Shown here piece after piece: positions 1-64,000 of a stretch of 64,000 bases of DNA. Location: positions 1,178,001 through 1,242,000 of the forward strand of contig NZ_CP062231.1 of NCBI RefSeq assembly GCF_024707525.1, read 5' to 3'. Source of the stretch: Rhizobium sp. TH2. Lineage in GTDB: Bacteria > Pseudomonadota > Alphaproteobacteria > Rhizobiales > Rhizobiaceae. Under the pieces are notes generated by a model that saw only the letters and a program-made list of their open reading frames with translations, did no database searches and was not told the origin of the DNA. The translations under genes and the position numbers were made by a program. Each line of letters opens with the position of its first letter. The first letter of the stretch is position 1.

Positions 1-43
1 GCGCGCCTTCGATTGTCTTTTTCTTGAGCTTGCCCCGCGCCAT
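1..43 (-). CDS. Start of an unidentified gene, cut by window edge
   Basis: Only about 14 codons are inside the window, reading leftward from an ATG at 43. An AAGGAG sequence lies six bases upstream, which favours this ATG over the one at 49. The visible peptide MARGKLKKKTIEGA is basic and lysine-rich. That is too little to assign a family. The gene is divergent from otsB. Confidence 0.4.
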   Translation of the reverse strand, partial: MARGKLKKKTIEGA

Positions 44-195
44 TCGCATCTCCTTGCCCGCTGCAATCCAGCATTTCACCAACGCGGATGGTTGAGGGCG
101 AGTTCCCGCGCGGCAATCGATGAGGAACGATTTGGCCCTCATGACGTTCGGAACCAATGCACGGCTACAGCTATGATGAGAGCAAGGAGCATGCC

Positions 196-1005
196 ATGGC
201 GGAACAGGCCCGGACAGTCCATCACCCCGCACCGCGTCACGAAATCTTCTCGACCAGCGAGGCACTGAACCAAATCCGCAACGAGCCCGAGGGCTGGGCC
301 GTGTTCCTCGATATCGACGGCTGTCTGCTCGATCTGGCGCCGACGCCGGACAGCATCGTGGTACCCGAGGGCTTGGCAACCGATATCGACCGCCTTTCCA
401 AACGGCTTGGCGGTGCGGTGGCGCTGGTCACCGGCCGGGCGCTGATTTATGCCGATGCGCTGTTCAAGCCCTTCGTCTTTCCCATCGCCGGCCTGCATGG
501 TGCGGAGATGCGCGGCCCCGACGGCAGTCGGATCTTTGCCGAGATTCCACCGGAATTCGAACGGCTGAAGGAAATTCTCGTGCTCGACACATCACGCATG
601 CCCGGCGTCCTGATCGAGGACAAGGGCGGGGCAGTGGCTGCGCACTACAGGCTGGCGCCGCAATTCGAGGAGGTTCTGGGTGAAAAGATGTCGGCCTTCG
701 CCAAGGCGGCCGGCCCAGGCTGGGCGCTGCAGCTCGGCAAGATGGTCTATGAAATCCGCCCCTCGCGCGCCAGCAAGGGCGACGCCGTGGAGCGCTTCCT
801 CCGCGAGCCGCCGTTTCTTGACCGGCTGCCGCTGGCCATGGGTGACGACCTGACGGATGAATCGATGTTTGCCGTGGTCAACGCCCGTGGCGGCCACTCG
901 ATCAGGGTCGGACGGGAGGAGGCGCCCACCTGTGCGCTGAGCACGATCATGTCTCCGGCGCATGTGCGCGATGCCATTGCGAAGCTCGGCCTGCTGGACG
1001 ATTAA
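196..1005 (+). CDS. otsB: Trehalose-6-phosphate phosphatase
   Basis: Cytoplasmic HAD-superfamily phosphatase that removes phosphate from trehalose 6-phosphate, the last step of OtsA/OtsB trehalose synthesis. The 269-residue product has family-typical length. It shows motif I (FLDIDGCLLDLAP), the TGR loop (LVTGR), GLHGAE, EIRP with a following SKG, and the Mg-binding GDDLTDE near the C-terminus. The start at 196 is chosen because AAGGAG lies six bases upstream; an in-frame ATG at 157 has no good ribosome site. The residue four after the nucleophilic Asp is Cys, where most family members have Thr. No otsA is visible nearby. The stop codon overlaps that of the convergent kinase gene. Confidence 0.9.
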   Translation: MAEQARTVHHPAPRHEIFSTSEALNQIRNEPEGWAVFLDIDGCLLDLAPTPDSIVVPEGLATDIDRLSKRLGGAVALVTGRALIYADALFKPFVFPIAGLHGAEMRGPDGSRIFAEIPPEFERLKEILVLDTSRMPGVLIEDKGGAVAAHYRLAPQFEEVLGEKMSAFAKAAGPGWALQLGKMVYEIRPSRASKGDAVERFLREPPFLDRLPLAMGDDLTDESMFAVVNARGGHSIRVGREEAPTCALSTIMSPAHVRDAIAKLGLLDD

Positions 1006-3266
1006 CCCGCTTGGCTGGCGCGGGCGGACGTTACCTGGCTTATCGCGCCTTCGAGATCCGTCTGCGTAAAGGGCTTGCGAAGGATAGGCAGCTTCAGCTT
1101 CGAATGTTCCGAAAGCTCGGAATAGCCGGTGGCGACGACAATCGGGATCGTGGGATGCGATGCCCGCACGATCTCGGCCAGTTGCAGGCCGGACATTCCG
1201 GGCATGGACTGGTCGGTCAGGAGCAGGTCGAAGGGCTCCGGTTCGTTCTCAAGCACGGAAAGGGCGGCCTGGCCGCTATGCGCGGAAACCGGCCGGTGGC
1301 CGAGTTCCTCCAACAGTTCCACCGTGCTCATCAGCACCAGCGCGTCGTCATCGACGCAGAGCACGCGGAGCTTCTGGTTCGGGCGGTCCTCGCCGCTCCC
1401 GATTCGCGCGGAGAGGGGTCGAGATACCTGTGCTGCCGGCAGCCATATCTCGACCGTCGTGCCGCTTCCCGGACTGCTTTGGATATCAAGCCATCCGCCG
1501 GATTGCTGGGCAAATCCATGCACCATGGAAAGTCCGAGGCCCGTGCCCTTGGCGACGCCTTTGGTGGTGAAGAAGGGCTCATGCGCGCGGGCGAGCGTCA
1601 CCTTGTCCATGCCCGCGCCGAAATCGATCACCGACAGGACGGCATAGTCGCCGGGCTCGAGCGGACGACGGTCGCCATTGGCGATTGTGCGCAGCGAGGC
1701 GTCGATCTCTATCGTGCCGCTTTCGCCAAGCGCGTCGCGCGCATTGACCACCAGGTTGAGAAGCGCCATTTCCAGCTGATGCGCATCGGCATGCGCCAGC
1801 ACGGGCTGGTCGGGAAAACTGGTCTCGATCCTGAACTGCGGACCGAGCGATCTCTGCAGCAGATCGTTCATGTCGGTTACGAGTTCGCCGACATCGACGC
1901 TTGCGGGGCTGAGATGCTGCTGTCGTGCGAATGACAGCATTCTCTGGGTGAGGTTCGCGCCGCGCCGCCCGGCCTCGAAAGCCGTCTCGACGAGACGCTG
2001 GAGCTTCGGATCATCCCCGACGCGCTTTTTCAGCAGTTCGAGATTGCCCATGATCACGGCGAGCAGGTTGTTGAAGTCGTGTGCGATGCCGCCGGTCAGC
2101 TGGCCCACGGCCTCCATCTTCTGCGCCTGGCGCAAGGCCGCCTCGGCATTCTTCCTTTTCGTCACATCGACCAGCCCGCCCAGGACCGCGACCCCGCCTC
2201 CGTCAGGGACTTCAAGCCGCGCCGAGGCATAGACGTCGATCGTCCGGCCGTTGGCGCCGAGAACCTGGAATTCGCCCTCGACGAAACCATCCTTGATCAG
2301 CATGGCCCGGAAGCCCTCGCGCCAATGCGCCGCCGCGTCGTCCGGCATGAACCGATCGAGCGGCTGGCCGATCATCGCGGCCCGCTCGACGCCAAGAAGA
2401 TTGAGGCAATCATCCGACACCTCGGTCATCTTGCCGGTCTCGGTCATCGAGAACAGCGGCATCGGCGTCTTGCGGTAGAGGCTGCGGAAGCGCTCCTCGC
2501 TTCGGCGCAACGCCTCGGATTCGCCTTCGGCCAGCACGGCAAAGCGCCGGTCGAAGATCGAGGCGATGAGGGCCAGGCCGAGGATGAAGAAGGTCGTGAC
2601 CGCCACGCCAAGCGCAAGGCTGAACTGGTCGAAACTCGTCGGGCCGGAGGTCATGTCCCTCGCGTGATGGGTCGTGTAGGTGGCCGCCCGCATGCCCGTA
2701 TAGTGCATGCCGGACACCGCAAAGCCCATGAAAACCGCGGCAAGTATCTTCTGACTGTGGCCCGTGCGTTCAAAGGCGAGCCACAGGGCGGCGATTGCCG
2801 CGGCGATGGCGATGAAAACCGAGATCGCGACCCAGAGCGGGTCGTAAGTCAGCATGGCGCGCATGCGCATCGCCGCCATGCCGGTATAGTGCATGCCCGC
2901 GATGCCGACGCCCATCAACGCGCCGCTCGATACGAGCGCCAGCAACCCGCCGTCCGACCGGCTGACCACGAAGAAGCCGATGCCGGTGACGACGATCGCC
3001 AGAACCAGCGACAGGACCGTGAGGCTGACATCGTAGGACACGTCCATGCCGGGCATGCTGTAAGCCAGCATGGCAACGAAATGCATGGCCCATATGCCGC
3101 CGCCCATGGCGAGAGCGGCGGTGACCAGCCAGTTCGCCGATGCGACGCGGCCAGTGGCCGCCTTGATGCGGCCAGCCAGATCCAGCGCGGTGTAGGACGC
3201 CGCGATTGCAATCAGTATCGAAAGAGTGACGAGCGTTGTGTCGTATGTACCCGAGAGCATGCGCAT
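1002..3266 (-). CDS. MHYT-domain hybrid sensor histidine kinase/response regulator
   Basis: A 754-residue membrane signalling protein. The first ~240 residues form seven hydrophobic segments holding three MHYT-type motifs ([28 protein letters not shown]), thought in this family to bind metal and sense small gases. A PAS domain follows (~255-370). Next is a HisKA/HATPase core with the phospho-accepting His near residue 396 (GGIAHDFNN) and an ATP lid (GTGLGLS). A C-terminal receiver domain has its acidic pocket at VDDD and phospho-Asp near residue 684 (LLTDQSMPG). The kinase has its own receiver, so its output partner is probably elsewhere. It lies 115 bases downstream of the metal ATPase on the same strand, but I see no reason to link them. 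Confidence 0.9.
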
Positions 3267-3381
3267 GCGGCCTGTTTTAGCCAGTGTTCAGCTCAGCACA
3301 CTGATTCCATTGGAAGATCAGAATGCTCCAGCTTGTGGCTGAAAGCTAGAGTCCAGATGCTTCCGTACTATTCCACGCCCG

Positions 3382-5565
3382 CTATCGCCCCTTCCAGGCC
3401 AGCAGCCGCATGGCGTTCATGGTCACCAGCACGGTGGCGCCGGTATCGGCCAGGATGGCGGGCCAGAGGCCAGTCACGCCGATGATGGTTGTCACCAGGA
3501 ACACCGCCTTGAGGCCGAGCGCGACGGTGATGTTCTGCCATATATTGCCCATCGTCGCCTTGGACAGCGCCACCATGTTGGCGATATCCATGACCCGGCC
3601 GTGAAGCACGGCTGCATCCGCGGTTTCGAGCGCCACATCGGTGCCGCCGCCCATGGCGATGCCGATATCGGCTGCGGCCAGCGCCGGCGCATCGTTGATG
3701 CCGTCGCCGACCTTGGCGACGATCTCGCCGGCCGCCTGCTTCTCGCGCACGATCGCCTGCTTGTCCTCCGGCAACAGGCCGGCGCGAACCTCGATGCCGA
3801 GCTTGGCGCCGATCGCCCGCGCGGTCCGTTCGTTGTCGCCGGTCAGCATGACAGTTGAAATGCCCGCCGCCTTGAGTGCCGCAAGACCGGCTTCGGCATC
3901 GGCGCGCGGCTCGTCGCGAATGGCGATCAGGCCCACCGGTACCCCGGCTGCGATAAGCACGGACACGGTCTGGCCCTCGGCATTAAGGCTGTCGATCCGC
4001 GCCTTGGTCGCTTCGTCAAGGGCATGTCCCTCGTCCGCCGCCTTGGGCGACAACAGCGCCACCGGCTCGCCGCCGACCGACCCCGTGACGCCCTTGCCGG
4101 GCAGCGCTTTGGCAGCCATGGCAGGCGGGATAGGTGCCTTCAATTCTTTTGCTTTGGCGAGGATCGCGACGGCCAGCGGGTGGCTGGAGCCGCTTTCGAG
4201 TGCCGCCGCCAACGACAGAATCTTGTCCTCTGCCCGGCCGAGGCCGACTACGTCGGTGACGACAGGCTTGCCCTCGGTCAGCGTGCCCGTTTTATCGAGC
4301 GCCACCAGCGTCACCCGGCGGAAGGACTCGATGACCGCGCCGCCCTTGATCAGCAAACCGCGCCGAGCGCCGGCCGAAAGGCCAGCCGCAATCGCCGCCG
4401 GCGTCGAAATCACCAGCGCGCAGGGGCAGCCGATCAGCAGGATGGCGAGGCCCTTGTAGATCCATTCATCCCACGAACCGGCGAAGAACAGCGGCGGAAC
4501 CAAAGCGACCAGTGCGCCCGCGACCAGCACGCCCGGCGTATAGTAGCGCGAGAAGCGGTCGATGAAGCGCTCGGTCGGCGCCTTGCTCTCCTGCGCTTCC
4601 TCGACCAGCCGCACGACCCGCGCGATGGTGTTGTCGCTTGCGGCAGCGGTGACGCGCACCTTGAGCACCGTGTCGGAATTGATCGTGCCGGCGAAGACGG
4701 TGTCGCCCGGCCCCTTGGATTTCGGCACGCTCTCGCCGGTGACTGGGGCTTCATTGATTGCCGACGAACCCTCGACGATGACGCCATCTGCGGCGATACG
4801 ATCGCCGGGGCGAACGAGGATTATCGCACCCGGTTGAAGGGCTTCGGCGGACACTTCGCGCGTTGCGCCGTTCTGCTCGACCAGTGCATTCCTCGGCACG
4901 AGATCGGTCAGGCCGCGTATGCTGGCGCGCGCACGGCTGGCTGCAACGCCTTCCAGCAACTCGCCGACAAGGAAGAGGAAGACGACCATCACCGCCTCTT
5001 CGACCGCGCCGATGAACAGCGCGCCGACGGCGGCGATCGTCATCAGCATTTCGATAGAGAAGGGTGTGCCGGCCATAGCTGCTGCAAGCGCGCGCCGCGC
5101 GATCGGCACCAGCCCGACCAGGAGCGCCGGCACGAAGATCCAGTTCGGCACCGAGGGCAGGGCGAGATGCGCGAGATAGGTGACGACAAGCGCGGCGCCC
5201 GTGATGCCGGTCAGCACCGCCTTCCTGGTCTTCCACCACGGCCCGTCGCCGAATTCGAAATGCGAATGCTCGTGCCCGCCGTCATCGCCGTGGTCACGGC
5301 CTTCGTGATCGTGTCCGGCTTGGCTCGGCGGGGCTTTGCCGCCCGCTGGCGCAATCGAATATCCGAGCGCCTTGACCTGCTGCTCCACCGCGCCACGCGC
5401 GAAATTGGGCCCCGGCAAAACCGTCAGCGTGCCGCTCGCCAGCGAGACGCCCGCCTCCTCGACACCGGGCAACCGGTTGACGGCGGTCTCGATCTTGGAG
5501 ACGCAACTCGCGCAATCCATGCCGCCGATGCGGTACTTGAGTTTTGTGGCGTGATTCTCCGACAT
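3382..5565 (-). CDS. zntA: Zn/Cd/Pb-type P1B heavy-metal ATPase exporter
   Basis: A 727-residue inner-membrane efflux pump. Domains in order: an HMA metal-binding domain with GMDCASC (Cys18/Cys21); a His-rich linker around residues 85-110 (repeated HD/HEH), consistent with Zn or Cd; four transmembrane helices; the A-domain TGES; the CPC metal-site motif in GCPCALVIS near residue 380; the phosphorylated Asp in DKTGT near 425; the SSHP ATP-site motif; and GDGINDAPALA. The CPC motif plus the His-rich linker points to the divalent Zn/Cd/Pb branch rather than Cu. The promoter has a MerR-family layout (see 5596-5626). No MerR gene is adjacent. The symbol is by family; cadA is an equally valid name. 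Confidence 0.9.
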   Translation of the reverse strand: MSENHATKLKYRIGGMDCASCVSKIETAVNRLPGVEEAGVSLASGTLTVLPGPNFARGAVEQQVKALGYSIAPAGGKAPPSQAGHDHEGRDHGDDGGHEHSHFEFGDGPWWKTRKAVLTGITGAALVVTYLAHLALPSVPNWIFVPALLVGLVPIARRALAAAMAGTPFSIEMLMTIAAVGALFIGAVEEAVMVVFLFLVGELLEGVAASRARASIRGLTDLVPRNALVEQNGATREVSAEALQPGAIILVRPGDRIAADGVIVEGSSAINEAPVTGESVPKSKGPGDTVFAGTINSDTVLKVRVTAAASDNTIARVVRLVEEAQESKAPTERFIDRFSRYYTPGVLVAGALVALVPPLFFAGSWDEWIYKGLAILLIGCPCALVISTPAAIAAGLSAGARRGLLIKGGAVIESFRRVTLVALDKTGTLTEGKPVVTDVVGLGRAEDKILSLAAALESGSSHPLAVAILAKAKELKAPIPPAMAAKALPGKGVTGSVGGEPVALLSPKAADEGHALDEATKARIDSLNAEGQTVSVLIAAGVPVGLIAIRDEPRADAEAGLAALKAAGISTVMLTGDNERTARAIGAKLGIEVRAGLLPEDKQAIVREKQAAGEIVAKVGDGINDAPALAAADIGIAMGGGTDVALETADAAVLHGRVMDIANMVALSKATMGNIWQNITVALGLKAVFLVTTIIGVTGLWPAILADTGATVLVTMNAMRLLAWKGR

Positions 5566-5595
5566 TTCCCGGCCTTTCGATCTATCGATGAAGGA

Positions 5596-5626
5596 CGTGT
5601 AGCACCTCTAGTAACTAGAGGTTCAA
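5596..5626 (-). promoter_or_regulatory. MerR-family-type promoter/operator of the metal ATPase
   Basis: Read on the minus strand, a -35 TTGAAC (5626-5621) and a -10 TACACG (5601-5596) are 19 bp apart. The spacer is filled by a perfect dyad with nine-base arms (ACCTCTAGTAACTAGAGGT, 5604-5622). An over-long 19-20 bp spacer carrying a dyad is the hallmark of promoters activated by MerR-family metal sensors (ZntR, CadR, CueR), which untwist the spacer. The promoter lies about 30 bases before the ATPase start. The sensor gene must be elsewhere. Confidence 0.8.
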
Positions 5627-5664
5627 GAGGGAAAACAGAAAAACACGCTCTCCGACCGCAGTGA

Positions 5665-7144
5665 TCAGTTGCGCCTTATGCGACCACAGATAATGAAGGC
5701 CAGCGTAATCCAGAACCCGAAGACGAACTGGTGAACGAAGTAATAGTCGATGACCTGATTGTGCAACTCGTAGACAAAGTCACACAAAGCGAAAGCGGCG
5801 CCCGAGAGAACGCAGATGAAGGCGTAAGCAATCAGGGGGTGATGCTGCAATTTTCGTGAGATGAGGATGGCAAGAAATGCAAGGATCGGGGTTAGCGAAT
5901 ACAGGAAAGTGATAATGTGGGTCTTCGCGTCAAGCAGGCTACTTGTATCGCTGAGCGAAAACGACACGGATGCTTCGATAACGTTATAGATTTCATGCAG
6001 AATGAAGGACATCGCAAACTGCATCGCTGCCACCGTGGCGATCGATTGAAACGGCGTCTCGATATGGTGATAGGCGCGCCGTCGGAGCGGATAGACGCTG
6101 ACCGCGAGCAGAAGCGGCAGCGTGAAGGCCATGGTGAATTTCAATGAAAGGCGAATGCAGCCAGTCGTGTCGGACCAAAAGAATCCGTATCTCGTTTCCA
6201 CTATGGCCCCGACCAATGGGCACACGGAGATGAAGAGCGCCATCAGCATGATATAGACGACCGCCGAGGCGGCGACCCGGGTGAAGCGCGTCCTGATATG
6301 CGGCGGAGCCGGAAGTCCGAGTGCGATCTTCAGGTCATTGTTCGCCTGGGTAAAGCCGTCATCGAGGATAGAGCCTCTGATAGCCCAGAGCATCTGATAA
6401 GAAAGGCGCCCGGCGTCCTTCCTGGATACATACTCCTCCGGCACCGGACACTCGCCTTTCACTGCCTCGAGCTTTACCCTGGCCGCGTCATAGCTGTTGC
6501 CGGATACCTGCATCAGGGCGGTCGCGGTCGAACGCGCTCCGGTGTCGATCAGGGAATATATTCCCGATGAGCGGATGATCGCATCCCGTAGATATAGAAG
6601 CCACGTCTGCACCCGATCGCCGAACAGCAGCAGAAAGACATGAAGACGAAAAGCGGCTCGAACCACGAGGGAATGGCGGCAAACAAGGCTTCGACGGACG
6701 GTTTCAGGTCCTGCGACGCAGATTTCTTGACATACTCGCCGAGGAGCTTTCGTACGGTGCTCAGTACGTTGCCTGAATCCAGCGCAACCGCTGCATAGAG
6801 AACCGATATCGTCCCGGAGAAGAACAGGTAGACGACCGAGAATGCGGCCTTCGATATGACCTTGTCGAGCGGGAAGAAGCTCGACGGTGAGTCCACCGAG
6901 GGCTTCCCCTTCGCCCTGACGAGGTCGATCGACAGGAAAAATATGATGCCTGCCGTCAACAGGACGACCAGAAGCCGCGGAATATCGATGCCCGGCGCGT
7001 TGGCGAGGACCTCGGCCGCCTCTACCGGCATGCCTGCGCTTTCGGGCAATCGGCCAGTGCCGGCGGGGCGACCTGCACCTGTATGACCGTGATACCGAGA
7101 AAGAGCAGGAAGAATATCGCGAGAGTTTTTATTGTGTGAGACAT
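5665..7144 (-). pseudogene. Disrupted polytopic membrane-protein gene (two frameshifts)
   Basis: Three consecutive reading frames on the minus strand look like pieces of one gene. Piece 1 (7144-7022) encodes a clean signal-peptide-like start (MSHTIKTLAIFFLLFLGI) ending in PALADCPKAQAC, then stops. Piece 2 continues in another frame from about 7032 to ~6610, with helices around PRLLVVLLTAGIIFFLS and FSVVYLFFSGTISVLYAA. Piece 3 (from ~6600 to 5665) has six further hydrophobic helices and ends IICGRIRRN. At both junctions the upstream frame loses protein-like character exactly where the next frame gains it. I recognise no family. Real decay or sequencing indels are both possible; alternatively piece 2 could start at its own ATG near 7032. 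Confidence 0.55.
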
Positions 7145-7252
7145 GCGCCAATTCTCCAAAGTTTCACCGGTCATACACCAATTACGCGATGTTTTCAACG
7201 ATAAACTTCAGGGGTTGTATTTGGTTGCATGCCGTCGGTGGGAGCGGATCCC

Positions 7253-10200
7253 TCAGCTCGCCTCGCGCAACTGCTCCGCCGTCTGCAGATCGACGCTCAC
7301 CAGCGTCGAGACGCCCTGTTCGGCCATGGTGACGCCGTAGAGGCGGTTCATGCGGGCCATGGTGATGGGGTTGTGGGTGATGATCAGGAAGCGGGTTTCG
7401 GTGGTCGCCGCCATCTCGTCCATCAGGTTGCAGTAGCGCTCGACATTGTGGTCGTCGAGTGGTGCGTCGACTTCGTCGAGCACGCAGATCGGCGCGGGAT
7501 TGGTCAGGAACACGGCGAAAATCAGCGCCATGGCGGTCAGCGCCTGCTCGCCGCCGGAGAGCAGCGTCATGGTCTGCGGTTTCTTGCCGGGCGGGCGGGC
7601 GAGGATTTCGAGGCCCGCTTCGAGCGGATCGTCGCTTTCGATCAGTTGCAGCTCGGCCTCGCCACCGTTGAAGAGGTGGGTGAACAGCCGCTTGAACTGG
7701 GTATTGACGACGTCGAAGGCGTTCATCAGCCGCTCTCGGCCCTCGCGGTTCAAATTCTGGATCGCGGTGCGCAGCTTGCGGATGGCGTCGATGATGTCGT
7801 CGCGCTCGCGCACCAGATTGTCGAGCTGGCTGGTGAGTTCGGCCTGTTCTTCCTCGGCGCGCAGATTGACGGCGCCGAGCCGTTCGCGCTCCATCTTCAC
7901 CCGTTCGAGTTCGATCTCGATAGCGCGGGTGTCGGGCAGGGGGGCATCAGGCGCCAGCCCCGTCAGGCGCAGCACCAGATGCGGCTCGGTATCGAGCGTC
8001 TCGCGGATGCGTGTCTCCTGGGCGATGCGCCAGTCGCGCGCCGAGACCAGCCGTTCCTCGGCGCGGCCACGGCGTTCGCGGGCTTCGGCGAGCAGCGCCA
8101 GCGCGTCGCGGGCGATGCGATCGGTCTCGCGCTGCTGGTTTTCCTGGGCGGCCAGCTTGTCGGCGGCTTCCTTGCGCGCGGCTTCGGCCTTGGCGATGGC
8201 ATTCATCAGGTTGAAGCGCTTTTCCTCGAATTCCTCGGGCGCTGCCAAGAGGTCCTCGAGTTCGATGCGGGTCTCTTCCTCGCGCTCGGTCAGCGTGGCG
8301 ATCTGGCGGGCGGCACTCGCCTCGCGGTCGCGCCACACCTGTCGCTCGGCGGAGATGGCGGAAATCCGGCGGCGGCGGGCATCGTTTTCGCGCGCTTCGG
8401 CGTCGTTCAGCGCGCGCGCTTCGGTGAGCGCCGCGCGTCTTTCGGCGACGAGGATACCCTGTTCGCGCAGCCGCAGCTCGAGGCCCGAGAGATCAGGCGC
8501 CTCGGCCAGCGTGATCCGCGCGTCTTCCTCCGATATGCCGAGTTCTTCCATCTGGCTGTCGAAGCCCGCAATCTGCTGGCTCACACTGTCCTTGCGGCGG
8601 ATGAGATCGGCGGCGGCGCGCTCGGCCTGTAGTGCCGCCTCACGGGCCTCGGTCAGCTTGCGAGCGAGCAGGCGCACCCTGTCGCGGTTGGAGTTCAGCC
8701 GCTCCTCGCCGATGCGGACCTGATCGGTGGCGCCGTCGAGCCGGCTTTCGCAGTCCTCAAGCAGGATACGTGCTTCCTCGGCCTCGGATTCCAGCGCCTT
8801 CAGCCGGTTCTTCTGCTGAAGACGGAGTGCCGCGGCACTCGGCGCGCCGGCGCGGGTGACATGCCCGTCCCAGCGCCAGACGGTGCCCTGTCGCGACGCC
8901 AGCCGCTGGCCCGGTGAGAGCTTGAGACGGAGCGCATCGCCATCGCCGTCATCGACAAGCCCGGTCTGGCGCAGGCGGCGATGGAGTTCGGCGGGCGCAC
9001 GGACATGATCGATGAGCGGCGTGGCACCGGCGGGCAGGGCAGGATCGCTCTCGCCATTGCCTGGCATCGACCAGAAGGCCGACGCGGCCGGATCGAGCGC
9101 CGAGTCGAGATCGTCGCCCAGCACCGCGCCGAGGGCGGCTTCCAGCCCCGGATCAGGGGATATCTGCTCGGAAACCGGCGTATGTGCGCCAGTGCCGCCG
9201 GCGGTCAGCATCCGCTCGATCGTCGCCGCCTCGGTCTCGACAGCGCGCAGCCTGCCACGCGCATCTTCCACCGGTTTTCGCGCCTCCTGCTGCGCGACAC
9301 GAGCCTCGTTCAGCGCGCGCTCGGCATGCGCCTGCGCCTTCTCGCCATCGTCGTGTGCGAGCTCGGCGGCCTCAAGCTCAGCCTCTTTCTCGGCGGGATC
9401 GGGCAGGGCGGAGAGCTTGGCTTCGACCGCCGTCAGTTCCTCGCGAGCATCGGAGATCTGCCGTTCGAGCCTGAGCCGGCGCTGCGCGAGGTCGGCAAGG
9501 AAGCGTTCGAGCTGCTGGCGGGTGGCGGCGGCTTCGGCGCGTTCGGCTGTCAGCGCCTGCATGATGGCTTCGGCCTCGGTCACCTCGGCCGTGGCGCCAG
9601 CCAAGGCCTCCGCCAGTTCGGCGGCGCGTTCGGCGGCATTCTCCAAGCCTTCGCGGAGTTCCTGCTCCTCCTCGTCGAGGCGGGTGACGATCGAGGCATT
9701 GCCCGAGATCATCTGCCGCTCGCGCTCGATATCGGCGGCGAGCTGGGTGATCCGGCGTTCGAGTTCCTGCCGCCGGGTCTCCAGCCGGCGCATGTCTTCC
9801 TCAAGCTGGCCGCGCGCGATCGTCAGGCGCTGCAATCCGGCGGCAGCCTGTGCCTCGGCCTCGCGCAGTTCCGGCAGCTTGAGGCCGTGGACGGCCTGAT
9901 CCTTCGCTGCTTCCATTTGCGCCTGCGCCTTTTCGGCGACGAGATTGGTGGCCTGGTTCAGCGCGCTTTCGGCCTCACCCTCGGCGCTTTTCGCCTGTGC
10001 CCAGCGGATGTGGAGGAGCTTGGCTTCCTCGGCGCGGATCGAGGCGGAAAGCTGCTTGTAGCGATTGGCCTGCCGCGCCTGGCGCTTGAGGCTTTCGATC
10101 TGGGTCGACAGCGTGGTGGTGACGTCTTCCAGCCGTTCGAGATTGGTCTCGGCGGCCTTGAGCCTGAGTTCCGCCTCGTGCCGACGCGAATGCAGGCCGG

Positions 10201-10711
10201 AAATGCCGGCCGCTTCTTCCAGCAACTGCCGGCGTGCCTGGGGCTTGGCCTGGATCAGCTCGCCGATCCGTCCCTGGCCGACCATGGCGGGCGAGCGCGC
10301 GCCGGTAGAGGCATCGGCGAACAGCAATTGCACGTCTCTCGCGCGGGCTTCCTTGCCGTTGATGCGATAGACGGAACCCTGTTCGCGCTCGATGCGGCGG
10401 GTCACCTGCAATTCATCGGCATCGTTGAATGCGGCGGGCGCGGTGCGGTCGGAATTGTCGAGGAAGAGGCCGACTTCAGCGGAATTGCGCCCCGGGCGCT
10501 GGCCAGAGCCGGAGAAGATCACGTCATCCATGCCGGATGCGCGCATGTTCTTGTAGGAATTCTCGCCCATCACCCAGCGCAGCGCCTCGACCAGGTTCGA
10601 CTTGCCGCAGCCGTTGGGGCCGACGACGCCGGTCAGGCCGGGTTCGATCAGGAATTCCGATGGCTCGACGAAGGACTTGAAGCCGGTGAGGCGGAGCTTG
10701 TTGAACTTCAT
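7253..10711 (-). CDS. smc: Chromosome segregation protein SMC
   Basis: Structural-maintenance-of-chromosomes ATPase of 1152 residues that, as a homodimer with ScpA/ScpB, organises and segregates the chromosome. The N-terminal Walker A is GPNGCGKSN (~residue 32). Two long Glu/Arg/Ala-rich coiled-coil arms flank a globular hinge around residues 500-620. The C-terminal half has the ABC signature LSGGEQAL (~1052) and Walker B CVLDEVDAPLDDHN (~1074). The start is set at the usual MKFNKLRLTGFKSF; an in-frame ATG eight codons upstream has no better ribosome site. It is followed at 72 bases by the dsbA-like gene on the same strand, a conserved rhizobial neighbourhood. Confidence 0.95.
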   Translation of the reverse strand: MKFNKLRLTGFKSFVEPSEFLIEPGLTGVVGPNGCGKSNLVEALRWVMGENSYKNMRASGMDDVIFSGSGQRPGRNSAEVGLFLDNSDRTAPAAFNDADELQVTRRIEREQGSVYRINGKEARARDVQLLFADASTGARSPAMVGQGRIGELIQAKPQARRQLLEEAAGISGLHSRRHEAELRLKAAETNLERLEDVTTTLSTQIESLKRQARQANRYKQLSASIRAEEAKLLHIRWAQAKSAEGEAESALNQATNLVAEKAQAQMEAAKDQAVHGLKLPELREAEAQAAAGLQRLTIARGQLEEDMRRLETRRQELERRITQLAADIERERQMISGNASIVTRLDEEEQELREGLENAAERAAELAEALAGATAEVTEAEAIMQALTAERAEAAATRQQLERFLADLAQRRLRLERQISDAREELTAVEAKLSALPDPAEKEAELEAAELAHDDGEKAQAHAERALNEARVAQQEARKPVEDARGRLRAVETEAATIERMLTAGGTGAHTPVSEQISPDPGLEAALGAVLGDDLDSALDPAASAFWSMPGNGESDPALPAGATPLIDHVRAPAELHRRLRQTGLVDDGDGDALRLKLSPGQRLASRQGTVWRWDGHVTRAGAPSAAALRLQQKNRLKALESEAEEARILLEDCESRLDGATDQVRIGEERLNSNRDRVRLLARKLTEAREAALQAERAAADLIRRKDSVSQQIAGFDSQMEELGISEEDARITLAEAPDLSGLELRLREQGILVAERRAALTEARALNDAEARENDARRRRISAISAERQVWRDREASAARQIATLTEREEETRIELEDLLAAPEEFEEKRFNLMNAIAKAEAARKEAADKLAAQENQQRETDRIARDALALLAEARERRGRAEERLVSARDWRIAQETRIRETLDTEPHLVLRLTGLAPDAPLPDTRAIEIELERVKMERERLGAVNLRAEEEQAELTSQLDNLVRERDDIIDAIRKLRTAIQNLNREGRERLMNAFDVVNTQFKRLFTHLFNGGEAELQLIESDDPLEAGLEILARPPGKKPQTMTLLSGGEQALTAMALIFAVFLTNPAPICVLDEVDAPLDDHNVERYCNLMDEMAATTETRFLIITHNPITMARMNRLYGVTMAEQGVSTLVSVDLQTAEQLREAS

Positions 10712-10783
10712 GAGAGGCAGCTCATGAGAACGCAAAAAGGCGACAGCATAATGCTGCCGCCCATGGATATGATGGTAGGTGAA

Positions 10784-11449
10784 TTACTTTGCTGCGGCGT
10801 CGATGATGGCCGACATTTCTGCAACGCTCATTCCCCCGGCATAACGCTGCCCGTTGATGAAGAATGTGGGCGTGGAATCGACCCCGAATTCCTTCGATCC
10901 CTGTTCCCGCACCTTGGTCACATCATCCAGAAGCTTCTGGTTCGTCAAGCAGGCCTCGAAGCTCTCCTGTGTAAAACCGGCAAGTTTCGACATTTGCAGC
11001 AATGCGGCGCGGCCGTCGGGTGCCACGGCCCAGGTGCCCTGGCTCTTGAACAGTGCGGAAACCATGGGGAAATACTGTCCTTCGGGCGCACAGCGGGCCA
11101 GCATGATCGCCGCCATGCCGCGCGCATCGAGCGGGAATTCGCGGAGCACGAAACGAACCTTGCCGGTATCGACATACTTTTCCTTGATCGCGTCGAAGGT
11201 CTCATTGTGGAAGGCGGCGCAATGCGGGCAGGTCATCGACATATATTCGACGATGGTGACGGGAGCATCCGCCTTGCCGATGGAGACATCGGGCAGCGGA
11301 CCGGGTGCCATCAGGGTTGCGACATCGACCGAACCCTCGGGCGCCGGCGCTTCCTGGGCGAATGCGGTTGCCATCGGCACGGAGGCGAACGCCGCGGCGG
11401 CGGTACCGGCGGCCAGGAACTTGAGGAATTCTTTGCGGGTGAGATGCAT
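10784..11449 (-). CDS. DsbA-family thiol:disulfide oxidoreductase, exported
   Basis: Periplasmic thioredoxin-fold protein of 221 residues. The N-terminal LTRKEFLKFLAAG plus hydrophobic stretch ending ATAFAQE is a Sec- or Tat-like signal peptide. The active site is CPHC in SMTCPHCAAFHN, followed by a helical insert and the cis-Pro segment DSTPTFFING. This arrangement matches DsbA/ScsC/BdbD-type proteins that make or isomerise disulfides. The start at 11449 is decided by AAGGAGA just upstream; the frame extends further without a ribosome site. It probably forms a transcription unit with smc downstream. Confidence 0.85.
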   Translation of the reverse strand: MHLTRKEFLKFLAAGTAAAAFASVPMATAFAQEAPAPEGSVDVATLMAPGPLPDVSIGKADAPVTIVEYMSMTCPHCAAFHNETFDAIKEKYVDTGKVRFVLREFPLDARGMAAIMLARCAPEGQYFPMVSALFKSQGTWAVAPDGRAALLQMSKLAGFTQESFEACLTNQKLLDDVTKVREQGSKEFGVDSTPTFFINGQRYAGGMSVAEMSAIIDAAAK

Positions 11450-11593
11450 GTCGTCTCCTTGGGGACAGGCGGATGGGCTGAGAGCCGGGATATACTTTGC
11501 GCCGGGCTCCCGCAAGTTGTTGCTATTGCGATCTGTTCAAAGAATTGTGACTGCCGGATGGCCGATCAAGTCCATTTGATAAACAGTGACTTC

Positions 11594-12100
11594 TCACCGT
11601 TTCTTGCTCCCGTACACCGCCTTGCCGAGCCGTTCGACGGCGGCTTTCAGCGGTTCGCTCTCGATGCCGGATGTCAGTTCGTCGAGATGGCTTTTCTCGC
11701 CGGCCGAGAGTGCCCTCAGCCGTGGGCGGAGGCGGGCATGAGGTGTGACGGGTTTCTGGACGATGCGTATCTGTCTTATGGCCGGAAAGCCGAAGAAGCC
11801 GTTGATCCGCTGGATCAGCTCGCCCTGGGCGTGGGCGAGAAACAGCGCGCGGGCACCCTCGCAGGCAATGGTCAGCACGCCGGGCTCCATGCCGCCGGTA
11901 TCGCCCGACATCTCGGAATTGCGGCGTGGCCAGGTGATTTTTTCCGGCCGCGAACAATCGGCGAAATCCGCGCCGGCAATCTCGTCCCAGCTGCCGAGCA
12001 GCGCCGTGTTGATGCCCGCCTTGCGCTGCAGGACGGGATCCATCAGCCGGTTGGCGGCCTCGGCGATCTGCATCGCGCCTTTGCGTTTGAAGTCATTCAT
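11594..12100 (-). CDS. DUF721/DciA-family protein
   Basis: A 168-residue protein whose N-terminal ~120 residues fit the DUF721 domain: a helical start, the WDEIAG motif, then alternating strands with LTIACEGARALFLAHAQGELIQRIN. In bacteria lacking DnaC/DnaI, DciA proteins help load the replicative helicase DnaB; that role is known for the family and inferred here. The basic C-terminus ends YGSKKR. It is divergent from mutY, with 47 bases between the chosen starts, and upstream of the dsbA-like gene. Confidence 0.8.
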   Translation of the reverse strand: MNDFKRKGAMQIAEAANRLMDPVLQRKAGINTALLGSWDEIAGADFADCSRPEKITWPRRNSEMSGDTGGMEPGVLTIACEGARALFLAHAQGELIQRINGFFGFPAIRQIRIVQKPVTPHARLRPRLRALSAGEKSHLDELTSGIESEPLKAAVERLGKAVYGSKKR

Positions 12101-12147
12101 CGAAATGTGCTGCCCGGTTATGCTTGAATCATAGCCGTGTTCCCCGT

Positions 12148-13233
12148 ATGCGGCAATGGATGACGATTTCCCCGCCCAAGCCCGCCGATCTCCTCGCCTG
12201 GTATGACCGCCATCGCCGCGAATTGCCGTGGCGGGTGACGCCCGACATGCGGGTGGCGGGCGTGATCGCCGATCCCTACCATGTCTGGCTGTCAGAGATC
12301 ATGCTGCAGCAGACCACCGTGCAGGCGGTGAAGGCCTATTTCGAAAAGTTCGTGCGCCTGTGGCCGACGGTTCAGGATCTCGCGAGCGCCGACACCGAGG
12401 ACGTCATGAAGGCTTGGGCGGGGCTGGGCTATTATGCCCGGGTGCGCAACCTGAAGAAATGTGCCGAAGCGGTCGTCGCCGAGCATGGCGGCAGGTTCCC
12501 TGAAACGGCGGAGGCGCTCAAGATGCTCCCCGGCATCGGCGACTACACGTCCGCCGCCATCGCGGCGATCGCTTTCGATGAAGCGGCACCGGTCATGGAT
12601 GGCAATGTCGAGCGCGTCATTTCCCGCATCTTCATGGTCGAGGACGCGCTTCCGGCCGCAAAACCAGTTATGAGGTCGCATCTCGCCACGCTGACGCCCA
12701 AAAGCCGGCCCGGCGACTTCGCCCAGGCGATGATGGATCTCGGCGCCACGATCTGCACACCACGGCGCCCCGCCTGTGCGCTCTGTCCCTGGCGCGACCA
12801 TTGTCGCGCCTTTCACGAGAGCGATCCGGAATTCTATCCTGTCAAGGCGGAGAAGAAGGCGAGGCCGGTCAGACAAGGCGCGGCTTTCGTAGCGGTGGAC
12901 GGCGAGGGTAGGGTGCTGCTGCGCAAACGCATCGAGTCCGGCCTGCTCGGCGGCATGACCGAAGTGCCGACGACGGAATGGAACTCCAACCGCGATGGCG
13001 GGACGAGCACAGATCACGCCCCATTCGCCGCCGACTGGCGTCCACGGGGCGCCGTCGTCCACGTCTTCACCCATTTCGAACTCAGGCTCTCGGTCTATCG
13101 CGCCGATCTGACTGGCACCCGCGACAAAGATAACGGCTGGTGGGAGCCCGTCACAAATCTTGACGGCGAGGCCTTGCCAACTGTCATGAAAAAAGCAATC
13201 AGCGCCGCTATTCCCGACGCGTTCAAAAAATAG
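12148..13233 (+). CDS. mutY: A/G-specific adenine DNA glycosylase
   Basis: Base-excision repair enzyme that removes adenine mispaired with 8-oxoguanine. The ~361-residue product shows the catalytic-Glu segment SEIMLQQTTVQAV, the helix-hairpin-helix LPGIGDYTSAAIAA with the catalytic Asp in VMDGNVERV, and a [4Fe-4S] loop with spacing C-x6-C-x2-C-x5-C (CTPRRPACALCPWRDHC). A C-terminal NUDIX-like domain recognises 8-oxoG. No clear ribosome site separates ATG 12148 from ATG 12160 or TTG 12124, so the start is approximate. Seventeen bases separate it from the HAD gene, suggesting cotranscription. Confidence 0.92.
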   Translation: MRQWMTISPPKPADLLAWYDRHRRELPWRVTPDMRVAGVIADPYHVWLSEIMLQQTTVQAVKAYFEKFVRLWPTVQDLASADTEDVMKAWAGLGYYARVRNLKKCAEAVVAEHGGRFPETAEALKMLPGIGDYTSAAIAAIAFDEAAPVMDGNVERVISRIFMVEDALPAAKPVMRSHLATLTPKSRPGDFAQAMMDLGATICTPRRPACALCPWRDHCRAFHESDPEFYPVKAEKKARPVRQGAAFVAVDGEGRVLLRKRIESGLLGGMTEVPTTEWNSNRDGGTSTDHAPFAADWRPRGAVVHVFTHFELRLSVYRADLTGTRDKDNGWWEPVTNLDGEALPTVMKKAISAAIPDAFKK

Positions 13234-13249
13234 AAGCGAAAGAATATTC

Positions 13250-13861
13250 ATGACTGCAGAGATTCGTCACATTGTTTTCGACATCGGCAAAGTCCTCATC
13301 CACTACGATCCCGATATCCCGTTCTCTCGGCTCATTCCGGATGCGACCGAGCGCAAATGGTTCTTCGAAAATGTCTGCACCCATGACTGGAATGTCGAGC
13401 AGGATCGCGGCCGCACCTGGGAAGAAGCCGAGGCGCTGCTGATCGCCAAGTTTCCCGATCAGGAACTCAACATTCGCGGATTCCGCAAATATTGGCACGA
13501 AATGGTGCCGCATCCCTACCAGCACAGTGTCGATCATCTCGAGCGGCTCATCGCTGAAGGCCGCGACGTGACGCTGCTCACCAACTTCGCCGACGACACG
13601 TTCGACCAGGCTTCGCAGATCTTCCCGTTCCTGAAGAAGCCGCGTGGCGTGACAGTCTCGGCCCGCGTCCGGCTGATCAAACCCGATCCCGCGATCTACG
13701 ACGCGCACACGAAGGCGTTCGACCTCGACCCGGCGAGAACTTTCTTCATCGACGACGCCCCGGCCAATGTCGATGCGGCCAACGCCTATGGCTGGAATGC
13801 CGTGCTCTACACCGGCCCGGAAAAACTCGACGCGGATTTGAAGAACTACGGATTGCTCTGA
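13250..13861 (+). CDS. HAD-family hydrolase, YihX/haloacid-dehalogenase type
   Basis: A 203-residue cytoplasmic HAD hydrolase. Motif I is VFDIGKVLIHYD with the nucleophilic Asp, in the FDxGxV variant common in YihX-like sugar-phosphate phosphatases. A helical cap follows, then motif II LLTNFADD, the motif III lysine in LIKPDPAIYD, and motif IV FFIDDAPANVDAA. The substrate cannot be read from the sequence. It sits in an apparent mutY-HAD-SnoaL operon; its TGA overlaps the next ATG by one base. Confidence 0.85.
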   Translation: MTAEIRHIVFDIGKVLIHYDPDIPFSRLIPDATERKWFFENVCTHDWNVEQDRGRTWEEAEALLIAKFPDQELNIRGFRKYWHEMVPHPYQHSVDHLERLIAEGRDVTLLTNFADDTFDQASQIFPFLKKPRGVTVSARVRLIKPDPAIYDAHTKAFDLDPARTFFIDDAPANVDAANAYGWNAVLYTGPEKLDADLKNYGLL

Positions 13862-14229
13862 TGCCCGATTTCGATGCCATGGCGCGGCTGATCGCCTATC
13901 ACGACGCCATCAACGCGCTCGATTTTGCCACCATCGAGGCTATGTTCGCCGACAATGCCGTCTATGATTCAGGCGGCCTCGGCGGTGTCGTGGAAGGTCG
14001 CGGACCCATCATGGCCGGCTTCCGCAGCTATTTCGACCTCTATCCGGATCAGGTTTCCGAGGACACAATTATCGAAGCCGTTGGAGAGCGTGCGATCCGT
14101 TCCGTCTGGAAACTTGTCGCCACCCATCGCCTGACGGGCGAAAAGCTGATCCGTGCCGGCGAGGAGATCGTGACTTTCAACCATGCCGGCATGATCGTCC
14201 GCGTCGAGGTCATTGACCATTCCATCTAG
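13861..14229 (+). CDS. SnoaL-like (NTF2-fold) protein
   Basis: A 122-residue single-domain protein. The pattern of N-terminal helix, YHDAINALDFATIEAMFAD, then DSGGLGGVVEGRGPIMAGFRSY and a C-terminal beta stretch with EIVTFNHAGMIVRVEV is typical of SnoaL/NTF2-like folds, whose members are small cyclases, isomerases or ligand-binding proteins. It is translationally coupled to the HAD hydrolase (TGATG overlap), which suggests they act together. No catalytic residue can be assigned. Confidence 0.75.
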   Translation: MPDFDAMARLIAYHDAINALDFATIEAMFADNAVYDSGGLGGVVEGRGPIMAGFRSYFDLYPDQVSEDTIIEAVGERAIRSVWKLVATHRLTGEKLIRAGEEIVTFNHAGMIVRVEVIDHSI

Positions 14230-14350
14230 CCAAATGGTGCATTTCGCTGCGTTGCAACATTTTATCCCTCTGCGTCTGTTTTCAAAGTCCCTGCAATACG
14301 ATAAGCCTTTCTCGAAGTTGTCATAATTCCGTGCGGGGAGAGAGGCCGGA

Positions 14351-17020
<2,670 letters not shown>

Positions 17021-17022
17021 AT

Positions 17023-17595
17023 ATGTTTCCCGTCTTCCGCGCGAACTATTCGAAGGATCCATGGCAACGTGCTTCCGGCGCAGAAATGGCGGGCACGCCG
17101 GCAATTGCCGGGCTCCCTGATTTTTTTCGAGAGTTTGGCGGGGCCTCGTTCGGCGAAGGGATATATCGGGTCATCATTCCTGCCGAGATGGAAGACTGGC
17201 GTGGTCGGCTGAAACTCGCTTTTCCGGCGCATCAAGACGCAATTCCGTTTGCCTATGACTGGCTCGGGCGTCTTTTCGTGCTTGAGCAAGACCGGCTTGT
17301 CGACGGAGAGCCAGCGGTCGTAATGCTCGAGCCGGGCACCGGAGAGGCGTTGGAAGTGCCCTCCAACCTTCGGACATTCCACGAGGTCGAGCTAATCGAC
17401 GACCATGATGCCGCGCTTGCCAGCAAGTTCTTTGAGGCATGGCGTACGGAGGGTAATCCGGCTCCGAAGTATGACGAGTGCGCCGGATACAAGGTGCCTC
17501 TGTTTCTCGGTGGCGCCGATGACCTGACGAACCTGGAACTGTCCAATATCGATGTCTATTGGCACATAATGGGTCTTATCATTGAGAAGATTTGA
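17023..17595 (+). CDS. Tdi1-like T6SS immunity protein (GAD-like + DUF1851)
   Basis: A 190-residue soluble protein. The N-terminal part (LPDFFREFGGASFGEGIYRV) resembles GAD-like domains and the C-terminal part (YKVPLFLGGADDLTNLELSN, then DVYWHIMG) the DUF1851 domain. That pair is found in Tdi1, the Agrobacterium immunity protein that neutralises the type VI DNase effector Tde1. The core GYDWLGR-like segment (AYDWLGRLFVLEQ) and MLEPGTGEALEVP fit the family. No effector, VgrG or other T6SS gene is in the window, so it is an orphan. ATG 17023 follows GGGAAGAG and lies two bases after the ppdK stop, so it may be expressed from that transcript. Confidence 0.7.
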   Translation: MFPVFRANYSKDPWQRASGAEMAGTPAIAGLPDFFREFGGASFGEGIYRVIIPAEMEDWRGRLKLAFPAHQDAIPFAYDWLGRLFVLEQDRLVDGEPAVVMLEPGTGEALEVPSNLRTFHEVELIDDHDAALASKFFEAWRTEGNPAPKYDECAGYKVPLFLGGADDLTNLELSNIDVYWHIMGLIIEKI

Positions 17596-17650
17596 AATGC
17601 GCCGCTAAGCCTGAGCATTCGGTCATGCATGCCGCCCTCGTGCAGCTAAA

Positions 17651-18547
17651 TCATCCCCTCGGCCGTGCAATCCATATCCCGCCGAGGATGATCGCGCCGC
17701 CAATCGCCTGCAGCACTGACACCGGCTCGTTCTGCAGCACCCAGGCGAAACCCGCAGCCGCGACGGCTTCGAGGAAGATGACCAGCGACGAAAACACCGT
17801 CGGCAGCCGGCCGAGCGCGACGGAAAGCAGGCCCTGTCCACCAGCATGGCTGACCAGCGCGAGCGCCAGCAGCACGCCCCAGCCCTTGGCCGAGTGCGGC
17901 ATGATATCGCCCTCGACCACCAGCGCCGCGACAAGCAGGATCGCGATGGTGATCAGGCTCATCTCGAAGGTTACGCGGGCGGCACCCGTATCCTTGCGCG
18001 CCGCGCCGACAGCGAGGAAATAGAGGCCGAAGAACACGCCGGTGCCGATTGCCAGCGCATCGCCGACCGCGCGGGCGGCATCGAGTCCGAGGCTCTGGGA
18101 GATCAACGTGGTGCCGCCGACTAGGCAAAGGCCGAGCCCCACGAGCGTCGAGCGCGAGACTCTCTGCTTCAGGACCAGCCAGCCGAAAATGACCACCCAG
18201 ATCGGCGCCATCGTGGCGAAGAAGGTGGCATTGGCAATGCTGGTCTTCATGATGGCGAGGTGCCAGAGCAACAGGTCGCCGGCAAAGAACAGCCCCGTCA
18301 ACAGGATCGGCAGCGACCAGCTCTTGCCCTTGCTTTGGCCGGGTTGGCTCTCCTCCGCCCTCATCCACATCCAGAGAACCGGCACGGCCAGAAACACGCG
18401 CCAGAAGGCGCTTGAAAGCGGTCCGACATCGGCAAAGCGCACCAGGCTCGGCGATATGCTCATTGCGAGTGCGGCGCCGAGCAAAGCGAGCATGCTGACG
18501 ATGAACGTGGAACGGCTTTGAGGGGAGGCTTCTGAGAGTTGGGACAT
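17651..18547 (-). CDS. EamA/DMT-family permease
   Basis: A 298-residue inner-membrane protein with ten predicted hydrophobic helices in two five-helix repeats, the layout of drug/metabolite transporters. The first repeat begins LVRFADVGPLSSAFWRVFLA, and the second includes the conserved VALGRLPTVFSSLVIFLEAV region. Family members export amino acids, metabolites or drugs; the substrate cannot be inferred. It is transcribed alone, just upstream of and convergent with the Tdi1-like gene. Confidence 0.82.
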   Translation of the reverse strand: MSQLSEASPQSRSTFIVSMLALLGAALAMSISPSLVRFADVGPLSSAFWRVFLAVPVLWMWMRAEESQPGQSKGKSWSLPILLTGLFFAGDLLLWHLAIMKTSIANATFFATMAPIWVVIFGWLVLKQRVSRSTLVGLGLCLVGGTTLISQSLGLDAARAVGDALAIGTGVFFGLYFLAVGAARKDTGAARVTFEMSLITIAILLVAALVVEGDIMPHSAKGWGVLLALALVSHAGGQGLLSVALGRLPTVFSSLVIFLEAVAAAGFAWVLQNEPVSVLQAIGGAIILGGIWIARPRG

Positions 18548-18647
18548 TGCTTGATCGGAAGGACCTGGGAGAAAAATGCAGTGCCTTCCATAGCGGTCAC
18601 ATCAAGCAATGCAAGCCCGCCGGGCGAGGAACTGGCTCTGTCGCCAC

Positions 18648-19586
18648 TCAGGCGACCCGCGCCATCTCCGCACTATCCCCGGCATCCAGTCTCCGCAGTC
18701 GCGCCGCATCGCGTGCAGGCGACATGCCGAACTCCCTTGCATATTCGCGGCCGAACTGGGTGGCGCTTTCATAGCCGACCGAAAACGCGACGCGCGCCAC
18801 ATCGCCGGCCTCGGCGATCAACCGACGTCGTGCCACATGCAAACGCAGCCGCTTCTGGTACTGGACCGGGCTCATCGCCGTCACCGCTTTGAAATGGCGA
18901 TGGAAGGCCGAGGCGCTCATGCCGGCGCGGGCGGCGAGATCCTCGACCTGGAAGGGTTGGGCCAGATTGTCGCGAATCCAGCCGATCGCGCAGCGCACCT
19001 GGCCGAGGCGGCTGTCGCCGGTAGCGAGCTGGCGCAGCATGCCGCCGCAGGGCCCGCCGAGGAGGCGATAGATGATCTCGCGCTCGATCAGCGGCCCGAG
19101 CACGGCAATATCCTTCGGCCTATCGAGCAGGCGCAGCAGCCGCAGCCATGAATCGAGCAAATCAGGCGTCACGGGCGCAAGGCCGAAGCCGGAGCCGGGA
19201 TCGGTCGATGCTGGAGGCACATTGTCTTTCATGCTGAGCAGGACGTCGGAGATAACAGTTGGGTCGAACCTCAGCGTGATCGAAAGATAGGGCCGGTCAG
19301 GCCCGGCACGATAGATTTCGCCGGTCGCCGGTACGTCGATCGTGGAGATAAAGTAACTCGGTTGGTCGTAATGCAGCGCCTTATCGCCGATCAGGATGCA
19401 TTTGGCGCCTTGCAGGATCAGGCAGATCATCGGCTCACAGAAGGCAGGCATCGGACCAGTCGGGGCCTCGCAGTGCTCGCAGCGGGAAATGACGACGCGC
19501 GGAATCGCTGTTTCCGTTTCGCGGCTTTTCGAATGGGTGAGCGCCAGCTGGCGCATTTCCATGATCGTGTCTTGCATCACCATCAC
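18648..19586 (-). CDS. AraC-family transcriptional regulator
   Basis: A 312-residue regulator. The N-terminal ~190 residues form a cupin-like effector domain (motif PSYFISTIDVPATGEIY). The C-terminal ~100 residues carry two helix-turn-helix units (VEDLAARAGMSASAFHRHFK and VAFSVGYESATQFGREYARE), the AraC signature. It is divergent from the SDR gene across a 147-base intergenic region, the usual layout for a regulator controlling its neighbour; that control is an inference. The start is uncertain: several Met codons and no strong ribosome site. Confidence 0.85.
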   Translation of the reverse strand: MMVMQDTIMEMRQLALTHSKSRETETAIPRVVISRCEHCEAPTGPMPAFCEPMICLILQGAKCILIGDKALHYDQPSYFISTIDVPATGEIYRAGPDRPYLSITLRFDPTVISDVLLSMKDNVPPASTDPGSGFGLAPVTPDLLDSWLRLLRLLDRPKDIAVLGPLIEREIIYRLLGGPCGGMLRQLATGDSRLGQVRCAIGWIRDNLAQPFQVEDLAARAGMSASAFHRHFKAVTAMSPVQYQKRLRLHVARRRLIAEAGDVARVAFSVGYESATQFGREYAREFGMSPARDAARLRRLDAGDSAEMARVA

Positions 19587-19733
19587 ATGGCAATCGCAGT
19601 TTTACCAGTCAAGCGCCACCCGTTTCTTGGGCGAAGATTTGACAGGATTGGGCAGGAATCCGCCACGATCCGGCTCACGCCCCGGCGCCATCACACACCA
19701 TTTTCCGCTCCGTGTTCAACAGGAGACGCAGCA

Positions 19734-20462
19734 ATGACAACGACGAAAACAGCCCTGGTTACCGGAGCCAACAGGGGCATTGGCCACGAAATCGCCCGCC
19801 AGCTTGCCGAGGCGGGTCACGAAGTGTGGCTTGGCAGCCGCGACGAGAAGCGCGGCGAGGAGGCCGCGGCAAAGCTTCGGGCGAAGGGCCACAAGGTGCA
19901 TGTACTGCCGCTCGACGTAACCGACGATGCGAGTGTGGCGAAGGCCGCGAAATCACTCGCAGCCCAGACCGGCAAGCTCGACGTGCTGGTCAACAATGCC
20001 GGTATCGCCGAGGGCTTTACCTATACCCCCGATGAAGAGCCGATCGCCAACGTGAAGCAGGTCTATGAGGTGAATGTCTTCGGGCCGATCCGCGTAACAC
20101 AGGCCTTCGTCCCGCTGCTCAAGGCAGCATCAGGCGCACAGGTCGTGATGATCAGCAGCGAACTCGGCTCCATCTCCGCCTTGCTCGATAGCGGCAGCGA
20201 GTTCCATGGCGTCAATGCGCTGGGTTACAACAGCTCGAAGACGGCGCTCAATGCCGCCACGATCTCGTTCGCGAAGGCGCTCGAGCCGCATGGCATCAAG
20301 GTAAACGCCGTCGATCCCGGCTTTACGGCCACTGATATGAATGGCGGACAAGGCTATCGCAGTGTGGCGCAGGCGGCGGAAATTCCCATTGCGCTCGCCA
20401 ACAACAAGATGAACGGCGTCACCGCCGCCTTCCTCAATCACAATGGCAAACTTGGCTGGTAG
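19734..20462 (+). CDS. Short-chain dehydrogenase/reductase (SDR)
   Basis: A 242-residue NAD(P)-dependent oxidoreductase. It has the Rossmann motif TGANRGIG (~residue 10), NNAG, the catalytic Ser in ISSELGSIS, and the Tyr/Lys pair in YNSSK. The R at the start of helix 2 (GSRDEKR) suggests NADP preference. The start at 19734 is fixed by AGGAGA eight bases upstream. The similarity to carbonyl reductases is general; the substrate is unknown. It is divergent from the AraC regulator. Confidence 0.88.
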   Translation: MTTTKTALVTGANRGIGHEIARQLAEAGHEVWLGSRDEKRGEEAAAKLRAKGHKVHVLPLDVTDDASVAKAAKSLAAQTGKLDVLVNNAGIAEGFTYTPDEEPIANVKQVYEVNVFGPIRVTQAFVPLLKAASGAQVVMISSELGSISALLDSGSEFHGVNALGYNSSKTALNAATISFAKALEPHGIKVNAVDPGFTATDMNGGQGYRSVAQAAEIPIALANNKMNGVTAAFLNHNGKLGW

Positions 20463-20486
20463 GATCTAAAACGGAGGTTCGGCGTG

Positions 20487-20897
20487 CTAGTGCGCGCCGG
20501 CCTTTTCCAGGCGCTCCAGCACGTCGACAAAGGCTTCGGCAAAACTGGTGAGATGCTCAGGCTGGCCGTCGGCGGCTTCCACGGAGGTCTCGATGCCGTC
20601 ATCGGCGAGGATCACAAAAGCGAGGCGCTGTTCGTCGGCGCCGGCATAAGCGAGCCGGATTGCGGCAACGCGGCCCTTGCCTTCGGGCTTGTCGCCATGC
20701 GGCAGTTCGAACAGGAATTCACCGTCGAGCGGCATCAGCGCGGCCTTGACGGCATCGGCAAAGACAGGATGGGTTTCGAGCAGCATTTCGAGGCCGAGGC
20801 CCAGTTCGATGAATTCGACCGGTGTCGATTTGCCAGCCGAAGGCGTGCCCTTGGCTGTTGAAGGGACAATTGCCTGGTTCTCGGGTGTCGTCTGCAT
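20487..20897 (-). CDS. Hypothetical protein
   Basis: A 136-residue acidic soluble protein with no signal peptide or membrane segment. The N-terminal ~25 residues are low-complexity (Thr/Pro/Lys). The rest is a compact alpha/beta pattern with LPHGDKPEGKGRVAAIRLAY and a C-terminal helix rich in Glu. I recognise no family. AGGAG lies upstream of ATG 20897. It is convergent with the SDR gene and divergent from the OGT-like gene. Confidence 0.65.
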   Translation of the reverse strand: MQTTPENQAIVPSTAKGTPSAGKSTPVEFIELGLGLEMLLETHPVFADAVKAALMPLDGEFLFELPHGDKPEGKGRVAAIRLAYAGADEQRLAFVILADDGIETSVEAADGQPEHLTSFAEAFVDVLERLEKAGAH

Positions 20898-21045
20898 AAC
20901 AAAAACTCCTGCTCAACGCCCCCGCGCGAGGGGAGAGTCATTGGAAAGATTGGCGAAATTGCGGCGCCCCCGATTTGGCGCGTTGACAGGGCCCACGGAA
21001 GCATGTTGGTTCGCCTTGTTTTCGGCGCATGGGGAGCGGCTTTTG

Positions 21046-23280
21046 ATGGCAAAAAACCGAGTTATGCCGCCGCTCAGGCAGGGCGTGGTTGTGCCGTCGC
21101 CCGTGCGGTCGTTGCTCGATCAGGCGGGCCGGTTGCTCTCCGCGGGCAAAGGGGCCGAGGCGTTGCCGATCGTCGAGAAGGCCGTAGCCCTGGCGCGGGC
21201 TAATCCCGAGGCGGCGCATATGCTTGGGGTCTGCCATTTGCAGGCCGGAAACCTCGCCGCAGGCATCGAGGCACTCAAGAAAGCAGTCATGCTGGCGCCC
21301 GCCAATGTTGCGATCCTCAATCATCTCGGTGTCGCGCTCTGCCGATCGGGCAAGGTTGCCGAGGGAATCGCCGCGCTCGAGAGGGCGGTGAAGCTCGCCC
21401 CGAAATTCGGCGAGGCGCGCAACAATCTGGCGCATGCATTCAACGAATCCGGTGATCATGCCGCCGCCGCGCGCGCGTACCGTGAAGTCACCATGCTCGC
21501 GCCGCAACTCGCCCCGGCATGGCAGGGGTTGGCATCGGCGTTGCACAAGTCCGGTGATGTCCAGGCAGCATTGGCTGTGTCGCGTGAGGCCGCCGAACGC
21601 TTTCCCGGCCATAGCGGTTTTCACGCCAGTATCGGTCGGATACTGATGGATCTGAGGCAGCGGGATGTGGCCGAGGCGGCATTCCGCAAGGCGCTGGCCC
21701 TGGACCCCGGCAATGGTGATGCCGCCAACAATCTCGGCACGCTTGTCGAGGAGCGCGGGCAGCATAAAGAAGCGCTGGCGCTTTATCAGCAGGCGACGAA
21801 AATGCGGCCGAACCTGGCGGACGCCTGGTTCAATCTCGGCAATGCGAGGGAGAAGACCGGTGATCTCACCGGCGCGCGTGATGCCATTTCCCGATGCCAC
21901 ACTCTGCGGTCCGCCAGCGCCAGGACGCTCTCGGCACTCATCTCGATCCGCCGCAAACTTTGCGATTGGGATGGCATCGACTGGCAGGTAGAGACGTTGC
22001 GGCAACTGGTCATGGCCCCGGCGTTCGTCGATAATATGGACGATGGCCCGCCGCCCTTCGGCCTGCTCAGCCTGATGGTGGATGGCGCGACGCAATTGCG
22101 GGCCGCCGAAGCGCATGGACGGCAGACCTTGAAGAAGGCGGAGAGCTGGGCGATCGATGCCGGAGACCATGTGCCGGTCTCGAAGCCGGCAGGCGGCCGA
22201 ATCCGTATCGGCTATCTGTCGCCGGATTTCCGCGAGCATCCGATCGCGCAATTGATGGCCGGCGTCATCGAGAGCCACGATCGCACACGGTTCGAGATTT
22301 CAAGCTGGTCGCTCGGCCCGGATGACGCGAGCGCCTACCGCAGGCGCATTGTCACGGGCTCCAATCGCTTCGAGGACATAAGGGACCTGGACGTCGCGGC
22401 ATCGGCGCGGCTGATGCGCGAGGCCGAGCTTGATATCGTCGTCGATCTCGCCGGCTATACGGCACATGCACGGCCGGAAGTGCTGGCACTTCGCGTCGCG
22501 CCGGTGCAGGTCAATTATCTCGGCTATCCCGGCTCGATGGGCTCGCCCTTCATGGATTTCGTGATCGTCGATCCGATTGTTGCGCCCGTTGGTTCGGAGG
22601 CCGATTTCAGCGAGAAAATCATTCGTCTGCCGGATTGCTACCAGGCCAATGACGATCAGGCGCCTATCGATCCCGGGCCGGTGTCAAGGGCGGAATTCGG
22701 CCTGCCCGATGATGCCTTCGTGTTCTGCTCCTTCTCGATGAATTACAAGATCGATGCTGCGGTACTGGATGGCTGGGTCGCGATCCTGAATCGCGTGCCC
22801 CGTTCGGTGCTCTGGCTGTTCCGCACCGATGCCGCGGCGGCCGAGAACATCGCGAGAGAAGCCGAAAAGCGTGGGCTGGACCCCTCGCGTCTCATCTTTG
22901 CCGACCGGCTGCCGAAGGCGAAACATCTTGCGCGCCACCGGCTGGCCGACCTGTTCCTCGACACATTCGCCTATGGCGCCCACACTACCGCCAGCGACGC
23001 GCTGTGGGCCGGGTTGCCGGTGCTAACCCTGCGCGGCGATACGTTCGCCAGGCGCGTCGGCGCAAGTATCGTCACGGCGGCGGGCTTGCCGGATCTGGTG
23101 ACGGAGAGTATCGCGGATTATGTCGAGCGGGCCGTCGCCATCGGATCGACCGAGGGTGCCTCTGTCACACTGAAGCAGCGACTCCAGGAAAACATCCCGT
23201 CCTGCGCGCTCTTTTCCACAGCCGCCATTGCCCGTAATCTGGAAGCAGCGTATCTCGGCATGATCGAGAGTCCGGGCTAG
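21046..23280 (+). CDS. TPR/O-linked GlcNAc transferase-like (SPINDLY-type) protein
   Basis: A 744-residue protein. The first ~330 residues contain about nine tetratricopeptide repeats (for example GDAANNLGTLVEERGQHKEA and NLADAWFNLGNAREKTGDL). The rest matches the GT41 (OGT) catalytic domain: IGYLSPDFREHPIAQLMAG with the conserved Asp/His region, the motif QVNYLGYPGSMG, and HTTASDALWAGLPVLT in the nucleotide-sugar fold. Bacterial members are thought to glycosylate proteins or act in surface glycan assembly; the acceptor is unknown. The start at 21046 follows GGGGAG. Confidence 0.85.
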   Translation: MAKNRVMPPLRQGVVVPSPVRSLLDQAGRLLSAGKGAEALPIVEKAVALARANPEAAHMLGVCHLQAGNLAAGIEALKKAVMLAPANVAILNHLGVALCRSGKVAEGIAALERAVKLAPKFGEARNNLAHAFNESGDHAAAARAYREVTMLAPQLAPAWQGLASALHKSGDVQAALAVSREAAERFPGHSGFHASIGRILMDLRQRDVAEAAFRKALALDPGNGDAANNLGTLVEERGQHKEALALYQQATKMRPNLADAWFNLGNAREKTGDLTGARDAISRCHTLRSASARTLSALISIRRKLCDWDGIDWQVETLRQLVMAPAFVDNMDDGPPPFGLLSLMVDGATQLRAAEAHGRQTLKKAESWAIDAGDHVPVSKPAGGRIRIGYLSPDFREHPIAQLMAGVIESHDRTRFEISSWSLGPDDASAYRRRIVTGSNRFEDIRDLDVAASARLMREAELDIVVDLAGYTAHARPEVLALRVAPVQVNYLGYPGSMGSPFMDFVIVDPIVAPVGSEADFSEKIIRLPDCYQANDDQAPIDPGPVSRAEFGLPDDAFVFCSFSMNYKIDAAVLDGWVAILNRVPRSVLWLFRTDAAAAENIAREAEKRGLDPSRLIFADRLPKAKHLARHRLADLFLDTFAYGAHTTASDALWAGLPVLTLRGDTFARRVGASIVTAAGLPDLVTESIADYVERAVAIGSTEGASVTLKQRLQENIPSCALFSTAAIARNLEAAYLGMIESPG

Positions 23281-23560
23281 AGCGCTTCATTGTTACATGG
23301 AAGCAGTTCTGCCGGAACAGGTTTTCGTCAGGACCAAGGCGGCGGGCGAGCGTCGTACCCATAGGTACGACCGAGACCGGCGCCGCAGGGACTGGCGGAA
23401 AGATGCCCGGCCCACCGGTCGCGCATCGCGACGACCGGCGATTCTAATGTCTTGCAGATTTGCTTCAGCAAATCTGCGGGAGGGTTGGCTGAAACGGGCC
23501 GGTCGACCATTCGACTCCGTTTCAGCCAACAGAACTGATTCCATGTAACAATGAAACGCT
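23281..23560. repeat. RIME-like mosaic of nested palindromes
   Basis: A 280-base intergenic element bounded by imperfect inverted repeats (23281-23312 and 23529-23560, 29 of 32 matching). Inside are four perfect hairpins: GTCGTACC/GGTACGAC (23352-23371); GTCGCG-CAT-CGCGAC nested in CCGGTCG/CGACCGG (23415-23438); GCAGATTTGC/GCAAATCTGC with a four-base loop (23454-23477); and 13-base arms GTTGGCTGAAACG (23484-23496, 23518-23530). This layout resembles the intergenic mosaic elements (RIMEs) of rhizobia. It encodes no credible protein and could fold extensively as RNA. Confidence 0.7.
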
Positions 23561-23574
23561 CTGACGAGGCATGC

Positions 23575-24477
23575 ATGACCGTCCGCTTTGAGCGCCCCGT
23601 GTCGCGGGCAGCTTTCCTCTCCCGCAGGCTCGCCGTCTTCGCCTTCCTCATGTTCATTGCCGCCTGGGGCATGCACCGCTTCGGCCCGTTCGACACGCCG
23701 TCCTTCCTGGCCGTGGCGGTGGCCGCGGGTGTCATCGCGGCGCTGGCGGTCTATATGGCGCTGATCGGCATCGCGGCACTCTGGTTCAAGGGCGCGCGCG
23801 GCGGGAAGGCGGCCACCACCGCACTCTTCTTTTCCATTCTGCCGCTTTCGTGCTTCTGCATCGCGGGGTTCAATTACCTCAACCTGCCGCAGATCTACGA
23901 TGCCTCGACCGATCTCGCCAACCCGCCGCAATGGATCGAAGCACCGCCCGAGGACATGTCATGGCTCGGCCCGCGCAAGCCGGTCAGCGCCGCCGACCGC
24001 CAGGCGCAACTCGCCAAATGGCGCGACCTGACCGGCCGCCGCTACGAAGGCGCACTCGACCGCGTCTACACGGCAGCGCGCAAGGTGGCGGTGGATCAGG
24101 GCCTTGCGATCAAGTTCGAGCGCGGCGCGCCTGAATTGGCGCTGCAGGAACTGCCCGCCGACCAGCAGGCAAAGACCGATGACGTGGTGCCCGATGCACT
24201 CGATGTACCGGTTCCCCTGCCGCGCCCCGAAAACTTCGGCGTGGATGAAAACGCCCTGCCGCGGGGCGAACCCTCGATCCAGGGCGAAAAACGTACCCTC
24301 GTCTTCGGCTTCCGCCAGGATGTGCTGATCAGGCTGCACGAAGAGACGGAAACCACGCTGGTCGATGTCCGGGTCGCATCGCGCTACGGCGACCACGATC
24401 TCGGTTCCGGCGTTGCTTTCATCGAGAAATATCTCCGGGCACTCGACGCCGAGTTGCTCGGTATCGCGGGAGACTAG
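23575..24477 (+). CDS. DUF1499 membrane protein
   Basis: A 300-residue protein. The N-terminal third has three hydrophobic helices (LAVFAFLMFIAAWG, VIAALAVYMALIGIAAL, LFFSILPLSCFCIAG). The C-terminal ~170 residues form a DUF1499-type domain (DRVYTAARKVAVDQGLAI, then FGFRQDVLIRLHEE and a terminal helix). Function is unknown for the family. The start is placed at 23575, preceded by GAGG, because the earlier ATG at 23551 lies inside the palindromic repeat element. Confidence 0.75.
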   Translation: MTVRFERPVSRAAFLSRRLAVFAFLMFIAAWGMHRFGPFDTPSFLAVAVAAGVIAALAVYMALIGIAALWFKGARGGKAATTALFFSILPLSCFCIAGFNYLNLPQIYDASTDLANPPQWIEAPPEDMSWLGPRKPVSAADRQAQLAKWRDLTGRRYEGALDRVYTAARKVAVDQGLAIKFERGAPELALQELPADQQAKTDDVVPDALDVPVPLPRPENFGVDENALPRGEPSIQGEKRTLVFGFRQDVLIRLHEETETTLVDVRVASRYGDHDLGSGVAFIEKYLRALDAELLGIAGD

Positions 24478-25703
24478 GCGGCAAGCCTTGAAATCACCGT
24501 GGAATCCTTGGTCGCCGTGCGCAGTTCCGCAACGAGATTTGCCGGCCGCTCAAGCAGGCCATTGATTGCCCGATAGAATTCTGTCGGCGAGCCTGCGCCG
24601 CCGACATTGTCTTCGACATAGAGGTCGCTGCCAACGAGTCCTGTATAGACATAGCCCTCGCGTCGGCCCACGAATTCCGGCTGGAAATACCTGAGAAACT
24701 TGGCTCCTCTCCAGCCCGCAAACGCATCGTGGAAGCCCTTTGCGATCAGGTCGAAATTGTCCCGCTCGCCGAATTTTCCGCAATAGGCGGCGCAGGCGCG
24801 GGCGAAATTCGGCTCCCAGTCCAGCAGGCCGATGCCGTGTTTCACGCGCATGAACTGCTGCACCTGGGCGACGCTGGCCGGCATGCCGAGCATAGTATGG
24901 AAGGGAAAATCCTTCATCCACGGATCGCGATCGTAATCGCGACCGACCTCCGTCTTGAACCGTTCGATCGCCTCGCTGAACAGCTTCGGGTTCCAGGCCG
25001 CCGCCGTATTGCTTTCCGGACAGGTGCCGAAGATCGAGAACGGCCGCCGGCAATAGACGAAGTTTTTCCCCAGCGCCGCGTTCTTCAGGGCATTGTCGTA
25101 ATCGATCGTCGGATGCTCGAAATAGCGGCCGCCGAAGCGTGCCATGACCCGGTCCAGCAGATCGCGCGAGATCGCCGAGTGGTAGACCGAGAAACCACAG
25201 GTCAGCGTGACGCCGGCATCGTCCCAGCGATAGGCGCGGCGGAAGATCAACTGCTGCGGCATGTCGTGGAAGGTCGCCTCCAGCGGCACCTGCACATTGC
25301 CCGGCCGCTTGTCCGGTGTAGCCCAGTCGTATTTCAGGTTCGACCAGGCGAAGGCCTCCAGCCCGGGTTTCAAGGCCCGGGCGATATTGAGCGCATCCAC
25401 GAGATCGGGATCGATCAAATCATCATCGCCGATCACGCTGACCCAGGCGCCGGTCGAGGCCGCCACCGTCCGCTCCCAGTTTTCCTGCATGGAATAGGCG
25501 CGTGGACCGGCGGGCAGGTATTTCACCCTGATATCGGAAATACCCGCCATGAACCTGTTCATGATCCCGGGATCATCGGAATTATCGGCCAAGACGAATT
25601 CCACGTCCGGGCGCGGATTTTCGAGGAGAAAACGAACCGTCTCCTTGAAATAGCGTTGGCGGTTGCGCGACGGCACGCAGATGGAAAGGGTGGGCACGGT
25701 CAT
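24474..25703 (-). CDS. Family 2 glycosyltransferase
   Basis: A 409-residue GT-A-fold transferase. The N-terminus LSICVPSRNRQRYFKETVRF is the nucleotide-sugar-binding start. VEFVLADNSDDP and VSVIGDDDLIDP supply the acidic residues, including the Asp-rich metal site. The C-terminal ~180 residues look soluble and specific to this subgroup. It probably builds a surface polysaccharide; sugar and acceptor are unknown. The start at MTVPTL is the first that fits the fold; the open frame extends 30 codons upstream without family similarity. Confidence 0.8.
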   Translation of the reverse strand: MTVPTLSICVPSRNRQRYFKETVRFLLENPRPDVEFVLADNSDDPGIMNRFMAGISDIRVKYLPAGPRAYSMQENWERTVAASTGAWVSVIGDDDLIDPDLVDALNIARALKPGLEAFAWSNLKYDWATPDKRPGNVQVPLEATFHDMPQQLIFRRAYRWDDAGVTLTCGFSVYHSAISRDLLDRVMARFGGRYFEHPTIDYDNALKNAALGKNFVYCRRPFSIFGTCPESNTAAAWNPKLFSEAIERFKTEVGRDYDRDPWMKDFPFHTMLGMPASVAQVQQFMRVKHGIGLLDWEPNFARACAAYCGKFGERDNFDLIAKGFHDAFAGWRGAKFLRYFQPEFVGRREGYVYTGLVGSDLYVEDNVGGAGSPTEFYRAINGLLERPANLVAELRTATKDSTVISRLAA

Positions 25704-25750
25704 GACTTGCCGATGATAGTGGCGAGGTCTTTCGCGAGGCTTGATGGGGA

Positions 25751-26059
25751 CTATACGCGGCTGCGATAGAGCCACGGGAACAGCCGCCACCACTGGACAT
25801 AACCCAGCACGGCATGAACCGGCGTCGTGACAAGCAATGCCTCCAAGGGCGTGATGAATCCCGTGAACACACCGGCGTACCCTATCGCGGTGGCGATGAA
25901 ACCCAACGGAAATGTCAGCACGGAGACGATCAACTGCCCCATGGCAATAATGATGATGTCGTCACCGGGTTGATAATATACCGATGCGACACCGCTGCCG
26001 AACCCGACCAGGAATATCGCTAAGACATAAGCTGTCTTGTAATAAAGCATCCTGACCAT
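25751..26059 (-). CDS. Small hypothetical membrane protein
   Basis: About 102 residues with three hydrophobic helices (YVLAIFLVGFGSGVASVYY, IIIIAMGQLIVSVLTFPLGF, ATAIGYAGVFTGFITPLEAL) and a basic, aromatic C-terminus. I recognise no family. The start is uncertain: ATG 26059 lacks a clear ribosome site, and the frame is open to about 26116. It lies 47 bases upstream of the glycosyltransferase on the same strand, so the two may be cotranscribed. Confidence 0.5.
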   Translation of the reverse strand: MVRMLYYKTAYVLAIFLVGFGSGVASVYYQPGDDIIIIAMGQLIVSVLTFPLGFIATAIGYAGVFTGFITPLEALLVTTPVHAVLGYVQWWRLFPWLYRSRV

Positions 26060-26302
26060 CCGCTGCGGCAATGACTTCTGGAGAGTCTTTAGGACATTTC
26101 GGCGGAAGAAGAGCAATCATTCCGTACAACATTCGGCGGGGCTTCGTGAGAAAGAATTGTCCCGGTTCGTCCGATCACAGTGGTAGACGAAACCCAGCCA
26201 GTCTGTCAGAAGACCCGCAGGACGCGACTGCCGTTAACTTAAGAACGGGGTCGGGCTGCTGATTGACGTCAGGCGGCTGCCGCGAGATCACGCAGGCCGT
26301 CC

Positions 26303-27214
26303 TCAGGCCGCTTCATATTCCCCATCCAGCGACGGCGGCCCGGCGGAAAGAATCTCGCCGCGCGCCGAAAGATCCTCGATATGCGCCAGCACCGAAAGTG
26401 CCGCTGCACCATGCAGGCGCGGATCGGTTGCGCGGTAGATCGCGGCCACCATTTCGGTGATCTTGCGGTCGCCGCCCCGGATCCGTTCGAGAATGGCGCG
26501 TTCGCGCATCCTTCTATGGGTGCGCAGGCCCCGGAGGAAAGCGGGCGGATCCTCGACCGGGCCGCCATGACCGGGGAAATAGATCCGGTCGTCGCGGCCG
26601 AGCAGCATATCGAGCGATGCCATATAGTCGGCCATCGAACCATCCGGCGGCGCCACGATCGAGGTCGACCACGCCATGACATGATCGGCCGAAAAGACGA
26701 TGCCGGTGCCGTCGAGCGCGAAGGCGGCATGGTTGGCGCAGTGGCCGGGGGTGAGAAGCGTTTCCAGCACCCAGCCGTCGCCGGAAATCCTGTCGCCATG
26801 CATCACCCTGATGTCGGGCCGGAAATCGGTGTCGGAACTCTCGGCGAAAGGATTGACCTCGCCGTGGAACAAGGGCCGGGCAGGGCGGTGCGGCCCTTCG
26901 GCGACGGTCCTGGCGCCGGTCATTTCCTTCAGCTTCTTCGCCAGCGGCGAATGATCGGTATGGGTATGGCTGACCGCGATATGGGTGACCTTGCGGCCTC
27001 TCAGCGCCTTCATCAGCGCCTGCCAATGAGCGGGGTTGTCAGGCCCCGGATCGATCACGCAGACTGATTTGCCGCCGACGATGTAGGTATTGGTGCCGTG
27101 GAAGGTGAACGGGCTGGCATTCGGCGCGGTGATGCGTTCGACAAGCGGCGCGACCGGCACGGCCTCGCCATGGGCAGGGGTAAAATCCAATGAAAATTCC
27201 AGCTCTTCGCTCAC
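26303..27214 (-). CDS. MBL-fold metallo-hydrolase
   Basis: A 303-residue metallo-beta-lactamase-fold hydrolase related to the LACTB2 group. The metal-binding motif HTHTDHSP is near residue 85, with further ligands in LTPGHCANH and a late His in YFPGHGGPV. The N-terminus carries the typical NTYIVGG and VIDPGPD strands. Some LACTB2-like proteins are RNA nucleases or thioesterases; the substrate here is unknown. The start codon overlaps the cupin stop by four bases, so the two form an operon. Confidence 0.85.
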   Translation of the reverse strand: MSEELEFSLDFTPAHGEAVPVAPLVERITAPNASPFTFHGTNTYIVGGKSVCVIDPGPDNPAHWQALMKALRGRKVTHIAVSHTHTDHSPLAKKLKEMTGARTVAEGPHRPARPLFHGEVNPFAESSDTDFRPDIRVMHGDRISGDGWVLETLLTPGHCANHAAFALDGTGIVFSADHVMAWSTSIVAPPDGSMADYMASLDMLLGRDDRIYFPGHGGPVEDPPAFLRGLRTHRRMRERAILERIRGGDRKITEMVAAIYRATDPRLHGAAALSVLAHIEDLSARGEILSAGPPSLDGEYEAA

Positions 27215-27507
27215 TTGTATTCGATCTCGATGAAGGACATGAATTCCGTCCCCCCATTGACGACATTGTGCGCCACGCCAGCCTCGCGGCGGTAGACCTG
27301 GCCCCTGGCCATATCGACGCGGCGCTCGCCGGCCTCTTCCTCCAGCAGGAATTTGCAGTCGGTCATCGGCACCACGACATAGCCCATGCCATGCACATGG
27401 TGGCCGGTATCGGCGCCGGGCACGAAATCCCAGCGCGTCACGCGCACAACGGCGTCATCGAGAAGAATGGTGGGTTCGGCAGGCGGGCGGGCTTTGAAAC
27501 CGGGCAT
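27211..27507 (-). CDS. Cupin-domain protein
   Basis: A 98-residue single-domain cupin. The conserved His cluster is in GADTGHHVHGMGYVVVP and the second cupin motif in REAGVAHNVVNGG, consistent with a metal-binding beta-barrel. The start at 27507 follows GGAG six bases upstream. It overlaps the downstream metallo-hydrolase gene by four bases. A perfect palindrome at 27560-27577 lies where a promoter operator would be expected. The ligand is unknown. Confidence 0.75.
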   Translation of the reverse strand: MPGFKARPPAEPTILLDDAVVRVTRWDFVPGADTGHHVHGMGYVVVPMTDCKFLLEEEAGERRVDMARGQVYRREAGVAHNVVNGGTEFMSFIEIEYK

Positions 27508-27559
27508 GTGGCACTCCAAATCGTGACCTCGACTTTAGGGCTTTGGCGTGTCGGGTAAA

Positions 27560-27577
27560 GTCACAAATTCTTGTGAC
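27560..27577. promoter_or_regulatory. Perfect palindrome upstream of cupin-MBL operon
   Basis: GTCACAA-ATTC-TTGTGAC, seven-base arms with a four-base centre, lies 53 bases before the cupin start. It has the size and spacing of a dimeric regulator's operator. No regulator gene is adjacent; the AraC gene 8 kb away has no evident link. Confidence 0.5.
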
Positions 27578-27771
27578 CGCATTGCGGCCCGTGATGGAAA
27601 AGATGCGGTCGCCGGCCACGCGCGGATCACAAACGGCCACATAGCGTGCGGCGATCGGCCTGCCCGACATCCCTGCCGCTTTTTCCGCAATAGCCGTTGC
27701 CTGCGCAAAACGCATTTGCTATGAGGCGGCCATACTCGCGCCGGGATGGTTGATTTTCCCGGCACATCAGT

Positions 27772-27845
27772 TGGGGCGTAGCCAAGCGGTAAGGCACTGG
27801 TTTTTGGTACCGGCACCCCTGGTTCGAATCCAGGCGCCCCAGCCA
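27772..27845 (+). tRNA. tRNA-Gln (anticodon TTG)
   Basis: A 74-base cloverleaf including encoded CCA. The acceptor stem TGGGGCG pairs with CGCCCCA. The anticodon stem CTGGT/ACCGG encloses loop TTTTGGT with anticodon TTG, and the T-loop is GTTCGAATC. Its last 17 bases (27829-27845) are duplicated at 46065-46081 and form the left attachment site of the integrated element; the gene itself is intact. Confidence 0.95.
27829..27845 (+). repeat. attL core in tRNA-Gln
   Basis: TCCAGGCGCCCCAGCCA, the T-arm/acceptor end of tRNA-Gln, is repeated identically and in direct orientation at 46065-46081. The surrounding sequence differs, marking the left crossover of the integrated element. Confidence 0.9.
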
Positions 27846-27996
27846 TCAACGCATTAATCAACAAAAACAATAACTTACGATATTTTAGAGACTGCTAAGT
27901 GTTACAATCTTGTGGTTGATACAGTTGGAACAATGCCGGCTTCTGAATCGCTTGCGTTTATGCTAAACAGGAATTCAATTTTTAAAGGAATCGAAA

Positions 27997-28140
27997 ATGA
28001 GCGATGGCAGCAAGATTCGTCCGCCGCGTGTGATTATCCAAAACGGTTATAGTGCAACGGGCTTGCGGCCCGCCCCGTCCGGCGGAACCCCATCGCAAAA
28101 CACAAATCAAACCGGCAATAGCAATTCCCCGAAGAAATGA
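27997..28140 (+). CDS. Small hypothetical protein (47 aa)
   Basis: A 47-residue peptide starting MSDGSKIRPPRVIIQNG, with a Ser/Asn/Gln-rich tail ending NSNSPKK. AAAGGAA lies six bases upstream of the ATG. Its TGA overlaps the ATG of the following membrane-protein gene (ATGA), a sign of translational coupling, which is the main evidence that it is real. No family recognised. First gene inside the element after attL. Confidence 0.5.
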   Translation: MSDGSKIRPPRVIIQNGYSATGLRPAPSGGTPSQNTNQTGNSNSPKK

Positions 28141-28751
28141 TTGAGTTTGCACTTCACCAAATCGGTGCGGTGCTTCGGGCAATCTCAGGCGCGTTGCAAA
28201 AAATACCCGAGGCTTTGCCCTGGTATCTGGAACTGTCAGTTTCAGACTGGACAAACATTGTCATGACGGCAGCGACCGTGCTTCTCGGCGGCGCTGGCCT
28301 CTATCAATATATTCGCACATCTAAGCTCACCCACGCCGAATTGGTTTTGGGCTTGCATGACCGAATCTCCGCCTCTATCGCTGAAGCTAAAGCATTGCGA
28401 GCGGGAGAAAATCCCGATGACTGGCACGAGCCGTATCTCAACTTGGTTGAAGGGTATGCCGCAATTCTTGTGGCCGGTTCTCTTAGAGGCCTCTCACGCG
28501 AGTTTGCAAATGACTTTGTCGAGAGCCAGGTCAAGTTCATATATGGGGACGACGGCAAGGCGCTGCTCGCGTGGGTTGAGAACCCTATCGACGTTAACGC
28601 TTATAAATATATCGCGGCGTATCGAGCACGGCTAAATGCTCGAGTGAAAAACCAGTGGTGGCACACTCTCAAATTGCGCCGAAATTCACCCAGAAGCCCA
28701 ATTGCGCTCAATGCTTCCGGCGTTAATTCTACCCTCAAGGATCTCAACTAG
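28137..28751 (+). CDS. Hypothetical membrane-anchored protein
   Basis: A 204-residue protein with one clear transmembrane helix at ~40-58 (NIVMTAATVLLGGAGLYQYI), followed by a helical soluble domain (AELVLGLHDRISASIAEAKA and FVESQVKFIYGDDGKALLAW). No family recognised. It is coupled to the 47-residue gene upstream and its end overlaps the convergent membrane-protein gene by 66 bases. It has the look of a small phage accessory (moron) gene. Confidence 0.6.
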   Translation: MIEFALHQIGAVLRAISGALQKIPEALPWYLELSVSDWTNIVMTAATVLLGGAGLYQYIRTSKLTHAELVLGLHDRISASIAEAKALRAGENPDDWHEPYLNLVEGYAAILVAGSLRGLSREFANDFVESQVKFIYGDDGKALLAWVENPIDVNAYKYIAAYRARLNARVKNQWWHTLKLRRNSPRSPIALNASGVNSTLKDLN

Positions 28752-29486
28752 GTTTGGATACATTTCCAACGTTATTTCGGCTAGAAGAAACGCTTCGCGG
28801 ACTTTGTTTGCGTCTAGCGACATGGGTATTGAGGGCTGAGAGCCCCTAGCATATTTAAAGATGTCACCGATAAGTGCATGAATCACCGCCCATCCAATCG
28901 CACTTGAAATGGCATCGTGCATCTGGACTGTATAGGCCACTTTCTGCAGGGCAGGTTGTAGTTGTTGTATTTCACGCGAACGATGCCGGGCCTGTTCCAC
29001 TTGAAAATAGCGGAGAACGTTAGCCAGGCGCTCTTGTGAACAAGGGTCGGCATGCTCAATGCACTGCTTGTATGGGGGAATGAGGTCGGTGGGAATGGGC
29101 ATGAAAAACGTTGCGTCTGGCAGTTTGCTTCCAATTGGCCCGTGACCAGGTTCGAAGCTCAGCCTGATATTGTTTTGGGCCGCCGTTATCATCTCAGACA
29201 GTATCGCTGGTAAGACCGCGCGAGCGGCGATCAGAGAATTCAATCTGCGCTCTTCCTCCAGGTCGTAATTCTGGTTGATCTGAGCACGACTGCCGGCTAG
29301 CGCAAACCAAGCCGCCGCAATCGTAAATATTGCGACGACGATGCTTCCAAGCATGCCAATCCAGGCCGCTTCAGAAAGCTTGAAGTCTAAGAGCATAAAA
29401 ACCGTAAGGAACACGATCGTGGTCCAAAAAGCGCCGTCAACAAAACTCCGGAGCGAACTTACTTGCTTCTCTCTCGCATATTTCAC
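28686..29486 (-). CDS. Hypothetical membrane protein
   Basis: A 266-residue protein. Two N-terminal transmembrane helices (DGAFWTTIVFLTVFMLLDF and GMLGSIVVAIFTIAAAWFAL) are followed by a ~190-residue helical domain. The arrangement resembles the convergent partner gene and the 178-residue protein at the other end of the element. No family recognised. The 3' end overlaps the convergent gene by 66 bases, so antisense interference is possible. Confidence 0.6.
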   Translation of the reverse strand: MKYAREKQVSSLRSFVDGAFWTTIVFLTVFMLLDFKLSEAAWIGMLGSIVVAIFTIAAAWFALAGSRAQINQNYDLEEERRLNSLIAARAVLPAILSEMITAAQNNIRLSFEPGHGPIGSKLPDATFFMPIPTDLIPPYKQCIEHADPCSQERLANVLRYFQVEQARHRSREIQQLQPALQKVAYTVQMHDAISSAIGWAVIHALIGDIFKYARGSQPSIPMSLDANKVREAFLLAEITLEMYPNLVEILEGRINAGSIERNWASG

Positions 29487-29554
29487 AGGGAGTTGTCCTC
29501 ACGCTCCAGGGTTTAGAATTTCGGCTGAATCATTACTTCTCGACATGTCCCTGG

Positions 29555-30259
29555 TCAGGGGACCAAAGTTGCTCCCTGCCAGATGGCTTCATATGCGGCC
29601 ACTTTCAGGCTCGCGGTTTCCGGGTCGGCTCGAATGACCGAAGCATGAGACCGAACCGCCAGCCCATTCAAAGACTGGCTGAGAACGAAGACTTCTTTCT
29701 GGTCCAAGATGAACAGTCTGTCGTGCAGTTGACGCGGAAGTGACTCGCGGGCCTCTACAGGCCGTTTCGCGCCGAACTGTGCCGAAAAACGAACCACAGC
29801 CGGCACGAATGAGGGCTTTACCGTATGCACATCGGTTAACAGTTCGATCTTCACACCCTCCCGCGCGAGGACAGCAAAATCTGTAAGCACCTTGTCGTCC
29901 ATGTAAGGGTCAACAATCCTCACGGTGGTGGCCGCCGTGGACAATACCTTGCTTACTGCGTTAAGCGCGTCGAGAGGGCTTGCTGCCGCAATAAATGCGC
30001 CTCGAACAGGTGCCGGCGCCTTCATCTCTGCTACGGCGATTAGTTTGTAGAGAATCGAATTGGTCTGCGTGACCAAAGAATAGTTCTCAGCGACGTGCGC
30101 CGTTGCCATGATGACCTCAATTCTGGCGGCATCGACATTTGAAATGAATTTGACTGCCGCGTAAACGCGACCCATCCATTGCAATACAGAGGCCGGTTCC
30201 CAATCCGGCTGATCTTGGAGAAGATTCCCGAGTAAGGCATATTGCTCGCCAGCGTCCAT
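29555..30259 (-). CDS. PLD-like domain protein
   Basis: A 234-residue protein. The C-terminal half resembles phospholipase-D-like folds: VRIVDPYMDDKVLTDFAVLA, EGVKIELLTDVH, and LHDRLFILDQKEVFVLSQSL, where HxxLFILD occupies the place of the catalytic HKD. The Lys of HKD is replaced, so classic catalysis is doubtful. The N-terminal half is helical. Such domains occur in phage-defence and phage-exclusion proteins; a defence role is only a suggestion. The start at 30259 follows GGAGGATCAA. Confidence 0.6.
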   Translation of the reverse strand: MDAGEQYALLGNLLQDQPDWEPASVLQWMGRVYAAVKFISNVDAARIEVIMATAHVAENYSLVTQTNSILYKLIAVAEMKAPAPVRGAFIAAASPLDALNAVSKVLSTAATTVRIVDPYMDDKVLTDFAVLAREGVKIELLTDVHTVKPSFVPAVVRFSAQFGAKRPVEARESLPRQLHDRLFILDQKEVFVLSQSLNGLAVRSHASVIRADPETASLKVAAYEAIWQGATLVP

Positions 30260-30306
30260 TTGATCCTCCGTCCTAATCCGTATCGTTGCACCGTGTGATC
30301 GCAGTG

Positions 30307-30498
30307 TCAAATCTCGCAACCGGACGAATCGCCTTGGCACGACACCGGCCAGACGTTTCCGATCTCGCCCACGGCGATGATGATCTGTGTGCGGAGATCG
30401 TCAGGCGCGGCCTGGTCGAAATTCCTGGCGATATGCTCGAGGCGGTCGAGCATGTGGTGATAGTTGTCGTCCGGGCGGTAGGTCGGCTGGATGTCCAT
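30307..30498 (-). CDS. Small hypothetical protein (63 aa)
   Basis: A 63-residue, mostly helical acidic protein (DDNYHHMLDRLEHIARNFDQ) preceded by AAGGGA at a suitable distance from ATG 30498. It lies 47 bases upstream of the PLD-like gene on the same strand and may share its transcript. No family recognised. Confidence 0.45.
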   Translation of the reverse strand: MDIQPTYRPDDNYHHMLDRLEHIARNFDQAAPDDLRTQIIIAVGEIGNVWPVSCQGDSSGCEI

Positions 30499-30743
30499 GA
30501 TGTTCCCTTGAGGTCAGTTTGCGGCTGAAGAGTCGCACGTCGGGAATCGTGATGTCAATCAGAAAAACTACCCAAGTAATTGATTTTACGTGATAAATAA
30601 GCGCTTACTTACTTCGCTTCAGGACACATCCCCGCACCGGATGACCGGCCGGTGCGGGTTCGCTGCGAGGCGACGGCCAGGAAGGACGAGTTTCTGGCCG
30701 GTGATTTCATTATAGCAAGATGGCGGTCGGATGCAGACGATTG

Positions 30744-31304
30744 TCAAAACGATCCGTAGCCCGGCAGTTGCTCCATAGTGGCCTGGTCCAAGGTCGTCTG
30801 CTCTTGACCCTTGCGGGTCGCCGCGCGCTCACCCTGCCTTACGATAAGCCCGCACTTGATCTGGTCTTCGGTCCAGCCCTTTTCCTGCCTTCGCTTGATC
30901 CACCCGTTGTCGGACCGCTTGTCGGCCTTCCGCCGCTCCTTCTGCTCGAGGGTCCAGCCGGTGAGCTTTTCGTTCGGCGTGGCCCGCACGGTGCGACGTG
31001 ATGCATTATATTCTTCCTTGCCGGGACCGGCGCGCCATTCGTCTATGCCGTGGCGCTTGCGCCAGATATCCTCCAGGCCGCGCTTGCCCTCGATCTCAAA
31101 ACGCTCTTGCGCCTTCTCGATTTGGCGCTCGACAACGGCGAGAACCTGCGGGTTAATGGGTTCACATTCGATTAGCCGATCACGCTTGGCCTGGAGCGCC
31201 CTCAATTCGGTGAAGCGGCGGTCGTAGGCGGTCATCTTCACAGGTTCACGGATGATGATGCACATGTCGTCATCGTTCAATGCCTGTTGACAATCTTCGT
31301 CCAT
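30744..31304 (-). CDS. Hypothetical highly charged protein
   Basis: A 186-residue protein very rich in Arg, Lys, Glu and Gln, with a coiled-coil-prone centre (RRFTELRALQAKRDRLIECE; VERQIEKAQERFEIEGKRGL) and a basic C-terminal half (KERRKADKRSDNGWIKRRQE). Nucleic-acid binding is plausible but not shown. ATG 31304 is preferred; the frame extends to a TTG at 31325. No family recognised. Confidence 0.5.
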   Translation of the reverse strand: MDEDCQQALNDDDMCIIIREPVKMTAYDRRFTELRALQAKRDRLIECEPINPQVLAVVERQIEKAQERFEIEGKRGLEDIWRKRHGIDEWRAGPGKEEYNASRRTVRATPNEKLTGWTLEQKERRKADKRSDNGWIKRRQEKGWTEDQIKCGLIVRQGERAATRKGQEQTTLDQATMEQLPGYGSF

Positions 31305-31384
31305 TTTGCTACTTTCGGTTATCAATGTTTAGCGGCATTGCTCCAGAAGGCTCGACGTATGCACACCGTCGGGCCTTCATCTAT

Positions 31385-31816
31385 TCAGGCCGCTGCCCTT
31401 TCGATGAGGTCGGCGAAGTCGCGTGCGAGATCGCCGGAGAAGCTGTTATCCTTCCCAGGAAACGGAACCATGATCTTGTATCCGGTGCCGCGCCGGATCA
31501 CCGCATAGTCACTCCCCTTGTTCAGGCCGATCGTGGTGGGCTGATTGCCATCTACGACGCCACGGATCGTCTGAGCAAAAGACACCGCTGCTTCCTTGGG
31601 GAAGGTGCGGGCCTCGCCGTTATCGATCGCGACCTTCACGCCATCCTTCACCTTCTCGACAAGGATGCCAGGAATAGTGTCGGGGATCGTGCCGGCGGCA
31701 ATCTCCTTGCGGATCAAGTGTGCGACGGTGTCGGCGACGGACAAGCCGAGCTTGTCGCCAATGGCTTTCAACTGGTCGAGGCGGCGGGGCGGAAGCTTCA
31801 AGTTAGTCGGGTTCAT
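31385..31816 (-). CDS. Possible ribbon-helix-helix DNA-binding protein
   Basis: A 143-residue protein. The first ~45 residues (LKLPPRRLDQLKAIGDKLGL, then SVADTVAHLIRKEIAAG) have the strand-helix-turn-helix pattern of CopG/Arc-type proteins. The rest is a beta-rich domain of unknown type. A consensus-like promoter with an overlapping palindrome lies just upstream, suggesting autoregulation. It is the only likely transcription factor in the element, so it is a candidate to bind the nearby repeat array. Confidence 0.55.
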   Translation of the reverse strand: MNPTNLKLPPRRLDQLKAIGDKLGLSVADTVAHLIRKEIAAGTIPDTIPGILVEKVKDGVKVAIDNGEARTFPKEAAVSFAQTIRGVVDGNQPTTIGLNKGSDYAVIRRGTGYKIMVPFPGKDNSFSGDLARDFADLIERAAA

Positions 31817-31840
31817 GGTATCTCCTATTGCGATGATTAG

Positions 31841-31868
31841 GAATACCAGTATTCTAGTAATATGTCAA
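31841..31868 (-). promoter_or_regulatory. Promoter with overlapping palindrome
   Basis: On the minus strand a perfect -35 TTGACA (31868-31863) is followed, 16 bases on, by TATTCC. The palindrome GAATAC-CA-GTATTC (31842-31855) covers the -10 region, positioned for repression. The start codon of the RHH-like gene is ~25 bases further on. Confidence 0.5.
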
Positions 31869-31888
31869 TGGAGGCTTACGCTTAGTTT

Positions 31889-32085
31889 CGTGAACTTTTG
31901 CACGTAACGCCATGCCGGGACGTTGATAGAAGCCGAACCAATTTTCATGAACTTTCGCACGTTACGCGAACACCCTCCCGGGAGCGTGAACTTTTGCACG
32001 TATTATCTATTATCTTTATCATAGAAATGTATTTTGTATTACTACATCTTATAAGAGAGTAGAAAGTAACGTGCAAAAGTTCACG
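31889..32085. repeat. Iteron-like array: four copies of CGTGAACTTTTGCACG
   Basis: Three direct copies start at 31889, 31946 (one-base variants CATG and TTTCG) and 31985; a fourth is inverted at 32066-32085. Each is itself a dyad, CGTG-N8-CACG, and copies 1, 2 and 4 continue as GTAAC or GTTAC. Copies 3 and 4 face each other across a 60-base AT-rich tract (32001-32060). The layout resembles iterons with an unwinding region, or multi-site operators. The 480-base stretch 31817-32296 holds no credible gene. Confidence 0.7.
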
Positions 32086-32296
32086 TTCCCGGCATGGGAG
32101 AGAACCAACTATCCCGTTCACTACCGGCATGGTCCGGCCGGCCGCTCCGCGCCCGTGCCAGACATAGCCCCGGTGAATTGGGAGTCGTGCCGCTGAATCC
32201 ACATAGAGAGTCACTGAGCGTCTTCCTGGCCGGCATGATGAAAGATGACCGCAAGGTGCATCGAGCGCGCCATGAACCATCCTCGAGTCAAAGGCA

Positions 32297-34992
32297 CTAC
32301 CGGCTGAGCATGTTGCCGGGGCGGCGCTGCTTCATGATCTCAGATACGATGAGGCCGCGCATGGTGCCCTCCATCTCCCGGCGCATTTTCTTTGCCAGGT
32401 CGTCGTTCTGTGCCGGCGTGCCAGCCGAGCCGTTGACCGTGATCGGTGCCGAGATAGAAATCGCCTGGGTCGCATTGTCGCTGCCGGCCTTGAGATCGGG
32501 CCTGCGGACGGCCGGCGCGTTGCCGACATAGCCGCCGGACGCATAACCCTTGAGCGCGCCAGTGTGGAGCGCCTCGAGGTTAGCCGCGCCCAAGCGACGG
32601 GTCGCCACAGCGCTCATGACATACTCGCCACGGTGGACAATGCCGGCCGGCTGGAGCTTGCCGCCGTTTCCGGTGTAGCCGCCTTCACTGAATCCGAGGA
32701 GCGCGCCGAAGATGCCGCTGCCGCCCGCTGCACCGCCGAACAGGCCGGCGAGCGGTCCCTTGCCAAGCAACGCCGCTTGTAAGGCAGCATCGACCAGGCT
32801 GTTCAAGAGGCCCTGAAGTGCGCCCTGGAGAGTCTGGGTGCCGGTGAGCAAGCCCGACAATGAAGACGTGAAGCCTTCCGCGAAGAACTTCTGGGCATTC
32901 TGCAATCCCTCGCTTGAGGCGGCAACGGACTGGTTTTTCGAGTCAAGCTGCTGGGTGAGGCTGATCTTCTCCCGCATCTTCGCGAGTTCGGCGTCTGACA
33001 AGGTAATGCCATTGCGCTTCGCTTCGGCCTGGGCCTGGTAAAGCTGAAGCTCAATCTTCTGCTGTGATGCCGACATGCTCGAGATCGACTGTTCGAACCG
33101 TGCCAGGTCGAGCCCTTCCTGGACGGTGCGGTTCAAACTCGTGCGGGCGGCGTCCTGCTGCTTGGCGAGATCGGTCGCGGCCTTCTGACCGTCGGACGGA
33201 TCGAGCGCCGTGCGGGCGGTCGGCGTGCCGTCGTAAGCGTTGCGGATGGTCGAATCATCAACGCGGCGAAGGCCTTCCCATTCGTTGCGCAGTTCTGCCG
33301 GATTGTTGCCGCGACGACGCAAGAGTGCCCGCGCAAGCTCATCCTGGGTGTTCTGGTCGAACACCTGGTCGCCGGCAAGGCCAAGCTCGCTCATGAGGCC
33401 TTCAAGGGTCCGGCCGGTGATCTGATACTTGCCGAGCGCGGATGATCCCTGGCCGTCACCATAAAGGGCGCGGTTCGCCGGATCGGCGAGCATCTGGCGC
33501 TGAAGGTCGCGGACCTGGCTTAAGGTCATGCTGGTCAGGTTCTGAGCGCCGCCAGTCCAGCGGCCGTTGTCGAGGGTCGCGTTGTAGTCGCCACCGCTTT
33601 CGACCGAGCCAATGAGATCGAGAATATTGTCGTGCTTGCCGAACGTCGCCACGCTCTTCGCGCGGCCGGCGATGTCGGTCGCCTGCATAAGTTCGCCCCA
33701 CGACGTCGCCGAGCGTGCTGCCTTCTGGTAGGCGGTGTCCATAGCGCTCGACTGTGCCAGGGTGTCGAGTTCCGCCTTCAATTCCGGAACCAGGTTCTTC
33801 AGGTCGGTGAGCGCCTTCTTGAAGTTCGCGGCGCTCGCGGTGTTGCTAGCGAGGCTGGTCGAAACCGCCTTCGCGGTCGTGTCGAGATTCTTCAGTGAGG
33901 TGCCGAGCTTGTCGCCTTCGCCAGTGACTTCGCCGATAGCGGCGTCCAGGCCGGCGAGATCGCGGCGCATGTCGGCCAGGGCGGCGTTGCGCTCATCGAT
34001 ACCACGCTGCCCCAGATAGGACGCAACGGGCGTAGCTTCAACGGCTGCGATCTGGTCGGCGAGCGCCAGGCGCTGGGCGGTGAGGTTCTTCAGGCGCTCT
34101 GCCTCGAGACGCTTCCCCATGATTTCCGGCGTCATGCGCTTTTCCATCGCAAGGTCGCCTTCGGTCTTCAGGCCGCGAATGGCTTCAATGACGGACTTGG
34201 CAACGCCGACACCGTCGATCGCCGCGCCCTTCGCCATGATGGTGAAGTTCCGCCACATCGTGGACCATTCGGCGTCTACCTTCTTTGCGGCTGCGATCTG
34301 TTCGTCGCTGAAGGTCGCGGCCTCGCTGCGCAGCGTCTGAATTTCGGTGACGGACAAGCCGAGCAACTTGGAAAGCTGTTCGGCGCCGGTGCCGCCGAAA
34401 AGCTCATCGAGGTTCAAAGCCTGTTCGGCGCTGGAGAGCTTCTGAAGTCGGCCGATCATGTCATCGAGAAAGCGGTTCGGGTCTTTCAACTTTTCGGCGA
34501 CTTCATCGGCGCTGTAGCCCAGGCGCGCGAATGCGTCGGCGGCGCTGCCCTTGCCGGTGAGTGCGAATTCAGCACCACGGATGTTCATTTCCTTGAGCGC
34601 GTCGGTGACGCCGTCGATGCTCATGCCGGTAGCGGTCGCCACATAGGTCCACTGCTGCCAGACGCGGGTCGAGACGGATGCCTTGCGGGCCTCGCGATCG
34701 ACTTCGGCCACACTGTCGGCGATCTCCTTGAGGGCGAGAACCGTCGCGCCGACACCGGCCACGATCGCCCCGCTCTTGGCAAGCCGGCGAACATGCGTTC
34801 GAAGCTGCCGGCGATCTTGTCGCCTGACTTGGCATACGTGTCTTCCATCCGCTTAGCCGACTGGCGGGCACGGTTCTCGAGATCAGTCGAGCCGCGCCTA
34901 TGAGCGGCGTTCGCCTTGATGATACCCTTCTCGAGCTTGTCGATCCGGGCTTCGATATCGACCACCAGGCCGGGCATATTCACGTCATTCAT
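32297..34992 (-). pseudogene. Tail tape measure protein, split by a frameshift
   Basis: The start lies in one frame (34992; MNDVNMPGLVVDIEARIDKL) and continues in another after about 34783 as KSGAIVAGVGATVLALKEIA. Restoring one base after GGCTTG gives a continuous ~898-residue protein. Features fit a tape measure: an N-terminal coiled coil, a long helical body and a hydrophobic Gly-rich C-terminal stretch (LFGGAAGGSGIFGALLGF). An internal lysozyme-like domain has IGSVESGGDYNA and ALGKYQI, matching muralytic domains of tape measures. The downstream part alone (32297-34762, 821 codons) is open. A sequencing indel is as likely as real loss. Confidence 0.75.
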
Positions 34993-35002
34993 TCTTCAGT
35001 CC

Positions 35003-36643
35003 TCAAAAGGTGAAGATCCCGTCATTGTCGGGATCGTTGTAGCTGGAGAGATTGCTTTCGCCGGCGACGGCACGAGATACGGCCATAGCGGCGGCGACTG
35101 CGCCGTCGATCCGGTGCGTCTTCTTGCCCTTGTGCATCCGCACGAGGCCGGTATCGTTTCGACTGGCGACGACGCTATCGAAGTGATGGCGAAGCACCGG
35201 ATGCCCGTCATGGCGGATCATCCGACCGTTGACGGTGCGCTCGAGGTCGCCGATTGCCGGTCCCATGGTGAGCGGTCCCTGGCGCATTTCGATTGCCGGG
35301 ATGCCTTCATCGAATAAGCGCTGCATAGTCATGCGTGCCAGGTGCGGGTCGAAGGCGACTTCCTGCACGTCGAAGCGGGCGCAAAGTTCCCGGATTTGAT
35401 CTTCCACGGCGTGCGGCTCGATCACCGGCCCGTCGATCACCGTTACCAGGTCGTCGTCGCGCCATTGCTCATAGGGAACTTCATCGCGATCGGCGCGGGC
35501 CTTGAGATCGTCGCCAGGCACGAAAAACCAGGGGTGAATCGTAATGCGGCCGTCGTCATGTCGCCAGGCGGCGACAACGGCGGTGAGGTCGCCATTCACC
35601 GACATATCGACGCCGATGTAACAGGGCAGTTCCTCGAGGTCGGCGAGATCGATCGGCACCTGGCCGGCGTCGTAGGTCGCCATGTCGAAGAGCGGGTCGC
35701 GGGAATGGGCCTGCCAGATATTGAGGTTGAACTGCTTGAAGGCGAAGCGATCGGCCGGCCGGTGTTCGGCTTCCTTGGCAGCGGTGCGCAAGGCGTCCAG
35801 GTTCGGGAAGCCATACTTCAGGCCAGGGTTGACGCGGTGCCAAACTTCTTCACTCTGCCAGTCGTCGGTCGCGTCGGCTTCAAAGATGATCGGCAGATAG
35901 GCAGGATTGTCGATCTCACCGCGCGCGACACGACGGGCGTAGTGATACTGGTCAAAGCCGATATTCTCGTTGCCGCGTCCGGCCGTCGTGGCAATGACCA
36001 TGAGCGTGCCACTGGTCTTGACCATGCCGGACTTGAGCGCTTCCCAAAGGTCGCGGCCCTTCCAGACGTGAATCTCATCGACCAGAACGAAGGCCGGCGT
36101 CTTGCCGTGCTGTGCCGCGCCGTCGCTCGAGATCGCCTGTAGCTCGACACCTTCGGCCTTGAAGACAATCTTCTTGGCGCTGTTATGCGCGGTGTAAATC
36201 TTCGTTGCGGCCTCGAGCCGCCTATCCATCCGGACGATGTTCGCGGCTTCCTTGAAGCCGATGCCGGCCTGTTCGCGATCGGATGCGGCGAAGATCACCT
36301 GGCCGGCCGGCACGCGTTCGGGGCCGATCGTGTGCAAGAGGGCGAGCGCCGCGGCGAGACTGGTTTTCCGGTTGCCGCGGGGAATCATCCAAAAGACAGT
36401 TTCGACCACGCGCCGGCCGTCCAGGTGTCGAGGCCCATAAATCCGGCGCACAATCCTTTCCTGCCAGTCGTGAAGCTGGAAAGCGTTCGGGTGCTGATTA
36501 TCGTTTGCGCCCTTCGGTGCGTTGCTGTTGGCGGCCGGATGGCGAAGCCGGCGAAGGAACGTCACCGCGCGCTCGCCATAGCCGAGCGGGTCGTCAATCG
36601 GGCTGTCGTCGTAGACCCAGGAAGGGAAGGTGCTTGCCATCAC
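35003..36643 (-). CDS. terL: Phage terminase large subunit
   Basis: DNA-packaging motor and nuclease, 546 residues, HK97-like. The ATPase has Walker A-like PRGNRKTS (~residue 98), Walker B VLVDEIHVW and coupling motif VIATTAG. The C-terminal nuclease has the acidic residues of IGVDMSVNGD, VAFDPHL and a final HRIDGAVAAAMA. The start overlaps the terS stop by four bases. Eleven bases separate its end from the tape-measure start, unusual because terminase normally precedes the head genes. Confidence 0.9.
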   Translation of the reverse strand: MMASTFPSWVYDDSPIDDPLGYGERAVTFLRRLRHPAANSNAPKGANDNQHPNAFQLHDWQERIVRRIYGPRHLDGRRVVETVFWMIPRGNRKTSLAAALALLHTIGPERVPAGQVIFAASDREQAGIGFKEAANIVRMDRRLEAATKIYTAHNSAKKIVFKAEGVELQAISSDGAAQHGKTPAFVLVDEIHVWKGRDLWEALKSGMVKTSGTLMVIATTAGRGNENIGFDQYHYARRVARGEIDNPAYLPIIFEADATDDWQSEEVWHRVNPGLKYGFPNLDALRTAAKEAEHRPADRFAFKQFNLNIWQAHSRDPLFDMATYDAGQVPIDLADLEELPCYIGVDMSVNGDLTAVVAAWRHDDGRITIHPWFFVPGDDLKARADRDEVPYEQWRDDDLVTVIDGPVIEPHAVEDQIRELCARFDVQEVAFDPHLARMTMQRLFDEGIPAIEMRQGPLTMGPAIGDLERTVNGRMIRHDGHPVLRHHFDSVVASRNDTGLVRMHKGKKTHRIDGAVAAAMAVSRAVAGESNLSSYNDPDNDGIFTF

Positions 36644-37026
36644 TTCACCGCCAGCGGGTTGTCGTCGCCATCATCATCATTCGCGGCGCTGCCGACGCGG
36701 GCGCGCGACACCGGCGACAATCCATATTCGGCCGCAAGCTGGCGAGCGGTCTGCATTGCGCGGTTCTGCATTCCGAACAGCGTCTTCTCCAGGCCGGTGA
36801 GACGGAACTGAGCTTCGATCTCACGGACGCGACCAGTCGCCACGCAATAGTTTTCGACGCCCGTGAGATCGGCCTTGGTGATGATGCGATCGGCGATGAG
36901 GCGCGGCATGATCCGCTTCCATTCGGCACGCGCCTCGAGCGTCATCCATTCCGGCGCGCGGGGTGCCTTGGCAAGCGGGTCTCGATCGGGAGTAAGTGCC
37001 GGCTTGACGCCGCGAAGGTGGGTCAT
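36640..37026 (-). CDS. terS: P27-family phage terminase small subunit
   Basis: A 128-residue DNA-recognition subunit of the packaging machine. The family features are an N-terminal proline-rich stretch, APEWMTLEARAEWKRIMPRL, ADLTGVENYCVATGRVREIE and a C-terminal helix before an acidic tail (NDDDGDD). It overlaps terL and the adaptor gene by four bases each, consistent with tight translational coupling. Confidence 0.85.
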   Translation of the reverse strand: MTHLRGVKPALTPDRDPLAKAPRAPEWMTLEARAEWKRIMPRLIADRIITKADLTGVENYCVATGRVREIEAQFRLTGLEKTLFGMQNRAMQTARQLAAEYGLSPVSRARVGSAANDDDGDDNPLAVK

Positions 37027-37346
37027 TCCGTCAACGTCGCCTTGATCTCGAGGCCGGCGCGGATGCCGAGTTCGGCCAGGCCGACCACGTTGTAGGTGCG
37101 GCCCAGGAAGCGGATGCGATCGGCCGTGGTAAGGCCGCTGAAGTAGCGGGTGCGAAAGGTGATGCCATCGGTCTGGGCTTCACCGTAGCCGGTGCCGGCC
37201 TCATCGGTGACGTGCTGCATCACTTCGGCGCGGACGGTGCCAATGAGCGACCAGGTCGCTACGGGGTAGCCGGCCGCGTTGAGGGTCGTCGCTTCACGAT
37301 CGATGAAGATCACGCGATTGAGCTTGCCAGCGTTCATACGAGCCAC
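37023..37346 (-). CDS. Phage head-tail adaptor (head closure)
   Basis: A 107-residue beta-rich protein of the SPP1 gp16/HK97 head-closure type: LNRVIFIDREATTLNAAGYP, VRAEVMQHVTDE, TFRTRYFSGLTTADRIRFLG and YNVVGLAELG. It closes the portal after packaging and forms the tail docking site. It overlaps the DUF3168 gene by 13 bases and terS by four. Confidence 0.82.
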   Translation of the reverse strand: MARMNAGKLNRVIFIDREATTLNAAGYPVATWSLIGTVRAEVMQHVTDEAGTGYGEAQTDGITFRTRYFSGLTTADRIRFLGRTYNVVGLAELGIRAGLEIKATLTE

Positions 37347-37747
37347 CTCACCAATGCCTCAATTCCGAGCACGCCATGCCCATACGCGGGGTCAGGGTCG
37401 CGCGGGAACGCGCTATGGGTGACGCGGAAATGATCACAATAGCCGCCGTCGATCGTGATCTCACCGTCGAGCGCGGTCGTAACCGCGAAAGCGACCTCCT
37501 TCGCACGCTCTTCGCCTTCGTCCAGGGTCCAGATATGAATATCCATGTAGACCCAGGCGACACGCTGAGCGGTGTAGTCGTGACCGTGCAACGTGGTGCT
37601 GCCGTTGCTCATGATGATGGCGGGCGTCTTGTCCGGCCGAGTGCTGCCGGCGCGGATGTGCGTCACCGGCACGAGCGCAGTCACGGCCGGCGTGTTGATG
37701 AGCCTGGCGCGGATAGCGGTCTGGATTGCGAGCGTCGGTTCGATCAT
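37334..37747 (-). CDS. DUF3168 tail-completion-like protein
   Basis: A 137-residue protein matching DUF3168: PTLAIQTAIRARLINTPAVT, PAIIMSNGSTTLHG, a strand-rich middle and an IHIWTLDEGEERAKEVAFAV helix. Family members sit at the head-tail junction (HK97 gp10/SPP1 gp17 neighbourhood). Coupled by overlap to both neighbours. Confidence 0.8.
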   Translation of the reverse strand: MIEPTLAIQTAIRARLINTPAVTALVPVTHIRAGSTRPDKTPAIIMSNGSTTLHGHDYTAQRVAWVYMDIHIWTLDEGEERAKEVAFAVTTALDGEITIDGGYCDHFRVTHSAFPRDPDPAYGHGVLGIEALVRWLV

Positions 37748-38178
37748 TTGCGGCCTACCTTCTTGATGGCGGCCGTGATGGCGCGGGCGAGCCTGGGCAT
37801 GATTTTGGGTCGAGCGAGCCGCCAGCCGGGAAGCATAAAAGGCTGAGCTTCGGCTTTGGCGCTGCCGAATTCGACCAGGTGTCCATAGCGCACGCCGTCA
37901 TTGCCCACGGTCACGAGAACCTGATTAGGCGCGGCGGTGCGCTTGCCCCCATTCGAGGCATAGGCCGGCGTCGTTTCGCCAGGTCCAGTGACTGCGATAC
38001 TGTCGATGAGCGCGCCGGTGTCACGCGATGCTTCGGCGAGCGCGGCCATATTGCGCGCCACGTCGTCGCCGCTGCGGATCAAAGCGGGGCGAAGTGCGGC
38101 CAGGATTTCAGCCGGGACGGCGTTCAAGCGCATCTCGAGCCGCCTGGACTGCGCAGAAAGAGGCTCATTCGGCGACAT
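37744..38178 (-). CDS. HK97 gp10-like phage protein
   Basis: A 144-residue protein with the HK97-gp10 pattern: LRPALIRSGDDVARNMAALA, a GALIDSIAV strand, GNDGVRYGHLVEFGSAKAEA and the terminal AQPFMLPGWRLARPKIMPRL. These proteins take part in tail completion at the head-tail interface. It overlaps the connector gene by 14 bases. Confidence 0.82.
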   Translation of the reverse strand: MSPNEPLSAQSRRLEMRLNAVPAEILAALRPALIRSGDDVARNMAALAEASRDTGALIDSIAVTGPGETTPAYASNGGKRTAAPNQVLVTVGNDGVRYGHLVEFGSAKAEAQPFMLPGWRLARPKIMPRLARAITAAIKKVGRK

Positions 38179-38503
38179 AACCAGTCACCTCTTCGCGATA
38201 ATTGCGCAGCAAATCGGCCACGCCGTAGGGCAAATCATTGACGCTCGTGCCTATCAGGACCGCTTCACGGCTCGAATAGAAGTGCGCTGCCAGCAAGAGC
38301 ACGGCGTGCTTCACGTCGGACGGCACGGGTGCCAGGTCGGCGAGCGGCTTGCCGAGCATCCCAGCGGCTCGAGCTTCGGCGGCGTCGATGTAGTGCTGAA
38401 GCAGTTCGTCGGTCGCCGTTGCCAAGCCGCCGAGCGCGTCGGCGTCGATCAGTTCGTCGCTGCCGAGGTGCGCCTTGAAGAGTGAAAGGGTGATGGTGCT
38501 CAT
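38165..38503 (-). CDS. Phage head-tail connector (gp6-like)
   Basis: A 112-residue all-helical connector: ITLSLFKAHLGSDELIDADA, HYIDAAEARAAGMLGKPLAD, KHAVLLLAAHFYSSREAVLI and LPYGVADLLRNYRE. This is the HK97 gp6 family that docks under the portal. The start at 38503 follows GAGG; the frame is open 65 codons further upstream without family similarity. It is divergent from the SRA-HNH gene, so it needs its own promoter in 38504-38640. Confidence 0.85.
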   Translation of the reverse strand: MSTITLSLFKAHLGSDELIDADALGGLATATDELLQHYIDAAEARAAGMLGKPLADLAPVPSDVKHAVLLLAAHFYSSREAVLIGTSVNDLPYGVADLLRNYREEVTGYVAE

Positions 38504-38640
38504 TCTAAATCCTCGTGGGAATAAAAACCTATATTCAAGCTCTCTTGTGCGGTCCTTCCCCCGCCGGTCCCCTTGCAAGGCTCGAAGTTCAGAGCTACCC
38601 CCGGTAGTGGAGCGAAGTAACTGTTGAAGGGGGATAGATC

Positions 38641-39447
38641 GTGACTTGGGGATTTGAACGAGGCCGTGTCTACAATCGTCGTCGTGATATTCACGCACGC
38701 TTTGCAGGTCAGCAGCAAGGTGGGATCATCACTCCTGCGGCACATCAATTGGTCATCATCATCACTGGTGAAGAGGGGCTTGCCAATGGCTACGCTGATC
38801 GTCTTCGGCCCGATGGCGTGTTTGAATATTTTGGCGAAGGTCAGATAGGGGACATGCAATTTGTCCGCGGAAATGCCGCTGTCCGAGATCACTGGCTCAA
38901 CGGGCGAGATTTGCTGCTTTTTCGCAAAATGCCCGAGGGTCTGCGATTTGAGGGCGTCATGGTTTATGGCGATTATCACTTTAGGCAGGCTCCGGATCGA
39001 AACGGAGATCTGCGGCGCGCGATAGTGTTCGAACTGCGCCCATTGGAAGCGGTCGAAGAAGCTGTTGAGGAGGCCGAACAGCCGCCGCTGAGGGACCTTG
39101 CCGAACTTCGTGCACTCGCAATTCAGGCGTCTAGAATTGAGCCTGGTCGGGCCGTGATGCTCCGCGAGATCAGTGTCGTGGAGCGTAGCAGGCGCGTCCG
39201 CGATTATGTTGTCGCGCGTGCACAGGGTGATTGCGAAGGATGCAGGCAGCCCGCACCATTTCAAACTGCGAGAGGCACGCCATACCTGGAACCTCATCAT
39301 ATCCGAAGGTTGAGCGACGGCGGCCCTGATGATCCGCGCTACGTGATTGCCCTTTGCCCGAACTGCCATCGGCGGGTGCATTTCGGTCGAGACGGCACGG
39401 ATTACAATGCGGACCTGCTTGAGCGCATGCGGGTTATCGAGCCTTAA
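38641..39447 (+). CDS. SRA-like/HNH modification-dependent endonuclease
   Basis: A 268-residue nuclease on the strand opposite the phage genes. The N-terminal ~130 residues match the SRA-like domain of ScoMcrA-type enzymes (GRVYNRRRDIHARFAGQQQG, FEYFGEGQIGDMQFVRGN). The C-terminal HNH has CEGC, EPHHIRRLSDGG and CPNCHRRVH. Such type IV restriction enzymes cut DNA carrying modified bases. It begins with GTG at 38641 after an AAGGGGG ribosome site. It splits the head operon in two and ends 14 bases from the small HNH gene. Likely cargo that restricts competing phages. Confidence 0.8.
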   Translation: MTWGFERGRVYNRRRDIHARFAGQQQGGIITPAAHQLVIIITGEEGLANGYADRLRPDGVFEYFGEGQIGDMQFVRGNAAVRDHWLNGRDLLLFRKMPEGLRFEGVMVYGDYHFRQAPDRNGDLRRAIVFELRPLEAVEEAVEEAEQPPLRDLAELRALAIQASRIEPGRAVMLREISVVERSRRVRDYVVARAQGDCEGCRQPAPFQTARGTPYLEPHHIRRLSDGGPDDPRYVIALCPNCHRRVHFGRDGTDYNADLLERMRVIEP

Positions 39448-39461
39448 CACACGGCGAGAAC

Positions 39462-39806
39462 TCATAGCACGCGCTCCTGCCGCTGCTTCACGCGGCTATG
39501 GCAAGGCGTGCAAAGCGATTGCCAGTTGGTGCGGTCCCAAAACAGGCGATCATCGCCACGGTGGGGAATCCTGTGGTCAACGACGCGAGCGGGCTTGCCG
39601 CATCCGAGCATGGCACAGTGCGGGTGCAAATCGAGGTACGCGATCCGTGCCTTGCGCCATTCATGGTCATAACCACGGTCACGCGGTGAAGGCCGGCGTG
39701 CGTCATGGCGTGCATTACGGGCGCGGGTTGCCACGCGCTGGCACTGACAGAGAGTGCTATGCGGAACGATCTTGCCACAGATGCAAAGGCGCGGCGGGCG
39801 GGTCAT
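39462..39806 (-). CDS. Phage HNH endonuclease
   Basis: A 114-residue HNH protein. Cys ligands (LCICGK, CAMLGCGK, LCTPCHSRVKQR), the DHRIPHRGDDRLFWD core and NWQSLC define the family that assists terminase in many HK97-like phages. In those phages the gene is usually next to terS; here four structural genes and the SRA-HNH gene intervene. It overlaps the upstream gene by four bases. Confidence 0.85.
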   Translation of the reverse strand: MTRPPRLCICGKIVPHSTLCQCQRVATRARNARHDARRPSPRDRGYDHEWRKARIAYLDLHPHCAMLGCGKPARVVDHRIPHRGDDRLFWDRTNWQSLCTPCHSRVKQRQERVL

Positions 39807-40426
39807 ACGCCACCTGCGATCTTAGCCTTGAGTGCTGCCAGGCCGGCGCGATCGAAGGCGGGGTCATAGCCAAGCTCATGAATCTGCTCGAGGCGTTCGG
39901 CGGTGTAATTGTCGTTAGGCTGTTCGGCCTGGTCGTCGGCGCTGCCGTGAATGATCTTGAGCATGGCGATGTGGCCGGTGAACGCCTCATTGATTTCGAT
40001 AGGGGTCGCACGCCAGGCGGCGTCAGGCGTCCAGCCGAGACAGCCGGCAGCGGTGCGGTAAAGCTCGCGATAGACTTCCTGCCAGGTCATCGGCTTGCCG
40101 GTCGAGGGCTTGCTGCCCTGGTCGGCCTGGGGGATGAAAGCGCGGCAGATATCGGCGACGGGCGCGCGGACTGCTGCGATGAAACGGGTAAGGGGTTCGG
40201 TCGAGAATGCCTCGAGGAAAGCGGCGGCTTCCTGGCGATCGGTCGCGGTGATCATGATCACGTCGCGGACGGTGCCATAGTGGAATTCATCGACTTGGCG
40301 AAAGAGCCGATCGAAACCATAGTTGCGCTCGAGGTCGGATGCGGCCCGCAATGACGCACGCAACCGGACGCGGCGGGAAGGACCGCGTTCAAGGCTGATT
40401 TTATCATGGGCGGGCCGCAAGCTCAT
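39803..40426 (-). CDS. Tail-assembly-chaperone-like protein (GTA-type)
   Basis: A 207-residue protein. The N-terminal part (VRLRASLRAASDLERNYGFD) is like gene-transfer-agent gp10-type proteins. The C-terminal part (TWQEVYRELYRTAAGCLGWT, then PDAAWRATPIEINEAF) resembles the small TAC family next to tape measures in GTAs. This assignment is by pattern only. It follows the capsid gene, sharing its last base, and precedes HNH. Confidence 0.55.
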   Translation of the reverse strand: MSLRPAHDKISLERGPSRRVRLRASLRAASDLERNYGFDRLFRQVDEFHYGTVRDVIMITATDRQEAAAFLEAFSTEPLTRFIAAVRAPVADICRAFIPQADQGSKPSTGKPMTWQEVYRELYRTAAGCLGWTPDAAWRATPIEINEAFTGHIAMLKIIHGSADDQAEQPNDNYTAERLEQIHELGYDPAFDRAGLAALKAKIAGGV

Positions 40427-41982
40427 TACGCGGCAACCTTCAGCTTGATAAAGCGGTCGGGGTGCGACACGTCCGCACCGACGCGGCGGTAAGCGGTGAA
40501 CTTCACCTGGCCGGTGTCGGAAAGCGTATAGGGGTCGCGAAGAACCGAAAGGCCGATGCGATCAACGATGCGATAGCCCTGGAGATCACCGAACATGATC
40601 GGGAAGGCGTTCGCGGCAACGTCGGGCATATCGATGGCTTCCACGATCGGACGGCCGAGCAAGGTTGCCGGTGCGCCCTGGGTAATCGGGTCGAGCATGA
40701 TGAAACGGCCGGTGCCATCCTTGAGCGTGCGAAGTGCGCCGAGGGTGTTGCGGTTCATGATCCAGACGCCGTTCTGTGCGATGACGGACGGCAGCTTGTG
40801 GAACATGGCGATGATGGTCGCGGCCGGGTCGGTGCCGAGCGTGGCGGCGTTGCCGGTCTTGATTTCGGTGATGCCGGTAGCTGCCAGAAGGCCCTTCGGC
40901 TTGCCGGTGCCATCGCCAGTCACGAAGGCGAGGCCTTCAGTCTTGGCGAAGCTTTCACCGAAGTCGGCGACAAGTTCGCCTTCAAGGCCGTAGGCGTTGT
41001 CTTCAAGAAGCTGGCGGGAGACAGGCACGAAACAGGAAAGCTCGTGCGGGGTGAAAGTCGCCTGTTCGAAGGTCATGCCGGATTCGGTGCGAGCGGCGAT
41101 TTCCGATACCCAGGTCGCGGCCGTGCCGGTGAGCTTGCGCGGATACTTGACTTCCGGTGCCGTGATCGACGTGACCTTGGCATACTGCCGGATCGGCGAC
41201 ATTTCCACGATCTTCTTCAGGATTTCATTGCCGAGGGCTTCGGGTGCGAGGTAGCCGCCATTGGCGTCAACGGACACCGTGAGCGCCTTGACTTCGTCGG
41301 CGCTGAGACGTTCGATGCCACGACGAATGAAGCCGACGAATGCCTTCTGTTCGGTGCCGTTGTCATTGTCGGCGAGCGGCTGGTTATTGTTGGCGGCGAG
41401 CGGACGATTGGCCTTTGCTTCGACCTTGTCGAGTCGTGCCTTCAGGGCCTTCAGTTCGTCGGCGCTGATAACCGGGTCACTCTTCGTTTCCGGTTCATTC
41501 TTGATATCTTCGTTTTCCATGTTGCTTTCCTCAATTAGAGATTTGACTTCGGTGACGCGCGCGGACGGATGCATCGGGCGACGGCAGAGCGAAATTTCGG
41601 TGATGGTGAGATCAGTCAGGACGCGCCCGCCTTCGGGGCGCGCCTTGTATTCGTGAAGGCGATATCCGATCGAGAGACCGGACATGATGCCGCTGCGAAG
41701 GCGCTGGCGTGCCGCGCGAGCGGGTGCCACGCCTTCCACGAACAAGCTGCCTTTGACTTCAAGGCCCTTGTCGGTGACTTCCATAGATTCCCAGACGCCT
41801 ACGACTTCGCGCTGTTCGTGCTCGAGGATCATTGCGACCTTGGGCGCGAACCTGAAGGCGGTCGGCTCGATCAGGTCGCCGGTGCTGTCGGGCGAGCCGA
41901 ACGGCCAGGCGATGCCCGTGACGGTGCCGGCGTCATCGATCGACACGTCGGCCTTGATCTCGAGGTTCTCGACTTCGGTCAT
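40426..41982 (-). CDS. Prohead protease-major capsid protein fusion (HK97 type)
   Basis: A 518-residue polyprotein. Residues ~1-150 form the HK97 prohead protease (MILEHEQREVVGVWE with the catalytic His; SGLSIGYR with the catalytic Ser). Residues ~160-230 form a charged scaffold-like delta region rich in Lys/Asn/Gln. The rest is the HK97-fold capsid (AFVGFIRRGIERLSADEVKA, PEVKYPRKLTGTAATWVSE, GDGTGKPKGLLAA). Residue 155 is a Met preceded by GAGGAAAG, so a capsid-only product may also be made (see 41518-41532). Overlaps both neighbours. Confidence 0.9.
   Translation of the reverse strand: MTEVENLEIKADVSIDDAGTVTGIAWPFGSPDSTGDLIEPTAFRFAPKVAMILEHEQREVVGVWESMEVTDKGLEVKGSLFVEGVAPARAARQRLRSGIMSGLSIGYRLHEYKARPEGGRVLTDLTITEISLCRRPMHPSARVTEVKSLIEESNMENEDIKNEPETKSDPVISADELKALKARLDKVEAKANRPLAANNNQPLADNDNGTEQKAFVGFIRRGIERLSADEVKALTVSVDANGGYLAPEALGNEILKKIVEMSPIRQYAKVTSITAPEVKYPRKLTGTAATWVSEIAARTESGMTFEQATFTPHELSCFVPVSRQLLEDNAYGLEGELVADFGESFAKTEGLAFVTGDGTGKPKGLLAATGITEIKTGNAATLGTDPAATIIAMFHKLPSVIAQNGVWIMNRNTLGALRTLKDGTGRFIMLDPITQGAPATLLGRPIVEAIDMPDVAANAFPIMFGDLQGYRIVDRIGLSVLRDPYTLSDTGQVKFTAYRRVGADVSHPDRFIKLKVAA
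41518..41532 (-). promoter_or_regulatory. Internal ribosome site inside the protease-capsid gene
   Basis: On the minus strand GAGGAAAGCAACATG places a Shine-Dalgarno-like GAGGAAAG just before the in-frame Met155, exactly at the protease/delta-domain border. Initiation here would give a ~364-residue capsid precursor without protease, as in phages that produce both from one gene. Confidence 0.5.
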
Positions 41983-42293
41983 GCCGCCACCTCTTCGGGC
42001 TTGCCGGTCCAGCGTGCGTCGATGATGTCGAAGGCGAGCGGGAAGGTCTCATCAATCACGCGGTTCTTCGCGTAGGTATCGACCAGGCGCTGTGCGACAG
42101 CCGGCGACGTGCCGCCACCGATGAGACCAAGCCGGATGAGTTCGACCATATGTTCGAAACTCCATTCGGCGCGGCTCATGCGTAAATAGAAGCCGGCGAT
42201 GCCCAGGCCGGTCTTGTTCTCGAGTTCAAGAATCATGTCGTCGGTGAGCGCGAAGGTGTAGGTCGCGTCACCGAAATAGGCGGTGTGCTTCAT
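41979..42293 (-). CDS. GTA-gp10-family protein (tail assembly chaperone-like)
   Basis: A 104-residue protein matching the gene transfer agent gp10 family: ALTDDMILELENKTGLGIAG, IRLGLIGGGTSPAVAQRLVD and TYAKNRVIDETFPLAFDI. In gene transfer agents and related phages it acts with the tail assembly chaperones. Its place between portal and protease, away from the tape measure, is unusual. Four-base overlaps on both sides. Confidence 0.75.
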   Translation of the reverse strand: MKHTAYFGDATYTFALTDDMILELENKTGLGIAGFYLRMSRAEWSFEHMVELIRLGLIGGGTSPAVAQRLVDTYAKNRVIDETFPLAFDIIDARWTGKPEEVAA

Positions 42294-43504
42294 TCGTCTT
42301 CCTTGGAAGGTTCGATCGCGGGCGCTGCCGGCGTCGTGGTGATGTGAGGATTTGAAAGGCTGTTGCCGTCCGGGTGCGGCTGCATATTGAGCATGCCGCG
42401 CACTTCGTTGCCGGTCATCGCGCCCATACTGCGATACTGGCCGAGCGCGGTTGCCTTCTTGCTGAAGTCGGTCGTGAGAAGGTCGTCGGTGACGAATTCG
42501 ATGTAGAACAGTTCGCGCTCTTCCGGCGTGAGCAACACGCGGGCGTAGGCCCAGGCCCAGGCAGTGAGCCAGGGCTTGAGGGTGATGGTGTAGAACTGGC
42601 GGGCCATCTCTTCGGTGTTCGACCAGGTGCCGCGCGTTAGCTCAAAGAGCATGGTCGGCGGGACGCGGAAGAGCCTAGCGATCTCACGGATTTGCTCGAG
42701 GCGGTTCTCGGCGAACTGAGAGTCGGCGAGCGTGGCAGAAAGCTGCTGATAGCCCATTTCCTCATCGAGAATGGCAGTGCCGCCGGCATTACTGCCGGCA
42801 TGGGTGTTGAACCAACTTGCGGCTAGCTTCTTCTTCGCGTCGGCATCGAGCGACTTCTTCGCGGTGATGACACCGGACGGCCGGCCACCGTTGGCGAAGA
42901 GGCTGGCGATGTGACGTTCGAAGGCGATCGAAAGTGCGATGGCTTCACGGCCCAGGACGATCGGCGAGACACCGCCGAACGGCTGGATATGAAGTATGTC
43001 GGTGTATTCGTAGCGGACCTGGCCGCGATCGACGGACACAAGGTAGTAGGGCGTGCCGTCGTCTTCCTGGTTATACTGGACCTTACCAGGCTCAAGCCGG
43101 TGAAGCTCGAGCGGCCGGCCATCGGATGCGCGGGACACGAGCGCGTAGCCATTGCTCTGCATGAGCGCGTCGATGGTGAGATCGACGCGAAGCTGCGAAG
43201 CGCTGGTCCAGTCGTTGGCCTCGTCATGGACGAGCTTGTAGGCGGGGTGTTCGCGGGCGGTCGCCTTCGTGTCGCGCTGATAGACCTTCGCCGGCAACGA
43301 GCCGATAGTGTCAGAGATCAGCGAGATCGCACAAGCAACGGCAGGAACGCGGATAGCGCCATTGACGCCAACTTCAATATTGGACGCGGTGGGCACTATG
43401 CCGAAGAGAGCACCGATACCAGGATCGGCGAGAGATACAGACTTCTGTTCTACGCCATAGCCAAAGGCCTTCTTGGCAATATTCGATATGGCAGTAAAAG
43501 GCAT
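42290..43504 (-). CDS. HK97-family phage portal protein
   Basis: A 404-residue portal subunit; twelve would form the DNA channel at the capsid vertex. Family landmarks include VPAVACAISLISDTIGSLPA, the HPAYKLVHDEAN region, FGGVSPIVLGREAIALSIAF, FRVPPTMLFELTRGTWSNTE and the C-terminal MTGNEVRGMLNMQPHPDG. First gene of the overlapping head block. Confidence 0.92.
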   Translation of the reverse strand: MPFTAISNIAKKAFGYGVEQKSVSLADPGIGALFGIVPTASNIEVGVNGAIRVPAVACAISLISDTIGSLPAKVYQRDTKATAREHPAYKLVHDEANDWTSASQLRVDLTIDALMQSNGYALVSRASDGRPLELHRLEPGKVQYNQEDDGTPYYLVSVDRGQVRYEYTDILHIQPFGGVSPIVLGREAIALSIAFERHIASLFANGGRPSGVITAKKSLDADAKKKLAASWFNTHAGSNAGGTAILDEEMGYQQLSATLADSQFAENRLEQIREIARLFRVPPTMLFELTRGTWSNTEEMARQFYTITLKPWLTAWAWAYARVLLTPEERELFYIEFVTDDLLTTDFSKKATALGQYRSMGAMTGNEVRGMLNMQPHPDGNSLSNPHITTTPAAPAIEPSKEDE

Positions 43505-43588
43505 TCATCTGCTTCCCGTTTAACTTGGAAACAGAGTCTCACATTAGGAAGCTCTTGTGAATCCCTATAGTGATTATTTTCCTATCTT

Positions 43589-44125
43589 TTAGGCATTTAT
43601 TCCATTTCTTTGAGCGAGCATCACTGCCTCATAGAGCTTGCGCACCGTATTTTCGTTCGCAATGTCGTTTGGCACAAAGCTGTGCTTCCACTCATCGTCC
43701 CATTTATACGCCGTCGATGTGCGACGATCGAGATACGACGTCCTCAATTTTGCATCTTCGCCAATGCCCGAGTAGTGATCAAAAAGCTCCTCCATGAACT
43801 CCTGATACCTGTCGAAAACATCGGGTTCCAGGAGATACTTGTTCACGTATATCTTTTGATCTAGCGAACGCTTTGTATCAATTATCTGTTGCGGTGTGTG
43901 TCTCTGCCAGTCGCCGACCCACGTATAATAGCATAGTAGCTTGTTTAGAAGCGGCGAAACTTCATCATATATTTGGATGCGCTTCTCTGTTATTTTCCGA
44001 TTTGCCCATTGCCCCTGCTCGATATCCTTCAGGCGTTTGCTGAGCTTCCACCCTAGAATGCCGACGACTATCGGCGTGGCAGCTTGCACTACCAGTTTGG
44101 CTATCTCAAATCCCATCGGTTCCAT
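43589..44125 (-). CDS. Hypothetical membrane-anchored protein
   Basis: A 178-residue protein with a single N-terminal helix (IAKLVVQAATPIVVGILGWK) and a helical cytosolic domain rich in Tyr, Asp and Glu (YQEFMEELFDHYSGIGED). GGGGGAATCAA precedes the ATG. It is more AT-rich than the head genes, like the membrane proteins at the other end of the element. No family recognised. Confidence 0.6.
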   Translation of the reverse strand: MEPMGFEIAKLVVQAATPIVVGILGWKLSKRLKDIEQGQWANRKITEKRIQIYDEVSPLLNKLLCYYTWVGDWQRHTPQQIIDTKRSLDQKIYVNKYLLEPDVFDRYQEFMEELFDHYSGIGEDAKLRTSYLDRRTSTAYKWDDEWKHSFVPNDIANENTVRKLYEAVMLAQRNGINA

Positions 44126-44152
44126 TTGATTCCCCCGCTGCGGGAGATCAAA

Positions 44153-45946
44153 CTACAATACACGCAAATGCTCAAGCCGAAGTTCGGGATAGGCGATCGC
44201 GTTGACCAATTCTACGCGCTGATCGAGCATGCCCTGGGGTAGATTGCCATAGCGGCCGGTCATCGTGCTTTTCGAGTGGCCTAGAATGAAGCCGAAGTTC
44301 TCGTCCAGATAGCCGGCGCGCCTAAGTGCATCGACGGCACCATGCCGGAAGCTGTAGAGGGAAAGGCCGCGCCCTTCCTTCATGCCAAGCCTGGTGAGGT
44401 AGCGGCCGAATTCCCTCGAGAAATCGGCAATCATCTGGCCGCGCGAATTGCGGACGGCGTCGGGAAACAGTCGAGCCTCGCCGCTTTCCTTCACCTGGGA
44501 GTGATACTTGAGCAAGCCGAGCTTCACCAGTTCGGGATGGATCGGGACGACGCGCATAGATCCGCCTGTCTTCACGCTCTTGTCGCCGCCTCCCTCTTCG
44601 GTGATGTGCATGATCCAATGGCCGCGATCCTGGCGAACATCGGCGACGTTCATCTGGGCAATCTCTGCCGGCCGCGCGCCTGAGAAAAGCATGATCAACG
44701 GCACCCAATAGCGGTGATCGCGGATCGTGACATTGCCAGGCTTGGCGATGTTGCGCCATTCGTCGGCGCTCTGAGCGCCCGTGAAGAGCGGCGACTTGAA
44801 GAGCACGTTCAACTGATCGGACGTGAAGGGCAGGGTGCTTGCGTCCTTCTTTTTCGCCATGCTCATATCTGCGGTCGGGTTGATGTCGAGGTAGCCGTGA
44901 GCAACGAGCCAATTGCAGAATGCGCCCAGGCTCGAGAGGTAGCGATTGACGGTGCGTGGAGTGAGCACCGGCTTGCCTACCTTTTCGTTGTGCTTGACGA
45001 TCTGCGCAATCTTCATGCCGGTGAATGCTTTCGTCTCTGTCGCCTTCACCGGGTAGCGGATCAAGAGCGCCTTCCATTCGCGGACGGCCTTCTTGTCGAT
45101 GCGATGCACCGGGCAAGTGCTGCCTACGAGATCGACAAAGGTGCCAATGTCGCGGCGTGCCTGTTTGAGGGTGTCGGCCGTGATGCCCTTGGGGTTCTCC
45201 CGCTCATAGGCCGCGAAGAGTTCCATGATGGTTTCGCCGGGTGCTGCCGTTTCGCGTGCCGTGCCGATGGCGGGCTTCACGATCGGGTCGGTCGGCGCGC
45301 CGGTGTAGTCGCCATGATCACGCTCAAAGGTGCGCTCAAGAGCCTGGATTTCGGCGCGCATCATGCGCCTGGCGGTGTCGCCGCGATCGGGCGAGATCGG
45401 CTCGATCAAGAGCTTGTTCGTTTCGATGTAGTCTTCGACCTCATGCGAGATCAGCGCCGGCTCGCCTTCGACCAGGTGCTTGCGCAGAGCATCGAGCTTG
45501 GCGACACGGGCGGCGGTGTCGAGCGCGCGCCGGTTAGTCAACATCTGGACTTCGAGGCCGGCGTCGAGTAGCGCCAGCGGGTCGCGGATATTGAGCTTCC
45601 GGGCCTGAATATCTTCGACTGCGCGTTCGGTCGCGGCGTCGATATCGGCCTGGGTCGGCATTGTCTGCCGGCGCTGTTCGTCACGCTCGAGGGTCGCAGT
45701 GTAGTGCTGCCAGGTCGCGTGTGCCTTGTCGTCTGGCGTCATGACGCGGCGGGCGCGCATATCATCGAACTGGCGGTTCCAGGCTTCCACGACGGGCCAC
45801 AAGAGTCGCTTCGCCTCGTTCTCGTCTTTGGTGCCGAGCGCCTTCACAAGCTCGTTCTTGCCGGTGATGTCTACGAGATCGAGCGGCACGCGGATGCGGG
45901 CATAGTAGCTTGCGCCGCGCCTGAGAAGGTAGCTTAAACGTGCCAT
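44153..45946 (-). CDS. int: Site-specific tyrosine recombinase (integrase)
   Basis: A 597-residue phage integrase. The N-terminal ~100 residues (LLRRGASYYARIRVPLDLVD, then LVKALGTKDENEAKR) are a DUF6538-type arm-binding region; a core-binding SAM-like domain sits at ~260-370. The catalytic domain shows the first Arg in FSGARPAEIAQMNV, HxxR in YSFRHGAVDALRRAG, the late His in GHSKSTMTGRYG and the Tyr nucleophile in the same segment. It reads away from attR, which is 119 bases upstream of its start. It should catalyse integration into tRNA-Gln. Confidence 0.9.
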   Translation of the reverse strand: MARLSYLLRRGASYYARIRVPLDLVDITGKNELVKALGTKDENEAKRLLWPVVEAWNRQFDDMRARRVMTPDDKAHATWQHYTATLERDEQRRQTMPTQADIDAATERAVEDIQARKLNIRDPLALLDAGLEVQMLTNRRALDTAARVAKLDALRKHLVEGEPALISHEVEDYIETNKLLIEPISPDRGDTARRMMRAEIQALERTFERDHGDYTGAPTDPIVKPAIGTARETAAPGETIMELFAAYERENPKGITADTLKQARRDIGTFVDLVGSTCPVHRIDKKAVREWKALLIRYPVKATETKAFTGMKIAQIVKHNEKVGKPVLTPRTVNRYLSSLGAFCNWLVAHGYLDINPTADMSMAKKKDASTLPFTSDQLNVLFKSPLFTGAQSADEWRNIAKPGNVTIRDHRYWVPLIMLFSGARPAEIAQMNVADVRQDRGHWIMHITEEGGGDKSVKTGGSMRVVPIHPELVKLGLLKYHSQVKESGEARLFPDAVRNSRGQMIADFSREFGRYLTRLGMKEGRGLSLYSFRHGAVDALRRAGYLDENFGFILGHSKSTMTGRYGNLPQGMLDQRVELVNAIAYPELRLEHLRVL

Positions 45947-46064
45947 GACTGCCCCATGTGGAAGGTCTGTGTGTTACAGTCATGTGTTACAAGTTCGTTC
46001 GGAATAAGTCAACAATAGCAATTACATGAACGATTTCATCAGTCTAGAAAAAGTTGGATTTTGT

Positions 46065-46081
46065 TCCAGGCGCCCCAGCCA
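46065..46081 (+). repeat. attR core
   Basis: An exact direct copy of the last 17 bases of tRNA-Gln (TCCAGGCGCCCCAGCCA), with no tRNA body upstream. It marks the right boundary of the integrated element, next to the integrase. Confidence 0.9.
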
Positions 46082-46237
46082 GTTCTATATTTATCAATAT
46101 TATCAATACGATAAGAATCTTTACAAGCGAGCAACCGGAATAGCTTTCCGGCGAGCCTCGCCGTGGATAATTTCCCGATCCACAGGTTGTGATGGCATGC
46201 TATCAACCCCCACTAACAATGAATGGTGCATAGCTAT

Positions 46238-46720
46238 ATGAGTCGCCTGGACAATTTCATTATTCGTATGCAGGCGCAACGCGATGTTCTGAATCACATC
46301 GCGGATAACGGCTGGGTTCCAATAGATGGCCTTGTTCTGGAAGTGGGCCTGGGAAACGGGCGGACATACGACCACCTTCGCGAGAAGTTTACCGCGCAAA
46401 GAATAGTCGTATTCGATCGGTCGGCACACACGCATCCAGCGTCAGCTCCTTCGGAGGAAGACATGGTTCTCGGTGAGATCAGCGAAACCATCAAGCAATT
46501 TGCTGGAGCGGGCGCTGCGCTTGCGCATGTCGATATAGGCACGTTTTTTGCCGATATCGATGCTTTGACGCTGGCCTGGCTTCCGCAGTCAATTGTTGCT
46601 GTGCTTGCTCCAGGCGGTCTTGCCGCCAGTGGCCTTCCGTTGGAGCATCCTATGCTTGAACCGCTGCCACTCCCTTCGGGGGTGAATCACGGACATTGCT
46701 ATCTCTATCGCAGAGTATAG
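46238..46720 (+). CDS. Class I SAM-dependent methyltransferase-like protein
   Basis: About 160 residues. The SAM-binding motif I is LVLEVGLGNGRTYDHLRE, followed by an acidic strand end (IVVFDRSAH) and ALAHVDIGTFFADID. The C-terminal strand is short, so this is a minimal Rossmann methyltransferase; the acceptor is unknown. ATG 46238 is chosen over GTG/ATG five codons earlier without a decisive ribosome site. It is the first host gene after attR. Confidence 0.65.
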   Translation: MSRLDNFIIRMQAQRDVLNHIADNGWVPIDGLVLEVGLGNGRTYDHLREKFTAQRIVVFDRSAHTHPASAPSEEDMVLGEISETIKQFAGAGAALAHVDIGTFFADIDALTLAWLPQSIVAVLAPGGLAASGLPLEHPMLEPLPLPSGVNHGHCYLYRRV

Positions 46721-46862
46721 TGGGGCGTGTTGCAAAGTTGCCCGCAGAACGCGTCTAGCTAGGGCCGACCTCGATCCTCGTGCTTCGTTAGCCTCTCGCG
46801 AAACGCTGCCCGCCCAGGACTTCCCATCGTGGCGTGCTTTTTATCCTGTTGAGGATCTTAGG

Positions 46863-47375
46863 CTAGAAGTGTGATTGATGCCGCGAAGTGTCGTTGGTTA
46901 GCCACTTAGTAAGGTTTGTTTCAGCCCTTGCCGCGATTTCTTTCATTTCAGGCGCCAGGGCTTCCGCTAAGTTGACGATTTCACCTTCGCCGTATTTGCG
47001 CCAGATCACTCCTACACGCTCATTGTCCGTGAAAAGATAGTGCGAGATGATGAAAGCTTGGCTCGCGGTTTCGAGCAGTTCTTCGGTTTCCTTCGAGTTG
47101 TCACCTGCCTCGATTTTCTTTCTGGCCTTCACAATGCAATCGACTGCTGTGACGGACAAGACAATTTGATCTGACAGGTCTACCCTCGCACCAAACTCGA
47201 AGAATTTTGGATCTCGTCCCGCCATGTCTATATATCGCTGGCATAGGGCAGCGGGACCGCCCGCGACTTTGATCTGCTTTGCGATGTGTTTGAAAGCGGG
47301 ACTGGATGCGAGCCTCGTGTCTTTGACAAGGCCACACTTTATCAGCAAAGTCCGAATTTGATCTAGCATTGTCAC
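46863..47375 (-). CDS. Hypothetical protein
   Basis: A 170-residue soluble, largely helical protein (GGPAALCQRYIDMAGRDPKF, ETEELLETASQAFIISHYLF, IVNLAEALAPEMKEIAARAE). No membrane segment or signal peptide. No family recognised. It is convergent with the methyltransferase and divergent from the MFS exporter across 225 bases. Confidence 0.5.
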   Translation of the reverse strand: MTMLDQIRTLLIKCGLVKDTRLASSPAFKHIAKQIKVAGGPAALCQRYIDMAGRDPKFFEFGARVDLSDQIVLSVTAVDCIVKARKKIEAGDNSKETEELLETASQAFIISHYLFTDNERVGVIWRKYGEGEIVNLAEALAPEMKEIAARAETNLTKWLTNDTSRHQSHF

Positions 47376-47558
47376 TCGACTGAAAATTCAGGTAAACCCT
47401 GAAATAGCAACTAAACATTGCGGCATGTTTAGTAAGACAATTAAAAGCCCGCCGATTTTCACCGCCGGCTTCATTGTCAGGCCTCGGTGATCATGGGCCC
47501 AGCACAATCTGTTTTAGAAGCGGTCGTTCACCACCCACCCTTGTTACCCTCCAAAGCA

Positions 47559-47590
47559 TGATATAAAGAGATCATTATATCTCTATATCA
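47559..47590. promoter_or_regulatory. Inverted repeat overlapping the MFS promoter/leader
   Basis: TGATATAAAGAGAT (47559-47572) faces ATCTCTATATCA (47579-47590) around a six-base centre. The arms pair perfectly except for a two-base bulge. The dyad ends at the base before the GGAG ribosome site, so a bound repressor would block expression. No regulator gene is next to it. Confidence 0.5.
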
Positions 47591-47600
47591 GGAGCGGGAA

Positions 47601-48782
47601 TTGCCCTTACCCTTGTTCGCTTTGTTTCTGGCTGCGTTTGCGTTCGGCACGACCGAGTTTGTCATCGCGGGCATTCTGCCGGAAGTGGCTGTGGGATTGG
47701 GTGTTTCCATTCCGTTTGCCGGCTATCTGGTCTCCGGCTACGCGCTGGGTATTGCAGTCGGCGGGCCGCTGTTGACGATGGCAACACGAGGCGTTTCTCG
47801 GCGTGCGATTCTCATAGCGCTTACGATTGCCTTTTGCCTGGGGCAGATCGCCTGTGCGCTGGCGCCCAGTTTCGCCACCATGCTCGCTTTCCGCGTTGCC
47901 ACCGCCGTCGCGCACGGTGCTTACTTCGGCATTGCGATGGTCGTTGCCGTCGGCCTTGTCCCGCAGGCGTTCCGGGGTAGGGCAGTGTCCGTGATTCTCG
48001 CTGGCTTGACGGTCTCCAACATCATCGGCGTGCCTGCCGGTGCGGCGATCGGTGGGCTTTGGGGATGGCGGGCGACATTTTGGGCAATGGCCTTGGTCGG
48101 CGTCTTGGCATTGGTCGCCATATTCGCTCTGATCCCGCAAACCAAATCCGAATCCCGGCAATCCGGTCACCTGGGACGTGAGGTGCGCGTGCTCGGTCGC
48201 CAGCAGGTTTGGACCTCGCTTATCCTCATGCTTGCTCTGATGATTGGGCAAATGGTGCCTTTCACCTATATCACGCCTCTCTTGCGGGAGGTGACGGGGC
48301 TCGATGCCATGGTTATTCCCTGGATACTCCTGCTCAATGGCGTCGGAGCGACACTGGGTGTTTTCATCGGTGGCCGACTGTCGGACTGGAAGCTGATGCC
48401 ATCGCTCATCGTGATGCTTGCAATCCAGGCAGCGGTGAGCGTCACTCTTTACCTGGTCAGCCCCTATCCCGTGCCTATGGCCGCGACGATTTTCGTTTGG
48501 GGTGCTCTGAATTTCGCGATCGGCACCCCGATTCAGGCCCGTATCCTTATGTGGACCGCCGATGCGCCAAGCCTGGCTTCCTCGCTCATTCCGTCAGGGT
48601 TCAATATCGGCATTGCCATCGCGGCGGTCGTGGGAGCCGTTCTGCTCGAGGGCGGATATGGTTATCGCAGCTTGCCGGTGCTCGGCGCTGTAACGCTTGC
48701 ATTGGGCTGCCTGATTGCCATTCTCTCAGCCGCGCGCGAACATCGTAGCGCCGTCGTGCCCCCGCATCCGGCGTTGATATGA
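47601..48782 (+). CDS. MFS transporter (DHA1/AraJ-like efflux)
   Basis: A 393-residue inner-membrane protein with twelve hydrophobic helices. It begins LFALFLAAFAFGTTEFVIAG, the typical first helix of AraJ/YdhP-type sugar or drug exporters. RVATAVAHGAYFGIAMVVAV covers helices 4-5, and a GxxxD-R-type loop follows helix 2. The start is TTG at 47601, with GGAG six bases upstream; no in-frame ATG is near. Substrate unknown. A strong dyad lies just before the ribosome site. Confidence 0.82.
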   Translation: MPLPLFALFLAAFAFGTTEFVIAGILPEVAVGLGVSIPFAGYLVSGYALGIAVGGPLLTMATRGVSRRAILIALTIAFCLGQIACALAPSFATMLAFRVATAVAHGAYFGIAMVVAVGLVPQAFRGRAVSVILAGLTVSNIIGVPAGAAIGGLWGWRATFWAMALVGVLALVAIFALIPQTKSESRQSGHLGREVRVLGRQQVWTSLILMLALMIGQMVPFTYITPLLREVTGLDAMVIPWILLLNGVGATLGVFIGGRLSDWKLMPSLIVMLAIQAAVSVTLYLVSPYPVPMAATIFVWGALNFAIGTPIQARILMWTADAPSLASSLIPSGFNIGIAIAAVVGAVLLEGGYGYRSLPVLGAVTLALGCLIAILSAAREHRSAVVPPHPALI

Positions 48783-48935
48783 TCACCGCGAGCCTATCGA
48801 CGCGTTCGGTTTGAGCGGGCGGCGTTGCTACTATGGATAGCGGCGTCTCTCATGGAGATAACCCCGTCCCACATCTGGCATTGTCCTCCACCACCGCCAC
48901 ATCCCATATTGTCTCCAGCATGAAAGGAGATTTCC

Positions 48936-49310
48936 ATGTTGAACAGATTGACCGCAGCAGCACTTCTGGGTCTTGTCGCGTTGACGGGCACGATCGCTGT
49001 CGCTCCGGTGGCGGGTTATGCCCAAGGGCTCAGCAACAGCCGCTATTTCCCCGAACAGGCCATCCTCGACTGGAGCGGCCAACGCTTCACCGTCAAGCGC
49101 ATCGATGCACTGGGCGGACGCATCAGCGAGGAGCGTGAACGCATCTATGCCTGGGTCGACGCCTATCCCGATCTCGTACAGGCGCTGCAGCGTGCCGTCA
49201 TCGAAAATCGCGCGCTTGCGTCGGCGCTGCGGGCACGCAGCGTGCAGCTCAGAAACGTCGTCGCCATACAACAGGCGTTCAACGGCAATCTGGTGATCTT
49301 CCTCAGATAG
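48936..49310 (+). CDS. Small exported protein, paralogue 1
   Basis: A 124-residue protein. The N-terminal signal peptide (LTAAALLGLVALTGTIAVAP) has a probable cut near GYAQG. The mature part has NSRYFPEQAILDWSGQRF, a helical centre, and a C-terminal motif LRARSVQLRNVVAIQQAF, then NGNLVIFLR at the stop. It is closely similar to the protein at 50986-51357 and shares its C-terminal motif with the one at 51487-51783. AAAGGAG precedes the ATG. No known family; probably periplasmic or secreted. It lies just upstream of the RTX gene. Confidence 0.75.
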   Translation: MLNRLTAAALLGLVALTGTIAVAPVAGYAQGLSNSRYFPEQAILDWSGQRFTVKRIDALGGRISEERERIYAWVDAYPDLVQALQRAVIENRALASALRARSVQLRNVVAIQQAFNGNLVIFLR

Positions 49311-49377
49311 GATCAAAGTCGGATCAACGAAATGCCACCCGGCAACATGGGCCGGGTTGCTTGTAAACCCGGTCGTT

Positions 49378-49397
49378 ACTGGAAGTGTATTTCCAGT
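49378..49397. promoter_or_regulatory. Palindrome upstream of the RTX gene
   Basis: ACTGGAA-GTGTAT-TTCCAGT, perfect seven-base arms around six bases, lies 78 bases before the RTX start codon. It has the size of an operator. A weaker hairpin (ACCCGGC/GCCGGGT, 49337-49357) just before it may end the paralogue-1 transcript. Confidence 0.5.
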
Positions 49398-49474
49398 TTA
49401 TCCCCCATATGGGTGAATTGAAAAACATAGTCCCCGTGCTAGGTTTCGATTCTCAGGCAATGGGGAGAAAACAC

Positions 49475-50797
49475 GTGGCGACTTATACAGTATCCTTTCC
49501 GGATGGGAAATATCCGGTTGATTATGATCCGAGTATTCCCGATTTCGAAGATTTCAATCCTATGATCGGTGAGCTTGTCGACCTTTCGACAGCGACCAGG
49601 ACCATCGATACGCCGACCAACATCACTTATGAGCTTGCGAATGGCCTTATTATCAAATTCACCGGCACCGGCTTCGACTATGAGCTAGACGAGGCGGTCG
49701 GCGGCAAGATTTCCAAGATAGAGCTGATGCTGGGCGACGGACTTACGCTCGTCAGCAGCCTGGCGGTCAATGTCTCGCTGGCGGGATTCGAGGATGCCGT
49801 CTCCAGCTTCGATACCTGGGGCGTGCAGAGCTGGCTGTTCAATCGTGCAGACAAGCTCAATGGCAGCAATGGCAACGACGATCTCTTCGGCTTTGCTGGC
49901 AATGATGTGCTCAACGGCAAGGGGGGAGACGATTTCCTCGCGGGCGGCGAGGGCAAGGACACCTATGACGGCGGCGCAGGCGCTTTCGATCAGCTGAGCT
50001 TCGCCGATTCACGCGGAAATCCGAATGCCCTGGGCGGCATCGTGCTGGACGCGGCCAAGGGCACGGTGGCCGATACGTTCGGCAATGCCGAGACCTTCAA
50101 GAATATCGAAGAGTTTCGCGGCTCGCAGTTCGCCGATTCGATGAAGGGATCCGGCCGAGACGAAAGGTTCATGGGCATCGGCGGCCGCGACACGATCGAC
50201 GGCAAGGGCGGTTTCGACATCGTCCGCTATAACCGCGACGAGAACCAGGGCGGGCTGGGGATCGGCATTTCCGCCGACCTCTCGGACGGCACGGTGAAGG
50301 ACGGCTTTGGCAAGACCGACAAGGTTTCCAACATCGAAGGCGTGATAGGAACGAATTACGACGACCAACTCACGGGCAACGCCAAGGACAACTTTCTGCG
50401 CGGCGAGGACGGCGCCGACACGATCTCTGGTGGTGCCGGAAACGATGAACTGGTCGGCGGCGGCGACGCGGACATCTTCGTCTTCGACACCGCGCTCAAC
50501 GAGGTGAGCAATGTCGACAACATCCAGGACTTCAACGAGTCCGAGGATCTGATTCATCTCGATATCGCGATCTTCACCGCGCTCGCCGGCACGGGAACGC
50601 TCGGCGCCGACGAGTTTCTTGCGGTTCAGGAAGGGCAAGACGTCGTGGCCACGTCCGCCGATCAGCGCATCATCTACGACACCGTCAATGGCGACATCTA
50701 CTACGACGCCGATGGCAGCGGCGCGGGCGCGATGAAGCGCTTTGCCACGATTGCGTCGGAACTCTCGCTCACCGAAGACAACTTCGTCGTCATCTGA
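49475..50797 (+). CDS. RTX (hemolysin-type calcium-binding) secreted protein
   Basis: A 440-residue, very acidic protein. Glycine/aspartate-rich nonapeptide repeats occur in three blocks (SNGNDDLFGFAGNDVLNGKG, then GGDDFLAGGEGKDTYDGG; GGRDTIDGKGGFD; GADTISGGAGNDELVGGGDA), binding Ca2+ outside the cell. The C-terminus (GDIYYDADGSGAGAMKRFA, ending DNFVVI) is a typical type I secretion signal. No enzymatic domain is evident in the N-terminal ~130 residues. The start is GTG 49475, giving MATYTVSF, with GGGGAG seven bases upstream; the frame is open further upstream. Exporter genes are not in the window. Confidence 0.85.
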   Translation: MATYTVSFPDGKYPVDYDPSIPDFEDFNPMIGELVDLSTATRTIDTPTNITYELANGLIIKFTGTGFDYELDEAVGGKISKIELMLGDGLTLVSSLAVNVSLAGFEDAVSSFDTWGVQSWLFNRADKLNGSNGNDDLFGFAGNDVLNGKGGDDFLAGGEGKDTYDGGAGAFDQLSFADSRGNPNALGGIVLDAAKGTVADTFGNAETFKNIEEFRGSQFADSMKGSGRDERFMGIGGRDTIDGKGGFDIVRYNRDENQGGLGIGISADLSDGTVKDGFGKTDKVSNIEGVIGTNYDDQLTGNAKDNFLRGEDGADTISGGAGNDELVGGGDADIFVFDTALNEVSNVDNIQDFNESEDLIHLDIAIFTALAGTGTLGADEFLAVQEGQDVVATSADQRIIYDTVNGDIYYDADGSGAGAMKRFATIASELSLTEDNFVVI

Positions 50798-50804
50798 CGA
50801 TAGG

Positions 50805-50836
50805 AAGACCCCGCAAGCCGGCGCTTGCGGGGTCTT
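50805..50836 (+). terminator. Rho-independent terminator after the RTX gene
   Basis: A perfect 14-bp stem (AAGACCCCGCAAGC / GCTTGCGGGGTCTT) with loop CGGC, starting seven bases after the RTX stop codon. Its T tail is short (TTT). Confidence 0.85.
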
Positions 50837-50985
50837 TCAGTTGCTGCGATTGAAGCTGGAAATTGCAGTCGCTCGATTGACGGCCATGTGCTAAAATCAC
50901 TTGTCGCACGAGAGAAACTCCTCCAGACCGGCATGGGCTGCTGGCCTGTCGCAAGCAAATCCGGGCGCGGGCAAAGGAGGTTCCC

Positions 50986-51357
50986 ATGCTGCACCGTCTG
51001 GCTACAATCGCATATATCAGCCTTGCCTCGCTGACCTGCACTGCGGCCCTCTTGCCGGTGGCCGTCCATGCGGAGGCGCTTGTCAACAGCCGCTATTTCC
51101 CGCAAGACGCCATTCTCGAGTGGAGCGGCGAGCGCTACAGCATTCGGCGCATCGACGATCTGCCGCTGGGCAGCGACGAATACATCCGCATCGACAACTG
51201 GATGAGGGTTTATCCGGATCGCGTCGAGGCGCTTCAGGCCACGATCATCGAAAATCGCGGGTTAACAGCCGCGCTGCGTGCCGAGGGTGTGCAGATCAAC
51301 AATGTCGGCGGCATCCAGCAGGCGCTGAACGGCGGCCTGGTCATCTTCCTGCGATAG
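50986..51357 (+). CDS. Small exported protein, paralogue 2
   Basis: A 123-residue protein with a signal peptide (ISLASLTCTAALLPVAVHAE). The mature part NSRYFPQDAILEWSGERY and the C-terminal LRAEGVQINNVGGIQQAL, then NGGLVIFLR, match paralogue 1 closely; about half of the mature residues appear identical by eye. AAAGGAGG precedes ATG 50986. It follows the RTX terminator and has its own terminator at 51380-51404, so it is a separate unit. Function unknown; duplication around the RTX gene suggests a shared role. Confidence 0.75.
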   Translation: MLHRLATIAYISLASLTCTAALLPVAVHAEALVNSRYFPQDAILEWSGERYSIRRIDDLPLGSDEYIRIDNWMRVYPDRVEALQATIIENRGLTAALRAEGVQINNVGGIQQALNGGLVIFLR

Positions 51358-51379
51358 GGCGGCATGCACGCATGAAAAG

Positions 51380-51420
51380 GCCGTCCGGCGCGTTGCCGGA
51401 CGGCTTGAAGCGCGTTTTTT
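51380..51420 (+). terminator. Rho-independent terminator after paralogue 2
   Basis: Perfect 10-bp stem GCCGTCCGGC / GCCGGACGGC (51380-51389, 51395-51404) with a five-base loop; a run of six T (51415-51420) follows ten bases later. Confidence 0.7.
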
Positions 51421-51486
51421 GGCGTTTCAACATTTCTCGCGATGAAGCAGATCGGTCAGCCGGGCATTCGAAACGGCAAGCTCGCC

Positions 51487-51783
51487 TCAGCGAACATAAT
51501 AGACCGTCCTGCCGCTCGAGAACCGGTCCACACCTATGACGTTACGGATCTGAACGTTCTTGGCGCGCAGCTGGGCCACGGCGTTCCGATCACTATTGAT
51601 GTCGGCCTGCACCGCGGCGACGCGGGACCTGGTGGCCTTGGCCTCGATAGCCGCCCGCTCGCCGTCGTTCGAAATCTGACTGACGTAAATGATCCTGACT
51701 GCGTCGGCGGCGAGCGCCGGAGCCAGGGAGACGAACAGGAATGTGAGTGGCAATGCAAGAAAAGTTGGGAGAGACCGCCGCAT
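51487..51783 (-). CDS. Small exported protein, related to paralogues 1 and 2
   Basis: A 98-residue protein with a signal peptide (LPTFLALPLTFLFVSLAPAL, cut near ALAAD). The mature part is a charged helix (RAAIEAKATRSRVAAVQADI) followed by the C-terminal motif LRAKNVQIRNVIGVDRFS, then SGRTVYYVR. That motif aligns without gaps with the C-termini of both paralogues (LRA-x2-VQ-x2-NV, Gly, hydrophobic, final Arg). It lacks the SRYFP/DWSG segment. Convergent with paralogue 2. Confidence 0.65.
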   Translation of the reverse strand: MRRSLPTFLALPLTFLFVSLAPALAADAVRIIYVSQISNDGERAAIEAKATRSRVAAVQADINSDRNAVAQLRAKNVQIRNVIGVDRFSSGRTVYYVR

Positions 51784-51941
51784 GATAGCCTCCAGTCACA
51801 GGCGAGGCCCGCTATCGGAGCCGAGCCACTACATTCAGCTTATCTTACGATACCTAAAGTGGTCTATGGTCGAGTCTTCACAACTGCGTGTTTTTGGTAA
51901 GAGAGGTCCGGTCGACCGTCGGCCGACCGGCTCCGCTTTCG

Positions 51942-52454
51942 TCAGGCCGCCGACTTGTCGCGCACTGGCAGACGCCAGTTCGGCCGGATGAAGTGGCAAG
52001 TATAGCCGTTCGGGATGCGCTCCAGGTAATCCTGGTGCTCCGGCTCGGCTTCCCAGAAATCGCCGACCGGCTCGACTTCGGTCACCACCTTGCCGGGCCA
52101 CAGGCCGGAGGCATCGACATCGGCGATCGTGTCGAGTGCGACACGCTTCTGCTCGTCGCTCTCGTAATAGATCGCGGAGCGGTAGGCCGTGCCACGGTCA
52201 TTGCCCTGCCGATCCTTGGTCGAGGGATCATGGATCTGGAAGAAGAACTCCAGCAGCCTGCGATAGCTGAGCTTCGACGGATCGAAGATGATCTCGATCG
52301 CCTCGGCATGGGTGCCGTGGTTGCGGTAGGTGGCGTTCTTCACATCGCCGCCGGAATAGCCGACGCGGGTATCGACCACGCCATCCATCCGGCGGATCAG
52401 TTGCTCCATGCCCCAGAAGCAGCCACCGGCGAGCACTGCGCGTTCGGTTGTCAT
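51942..52454 (-). CDS. msrA: Peptide-methionine (S)-S-oxide reductase
   Basis: A 170-residue repair enzyme for the S-epimer of methionine sulfoxide. The catalytic Cys is in [38 protein letters not shown] and the [11 protein letters not shown] region follow. No signal peptide, so cytoplasmic. Its start overlaps the msrB stop by four bases, forming an msrB-msrA operon. Confidence 0.93.
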
Positions 52455-52900
52455 GTCACATTCTCCACCTGGTTGAGATAGTCAGCATAGCCTTGGCTCT
52501 CCATGTCGTCACGATGGACGAAGCGGAGCGAGGCCGAATTGATGCAGTAGCGCAAGCCGCCGCGATCGCGGGGCCCATCGGGAAACACATGGCCGAGATG
52601 GCTGTCGCCGTGCTTCGACCGAACCTCGGTGCGCACCATGCCATGCGTCGCGTCGCGCAACTCGGCGACATTCGCCGGCTCGATCGGTTTGGTGAAGCTC
52701 GGCCAGCCGCAGCCGGAATCGAACTTGTCCGACGAGGCGAACAGCGGTTCGCCCGAGACGATATCGACATAGATGCCAGGCTTCTTGTTATATTCGTATT
52801 CGCCGCTGCCCGGCCGCTCGGTGCCGTTCTGCTGGGTGACCCGGTACTGCTCCGGCGTGAGGCGGGCAATGGCTTCCGCGCTCTTCTGATAGGATGGCAA
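52451..52900 (-). CDS. msrB: Peptide-methionine (R)-S-oxide reductase
   Basis: A 149-residue enzyme reducing the R-epimer of methionine sulfoxide. Motifs: [44 protein letters not shown] and the catalytic Cys in [12 protein letters not shown]. The CxxC zinc pairs are absent (VSGEPLFAS in place of the first), so this is a zinc-free MsrB. The start is TTG 52900, supported by GGAGG five bases upstream; the frame runs to 53020 without family similarity. Confidence 0.92.
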
Positions 52901-53013
52901 TTGATCCTCCAAACTGGTTGCTTGATTTCGGATAGTGCCAATATAGGCTCTCGACCGACATAAATCATCTGCGATCACGAAGGTTTCAGAACCACGTGAG
53001 GGAAGGGGAGACG

Positions 53014-53694
53014 ATGGCACTCAAGGCATTCGGCGAGATCCGCGAACGGGCCGAGGCCCGCAAGGGCAAGGCCGCGATCGAAGAGCGGCTCAAGAATTAT
53101 ATGGGCCGGTTCGGAGATGATGTCGGTGGTGACGACCGGCTGCTGGCCGAGATGGCGAAGTATATCTTCTCCTCGGGCATTTCCTGGAAGGTCGTGGAGA
53201 GCAAATGGCCGGGAATCGAGGATGCCTTCCTCGGCTTCGATCCGAACCTTCTCAACATCCAGCCCGACGACTTCTGGCACGATCTGCTGGGCGACAAGCG
53301 CATTATCCGCCACGGCGCAAAGGTGCAGGCGATCCGCAGGAATGCCGCCTTCGTCAGCGATCTCGCGAGGGAACATGGCAGTGCGTTGAAATTCCTGCTC
53401 GATTGGCCGTCGAACGATCTCGTCGGTCTCTTCGAATTCCTCAAGAAACACGGCGACCGGTTGGGCGGCCAGACCGGCCAATATGTGCTGCGCGCCATCG
53501 GCAAGGAAAACTTTGTGATCTCGCGCGATGTGGTGGCCTGCCTGAAGGATGCCGGCGTGGCCATCACCGGCGACGGCGCGGGCAAGGCCGAACGCAAGGC
53601 GATCCAGGCGGCGTTCAACCAATGGGCCGAGGAGACGGGCCTGCCGATGTCGCATCTCTCGGTGATTGCGGCGCAGTCGATCGACAGCCATTAG
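53014..53694 (+). CDS. DNA-3-methyladenine glycosylase I-like protein
   Basis: A 226-residue, mostly helical protein like Tag: [59 protein letters not shown]-terminal region follows with [17 protein letters not shown]. Tag enzymes excise 3-methyladenine from alkylated DNA. I could not identify all the zinc ligands of canonical Tag, so the activity is less certain. ATG 53014 follows GGGGAG. Divergent from msrB. Confidence 0.75.
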
Positions 53695-53808
53695 AGCGCT
53701 TAATTGCTAATATTATCGCTTCCGCGTACTGTCTTTAAGGCGGCTGCCGGGCGTCGACTGGCGGGCGCGGATATCCTGAGAATCGACAAGATCGAGTAAG
53801 GGGAGCAT

Positions 53809-55581
53809 ATGGCCGAGTCGCGAAAGCTGGCGGCGATCCTAGCTGCCGATGTCGTCGGGTTCAGCCGGCTGGCCGGCGCGGACGAGGACCGGACGCTTGC
53901 GCGATTGCGGACACTGCGGAGCGACCTGATCGATCCCACCGTCGCCGTGCATGGAGGCCGCATTGTCAAGCGCACGGGCGATGGCGCCATCATCGAGTTC
54001 CGCAGCGTGGTCGATGCCGTGCGTTGCGCCATTGAAATCCAGAGCGCGATGGTCGAGCGCAATTTCGGACTGCCGGAGAACCGCCGCATCGAATTCCGCG
54101 TCGGCATTCACCTCGGCGACGTCGTGGAGGAGAGCGACGGCGACCTGATGGGCGATGGCGTCAACATCGCCGCACGGCTGGAGGGGGTTGCCACACCCGG
54201 TGACATCTGTCTTTCGGAGGATGCCTATCGGCAGGTGAGGGCGCGCCTCGATCTTGCCGTCAGCGATCTTGGGGAAGCCACACTCAAGAACATCGCCGAA
54301 CCGATCCGCATCTATAGCGTCCATTGCGGCGGAACCGCCCGGCCTCGGCCGGCGGTCCAGGCGGAGGCCGTACCGGAGGCCAACCCGCAGCCGCCCGAGA
54401 AACCGTCGATAGCCGTGCTCGCCTTCAACAACATGAGCGGTGACGCCGAGCAGGAATATTTCTCCGACGGCATCAGCGAGGACATCATCACCGATCTCTC
54501 GAAGCTCGCCGAACTTCATGTCATCGCCCGCAATTCGTCCTTCGTCTATAAGGCGAGCCCGGTCTCGATACCGGAGGTCGCCCGGGCATTGGGCGTCCGC
54601 TATGTCCTGGAGGGCAGCGTCCGCAAGGCCGGCAACCGTGTCCGGGTCACCGCGCAATTGATCGACTCCATTGGCGGCGGGCATGTCTGGGCTAATCGCT
54701 TCGATCGCGATCTCTCCGACATTTTCGCGATCCAGGATGAACTGACGCGGGAGATTGTCGAGGCGCTTAAACTGAAGCTTATCGCCCCCAAGGCAGGATC
54801 GGGTGCACAGCGGCCGCCGATCGATGTCGAGGCATATGAGCTCTTCCTGCGTGCCCGGGAACAAGCATGGCTACATACGAGAAGCAGCAACGCCTTTGCG
54901 CTTGAGCTGCTGCAACGCGCGATCCACTTGAGTCCCTTTTATGCCGCGGCTCATGCTCAAATGGCCTTCATCCATGCGAATGGATACATCATGGCATCGT
55001 CCGACGATCCCGACAAGTCGTTGGAGAGAGCGTTGGAAATCGCGACGCGGGCCGTCGAGATGGACCCGGATGAGCCTCAGGCCCATTTTGCGCTCTCCGT
55101 TGCCGCAACCTGGAGCCGCGACCTCGACCGGGCGCTGGTCGAGGCCAGATGCTGCCTGGCACTTTCGCCGAACTCGGCGGAGGGTCATCTTGCCATGGGC
55201 AACGTCCTGAAGTTCTCCGGCGACCCGTCCGGCGCGCTCGAGATACTTGATGCGTATGTGCGGCTGGATCCGCTCTGTCCCGAGATCGCCCTCTATTTCA
55301 TCGCCGAGGCTCGCTTCGCGCTCGGTGAATATGAGACCGTGGTCAAGGTGCTCAAACAGCGGCTCGATCGAAATCCGAATTCCGAGACGTCTTACGCCCT
55401 GCTCGCATCGAGCTACGGTCATCTCGGCCGGATGGATGAGGCGAAGGCGGCCTGGGGACAGGTTTTCAAGATCAATCCCGGCTTCTCTATCGAACGCCGC
55501 CGCCGGATTCTGCCGTTCAGGAATCCCGAGGATTTCGAACGCCGCGTCGACGGCCTGCGCAAGGCGGGGATTGTCGAATAG
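53809..55581 (+). CDS. Class III adenylate/guanylate cyclase with TolB-like and TPR domains
   Basis: A 590-residue protein. Residues ~5-175 are a class III cyclase: ILAADVVGFSRLAGADEDRT holds the first metal Asp, VKRTGDGAIIEFRS the second, and GIHLGDVVEE and DGVNIAARLEG follow. Residues ~190-320 contain IAVLAFNNMSGDAEQEYFSD, a TolB/FlgO-like segment. The C-terminal ~250 residues are TPR-like repeats. This architecture is common and multi-copy in rhizobia. It probably makes cAMP as a signal; the input is unknown. A GGGGAG ribosome site precedes the ATG. Confidence 0.88.
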   Translation: MAESRKLAAILAADVVGFSRLAGADEDRTLARLRTLRSDLIDPTVAVHGGRIVKRTGDGAIIEFRSVVDAVRCAIEIQSAMVERNFGLPENRRIEFRVGIHLGDVVEESDGDLMGDGVNIAARLEGVATPGDICLSEDAYRQVRARLDLAVSDLGEATLKNIAEPIRIYSVHCGGTARPRPAVQAEAVPEANPQPPEKPSIAVLAFNNMSGDAEQEYFSDGISEDIITDLSKLAELHVIARNSSFVYKASPVSIPEVARALGVRYVLEGSVRKAGNRVRVTAQLIDSIGGGHVWANRFDRDLSDIFAIQDELTREIVEALKLKLIAPKAGSGAQRPPIDVEAYELFLRAREQAWLHTRSSNAFALELLQRAIHLSPFYAAAHAQMAFIHANGYIMASSDDPDKSLERALEIATRAVEMDPDEPQAHFALSVAATWSRDLDRALVEARCCLALSPNSAEGHLAMGNVLKFSGDPSGALEILDAYVRLDPLCPEIALYFIAEARFALGEYETVVKVLKQRLDRNPNSETSYALLASSYGHLGRMDEAKAAWGQVFKINPGFSIERRRRILPFRNPEDFERRVDGLRKAGIVE

Positions 55582-55724
55582 CGGCGAGTGGACCCGGAAG
55601 TTGGTTCCGAGCGACGGGGCTCGGCCGCGCGATCTTTATTCAACGTTAAGGCTTAGAAGATTTGGTTGTGCATGGATCGGTCTCTTCCATTAAGTTGAGT
55701 TGAGTGCAATTTTCGAGAGTCCGA

Positions 55725-56417
55725 ATGCCTGCTCCAACGATGACGCCGCGCCTGGCGGTCCTGATTGATGCCGACAACATATCATCCAAATTCGTGGAGC
55801 GGCTGTTCGAGGAGGTCGCGACGCTGGGCAGTCCGACGATCCGCCGCGTCTATGGAGATATTGCCCGGGCGGATGCGAAAGGTTGGGCCGAAGCCACCGA
55901 GCGCTTCGCGCTTTTGTCGCGCCGACAGTTCGTTCAGACGACAGGCAAGAACGCGACCGACATCTCCATGGTCATCGATGCGATGGATATCATGGCGACA
56001 GATCGGGTCGATGGGTTCTGCCTCGTTTCTTCCGACAGCGATTTCACGCCGCTGGCGATAAGGCTGCGAGAGCAAGGGATGATGGTTTACGGGTTTGGAG
56101 CAACCAAGGCTGCCGAATGCTTCCGGAGTGCATGCGGCCAGTTTGTGAATATCGGCGACGCCGCTCGCGGATTATCCGCGTCGGAGAAGCAAAGCGCATC
56201 CCATCTGGTTCAGGCGACCAAGCTCATAAAGAACGCGCTGGCGGCATCCTCGGCGACAGACGGGATCACCACGCTTTCCTGGATAGGAGATTACATAAAG
56301 CGTCAGGCGCCGGAGTTCAGTGCCAATCACTGTGGCCCAGGCAAACTGAAAAAGCTCGTGCTCGAGACCGAGAAATTCGAAGTTCTTGGCGCTCAGCGGG
56401 TGCAAGCGCGCCGATGA
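55725..56417 (+). CDS. NYN-domain/LOTUS RNA-binding nuclease-like protein
   Basis: About 230 residues. The NYN (PIN-like, LabA/DUF88) domain shows RLAVLIDADNISS, TGKNATDISMVIDAMDIM and CLVSSDSDFTPLAIRLRE, supplying the acidic metal-binding residues of a ribonuclease. The C-terminal ~75 residues (TTLSWIGDYIKRQAPEFSAN, then FEVLGAQRVQ) form an OST-HTH/LOTUS RNA-binding domain. Probably acts on RNA; the target is unknown. ATG 55725 is chosen; a GTG seven codons upstream is possible. Confidence 0.85.
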   Translation: MPAPTMTPRLAVLIDADNISSKFVERLFEEVATLGSPTIRRVYGDIARADAKGWAEATERFALLSRRQFVQTTGKNATDISMVIDAMDIMATDRVDGFCLVSSDSDFTPLAIRLREQGMMVYGFGATKAAECFRSACGQFVNIGDAARGLSASEKQSASHLVQATKLIKNALAASSATDGITTLSWIGDYIKRQAPEFSANHCGPGKLKKLVLETEKFEVLGAQRVQARR

Positions 56418-56432
56418 ACCGCCATGGCGTGA

Positions 56433-56588
56433 TTAAGCCAGCACAAGCATCTCGAAACTCGCTACCGCAATCACGCCGATTGTTGCCAGCGCGATGATGT
56501 ACCCGGTGATCCGGGAGACTGGGATGCTCCGGTCGCGCACTTCTTTTTCGCGCGGTTTGGGTTTCCTGGCCCACGGATCGAGTTCCAT
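56433..56588 (-). CDS. Small membrane protein (hypothetical)
   Basis: About 51 residues: a charged N-terminus (MELDPWARKPKPREKEV) and one C-terminal transmembrane helix (TGYIIALATIGVIAVASFEM). It is downstream of the cioAB-DUF2474 genes on the same strand, but 178 bases away. An upstream ATG at 56621 would add 11 residues. No clear ribosome site. No family recognised. Confidence 0.45.
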   Translation of the reverse strand: MELDPWARKPKPREKEVRDRSIPVSRITGYIIALATIGVIAVASFEMLVLA

Positions 56589-56766
56589 ATGGGTGTACTG
56601 GCGTTTTCCGAATGTCTGCATGCGTCAGAGATCGCTATTATGCGCGGGGAATGCAATGTCGGTTGAAAGCCTTGGTTAATCGCCGGAAATTTGCCACGGG
56701 ATTGCCGGAAATCTGTATCGTTCCGGACCAATTTCATGGCGGTATCCGCTCATTGATTGTGGATAG

Positions 56767-56874
56767 TCACGCCAGCACGAGCTTGATGGCCAACCCCACA
56801 ACTGCCACCGCCAGGACGCCGGCTGCCCAGAGGCCGACGAACCAGAGCAGCCGCTTTCCGATGCCCTCGGCCAT
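56767..56874 (-). CDS. DUF2474 small subunit of cytochrome bd (CydX-like)
   Basis: A 35-residue single-helix protein: MAEGIGKRLLWFVGLWAAG followed by hydrophobic VLAVAVVGLAIKL. DUF2474 genes follow cioAB/cydAB in proteobacteria and play a part like CydX in stabilising the oxidase. The ATG overlaps the cioB stop (TGATG), indicating translational coupling. Easily missed because of its length. Confidence 0.8.
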   Translation of the reverse strand: MAEGIGKRLLWFVGLWAAGVLAVAVVGLAIKLVLA

Positions 56875-57878
56875 CAGTGATAACCCTCTTCGGGATCGAT
56901 CTTGCCGCGGAACACCCAGTAGGAATAGGCGGTGTAGGCGAGGATCAGCGGCACCAGCACCACGGCGCCGGCGAGCAGGAATTTCAGGCTCGATTCAGGT
57001 GCAGCCGCCTCCCAGATCGTCACCGATGTCGGGATGATATAGGGGTAGAAGCTGATGCCGATGCCGGCGAAACCCAGCACGAAAAGCCCGAGTGCGGCGA
57101 GAAAGGGCCGGGCGTCGCGACCCTGTCGCAATCCGTAGAACAGAAGCGCGAAGCAGCCGAGCACCAGCACCGGCACGATGACCGAGAAGATCGCCGTCGG
57201 CCAGCCGAACCAGCGGTCGAGATAGAGCGGCTCGAGGAATGGCGTCCACAGGCTGAATATGCCCATCGATACGAGCGTCAGCACCGCCGCGACCAACGCG
57301 ATGCGGCGGGCCTTTTCCAGCAGTTCGCCCGTCGTCTTCATCACCAGCCAGGTAGCGCCAAGCAGCGCGTAACCGATAACAAGCGCGACACCCGTGGCCA
57401 GCGAGAAGGGCGTCAGCCAATCCCACCAGCCGCCGGCATAGGCCCGATTGACGACCGGAATGCCCTGCACCAGCGCGCCGAGCGCCACGCCCTGTGCGAA
57501 GCCCGCCACGGCGGAACCGCCGGTAAAGGCCCAGTTCCAGAAATTCTCCCAGCGCTTGGTGCGCCAGCGGTATTCGAAGGCCACGCCCCGGAAGATCAAT
57601 CCCAACAGCATGGCGATGATGGGTGCGTAGAGTGCGGGCAGGATCGTCGCATAGGCGAGCGGAAACACCGCCATCAGCCCGCCGCCACCGAGCACCAGCC
57701 AGGTCTCGTTGCCATCCCAGACCGGGGCGACGGAATTCATCATCACATCGCGGTCATGCTTCTCCGGAAAGAACGGGAAGAGCAGGGCGACCCCTAGGTC
57801 AAAGCCATCGAGGACAACATAGGCAAGCACGGCAAAGGCAATCAGCGCGGCCCAGATGAAGGCGTAATCAATGGGCAT
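56874..57878 (-). CDS. cioB: Cytochrome bd-type quinol oxidase subunit II
   Basis: A 334-residue membrane subunit with about nine helices. It opens with IDYAFIWAALIAFAVLAYVV, then LDGFDLGVALLFPFF and SVAPVWDGNETWLVLGGGGL, all diagnostic of CydB/CioB. It pairs with subunit I to reduce oxygen with quinol electrons. It overlaps cioA by 11 bases and the DUF2474 gene by one. Named cioB because subunit I is of the short-loop CIO type; cydB is the alternative. Confidence 0.93.
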   Translation of the reverse strand: MPIDYAFIWAALIAFAVLAYVVLDGFDLGVALLFPFFPEKHDRDVMMNSVAPVWDGNETWLVLGGGGLMAVFPLAYATILPALYAPIIAMLLGLIFRGVAFEYRWRTKRWENFWNWAFTGGSAVAGFAQGVALGALVQGIPVVNRAYAGGWWDWLTPFSLATGVALVIGYALLGATWLVMKTTGELLEKARRIALVAAVLTLVSMGIFSLWTPFLEPLYLDRWFGWPTAIFSVIVPVLVLGCFALLFYGLRQGRDARPFLAALGLFVLGFAGIGISFYPYIIPTSVTIWEAAAPESSLKFLLAGAVVLVPLILAYTAYSYWVFRGKIDPEEGYH

Positions 57879-59280
57879 GGCCGTGCTCCTGGATTTGCGC
57901 GGGACCGGGGTTGACCCCGGCGGCGCGGATCGGTCCCTCGGTAAGTCCGGGCAGCGGATCGCGCGGCAGTCGCGCCATCAGCCGGAGGATATAGAAGATG
58001 CCGGCGCCGAAGACGAAGAAATAGACCACGATGAAGGCGATCAGCGAGGTGGCGACGGCAGGCGCCGCGATCGGCGAGCGCGATTCCGCCGTCAGCAGCA
58101 GGCCATAGACCGTATAGGGCTGGCGGCCGACTTCGGTGGTGATCCAGCCCGCCAGCACCGCAATGAAGCCGGCCGGACCCATGAGTGTGGCGGCACTCAG
58201 GAAGAAGCGGTTGCTCTCGAAGGTACCGCGCCAGCGACAGAAGAGGCTCAGCAGCCCCAGGCCGAGCATGGCAAAGCCAAGGCCCACCATGACCCGGAAA
58301 GACCAGAAGACGACGAAAACCGGCGGCTGCTTGTCGTCTGGGATCGTGTCGAGGCCGGCCATAGGCGCATCGAGGTGATGCTTGAGGATCAGGCTTCCGA
58401 GCTTGGGAATACCGACCGCATAGTCGAGCCGCTGCTCCTTGTCGTTGGGAATGCCGAAGAGATAGAGCGGCGCGCCGTCCGGATGGCTCTCGTAATGGCC
58501 CTCCATGGCCATAATCTTCACCGGCTGGTGCTCCAGCGTGTTGAGGCCATGCTGGTCGCCGGCGATGATCTGGATCGGCGCCGTGCAGGTCACCATCCAC
58601 ATCGCCATCGACAGCATGCGGCGCGAGCGCACCGGCGCGGTCTTCTTCAAGAGATGCCAGGCGCCGACAGCGCCGACTACCAGCGCGGTGGTCAGGTAGG
58701 CCGCCAGCACCATATGCACGAGGCGATAGGGGAAGGACGGGTTGAAGATGATCGCCCACCAGTCGAGCGGAATGAACTGGCCCTCGGCATTCATGCCATG
58801 GCCCTGCGGGGTCTGCATCCAGCTGTTGACCGAGAGGATCCAGGTCGCCGAGATCAGCGTGCCGAGCGCCACCATCAGCGTCGCGAAATAGTGCAGGCCC
58901 GGCCCGACGCGCTTCTTGCCGAACAGCATGACGCCGAGAAAGCCGGCCTCGAGGAAGAAGGCGGTCAGCACCTCGTAGCCCATCAGCGGCCCGATCACAG
59001 GCCCGGCTTTATCGGAGAAGACGCTCCAGTTGGTGCCGAACTGGTAGCTCATCACGATGCCGGAGACGACGCCCATCCCAAACGCGATGGCGAAGATCGC
59101 CTTCCAGAAATCGAAAAGCTCCTCGTAAACCTTGTCCTTGGTCCAGAGGTAAAGCCCCTCGAGCACCGCGAGGTAGCTGGCAAGCCCGATGGAAAAGGCG
59201 GGAAACACGATGTGGAACGAGACCGTAAAGGCAAACTGGAGACGCGCCAGCATCGCCGCATCGAGATTGTCCCACATCAT
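57868..59280 (-). CDS. cioA: Cytochrome bd-type quinol oxidase subunit I (CIO type)
   Basis: A 470-residue haem-bearing subunit. LARLQFAFTVSFHIVFPAFS holds the haem-ligand His near the N-terminus, FFLEAGFLGVMLFG the conserved Glu, and TWILSVNSWMQTPQGHGMN, then VTTEVGRQPYTVYG, are standard CydA landmarks. The Q loop looks short, typical of cyanide-insensitive oxidases. The start at 59280 is set by GGGAGA. An inverted repeat (59322-59336) lies 42 bases upstream. Expected to serve microaerobic respiration or resist cyanide/NO. Confidence 0.93.
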   Translation of the reverse strand: MMWDNLDAAMLARLQFAFTVSFHIVFPAFSIGLASYLAVLEGLYLWTKDKVYEELFDFWKAIFAIAFGMGVVSGIVMSYQFGTNWSVFSDKAGPVIGPLMGYEVLTAFFLEAGFLGVMLFGKKRVGPGLHYFATLMVALGTLISATWILSVNSWMQTPQGHGMNAEGQFIPLDWWAIIFNPSFPYRLVHMVLAAYLTTALVVGAVGAWHLLKKTAPVRSRRMLSMAMWMVTCTAPIQIIAGDQHGLNTLEHQPVKIMAMEGHYESHPDGAPLYLFGIPNDKEQRLDYAVGIPKLGSLILKHHLDAPMAGLDTIPDDKQPPVFVVFWSFRVMVGLGFAMLGLGLLSLFCRWRGTFESNRFFLSAATLMGPAGFIAVLAGWITTEVGRQPYTVYGLLLTAESRSPIAAPAVATSLIAFIVVYFFVFGAGIFYILRLMARLPRDPLPGLTEGPIRAAGVNPGPAQIQEHGHAH

Positions 59281-59321
59281 CAATTCTCCCTGTCCAGGAT
59301 CATCACGAACGTAACTCAATT

Positions 59322-59336
59322 TTCACGAAGCGTGAA
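59322..59336. promoter_or_regulatory. Inverted repeat upstream of cioAB
   Basis: TTCACG-AAG-CGTGAA, perfect six-base arms, lies in the shared promoter region between cioA and the divergent toxin gene. It does not match the FNR box (TTGAT-N4-ATCAA). The binding protein is unknown. Confidence 0.4.
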
Positions 59337-59421
59337 CTGGAAAGGTTGTTGGAGTCAACGCGACATTCTGAACATGCGCGCGTTTGGCGCAGGTATAAAG
59401 AAGTACTCCGGCTTAGAAGCG

Positions 59422-59442
59422 GCCAGCTGTGGACAGCTAGGC
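59422..59442. promoter_or_regulatory. Imperfect dyad before toxin-antitoxin genes
   Basis: GCCAGCT-GTGGAC-AGCT-A-GGC: arms pair except for one bulged A. It ends four bases before the toxin ATG at 59447, where type II antitoxins usually bind to autoregulate. Confidence 0.35.
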
Positions 59443-59446
59443 GCCA

Positions 59447-59797
59447 ATGACGTATAAATCGTCTATGCAGAGGCTAATCACCGTGGCGGAGATGCCGCTC
59501 TTCATCAAACAGGCGGAAGCCGTGTGGTCCATTGAGGAGCGCTCGGAATTCATCGACTTCATCGCTGGCAATCCGGAGGCCGGGGACTTGATCCCCGGCA
59601 CCGGCGGCATTCGAAAGATCCGCTGGTCCCGGGGCGGAAGCGGAAAACGTGGCGGCGTTCGTGTGATCTATTTCTTCTACGACGAAGTGAGGCCACTCTA
59701 TTTGTTGATGGTTTATTCCAAAGCCCGAAAGGAAAACTTGACGCCGGATGAAACGAAAATTCTGCGGAACATCGCCGCCGCGATTTCAAGAAAGTGA
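59447..59797 (+). CDS. RelE/HigB-type toxin
   Basis: A 116-residue (or 110 from ATG 59465) mRNA-interferase-like toxin of the RelE/ParE superfamily: EERSEFIDFIAGNPEAGDLI, GGIRKIRWSRGGSGKRGGVR, VIYFFYDEVRPLYLLMVY and the C-terminal KARKENLTPDE. The basic surface and the GxRKxRW-RGGVRVIYF pattern are typical. It is followed nine bases later by its antitoxin; the toxin-first order is as in higBA. Confidence 0.82.
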   Translation: MTYKSSMQRLITVAEMPLFIKQAEAVWSIEERSEFIDFIAGNPEAGDLIPGTGGIRKIRWSRGGSGKRGGVRVIYFFYDEVRPLYLLMVYSKARKENLTPDETKILRNIAAAISRK

Positions 59798-59806
59798 GGA
59801 GTGATT

Positions 59807-60100
59807 ATGGGACGGTTTGCAGACGAACTCATTGAGAGCATGACCCAGGCGCTGGATCATGCGCGAGGCAACAAGGTCGATGGAATGCGGTTGACGGAGG
59901 TTCATGTTCCCGATGTCAGGATCATCCGGGAATCGCTTCACATGTCGCAAAGCGAATTCGCTTCAAGCTTTCGAATTCCGCTGGCAACCATAAAGAACTG
60001 GGAGCAGGGCAGGCGGCGGCCCGACGCACCGGCGCTCGCCTATCTTCGCGTCATCGAGCGCAGTCCGAAGACTGTTATTGAGGCGGTAGCTACCAAATGA
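59807..60100 (+). CDS. Xre-family antitoxin
   Basis: A 97-residue antitoxin. The C-terminal half is an HTH (RIIRESLHMSQSEFASSFRI, then PLATIKNWEQGRRRPDAPA) of the NadS/HigA kind. The N-terminal half probably wraps the toxin. ATG 59807 follows GAGGAG; a GTG two codons upstream is possible. It should neutralise the toxin and repress the operon, perhaps at the dyad before the toxin. Confidence 0.85.
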   Translation: MGRFADELIESMTQALDHARGNKVDGMRLTEVHVPDVRIIRESLHMSQSEFASSFRIPLATIKNWEQGRRRPDAPALAYLRVIERSPKTVIEAVATK

Positions 60101-60126
60101 AAAACCCGCGGATCGAAATCCGCGGG
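60101..60126 (-). terminator. Rho-independent terminator (lipoprotein gene; possibly bidirectional)
   Basis: Nine-bp perfect stem CCCGCGGAT / ATCCGCGGG with loop CGAA (60105-60126), directly after the antitoxin stop. On the minus strand it is followed by a T run (TTTTTC), so it mainly ends the lipoprotein transcript. Confidence 0.8.
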
Positions 60127-60152
60127 CTGCATCAAACTTCTACCGTGAAATC

Positions 60153-60557
60153 TTACTTCGCGGCGTCCAGCGTCTGTTCGCACCAGGTCGGGCCGCCATT
60201 GGCGCCGGGCTTGTCCACGGTCGCATCGATCGACTTGATCATGTAATCGGAGCCGACGACCAGCTTGACCTGGCAGACGAGGTAGGCCGTCCGCGCACGC
60301 GCCACGAGCTTCTTGTCCTTGCCTTCGCCGGTATATTGCGCCGCTTCCTTGCGGGTGCGGTATCCGCCGCGCCAGACATAGGTCGTTGAGGAACCGCTTT
60401 CCACGTCGGAAATCGGAGGACCATAGGCGGCGAAGAACTTGCCGGCCTCCTGGCCCACCCAGCGGGCGGATAGTGGATCGCCGGAGACGGCGGCAACGGT
60501 CGAGCAGCCAGCGACGGCAAGGCCAAGGACGGTCAAGAGCGCGATGCGGGAAATCAT
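60153..60557 (-). CDS. Putative lipoprotein
   Basis: A 134-residue protein. The N-terminal helix LLTVLGLAVAGCST ends in a lipobox (AVAGC), so it should be lipidated at Cys18 and anchored to the envelope. The mature part has ARWVGQEAGKFFAAYGPPIS and STTYVWRGGYRTR, a pattern seen in unannotated small lipoproteins. A Cys pair (YLVCQVK and TWCEQT) may form a disulfide. Function unknown. The start is the first Met giving a signal peptide; the frame is open 37 codons upstream. Confidence 0.75.
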   Translation of the reverse strand: MISRIALLTVLGLAVAGCSTVAAVSGDPLSARWVGQEAGKFFAAYGPPISDVESGSSTTYVWRGGYRTRKEAAQYTGEGKDKKLVARARTAYLVCQVKLVVGSDYMIKSIDATVDKPGANGGPTWCEQTLDAAK

Positions 60558-61079
60558 GCGGGAAGGATTCCTCTGAAATAGGCGCCGGGAAGGCCCGGAG
60601 GTCACGTGTTTCGGTCGAAACCCGCATAAACCTCTTGGCGAAAAAACGGTATCACTTTTTCGCCACATTGACGCAATTCTTCACAGTCTTCGCCCCGGTG
60701 CGACAGATTGCGTCCTCAGAGTGCGTCCACTGAGGCGAGGGACGCGTCATGACGCTAACCGATCAGGCTATGGCGGGGTTGGAATGGTGGCTGCGGAACG
60801 AGCCTTTTCCGCGTTAACCCTCATTTGTAGAAAATCCATCCGGTTGGCGGGGCCTTCCAGGTTCCGTTCAATCTCCCGCCACCCGCATTACGCGTGGCCC
60901 GACGGCCAGAAAACGCCGGGAATTTGCGGCTCGCATAAAATTGAACGTGGCTTTGCCCAAACTTTGACCCTTTGGAAAAAATTTCCTCGGAGTCATATTG
61001 ATTTTCCCCTTCAAATGCGGTCCATTCCGGCCAACCGCGCTAAAATTGTTCAGGCGCGGATGCAACCCTGGGGGAAATC
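60558..61079. other. Long intergenic region upstream of the dpp operon
   Basis: A 522-base stretch without a convincing gene, holding the promoters of the lipoprotein and of dppA. A possible 22-codon leader frame (60749-60817, beginning MTLTDQAMAGLEWW) follows GAGGGACGC. Around 60960-61010 the sequence is more AT-rich (for example GAAAAAATTTCC) and is the likeliest dppA promoter area. A GGGGGAAATC ribosome site ends the region. Confidence 0.4.
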
Positions 61080-62675
61080 ATGAAAAAAATAACGACACTC
61101 CTCGCCGCCACCGCCATTGTCTCGGCTTTCGCATTTGCCGCGTCCGCCAAGACGCTCGTCTATTGCGCCGAAGCGTCCCCGGAAGGCTTCGACCCGGGTC
61201 TCTACACCGGCGGCCAGACTTTCGACGCCTCCTCGCGTACCGTTTACAGCCGTCTTGTCGAATTCAAGCACGGCGGCACTGAAATCGAACCGGGCGTGGC
61301 CGAAAGCTGGACCATTTCCGACGACGGCAAGGAATACACGTTCAAGCTCCGTCCGGGCGTGAAATTCCAGACCACCGAATTCTTCACGCCGACGCGCGAA
61401 CTGAACGCCGACGACGTGATCTTCTCCTTCGAGCGCCAGCTCAAGGCCGATAACAAATGGAATAAGTATGTCGACGGCGCTGCCTGGGAATATTCCGCGG
61501 GCATGGGCTTTCCGGAACTCATCAAGTCGATCGAAAAGGTCGATGACCTGACCGTCAAGTTCGTCCTCAACAAACCCGAAGCGCCGTTCCTCGCCAACAT
61601 GGGCATGGACTTCGCCTCGATCATGTCGAAGGAATATGCCGACAAGCTCGAAGCCGACGGCAAGATGGGCCAGTTGAACCAGATGCCGCTCGGCACCGGT
61701 CCGTTCACCTTCGTCGCCTACCAGACCGACGCCGTGATCCGCTACAAGGCCAATCCGGACTACTTCAAGGGCAAGGAAAAGCTCGACGATCTCGTTTTCG
61801 CGATCACCACCGACGCTGCCGTCCGCGCCCAGAAGCTGAAGGCCGGTGAATGCCATGTCATGCCGTATCCGAACGCAGCCGATGTCGCGGAACTGAAGAA
61901 GGACCCGAACCTCAACGTTCTCGAACAGCCGGGCCTGAACGTCTCCTATCTCGCCTACAACACGCTCATCGCGCCCTTCGATAAGGCCGAAGTGCGCCGG
62001 GCGCTGAACCAGGCGATCAACAAGCAGGCGATCGTCGATGCCGTCTTCCAGGGTGCCGCCCAGGTTGCCGTCAACCCGATCCCGCCGACAATGTGGTCCT
62101 ACAACAAGTCGACTGTCGACGATAAGTACGATCCTGAAGCTGCCAAGGCCGCTCTCGAAGCTGCTGGCGTCAAGGATCTCAGCATGAAGATCTGGGCGAT
62201 GCCCGTCTCGCGTCCCTACATGCTGAACGCCCGTCGTGCTGCTGAACTGATGCAGGCTGACCTCGAGAAGGTCGGCGTCAAGGTCGAGATCGTCTCGTTC
62301 GAATGGGCCGAGTACCTGAAGCGCTCCTCCGATAAGGATCGCGATGGCGCCGTTATCCTCGGCTGGACCGGCGACAATGGCGATCCGGACAACTTCCTCG
62401 ATACGCTTCTGGGCTGCACCGCCGTCGGCGGCAACAATCGCGCTCAGTGGTGCAACGAAGAGTTCGACGCCCTCGTGAAGAAGGCTAAGGTCACGTCGGA
62501 TCTCGCCGAACGCACCAAGCTCTATGAAGAGGCTCAGGTCGTCTTCAAGCGCGAAGCGCCTTGGGCAACCATCGACCATTCCGTTGCCTTCGGCCCGATC
62601 AGCAAGAAAGTCTCCGGCTACATGATGGACCCGCTCGGTATCCATCGCTTTGACGGCGTCGATATCGCAGAGTAA
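61080..62675 (+). CDS. dppA: Dipeptide ABC transporter substrate-binding protein
   Basis: A 531-residue periplasmic SBP_bac_5 protein. The signal peptide KKITTLLAATAIVSAFAFAA is cut near ASAKT. The mature start LVYCAEASPEGFDPGLYTGG is nearly the same as in E. coli DppA. Further landmarks are VAESWTISDDGKEYTFKLRP, PFTFVAYQTDAVIRYKANPD and LGWTGDNGDPDNFLDTLLG. It delivers dipeptides, or in some species haem or 5-aminolevulinate, to the permeases. A GGGGGAA ribosome site precedes the ATG. Confidence 0.92.
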   Translation: MKKITTLLAATAIVSAFAFAASAKTLVYCAEASPEGFDPGLYTGGQTFDASSRTVYSRLVEFKHGGTEIEPGVAESWTISDDGKEYTFKLRPGVKFQTTEFFTPTRELNADDVIFSFERQLKADNKWNKYVDGAAWEYSAGMGFPELIKSIEKVDDLTVKFVLNKPEAPFLANMGMDFASIMSKEYADKLEADGKMGQLNQMPLGTGPFTFVAYQTDAVIRYKANPDYFKGKEKLDDLVFAITTDAAVRAQKLKAGECHVMPYPNAADVAELKKDPNLNVLEQPGLNVSYLAYNTLIAPFDKAEVRRALNQAINKQAIVDAVFQGAAQVAVNPIPPTMWSYNKSTVDDKYDPEAAKAALEAAGVKDLSMKIWAMPVSRPYMLNARRAAELMQADLEKVGVKVEIVSFEWAEYLKRSSDKDRDGAVILGWTGDNGDPDNFLDTLLGCTAVGGNNRAQWCNEEFDALVKKAKVTSDLAERTKLYEEAQVVFKREAPWATIDHSVAFGPISKKVSGYMMDPLGIHRFDGVDIAE

Positions 62676-62712
62676 AAGGGTCGTGCGGCCGGTGTGAAGC
62701 CGGTGCATTTCT

Positions 62713-62742
62713 GGCGGGGTAGCTTTCGCTGCCCCGCCTTTT
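62713..62742 (+). terminator. Hairpin between dppA and dppB (attenuating terminator)
   Basis: GGCGGGGTAGC / GCTGCCCCGCC (62713-62738, one G:T pair, loop TTTC) followed by TTTT, between the SBP and the first permease. It probably stops most transcripts, giving the usual excess of binding protein over permease. Confidence 0.75.
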
Positions 62743-62761
62743 CAACTATATGGAACATACC

Positions 62762-63766
62762 ATGCTGCGTTTCTTGCTCGGCAGGATTGCGGTTCTGATC
62801 CCCACTTTCGTGGGCGTCGCGCTGATTGCTTTTTCCTTCATTCGTCTGCTGCCCGGCGACCCCGTCATGTTGATGTCGGGTGAACGGGTCATGGACCCGG
62901 TGCGCTATGCCAAGGTCATGCATGATCTTGGCCTGGACCGTCCGTTCTACATCCAGTTCTTCGATTATTTCGGCAATCTGCTGCAAGGCGATCTCGGCAA
63001 TTCGATCGTCACCAAGCGGCCGGTACTGGACGAGTTCTTCACGCTGTTTCCGGCGACACTGGAACTCTCCTTCTGCGCCATCGTCCTGGCGGTTGGTCTT
63101 GGCATCCCGGCCGGTGTGATTGCCGCGCTGAAGCGGGGAACCTGGCTCGATCAAACCCTGATGGGCGCCGCGCTGGTCGGCTATTCCATGCCGATCTTCT
63201 GGTGGGGCCTGCTGCTCATCATCTTCTTCTCGGGCTATCTCGGCTGGACGCCCGTCTCGGGCCGCATCTCGCTGATGTATTATTTCCCGACCACGACCGG
63301 CTTCATGCTGATCGACAGCCTGCTGTCGGGGCAATCCGGGGCGTTTCGCTCGGCACTTGCCTATCTCATCCTACCGTCGATCGTGCTCGCCACGATTCCG
63401 CTGGCGGTCATCGCGCGGCAGACGCGCTCGGCCATGCTCGAAGTGCTGGGCGAGGATTACGTCCGCACCGCCCGCGCCAAGGGGCTGTCGCCGTTCCGGG
63501 TCATCGGCATCCATGCGCTGCGCAATGCGATGATCCCCGTCGTCACCACCATCGGCCTGCAGGTCGGCGTGCTGCTCGCGGGCGCCATCCTGACGGAATC
63601 GATCTTCTCCTGGCCGGGTATCGGCAAATGGATGGTCGATGCCGTCTTCAAGCGTGACTATGTGGTCGTGCAGGGCGGATTGATGCTGATCGCGGCGGTG
63701 ATCATGTTCGTCAACCTGATCGTGGACATTCTCTACGGCTTCCTCAATCCGCGGATCGGCCGGTAG
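62762..63766 (+). CDS. dppB: Dipeptide ABC transporter permease
   Basis: A ~334-residue inner-membrane permease with six helices. MLRFLLGRIAVLIPTFVGVA is the characteristic DppB/OppB start, SFIRLLPGDPVMLMSGE follows, and the EAA loop is VLGEDYVRTARAKGLSPFRV, where the ATPases dock. ATG 62762 gives the family-typical start; an ATG four codons earlier is possible. It reads into dppC after nine bases. Confidence 0.92.
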   Translation: MLRFLLGRIAVLIPTFVGVALIAFSFIRLLPGDPVMLMSGERVMDPVRYAKVMHDLGLDRPFYIQFFDYFGNLLQGDLGNSIVTKRPVLDEFFTLFPATLELSFCAIVLAVGLGIPAGVIAALKRGTWLDQTLMGAALVGYSMPIFWWGLLLIIFFSGYLGWTPVSGRISLMYYFPTTTGFMLIDSLLSGQSGAFRSALAYLILPSIVLATIPLAVIARQTRSAMLEVLGEDYVRTARAKGLSPFRVIGIHALRNAMIPVVTTIGLQVGVLLAGAILTESIFSWPGIGKWMVDAVFKRDYVVVQGGLMLIAAVIMFVNLIVDILYGFLNPRIGR

Positions 63767-63775
63767 GACAAATCG

Positions 63776-64000
63776 ATGGCAAACACCCAGACAAAAATCG
63801 AACCGCCTTCGGTGCTCTCCGAATTCTGGTTCTACTTTTCGCGCAATACCGGCGCGGTGATCGGCCTCGTGGTCTTCGCAATCGTCCTCGTGATGGCGAT
63901 CGCAGCCCCGATTATCGCGCCGCACCTGCCGCACGATCAGGATCGCACCAAGCTTCTGCTTGCACCCTTCTGGATGCAAGGCGGCACGACGGACTTCCTG
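63776..64000 (+). CDS. dppC: Dipeptide ABC transporter permease, cut by window end
   Basis: The first 75 residues are visible. A short cytoplasmic start (PPSVLSEFWFYFSRNTGAV) leads into a first helix (IGLVVFAIVLVMAIAAPIIA) and a periplasmic segment APHLPHDQD, as in DppC/OppC. It is the partner of dppB in the membrane channel. The rest of the operon (dppD, dppF) is presumably beyond the window. Confidence 0.88.
   Translation, partial: MANTQTKIEPPSVLSEFWFYFSRNTGAVIGLVVFAIVLVMAIAAPIIAPHLPHDQDRTKLLLAPFWMQGGTTDFL

What the first reader, a model, noticed from the sequence alone, without database searches (positions are those of the whole stretch)
27846..46081. An 18-kb element with its own capsid genes but almost no tail: candidate capsid-encoding phage satellite
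Sequence shows exact att repeats, an intact integrase, and intact, tightly overlapping portal, protease-capsid, connector, adaptor, TerS and TerL genes. No major tail protein, baseplate, fibre, holin/endolysin, repressor or replication gene is recognisable, and every stretch between head genes is filled. Capsid-forming PICIs package themselves in their own capsids and borrow helper tails; the size, tRNA site and gene content fit that idea. A decaying prophage is the main alternative.
Basis: partly seen in the sequence, partly recalled or inferred. Interest (0 to 1): 0.75.

Follow-up and report, generated by a model that had tools for sequence, protein, structure and literature searches.

The report
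Phage satellite with own tape measure
An 18-kb mobile element in a Rhizobium-like bacterium carries genes for its own virus head and for the tape measure and helper proteins that start and size a virus tail, but none recognised for the tail tube or tip, so it probably finishes its particles with parts taken from another virus.

Summary
The element is 18,236 bp, bounded by an exact 17-bp repeat at tRNA-Gln, with intact integrase, portal, protease-capsid, neck, TerS and TerL genes. But it is not "almost tail-less": it carries a tape-measure protein (TMP; frame split in this copy), two chaperone-like genes and a tail-terminator-like gene. No tube, tip, lysis or replication gene was recognised. 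It belongs to a large family of compact alphaproteobacterial elements; four relatives have their own att repeats at tRNA-Ser, -Gln, -Pro and -Val (16.6-18.5 kb). Of 99 distinct loci with portal, capsid, TerL and 2 kb beyond, TMP is in 64 of 64 with the window's chaperone, 21 of 21 with the other chaperone or tube, and 2 of 14 with neither; 63 of the 64 lack a tube gene. A conserved non-coding motif is a probable cos site. Decay of one prophage does not explain this. Best reading: a capsid-forming satellite that supplies head, packaging and tail-initiation kit and takes tube and tip from a helper, as shown for PLE satellites. TMP genes in some cf-PICIs were noted in 2026, so this is a new variant of a known kind. 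Helper and particles are untested.

The parts
27772..27845 (+). tRNA-Gln (TTG), integration site
   Evidence: ARAGORN
27829..27845 (.). attL, 17-bp exact repeat
28137..28751 (+). possible accessory ORF of 204 aa, no family
   Evidence: not kept by the coding-score caller
28686..29486 (-). accessory gene, 266 aa, membrane-protein-like by eye, function unknown
29555..30340 (-). PLD-like gene, candidate defence cargo (PADLOC PDC-S05, E 6.5e-13)
30307..30498 (-). orf63, small gene with relatives in 26 loci, no Pfam family
30744..31325 (-). accessory gene, 193 aa, no family
31385..31816 (-). orf143, 143 aa, relatives in 25 loci, no family
32297..34992 (-). tape-measure protein gene; frame split between about 34771 and 34783 in this copy (pieces 34621-34992 and 32297-34762); in one frame in L014/L050, L051, L052
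35003..36643 (-). TerL (ATPase + nuclease)
36640..37026 (-). TerS, Terminase_4 family
37023..37346 (-). head completion protein (Phage_HCP)
37334..37747 (-). tail completion/terminator-like protein (gp17, PF11367)
37744..38178 (-). HK97-gp10-like protein
38165..38503 (-). gp6-like head-tail connector
38521..38604 (-). conserved non-coding motif, probable cos/packaging site
   Evidence: (E 3.3e-17)
38641..39447 (+). antisense HNH gene, type IV restriction-like cargo
39462..39806 (-). HNH endonuclease of the packaging module
39803..40426 (-). TACb, tail-assembly-chaperone-like (PF09550 E 2e-5)
   Evidence: its homologue in pMPOP02 is named 'phage tail assembly chaperone'
40426..41982 (-). fused prohead protease and major capsid protein
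41979..42293 (-). TACa, GTA-gp10/TAC_11 family chaperone
42290..43504 (-). portal
43589..44125 (-). accessory gene, 178 aa, no family
44153..45946 (-). tyrosine integrase, 597 aa
46065..46081 (.). attR, 17-bp exact repeat

Best explanation
This is an integrated capsid-forming phage satellite of a large alphaproteobacterial family. Shown by sequence: it has its own integrase and att repeats, head, neck, HNH-TerS-TerL packaging genes and a conserved putative cos site, plus a tape-measure protein, two chaperone-like proteins and a terminator-like protein, and no recognisable tube, tip or lysis genes. Inferred: after a helper phage is induced or infects, the element excises, its DNA is cut at its own cos site and packed into its own heads. 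Its chaperones coat its own tape measure and recruit the helper's tube protein onto the helper's tip, so that the satellite sets the length and inner channel of a chimeric tail that its own neck proteins cap. Lysis comes from the helper. Replication genes are unknown for this copy; some relatives carry a weakly HUH-like Rep, a Rep3 plasmid initiator or a primase. The frameshift in the TMP of this copy may make it depend on another TMP, or may be a sequencing error.
For: Exact att repeats here and in four related elements at tRNA-Ser, tRNA-Gln (CTG), tRNA-Pro and tRNA-Val, sizes 16,619-18,452 bp. Same gene order in many loci. Without choosing by TMP: of 99 loci distinct by TerL with portal, capsid, TerL and at least 2 kb held beyond TerL, 64 have TACb, and TACa and TMP are in 64 of 64 of these, a tube gene in 1; 21 have c4 or a tube gene, and TMP is in 21 of 21; 14 have neither, and TMP is in 2 of 14. 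Six-frame search of the 66 TACb-bearing, tube-less loci with 12 single proteins and 7 profiles for tube, tip and lysis: no hit at E<=0.01; 8 of the 19 queries, among them tube proteins of GTA, phi2LM21 and a same-genus prophage, hit the eight tube-bearing control loci. The chaperones c4 and c7 of the tube-bearing type match two genes between tube and TMP in that prophage, while TACa and TACb match GTA gp10 and the gene before the TMP of phage RHph_X66; the two sets show no detectable homology to each other. dN/dS of window against L050: portal 0.24, capsid 0.26, TerL 0.20, main part of TMP 0.27. Motif in 99 of 104 loci, one copy each, none in base-shuffled copies, and just before terS or terL in phage-order contigs L163, L226 and L214. 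Precedent: PLE satellites build chimeric tails with their own TMP and hub (PMC12987554, passages).
Against: No helper, excision, particle or transfer data. The TMP frame is split in this copy. No regulator or replication gene recognised here. Absence of tube and tip rests on sequence homology only; 11 of the 19 queries, including all for J-type tip, holin and lysozyme, hit no control locus either. 10 and 4 of the 66 tube-less loci have a single gpI-like or gpM-like tail gene, and L208, L264 and L110-like kin have more tail genes. In the host genome three terminase families (PF03354, PF05876, PF03237) were found only in the element and the GTA, so no resident helper is seen. Structure prediction could not be run.
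Confidence: 0.72

Rival explanations
1. A capsid-forming satellite that borrows a complete helper tail; its TMP and chaperones act mainly as decoys that disturb helper tail assembly or are a spare for when the helper TMP is blocked.
For: The PLE authors infer that PLEs can use the helper TMP, less efficiently, when their own is removed (PMC12987554, passage); the TMP of the window copy is split.
Against: TMP goes with the chaperones in 85 of 85 loci that have either chaperone type or a tube gene and in 2 of 14 that have neither; TMP is under purifying selection (dN/dS 0.23-0.27); a decoy would not need a terminator-like gene.
Confidence: 0.1
2. A decaying prophage that lost its tail, lysis and control genes.
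For: Split TMP frame; kin with tip and lysozyme exist (L208, L264).
Against: Same content and order in dozens of loci, five elements with exact att repeats at tRNA genes; head genes open and under purifying selection; module exchange among elements (portal 96% but TerL 44% identical between L050 and L051) speaks for active mobility.
Confidence: 0.07
3. An autonomous dwarf phage whose tube and tip proteins are too divergent to recognise.
For: Unknown genes of up to 266 aa remain; L208 and L264 look like complete ~20-kb phages of the same superfamily.
Against: Three of the unknown genes of the window copy (orf178, orf266, orf204) have no relative in other held loci and orf193 few; 109 accessory ORFs from 42 tube-less loci match no tail or lysis family among 19 Pfam families and the 25 of 49 PHROG families shown.
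Confidence: 0.05
4. The element takes its tails from the host's gene transfer agent rather than from a phage.
For: In the host genome PF13550 tail-tip proteins and, of three terminase families searched, any terminase other than the element's were found only in the GTA; gp17, TACa, capsid, portal, gp6 and head-completion families match GTA proteins.
Against: The TMP family matches the phi2LM21 phage TMP far better (E 2.6e-103) than the short GTA one (E 1.6e-7); other terminase families were not searched; the helper may be an infecting phage.
Confidence: 0.05

Closest known systems
[quoted passage not shown] Alqurainy et al. 2023, seen only as cited in PMC10690885 and PMC10803314)
   Same: Own capsid, protease, portal, connectors, HNH, TerS and TerL; island size; no tail tube or tip; a sampling of cf-PICIs encodes putative tmp genes (PMC12987554, Extended Data Fig. 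10 legend).
   Different: [quoted passage not shown] no AlpA/Stl or primase found in this copy; fused protease-capsid; TMP with two chaperones throughout the class; 18 kb against an average of 14 kb.
PLE satellites of Vibrio cholerae
   Same: Satellite-encoded TMP and chaperone with helper tube and tip; chimeric tails shown (PMC12987554, passages).
   Different: PLE11 particles use helper capsid protein, not an own capsid; contractile helper ICP1; sequence relation not tested.
MulchRoom and MiniFlayer satellites of Streptomyces phages (PMC10690885, passages)
   Same: Own head and terminase genes; tail of MulchRoom thought to be the helper's.
   Different: The term 'tape measure' does not occur in the paper; direct terminal repeats; virulent helpers.
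cf-PISP satellite-plasmids of Vibrio (PMC13230959, passages)
   Same: Capsid-forming satellite kept as a plasmid; Paracoccus marcusii plasmid unnamed5 (L054) and pMPOP02 (L056) are circular plasmid records of the present family.
   Different: Said to lack tail genes; capsid clusters with gammaproteobacterial cf-PICIs.
RcGTA-like gene transfer agents
   Same: HK97-type head, similar neck and a gp10-type chaperone.
   Different: This element has integrase, att repeats, an own cos-like motif and no recognised tube or tip.
Sinorhizobium phage phi2LM21
   Same: Best TMP match among the phages and the GTA examined (family profile E 2.6e-103 over most of both); distal tail and fibre relatives in some kin.
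   Different: 46.6-kb phage with a different head (annotated lambda-family portal, major capsid protein E) and full tail and lysis genes.

Membership tests
cf-PICI | Own major capsid, protease, portal, head-tail connectors, TerS, TerL, HNH (list from PMC10690885 Introduction passage) | tested here: met
cf-PICI | Integrase and site-specific att repeats | tested here: met
cf-PICI | AlpA/Stl-type regulator (recalled as a PICI hallmark; PMC13230959 mentions an Stl-like regulator in a cf-PICI-type element) | tested here: not met
   none recognised in the window copy by Pfam, nor by PHROGs and NCBIfam for the ORFs given; the tube-bearing relative L110 has an HTH_17 gene
cf-PICI | Primase/replication gene (recalled as a PICI hallmark) | tested here: not met
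   none recognised in the window copy; the tube-bearing relative L111 has Prim-Pol + AAA_25
cf-PICI | Depends on the helper for the whole tail, no own tail genes | tested here: not met
   own TMP, chaperones and terminator-like gene; some cf-PICIs are reported to have putative tmp too
cf-PICI | Capsid falls among known cf-PICI capsids | not tested
   no cf-PICI capsids were fetched
cf-PICI | Induction and transfer by a helper phage | not testable with these tools
   needs experiments
PLE-type chimeric-tail satellite (function) | Satellite-encoded TMP and TAC without own tube | tested here: met
   TMP frame split in this copy
PLE-type chimeric-tail satellite (function) | Satellite TMP incorporated in satellite virions | not testable with these tools
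   needs particles
Gene transfer agent | No integrase or att sites; complete tail (recalled) | tested here: not met

The most novel reading that the evidence does not exclude
The tube-less elements are satellites of the host's own gene transfer agent: they bring head, packaging, tape measure and chaperones and finish their tails with GTA tube and tip, so they spread without any phage.
Probability: 0.05. Interest if true: 0.92.

Novelty: new variant of a known kind. Interest (0 to 1): 0.62.

Why it matters
It would extend tail piracy with a satellite-owned tape measure, which PMC12987554 presents as known only for PLEs, to a very large alphaproteobacterial satellite family that also owns its capsid. 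The family offers a graded series: elements with no TMP found, elements with a tape-measure kit but no tube, elements with another kit plus tube, and ~20-kb elements with tip and lysis. That makes the question of why satellites keep the tape measure directly testable in hosts such as Sinorhizobium meliloti, and it gives a DNA motif that finds members without a protein search.

Tried and rejected
Tube protein hidden between HNH and gp6: rejected; the recurring ORFs there are repeated HTH proteins and reversed cargo genes, and their shared end is a DNA motif, not a protein domain. The ~128-aa gene behind the capsid in many kin was first taken for a tube protein; it matched no Pfam family and tube proteins of phrog_158 occur beside it, so I call it decoration-like only. 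A single loss of the tube gene: not supported, because on the capsid tree starred branches force at least 8 changes of the type A label (long branches flagged there), which points to capsid exchange; I claim no direction of change. Clean empty site: not shown, since tRNA-Gln is in 9 of 9 genus genomes but the right flank 46082-47400 matches only the own genome apart from one 194-bp stretch in G002. Motif in named phages by blastn: no match. Sewage phage record MW091529 (18 kb) looked like a virion form of the family but has a GTA-like order with tube and tip genes. Paracoccus ferrooxidans pFER4, Roseomonas pTT14-8 and the E. coli plasmid were looked at and left aside.

Limits: genes were called with my own script, so start sites are rough. 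Type A (TACb, no tube), B (tube plus c4 or decoration-like gene, no TACb), I (both) and other are my labels, so 'no tube' and 'TACb' are true of type A by definition; TACa, and TMP, are not. The 104-locus set requires TMP and excludes L053, L057, L156, L157, L158, loci without one of the four marker genes and repeats of an identical TerL; one search does not require TMP and also leaves out the circular L054 and L056. Many loci are cut: 47 of the 66 type A loci have more than 1.5 kb held behind the TMP. The motif profile was trained on 38 of the held sequences and many later loci were fetched by the motif itself, so 197 hits is not an independent count; 93 were found before that fetch. The pattern also brought contigs in which I saw none of the family's head genes (for example L169, L184, L192, L196, L244). 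The shuffled control keeps base composition only. PHROG output for cargo shows 25 of 49 families; I gave 109 of the 113 ORFs listed. The paper library holds only openly licensed full texts; statements on what is in print rest on searches and on passages of PMC10803314, PMC11389934, PMC10690885, PMC12987554 and PMC13230959; no paper was read whole.
Full report
What is there. The element lies between exact 17-bp repeats at 27829-27845, the 3' end of tRNA-Gln, and 46065-46081, 18,236 bp from repeat to repeat. Reading from the integrase end the minus strand holds: integrase, a 178-aa accessory gene, portal, a GTA-gp10 type chaperone (TACa), a fused prohead protease-capsid, a TAC_6-type gene (TACb), HNH, a slot with an antisense HNH gene, gp6 connector, HK97-gp10, gp17 tail completion, head completion, TerS, TerL and a tape-measure protein, then accessory genes including a PLD-like gene. 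The larger piece of the tape measure matches phrog_10574 at E 6.2e-73. In this copy it is read in two frames that meet between about 34771 and 34783; relatives have it in one frame of about 900 aa.

Is it a remnant? Unlikely. In the nine genomes held for the genus, four elements of this kind lie in three genomes, the window's included. G008 is evidently Rhizobium sp. SG_E_25_P2, as the match lies at the same place of a contig of the same length. Exact repeats bound all four plus one on S. meliloti pSymB: tRNA-Gln 17 bp (18,236 bp), tRNA-Ser 19 bp (18,284), tRNA-Gln (CTG) 17 bp (16,619), tRNA-Pro 26 bp (17,824) and tRNA-Val 19 bp (18,452); in L016, the sixth element examined, no repeat was found within the held stretch. 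In the order, 18 of 397 genomes, the own one included, have a capsid relative at E<=1e-80, a lower bound because at most three candidates per genome were scored. All 34 pairwise dN/dS values between window, L050, L051 and (integrase) L052 are below 0.65; between window and L050 8 of 11 genes have 0.165-0.30, the others TACa 0.45, head completion 0.42 and TACb 0.51; dS is near or above 1 in many, so these are rough. L050 and L051 share 96% of portal but 44% of TerL and 33% of TerS residues, so modules are exchanged.

The family. I annotated the held loci with profiles grown from the window genes. Of 104 loci, distinct by TerL, that hold portal, capsid, TerL and TMP, 66 have TACb and no tube gene (type A, the window's kind), 29 have a tube gene with c4 and/or a decoration-like gene but no TACb (type B), 4 have both, among them plasmid pMPOP02, and 5 are other. 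These labels are definitions; what they do not fix is that TACa is in 66 of 66 type A loci, and that type B has c4 in 28, c7 in 16 and two tube genes in 11 of 29. The tube gene is phrog_158. A count not chosen by TMP: of 99 loci distinct by TerL with portal, capsid, TerL and at least 2 kb held beyond TerL, 64 have TACb and all 64 have TACa and TMP, 1 with a tube gene; 21 have c4 or a tube gene and all 21 have TMP; 14 have neither and 2 of these have TMP. So the tape measure goes with a chaperone set. Some type A loci have a single further tail gene: gpI-like in 10 and gpM-like in 4 of 66. Loci with no TMP found in the held stretch include L040, L083, L101, L102, L126 and L128. At the other end L208 and L264 carry a discoidin-like protein behind the TMP, a tail protein of phrog_11439 and a lysozyme, so they look like complete phages of about 20 kb. 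On a capsid tree the type A label needs at least 8 changes: capsids move between types, and I draw no direction of change from it.

Is a tube or tip hidden? A six-frame search of the held stretches of all 66 type A loci with 12 single proteins and 7 profiles (tube, distal tail, tip, fibre, holin, lysozyme) found nothing at E<=0.01. Eight of the 19 queries hit the eight control loci: tube proteins of GTA, phi2LM21 and the G001 prophage, the phi2LM21 distal tail protein and four profiles, which were partly built from those loci. The other 11, among them J, holin and lysozyme, hit no control either, so their silence says less. Of 109 accessory ORFs from 42 type A loci the 19 Pfam families hold no tail or lysis family but two abortive-infection families (Abi_alpha, putAbiC), one member each; the 25 of 49 PHROG families shown are mostly HNH and unknown.

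Why the kit matters. In a prophage of the same genus (G001, L298) the tube gene is followed by genes matching c4 and c7, then small genes, TMP and tip-region genes; the c7 match is Phage_TAC_18. So type B satellites keep tube, chaperones and TMP of that kind. Type A satellites keep TMP with other chaperones: TACa resembles GTA gp10 (hhalign probability 72%, E 3.3e-5), and the last 24 residues of TACb match those of the gene before the TMP in phage RHph_X66 (97%, E 1.4e-10). The two chaperone sets show no detectable homology. Two satellite types keeping a tape measure with different chaperones while lacking the tip suggests that the set works as a unit. The family TMP profile matches most of the phi2LM21 TMP at E 2.6e-103; the 191-aa GTA tape measure matches only in one part at 1.6e-7.

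Packaging site. ORFs in front of gp6 end in a shared stretch that is conserved as DNA whatever is coded there. A profile of 38 such stretches finds one copy in each of 93 held sources, next gene gp6 in 68 and portal in 11. After a pattern scan of IMG/VR 197 sources have one copy each; of the 104 loci 99 have it (type A 62 of 66, B 29 of 29, I 3 of 4, other 5 of 5), and base-shuffled copies of the 104 have none. In contigs with usual phage order (L163, L226, L214) weaker matches (E 0.001-0.006) sit just before terS or terL. I read it as the cos site; cutting is not shown.

Mechanism and precedent. PMC12987554 (Nature 2026; passages) shows for PLE11 that satellite TMP and hub replace those of phage ICP1 in satellite virions, with tails about 10 nm shorter, and states that putative satellites elsewhere, including a sampling of cf-PICIs, encode putative tmp genes. 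The present family fits that mode with its own capsid added. What is shown here is anatomy, conservation and selection; excision, helper, chimeric tail and cos cutting are inferred. In the window genome PF05876 terminase was not found, PF03354 only in the element, PF03237 only in the element and the GTA cluster, and the tail-tip family PF13550 only in the GTA cluster, so a resident helper was not seen, though other families were not searched.

Membership. By gene content it works like a cf-PICI, but regulator and primase were not found and the element has tail genes, so I do not file it as one. In the searches named under Tried and rejected I found no paper on such elements in Alphaproteobacteria; the library is limited to open licences.

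Noticed in passing
window 38641-39447 + and same slot in L023, L103, L113, L071, L089: A cargo slot between HNH and the cos-like motif holds different reversed genes in relatives; here an HNH gene resembling type IV restriction enzymes (PADLOC mREase_IV E 8e-17).
   Followed up: partly
window 29555-30340 -: PLD-like gene matching candidate defence family PDC-S05.
   Followed up: partly
L054 (NZ_CP157016.1), L056 (NC_010721.1), L055 (CP099479.1): Plasmid forms of the superfamily: Paracoccus marcusii 17.5-kb plasmid with a Rep3 initiator and a type A head-TMP set, Methylorubrum pMPOP02, and Roseomonas pTT14-8 with head genes and TerL.
   Followed up: partly
L208, L264: Related ~20-kb elements with tail-tip and lysozyme genes, possible minimal siphophages.
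   Followed up: partly
c2 cluster, 14 proteins behind the TMP gene, e.g. L105:11996-12760: Weakly HUH-Rep-like protein (REP_ORF2-G2P E 0.0011, below the curated cut-off; motif HIHG); another member, L031, had no Pfam hit.
   Followed up: partly
o316-type ORFs before gp6, e.g. L016:12527-13297: Proteins with repeated HTH-like units (EWADHLGIS...) in variable number, function unknown.
   Followed up: no
G001:C17:28000-47900 (L298): Same-genus prophage with tube, two chaperones, TMP and tip-region genes, whose tube and chaperones are homologous to those of type B satellites; candidate helper class.
   Followed up: partly
L111 9212-10090 and other type B loci: Two tandem tube-protein genes in 11 of 29 type B loci.
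   Followed up: no
window 46223-46720 +: SAM-dependent methyltransferase (PF12692) just right of attR; the right flank is hardly conserved in the genus.
   Followed up: no
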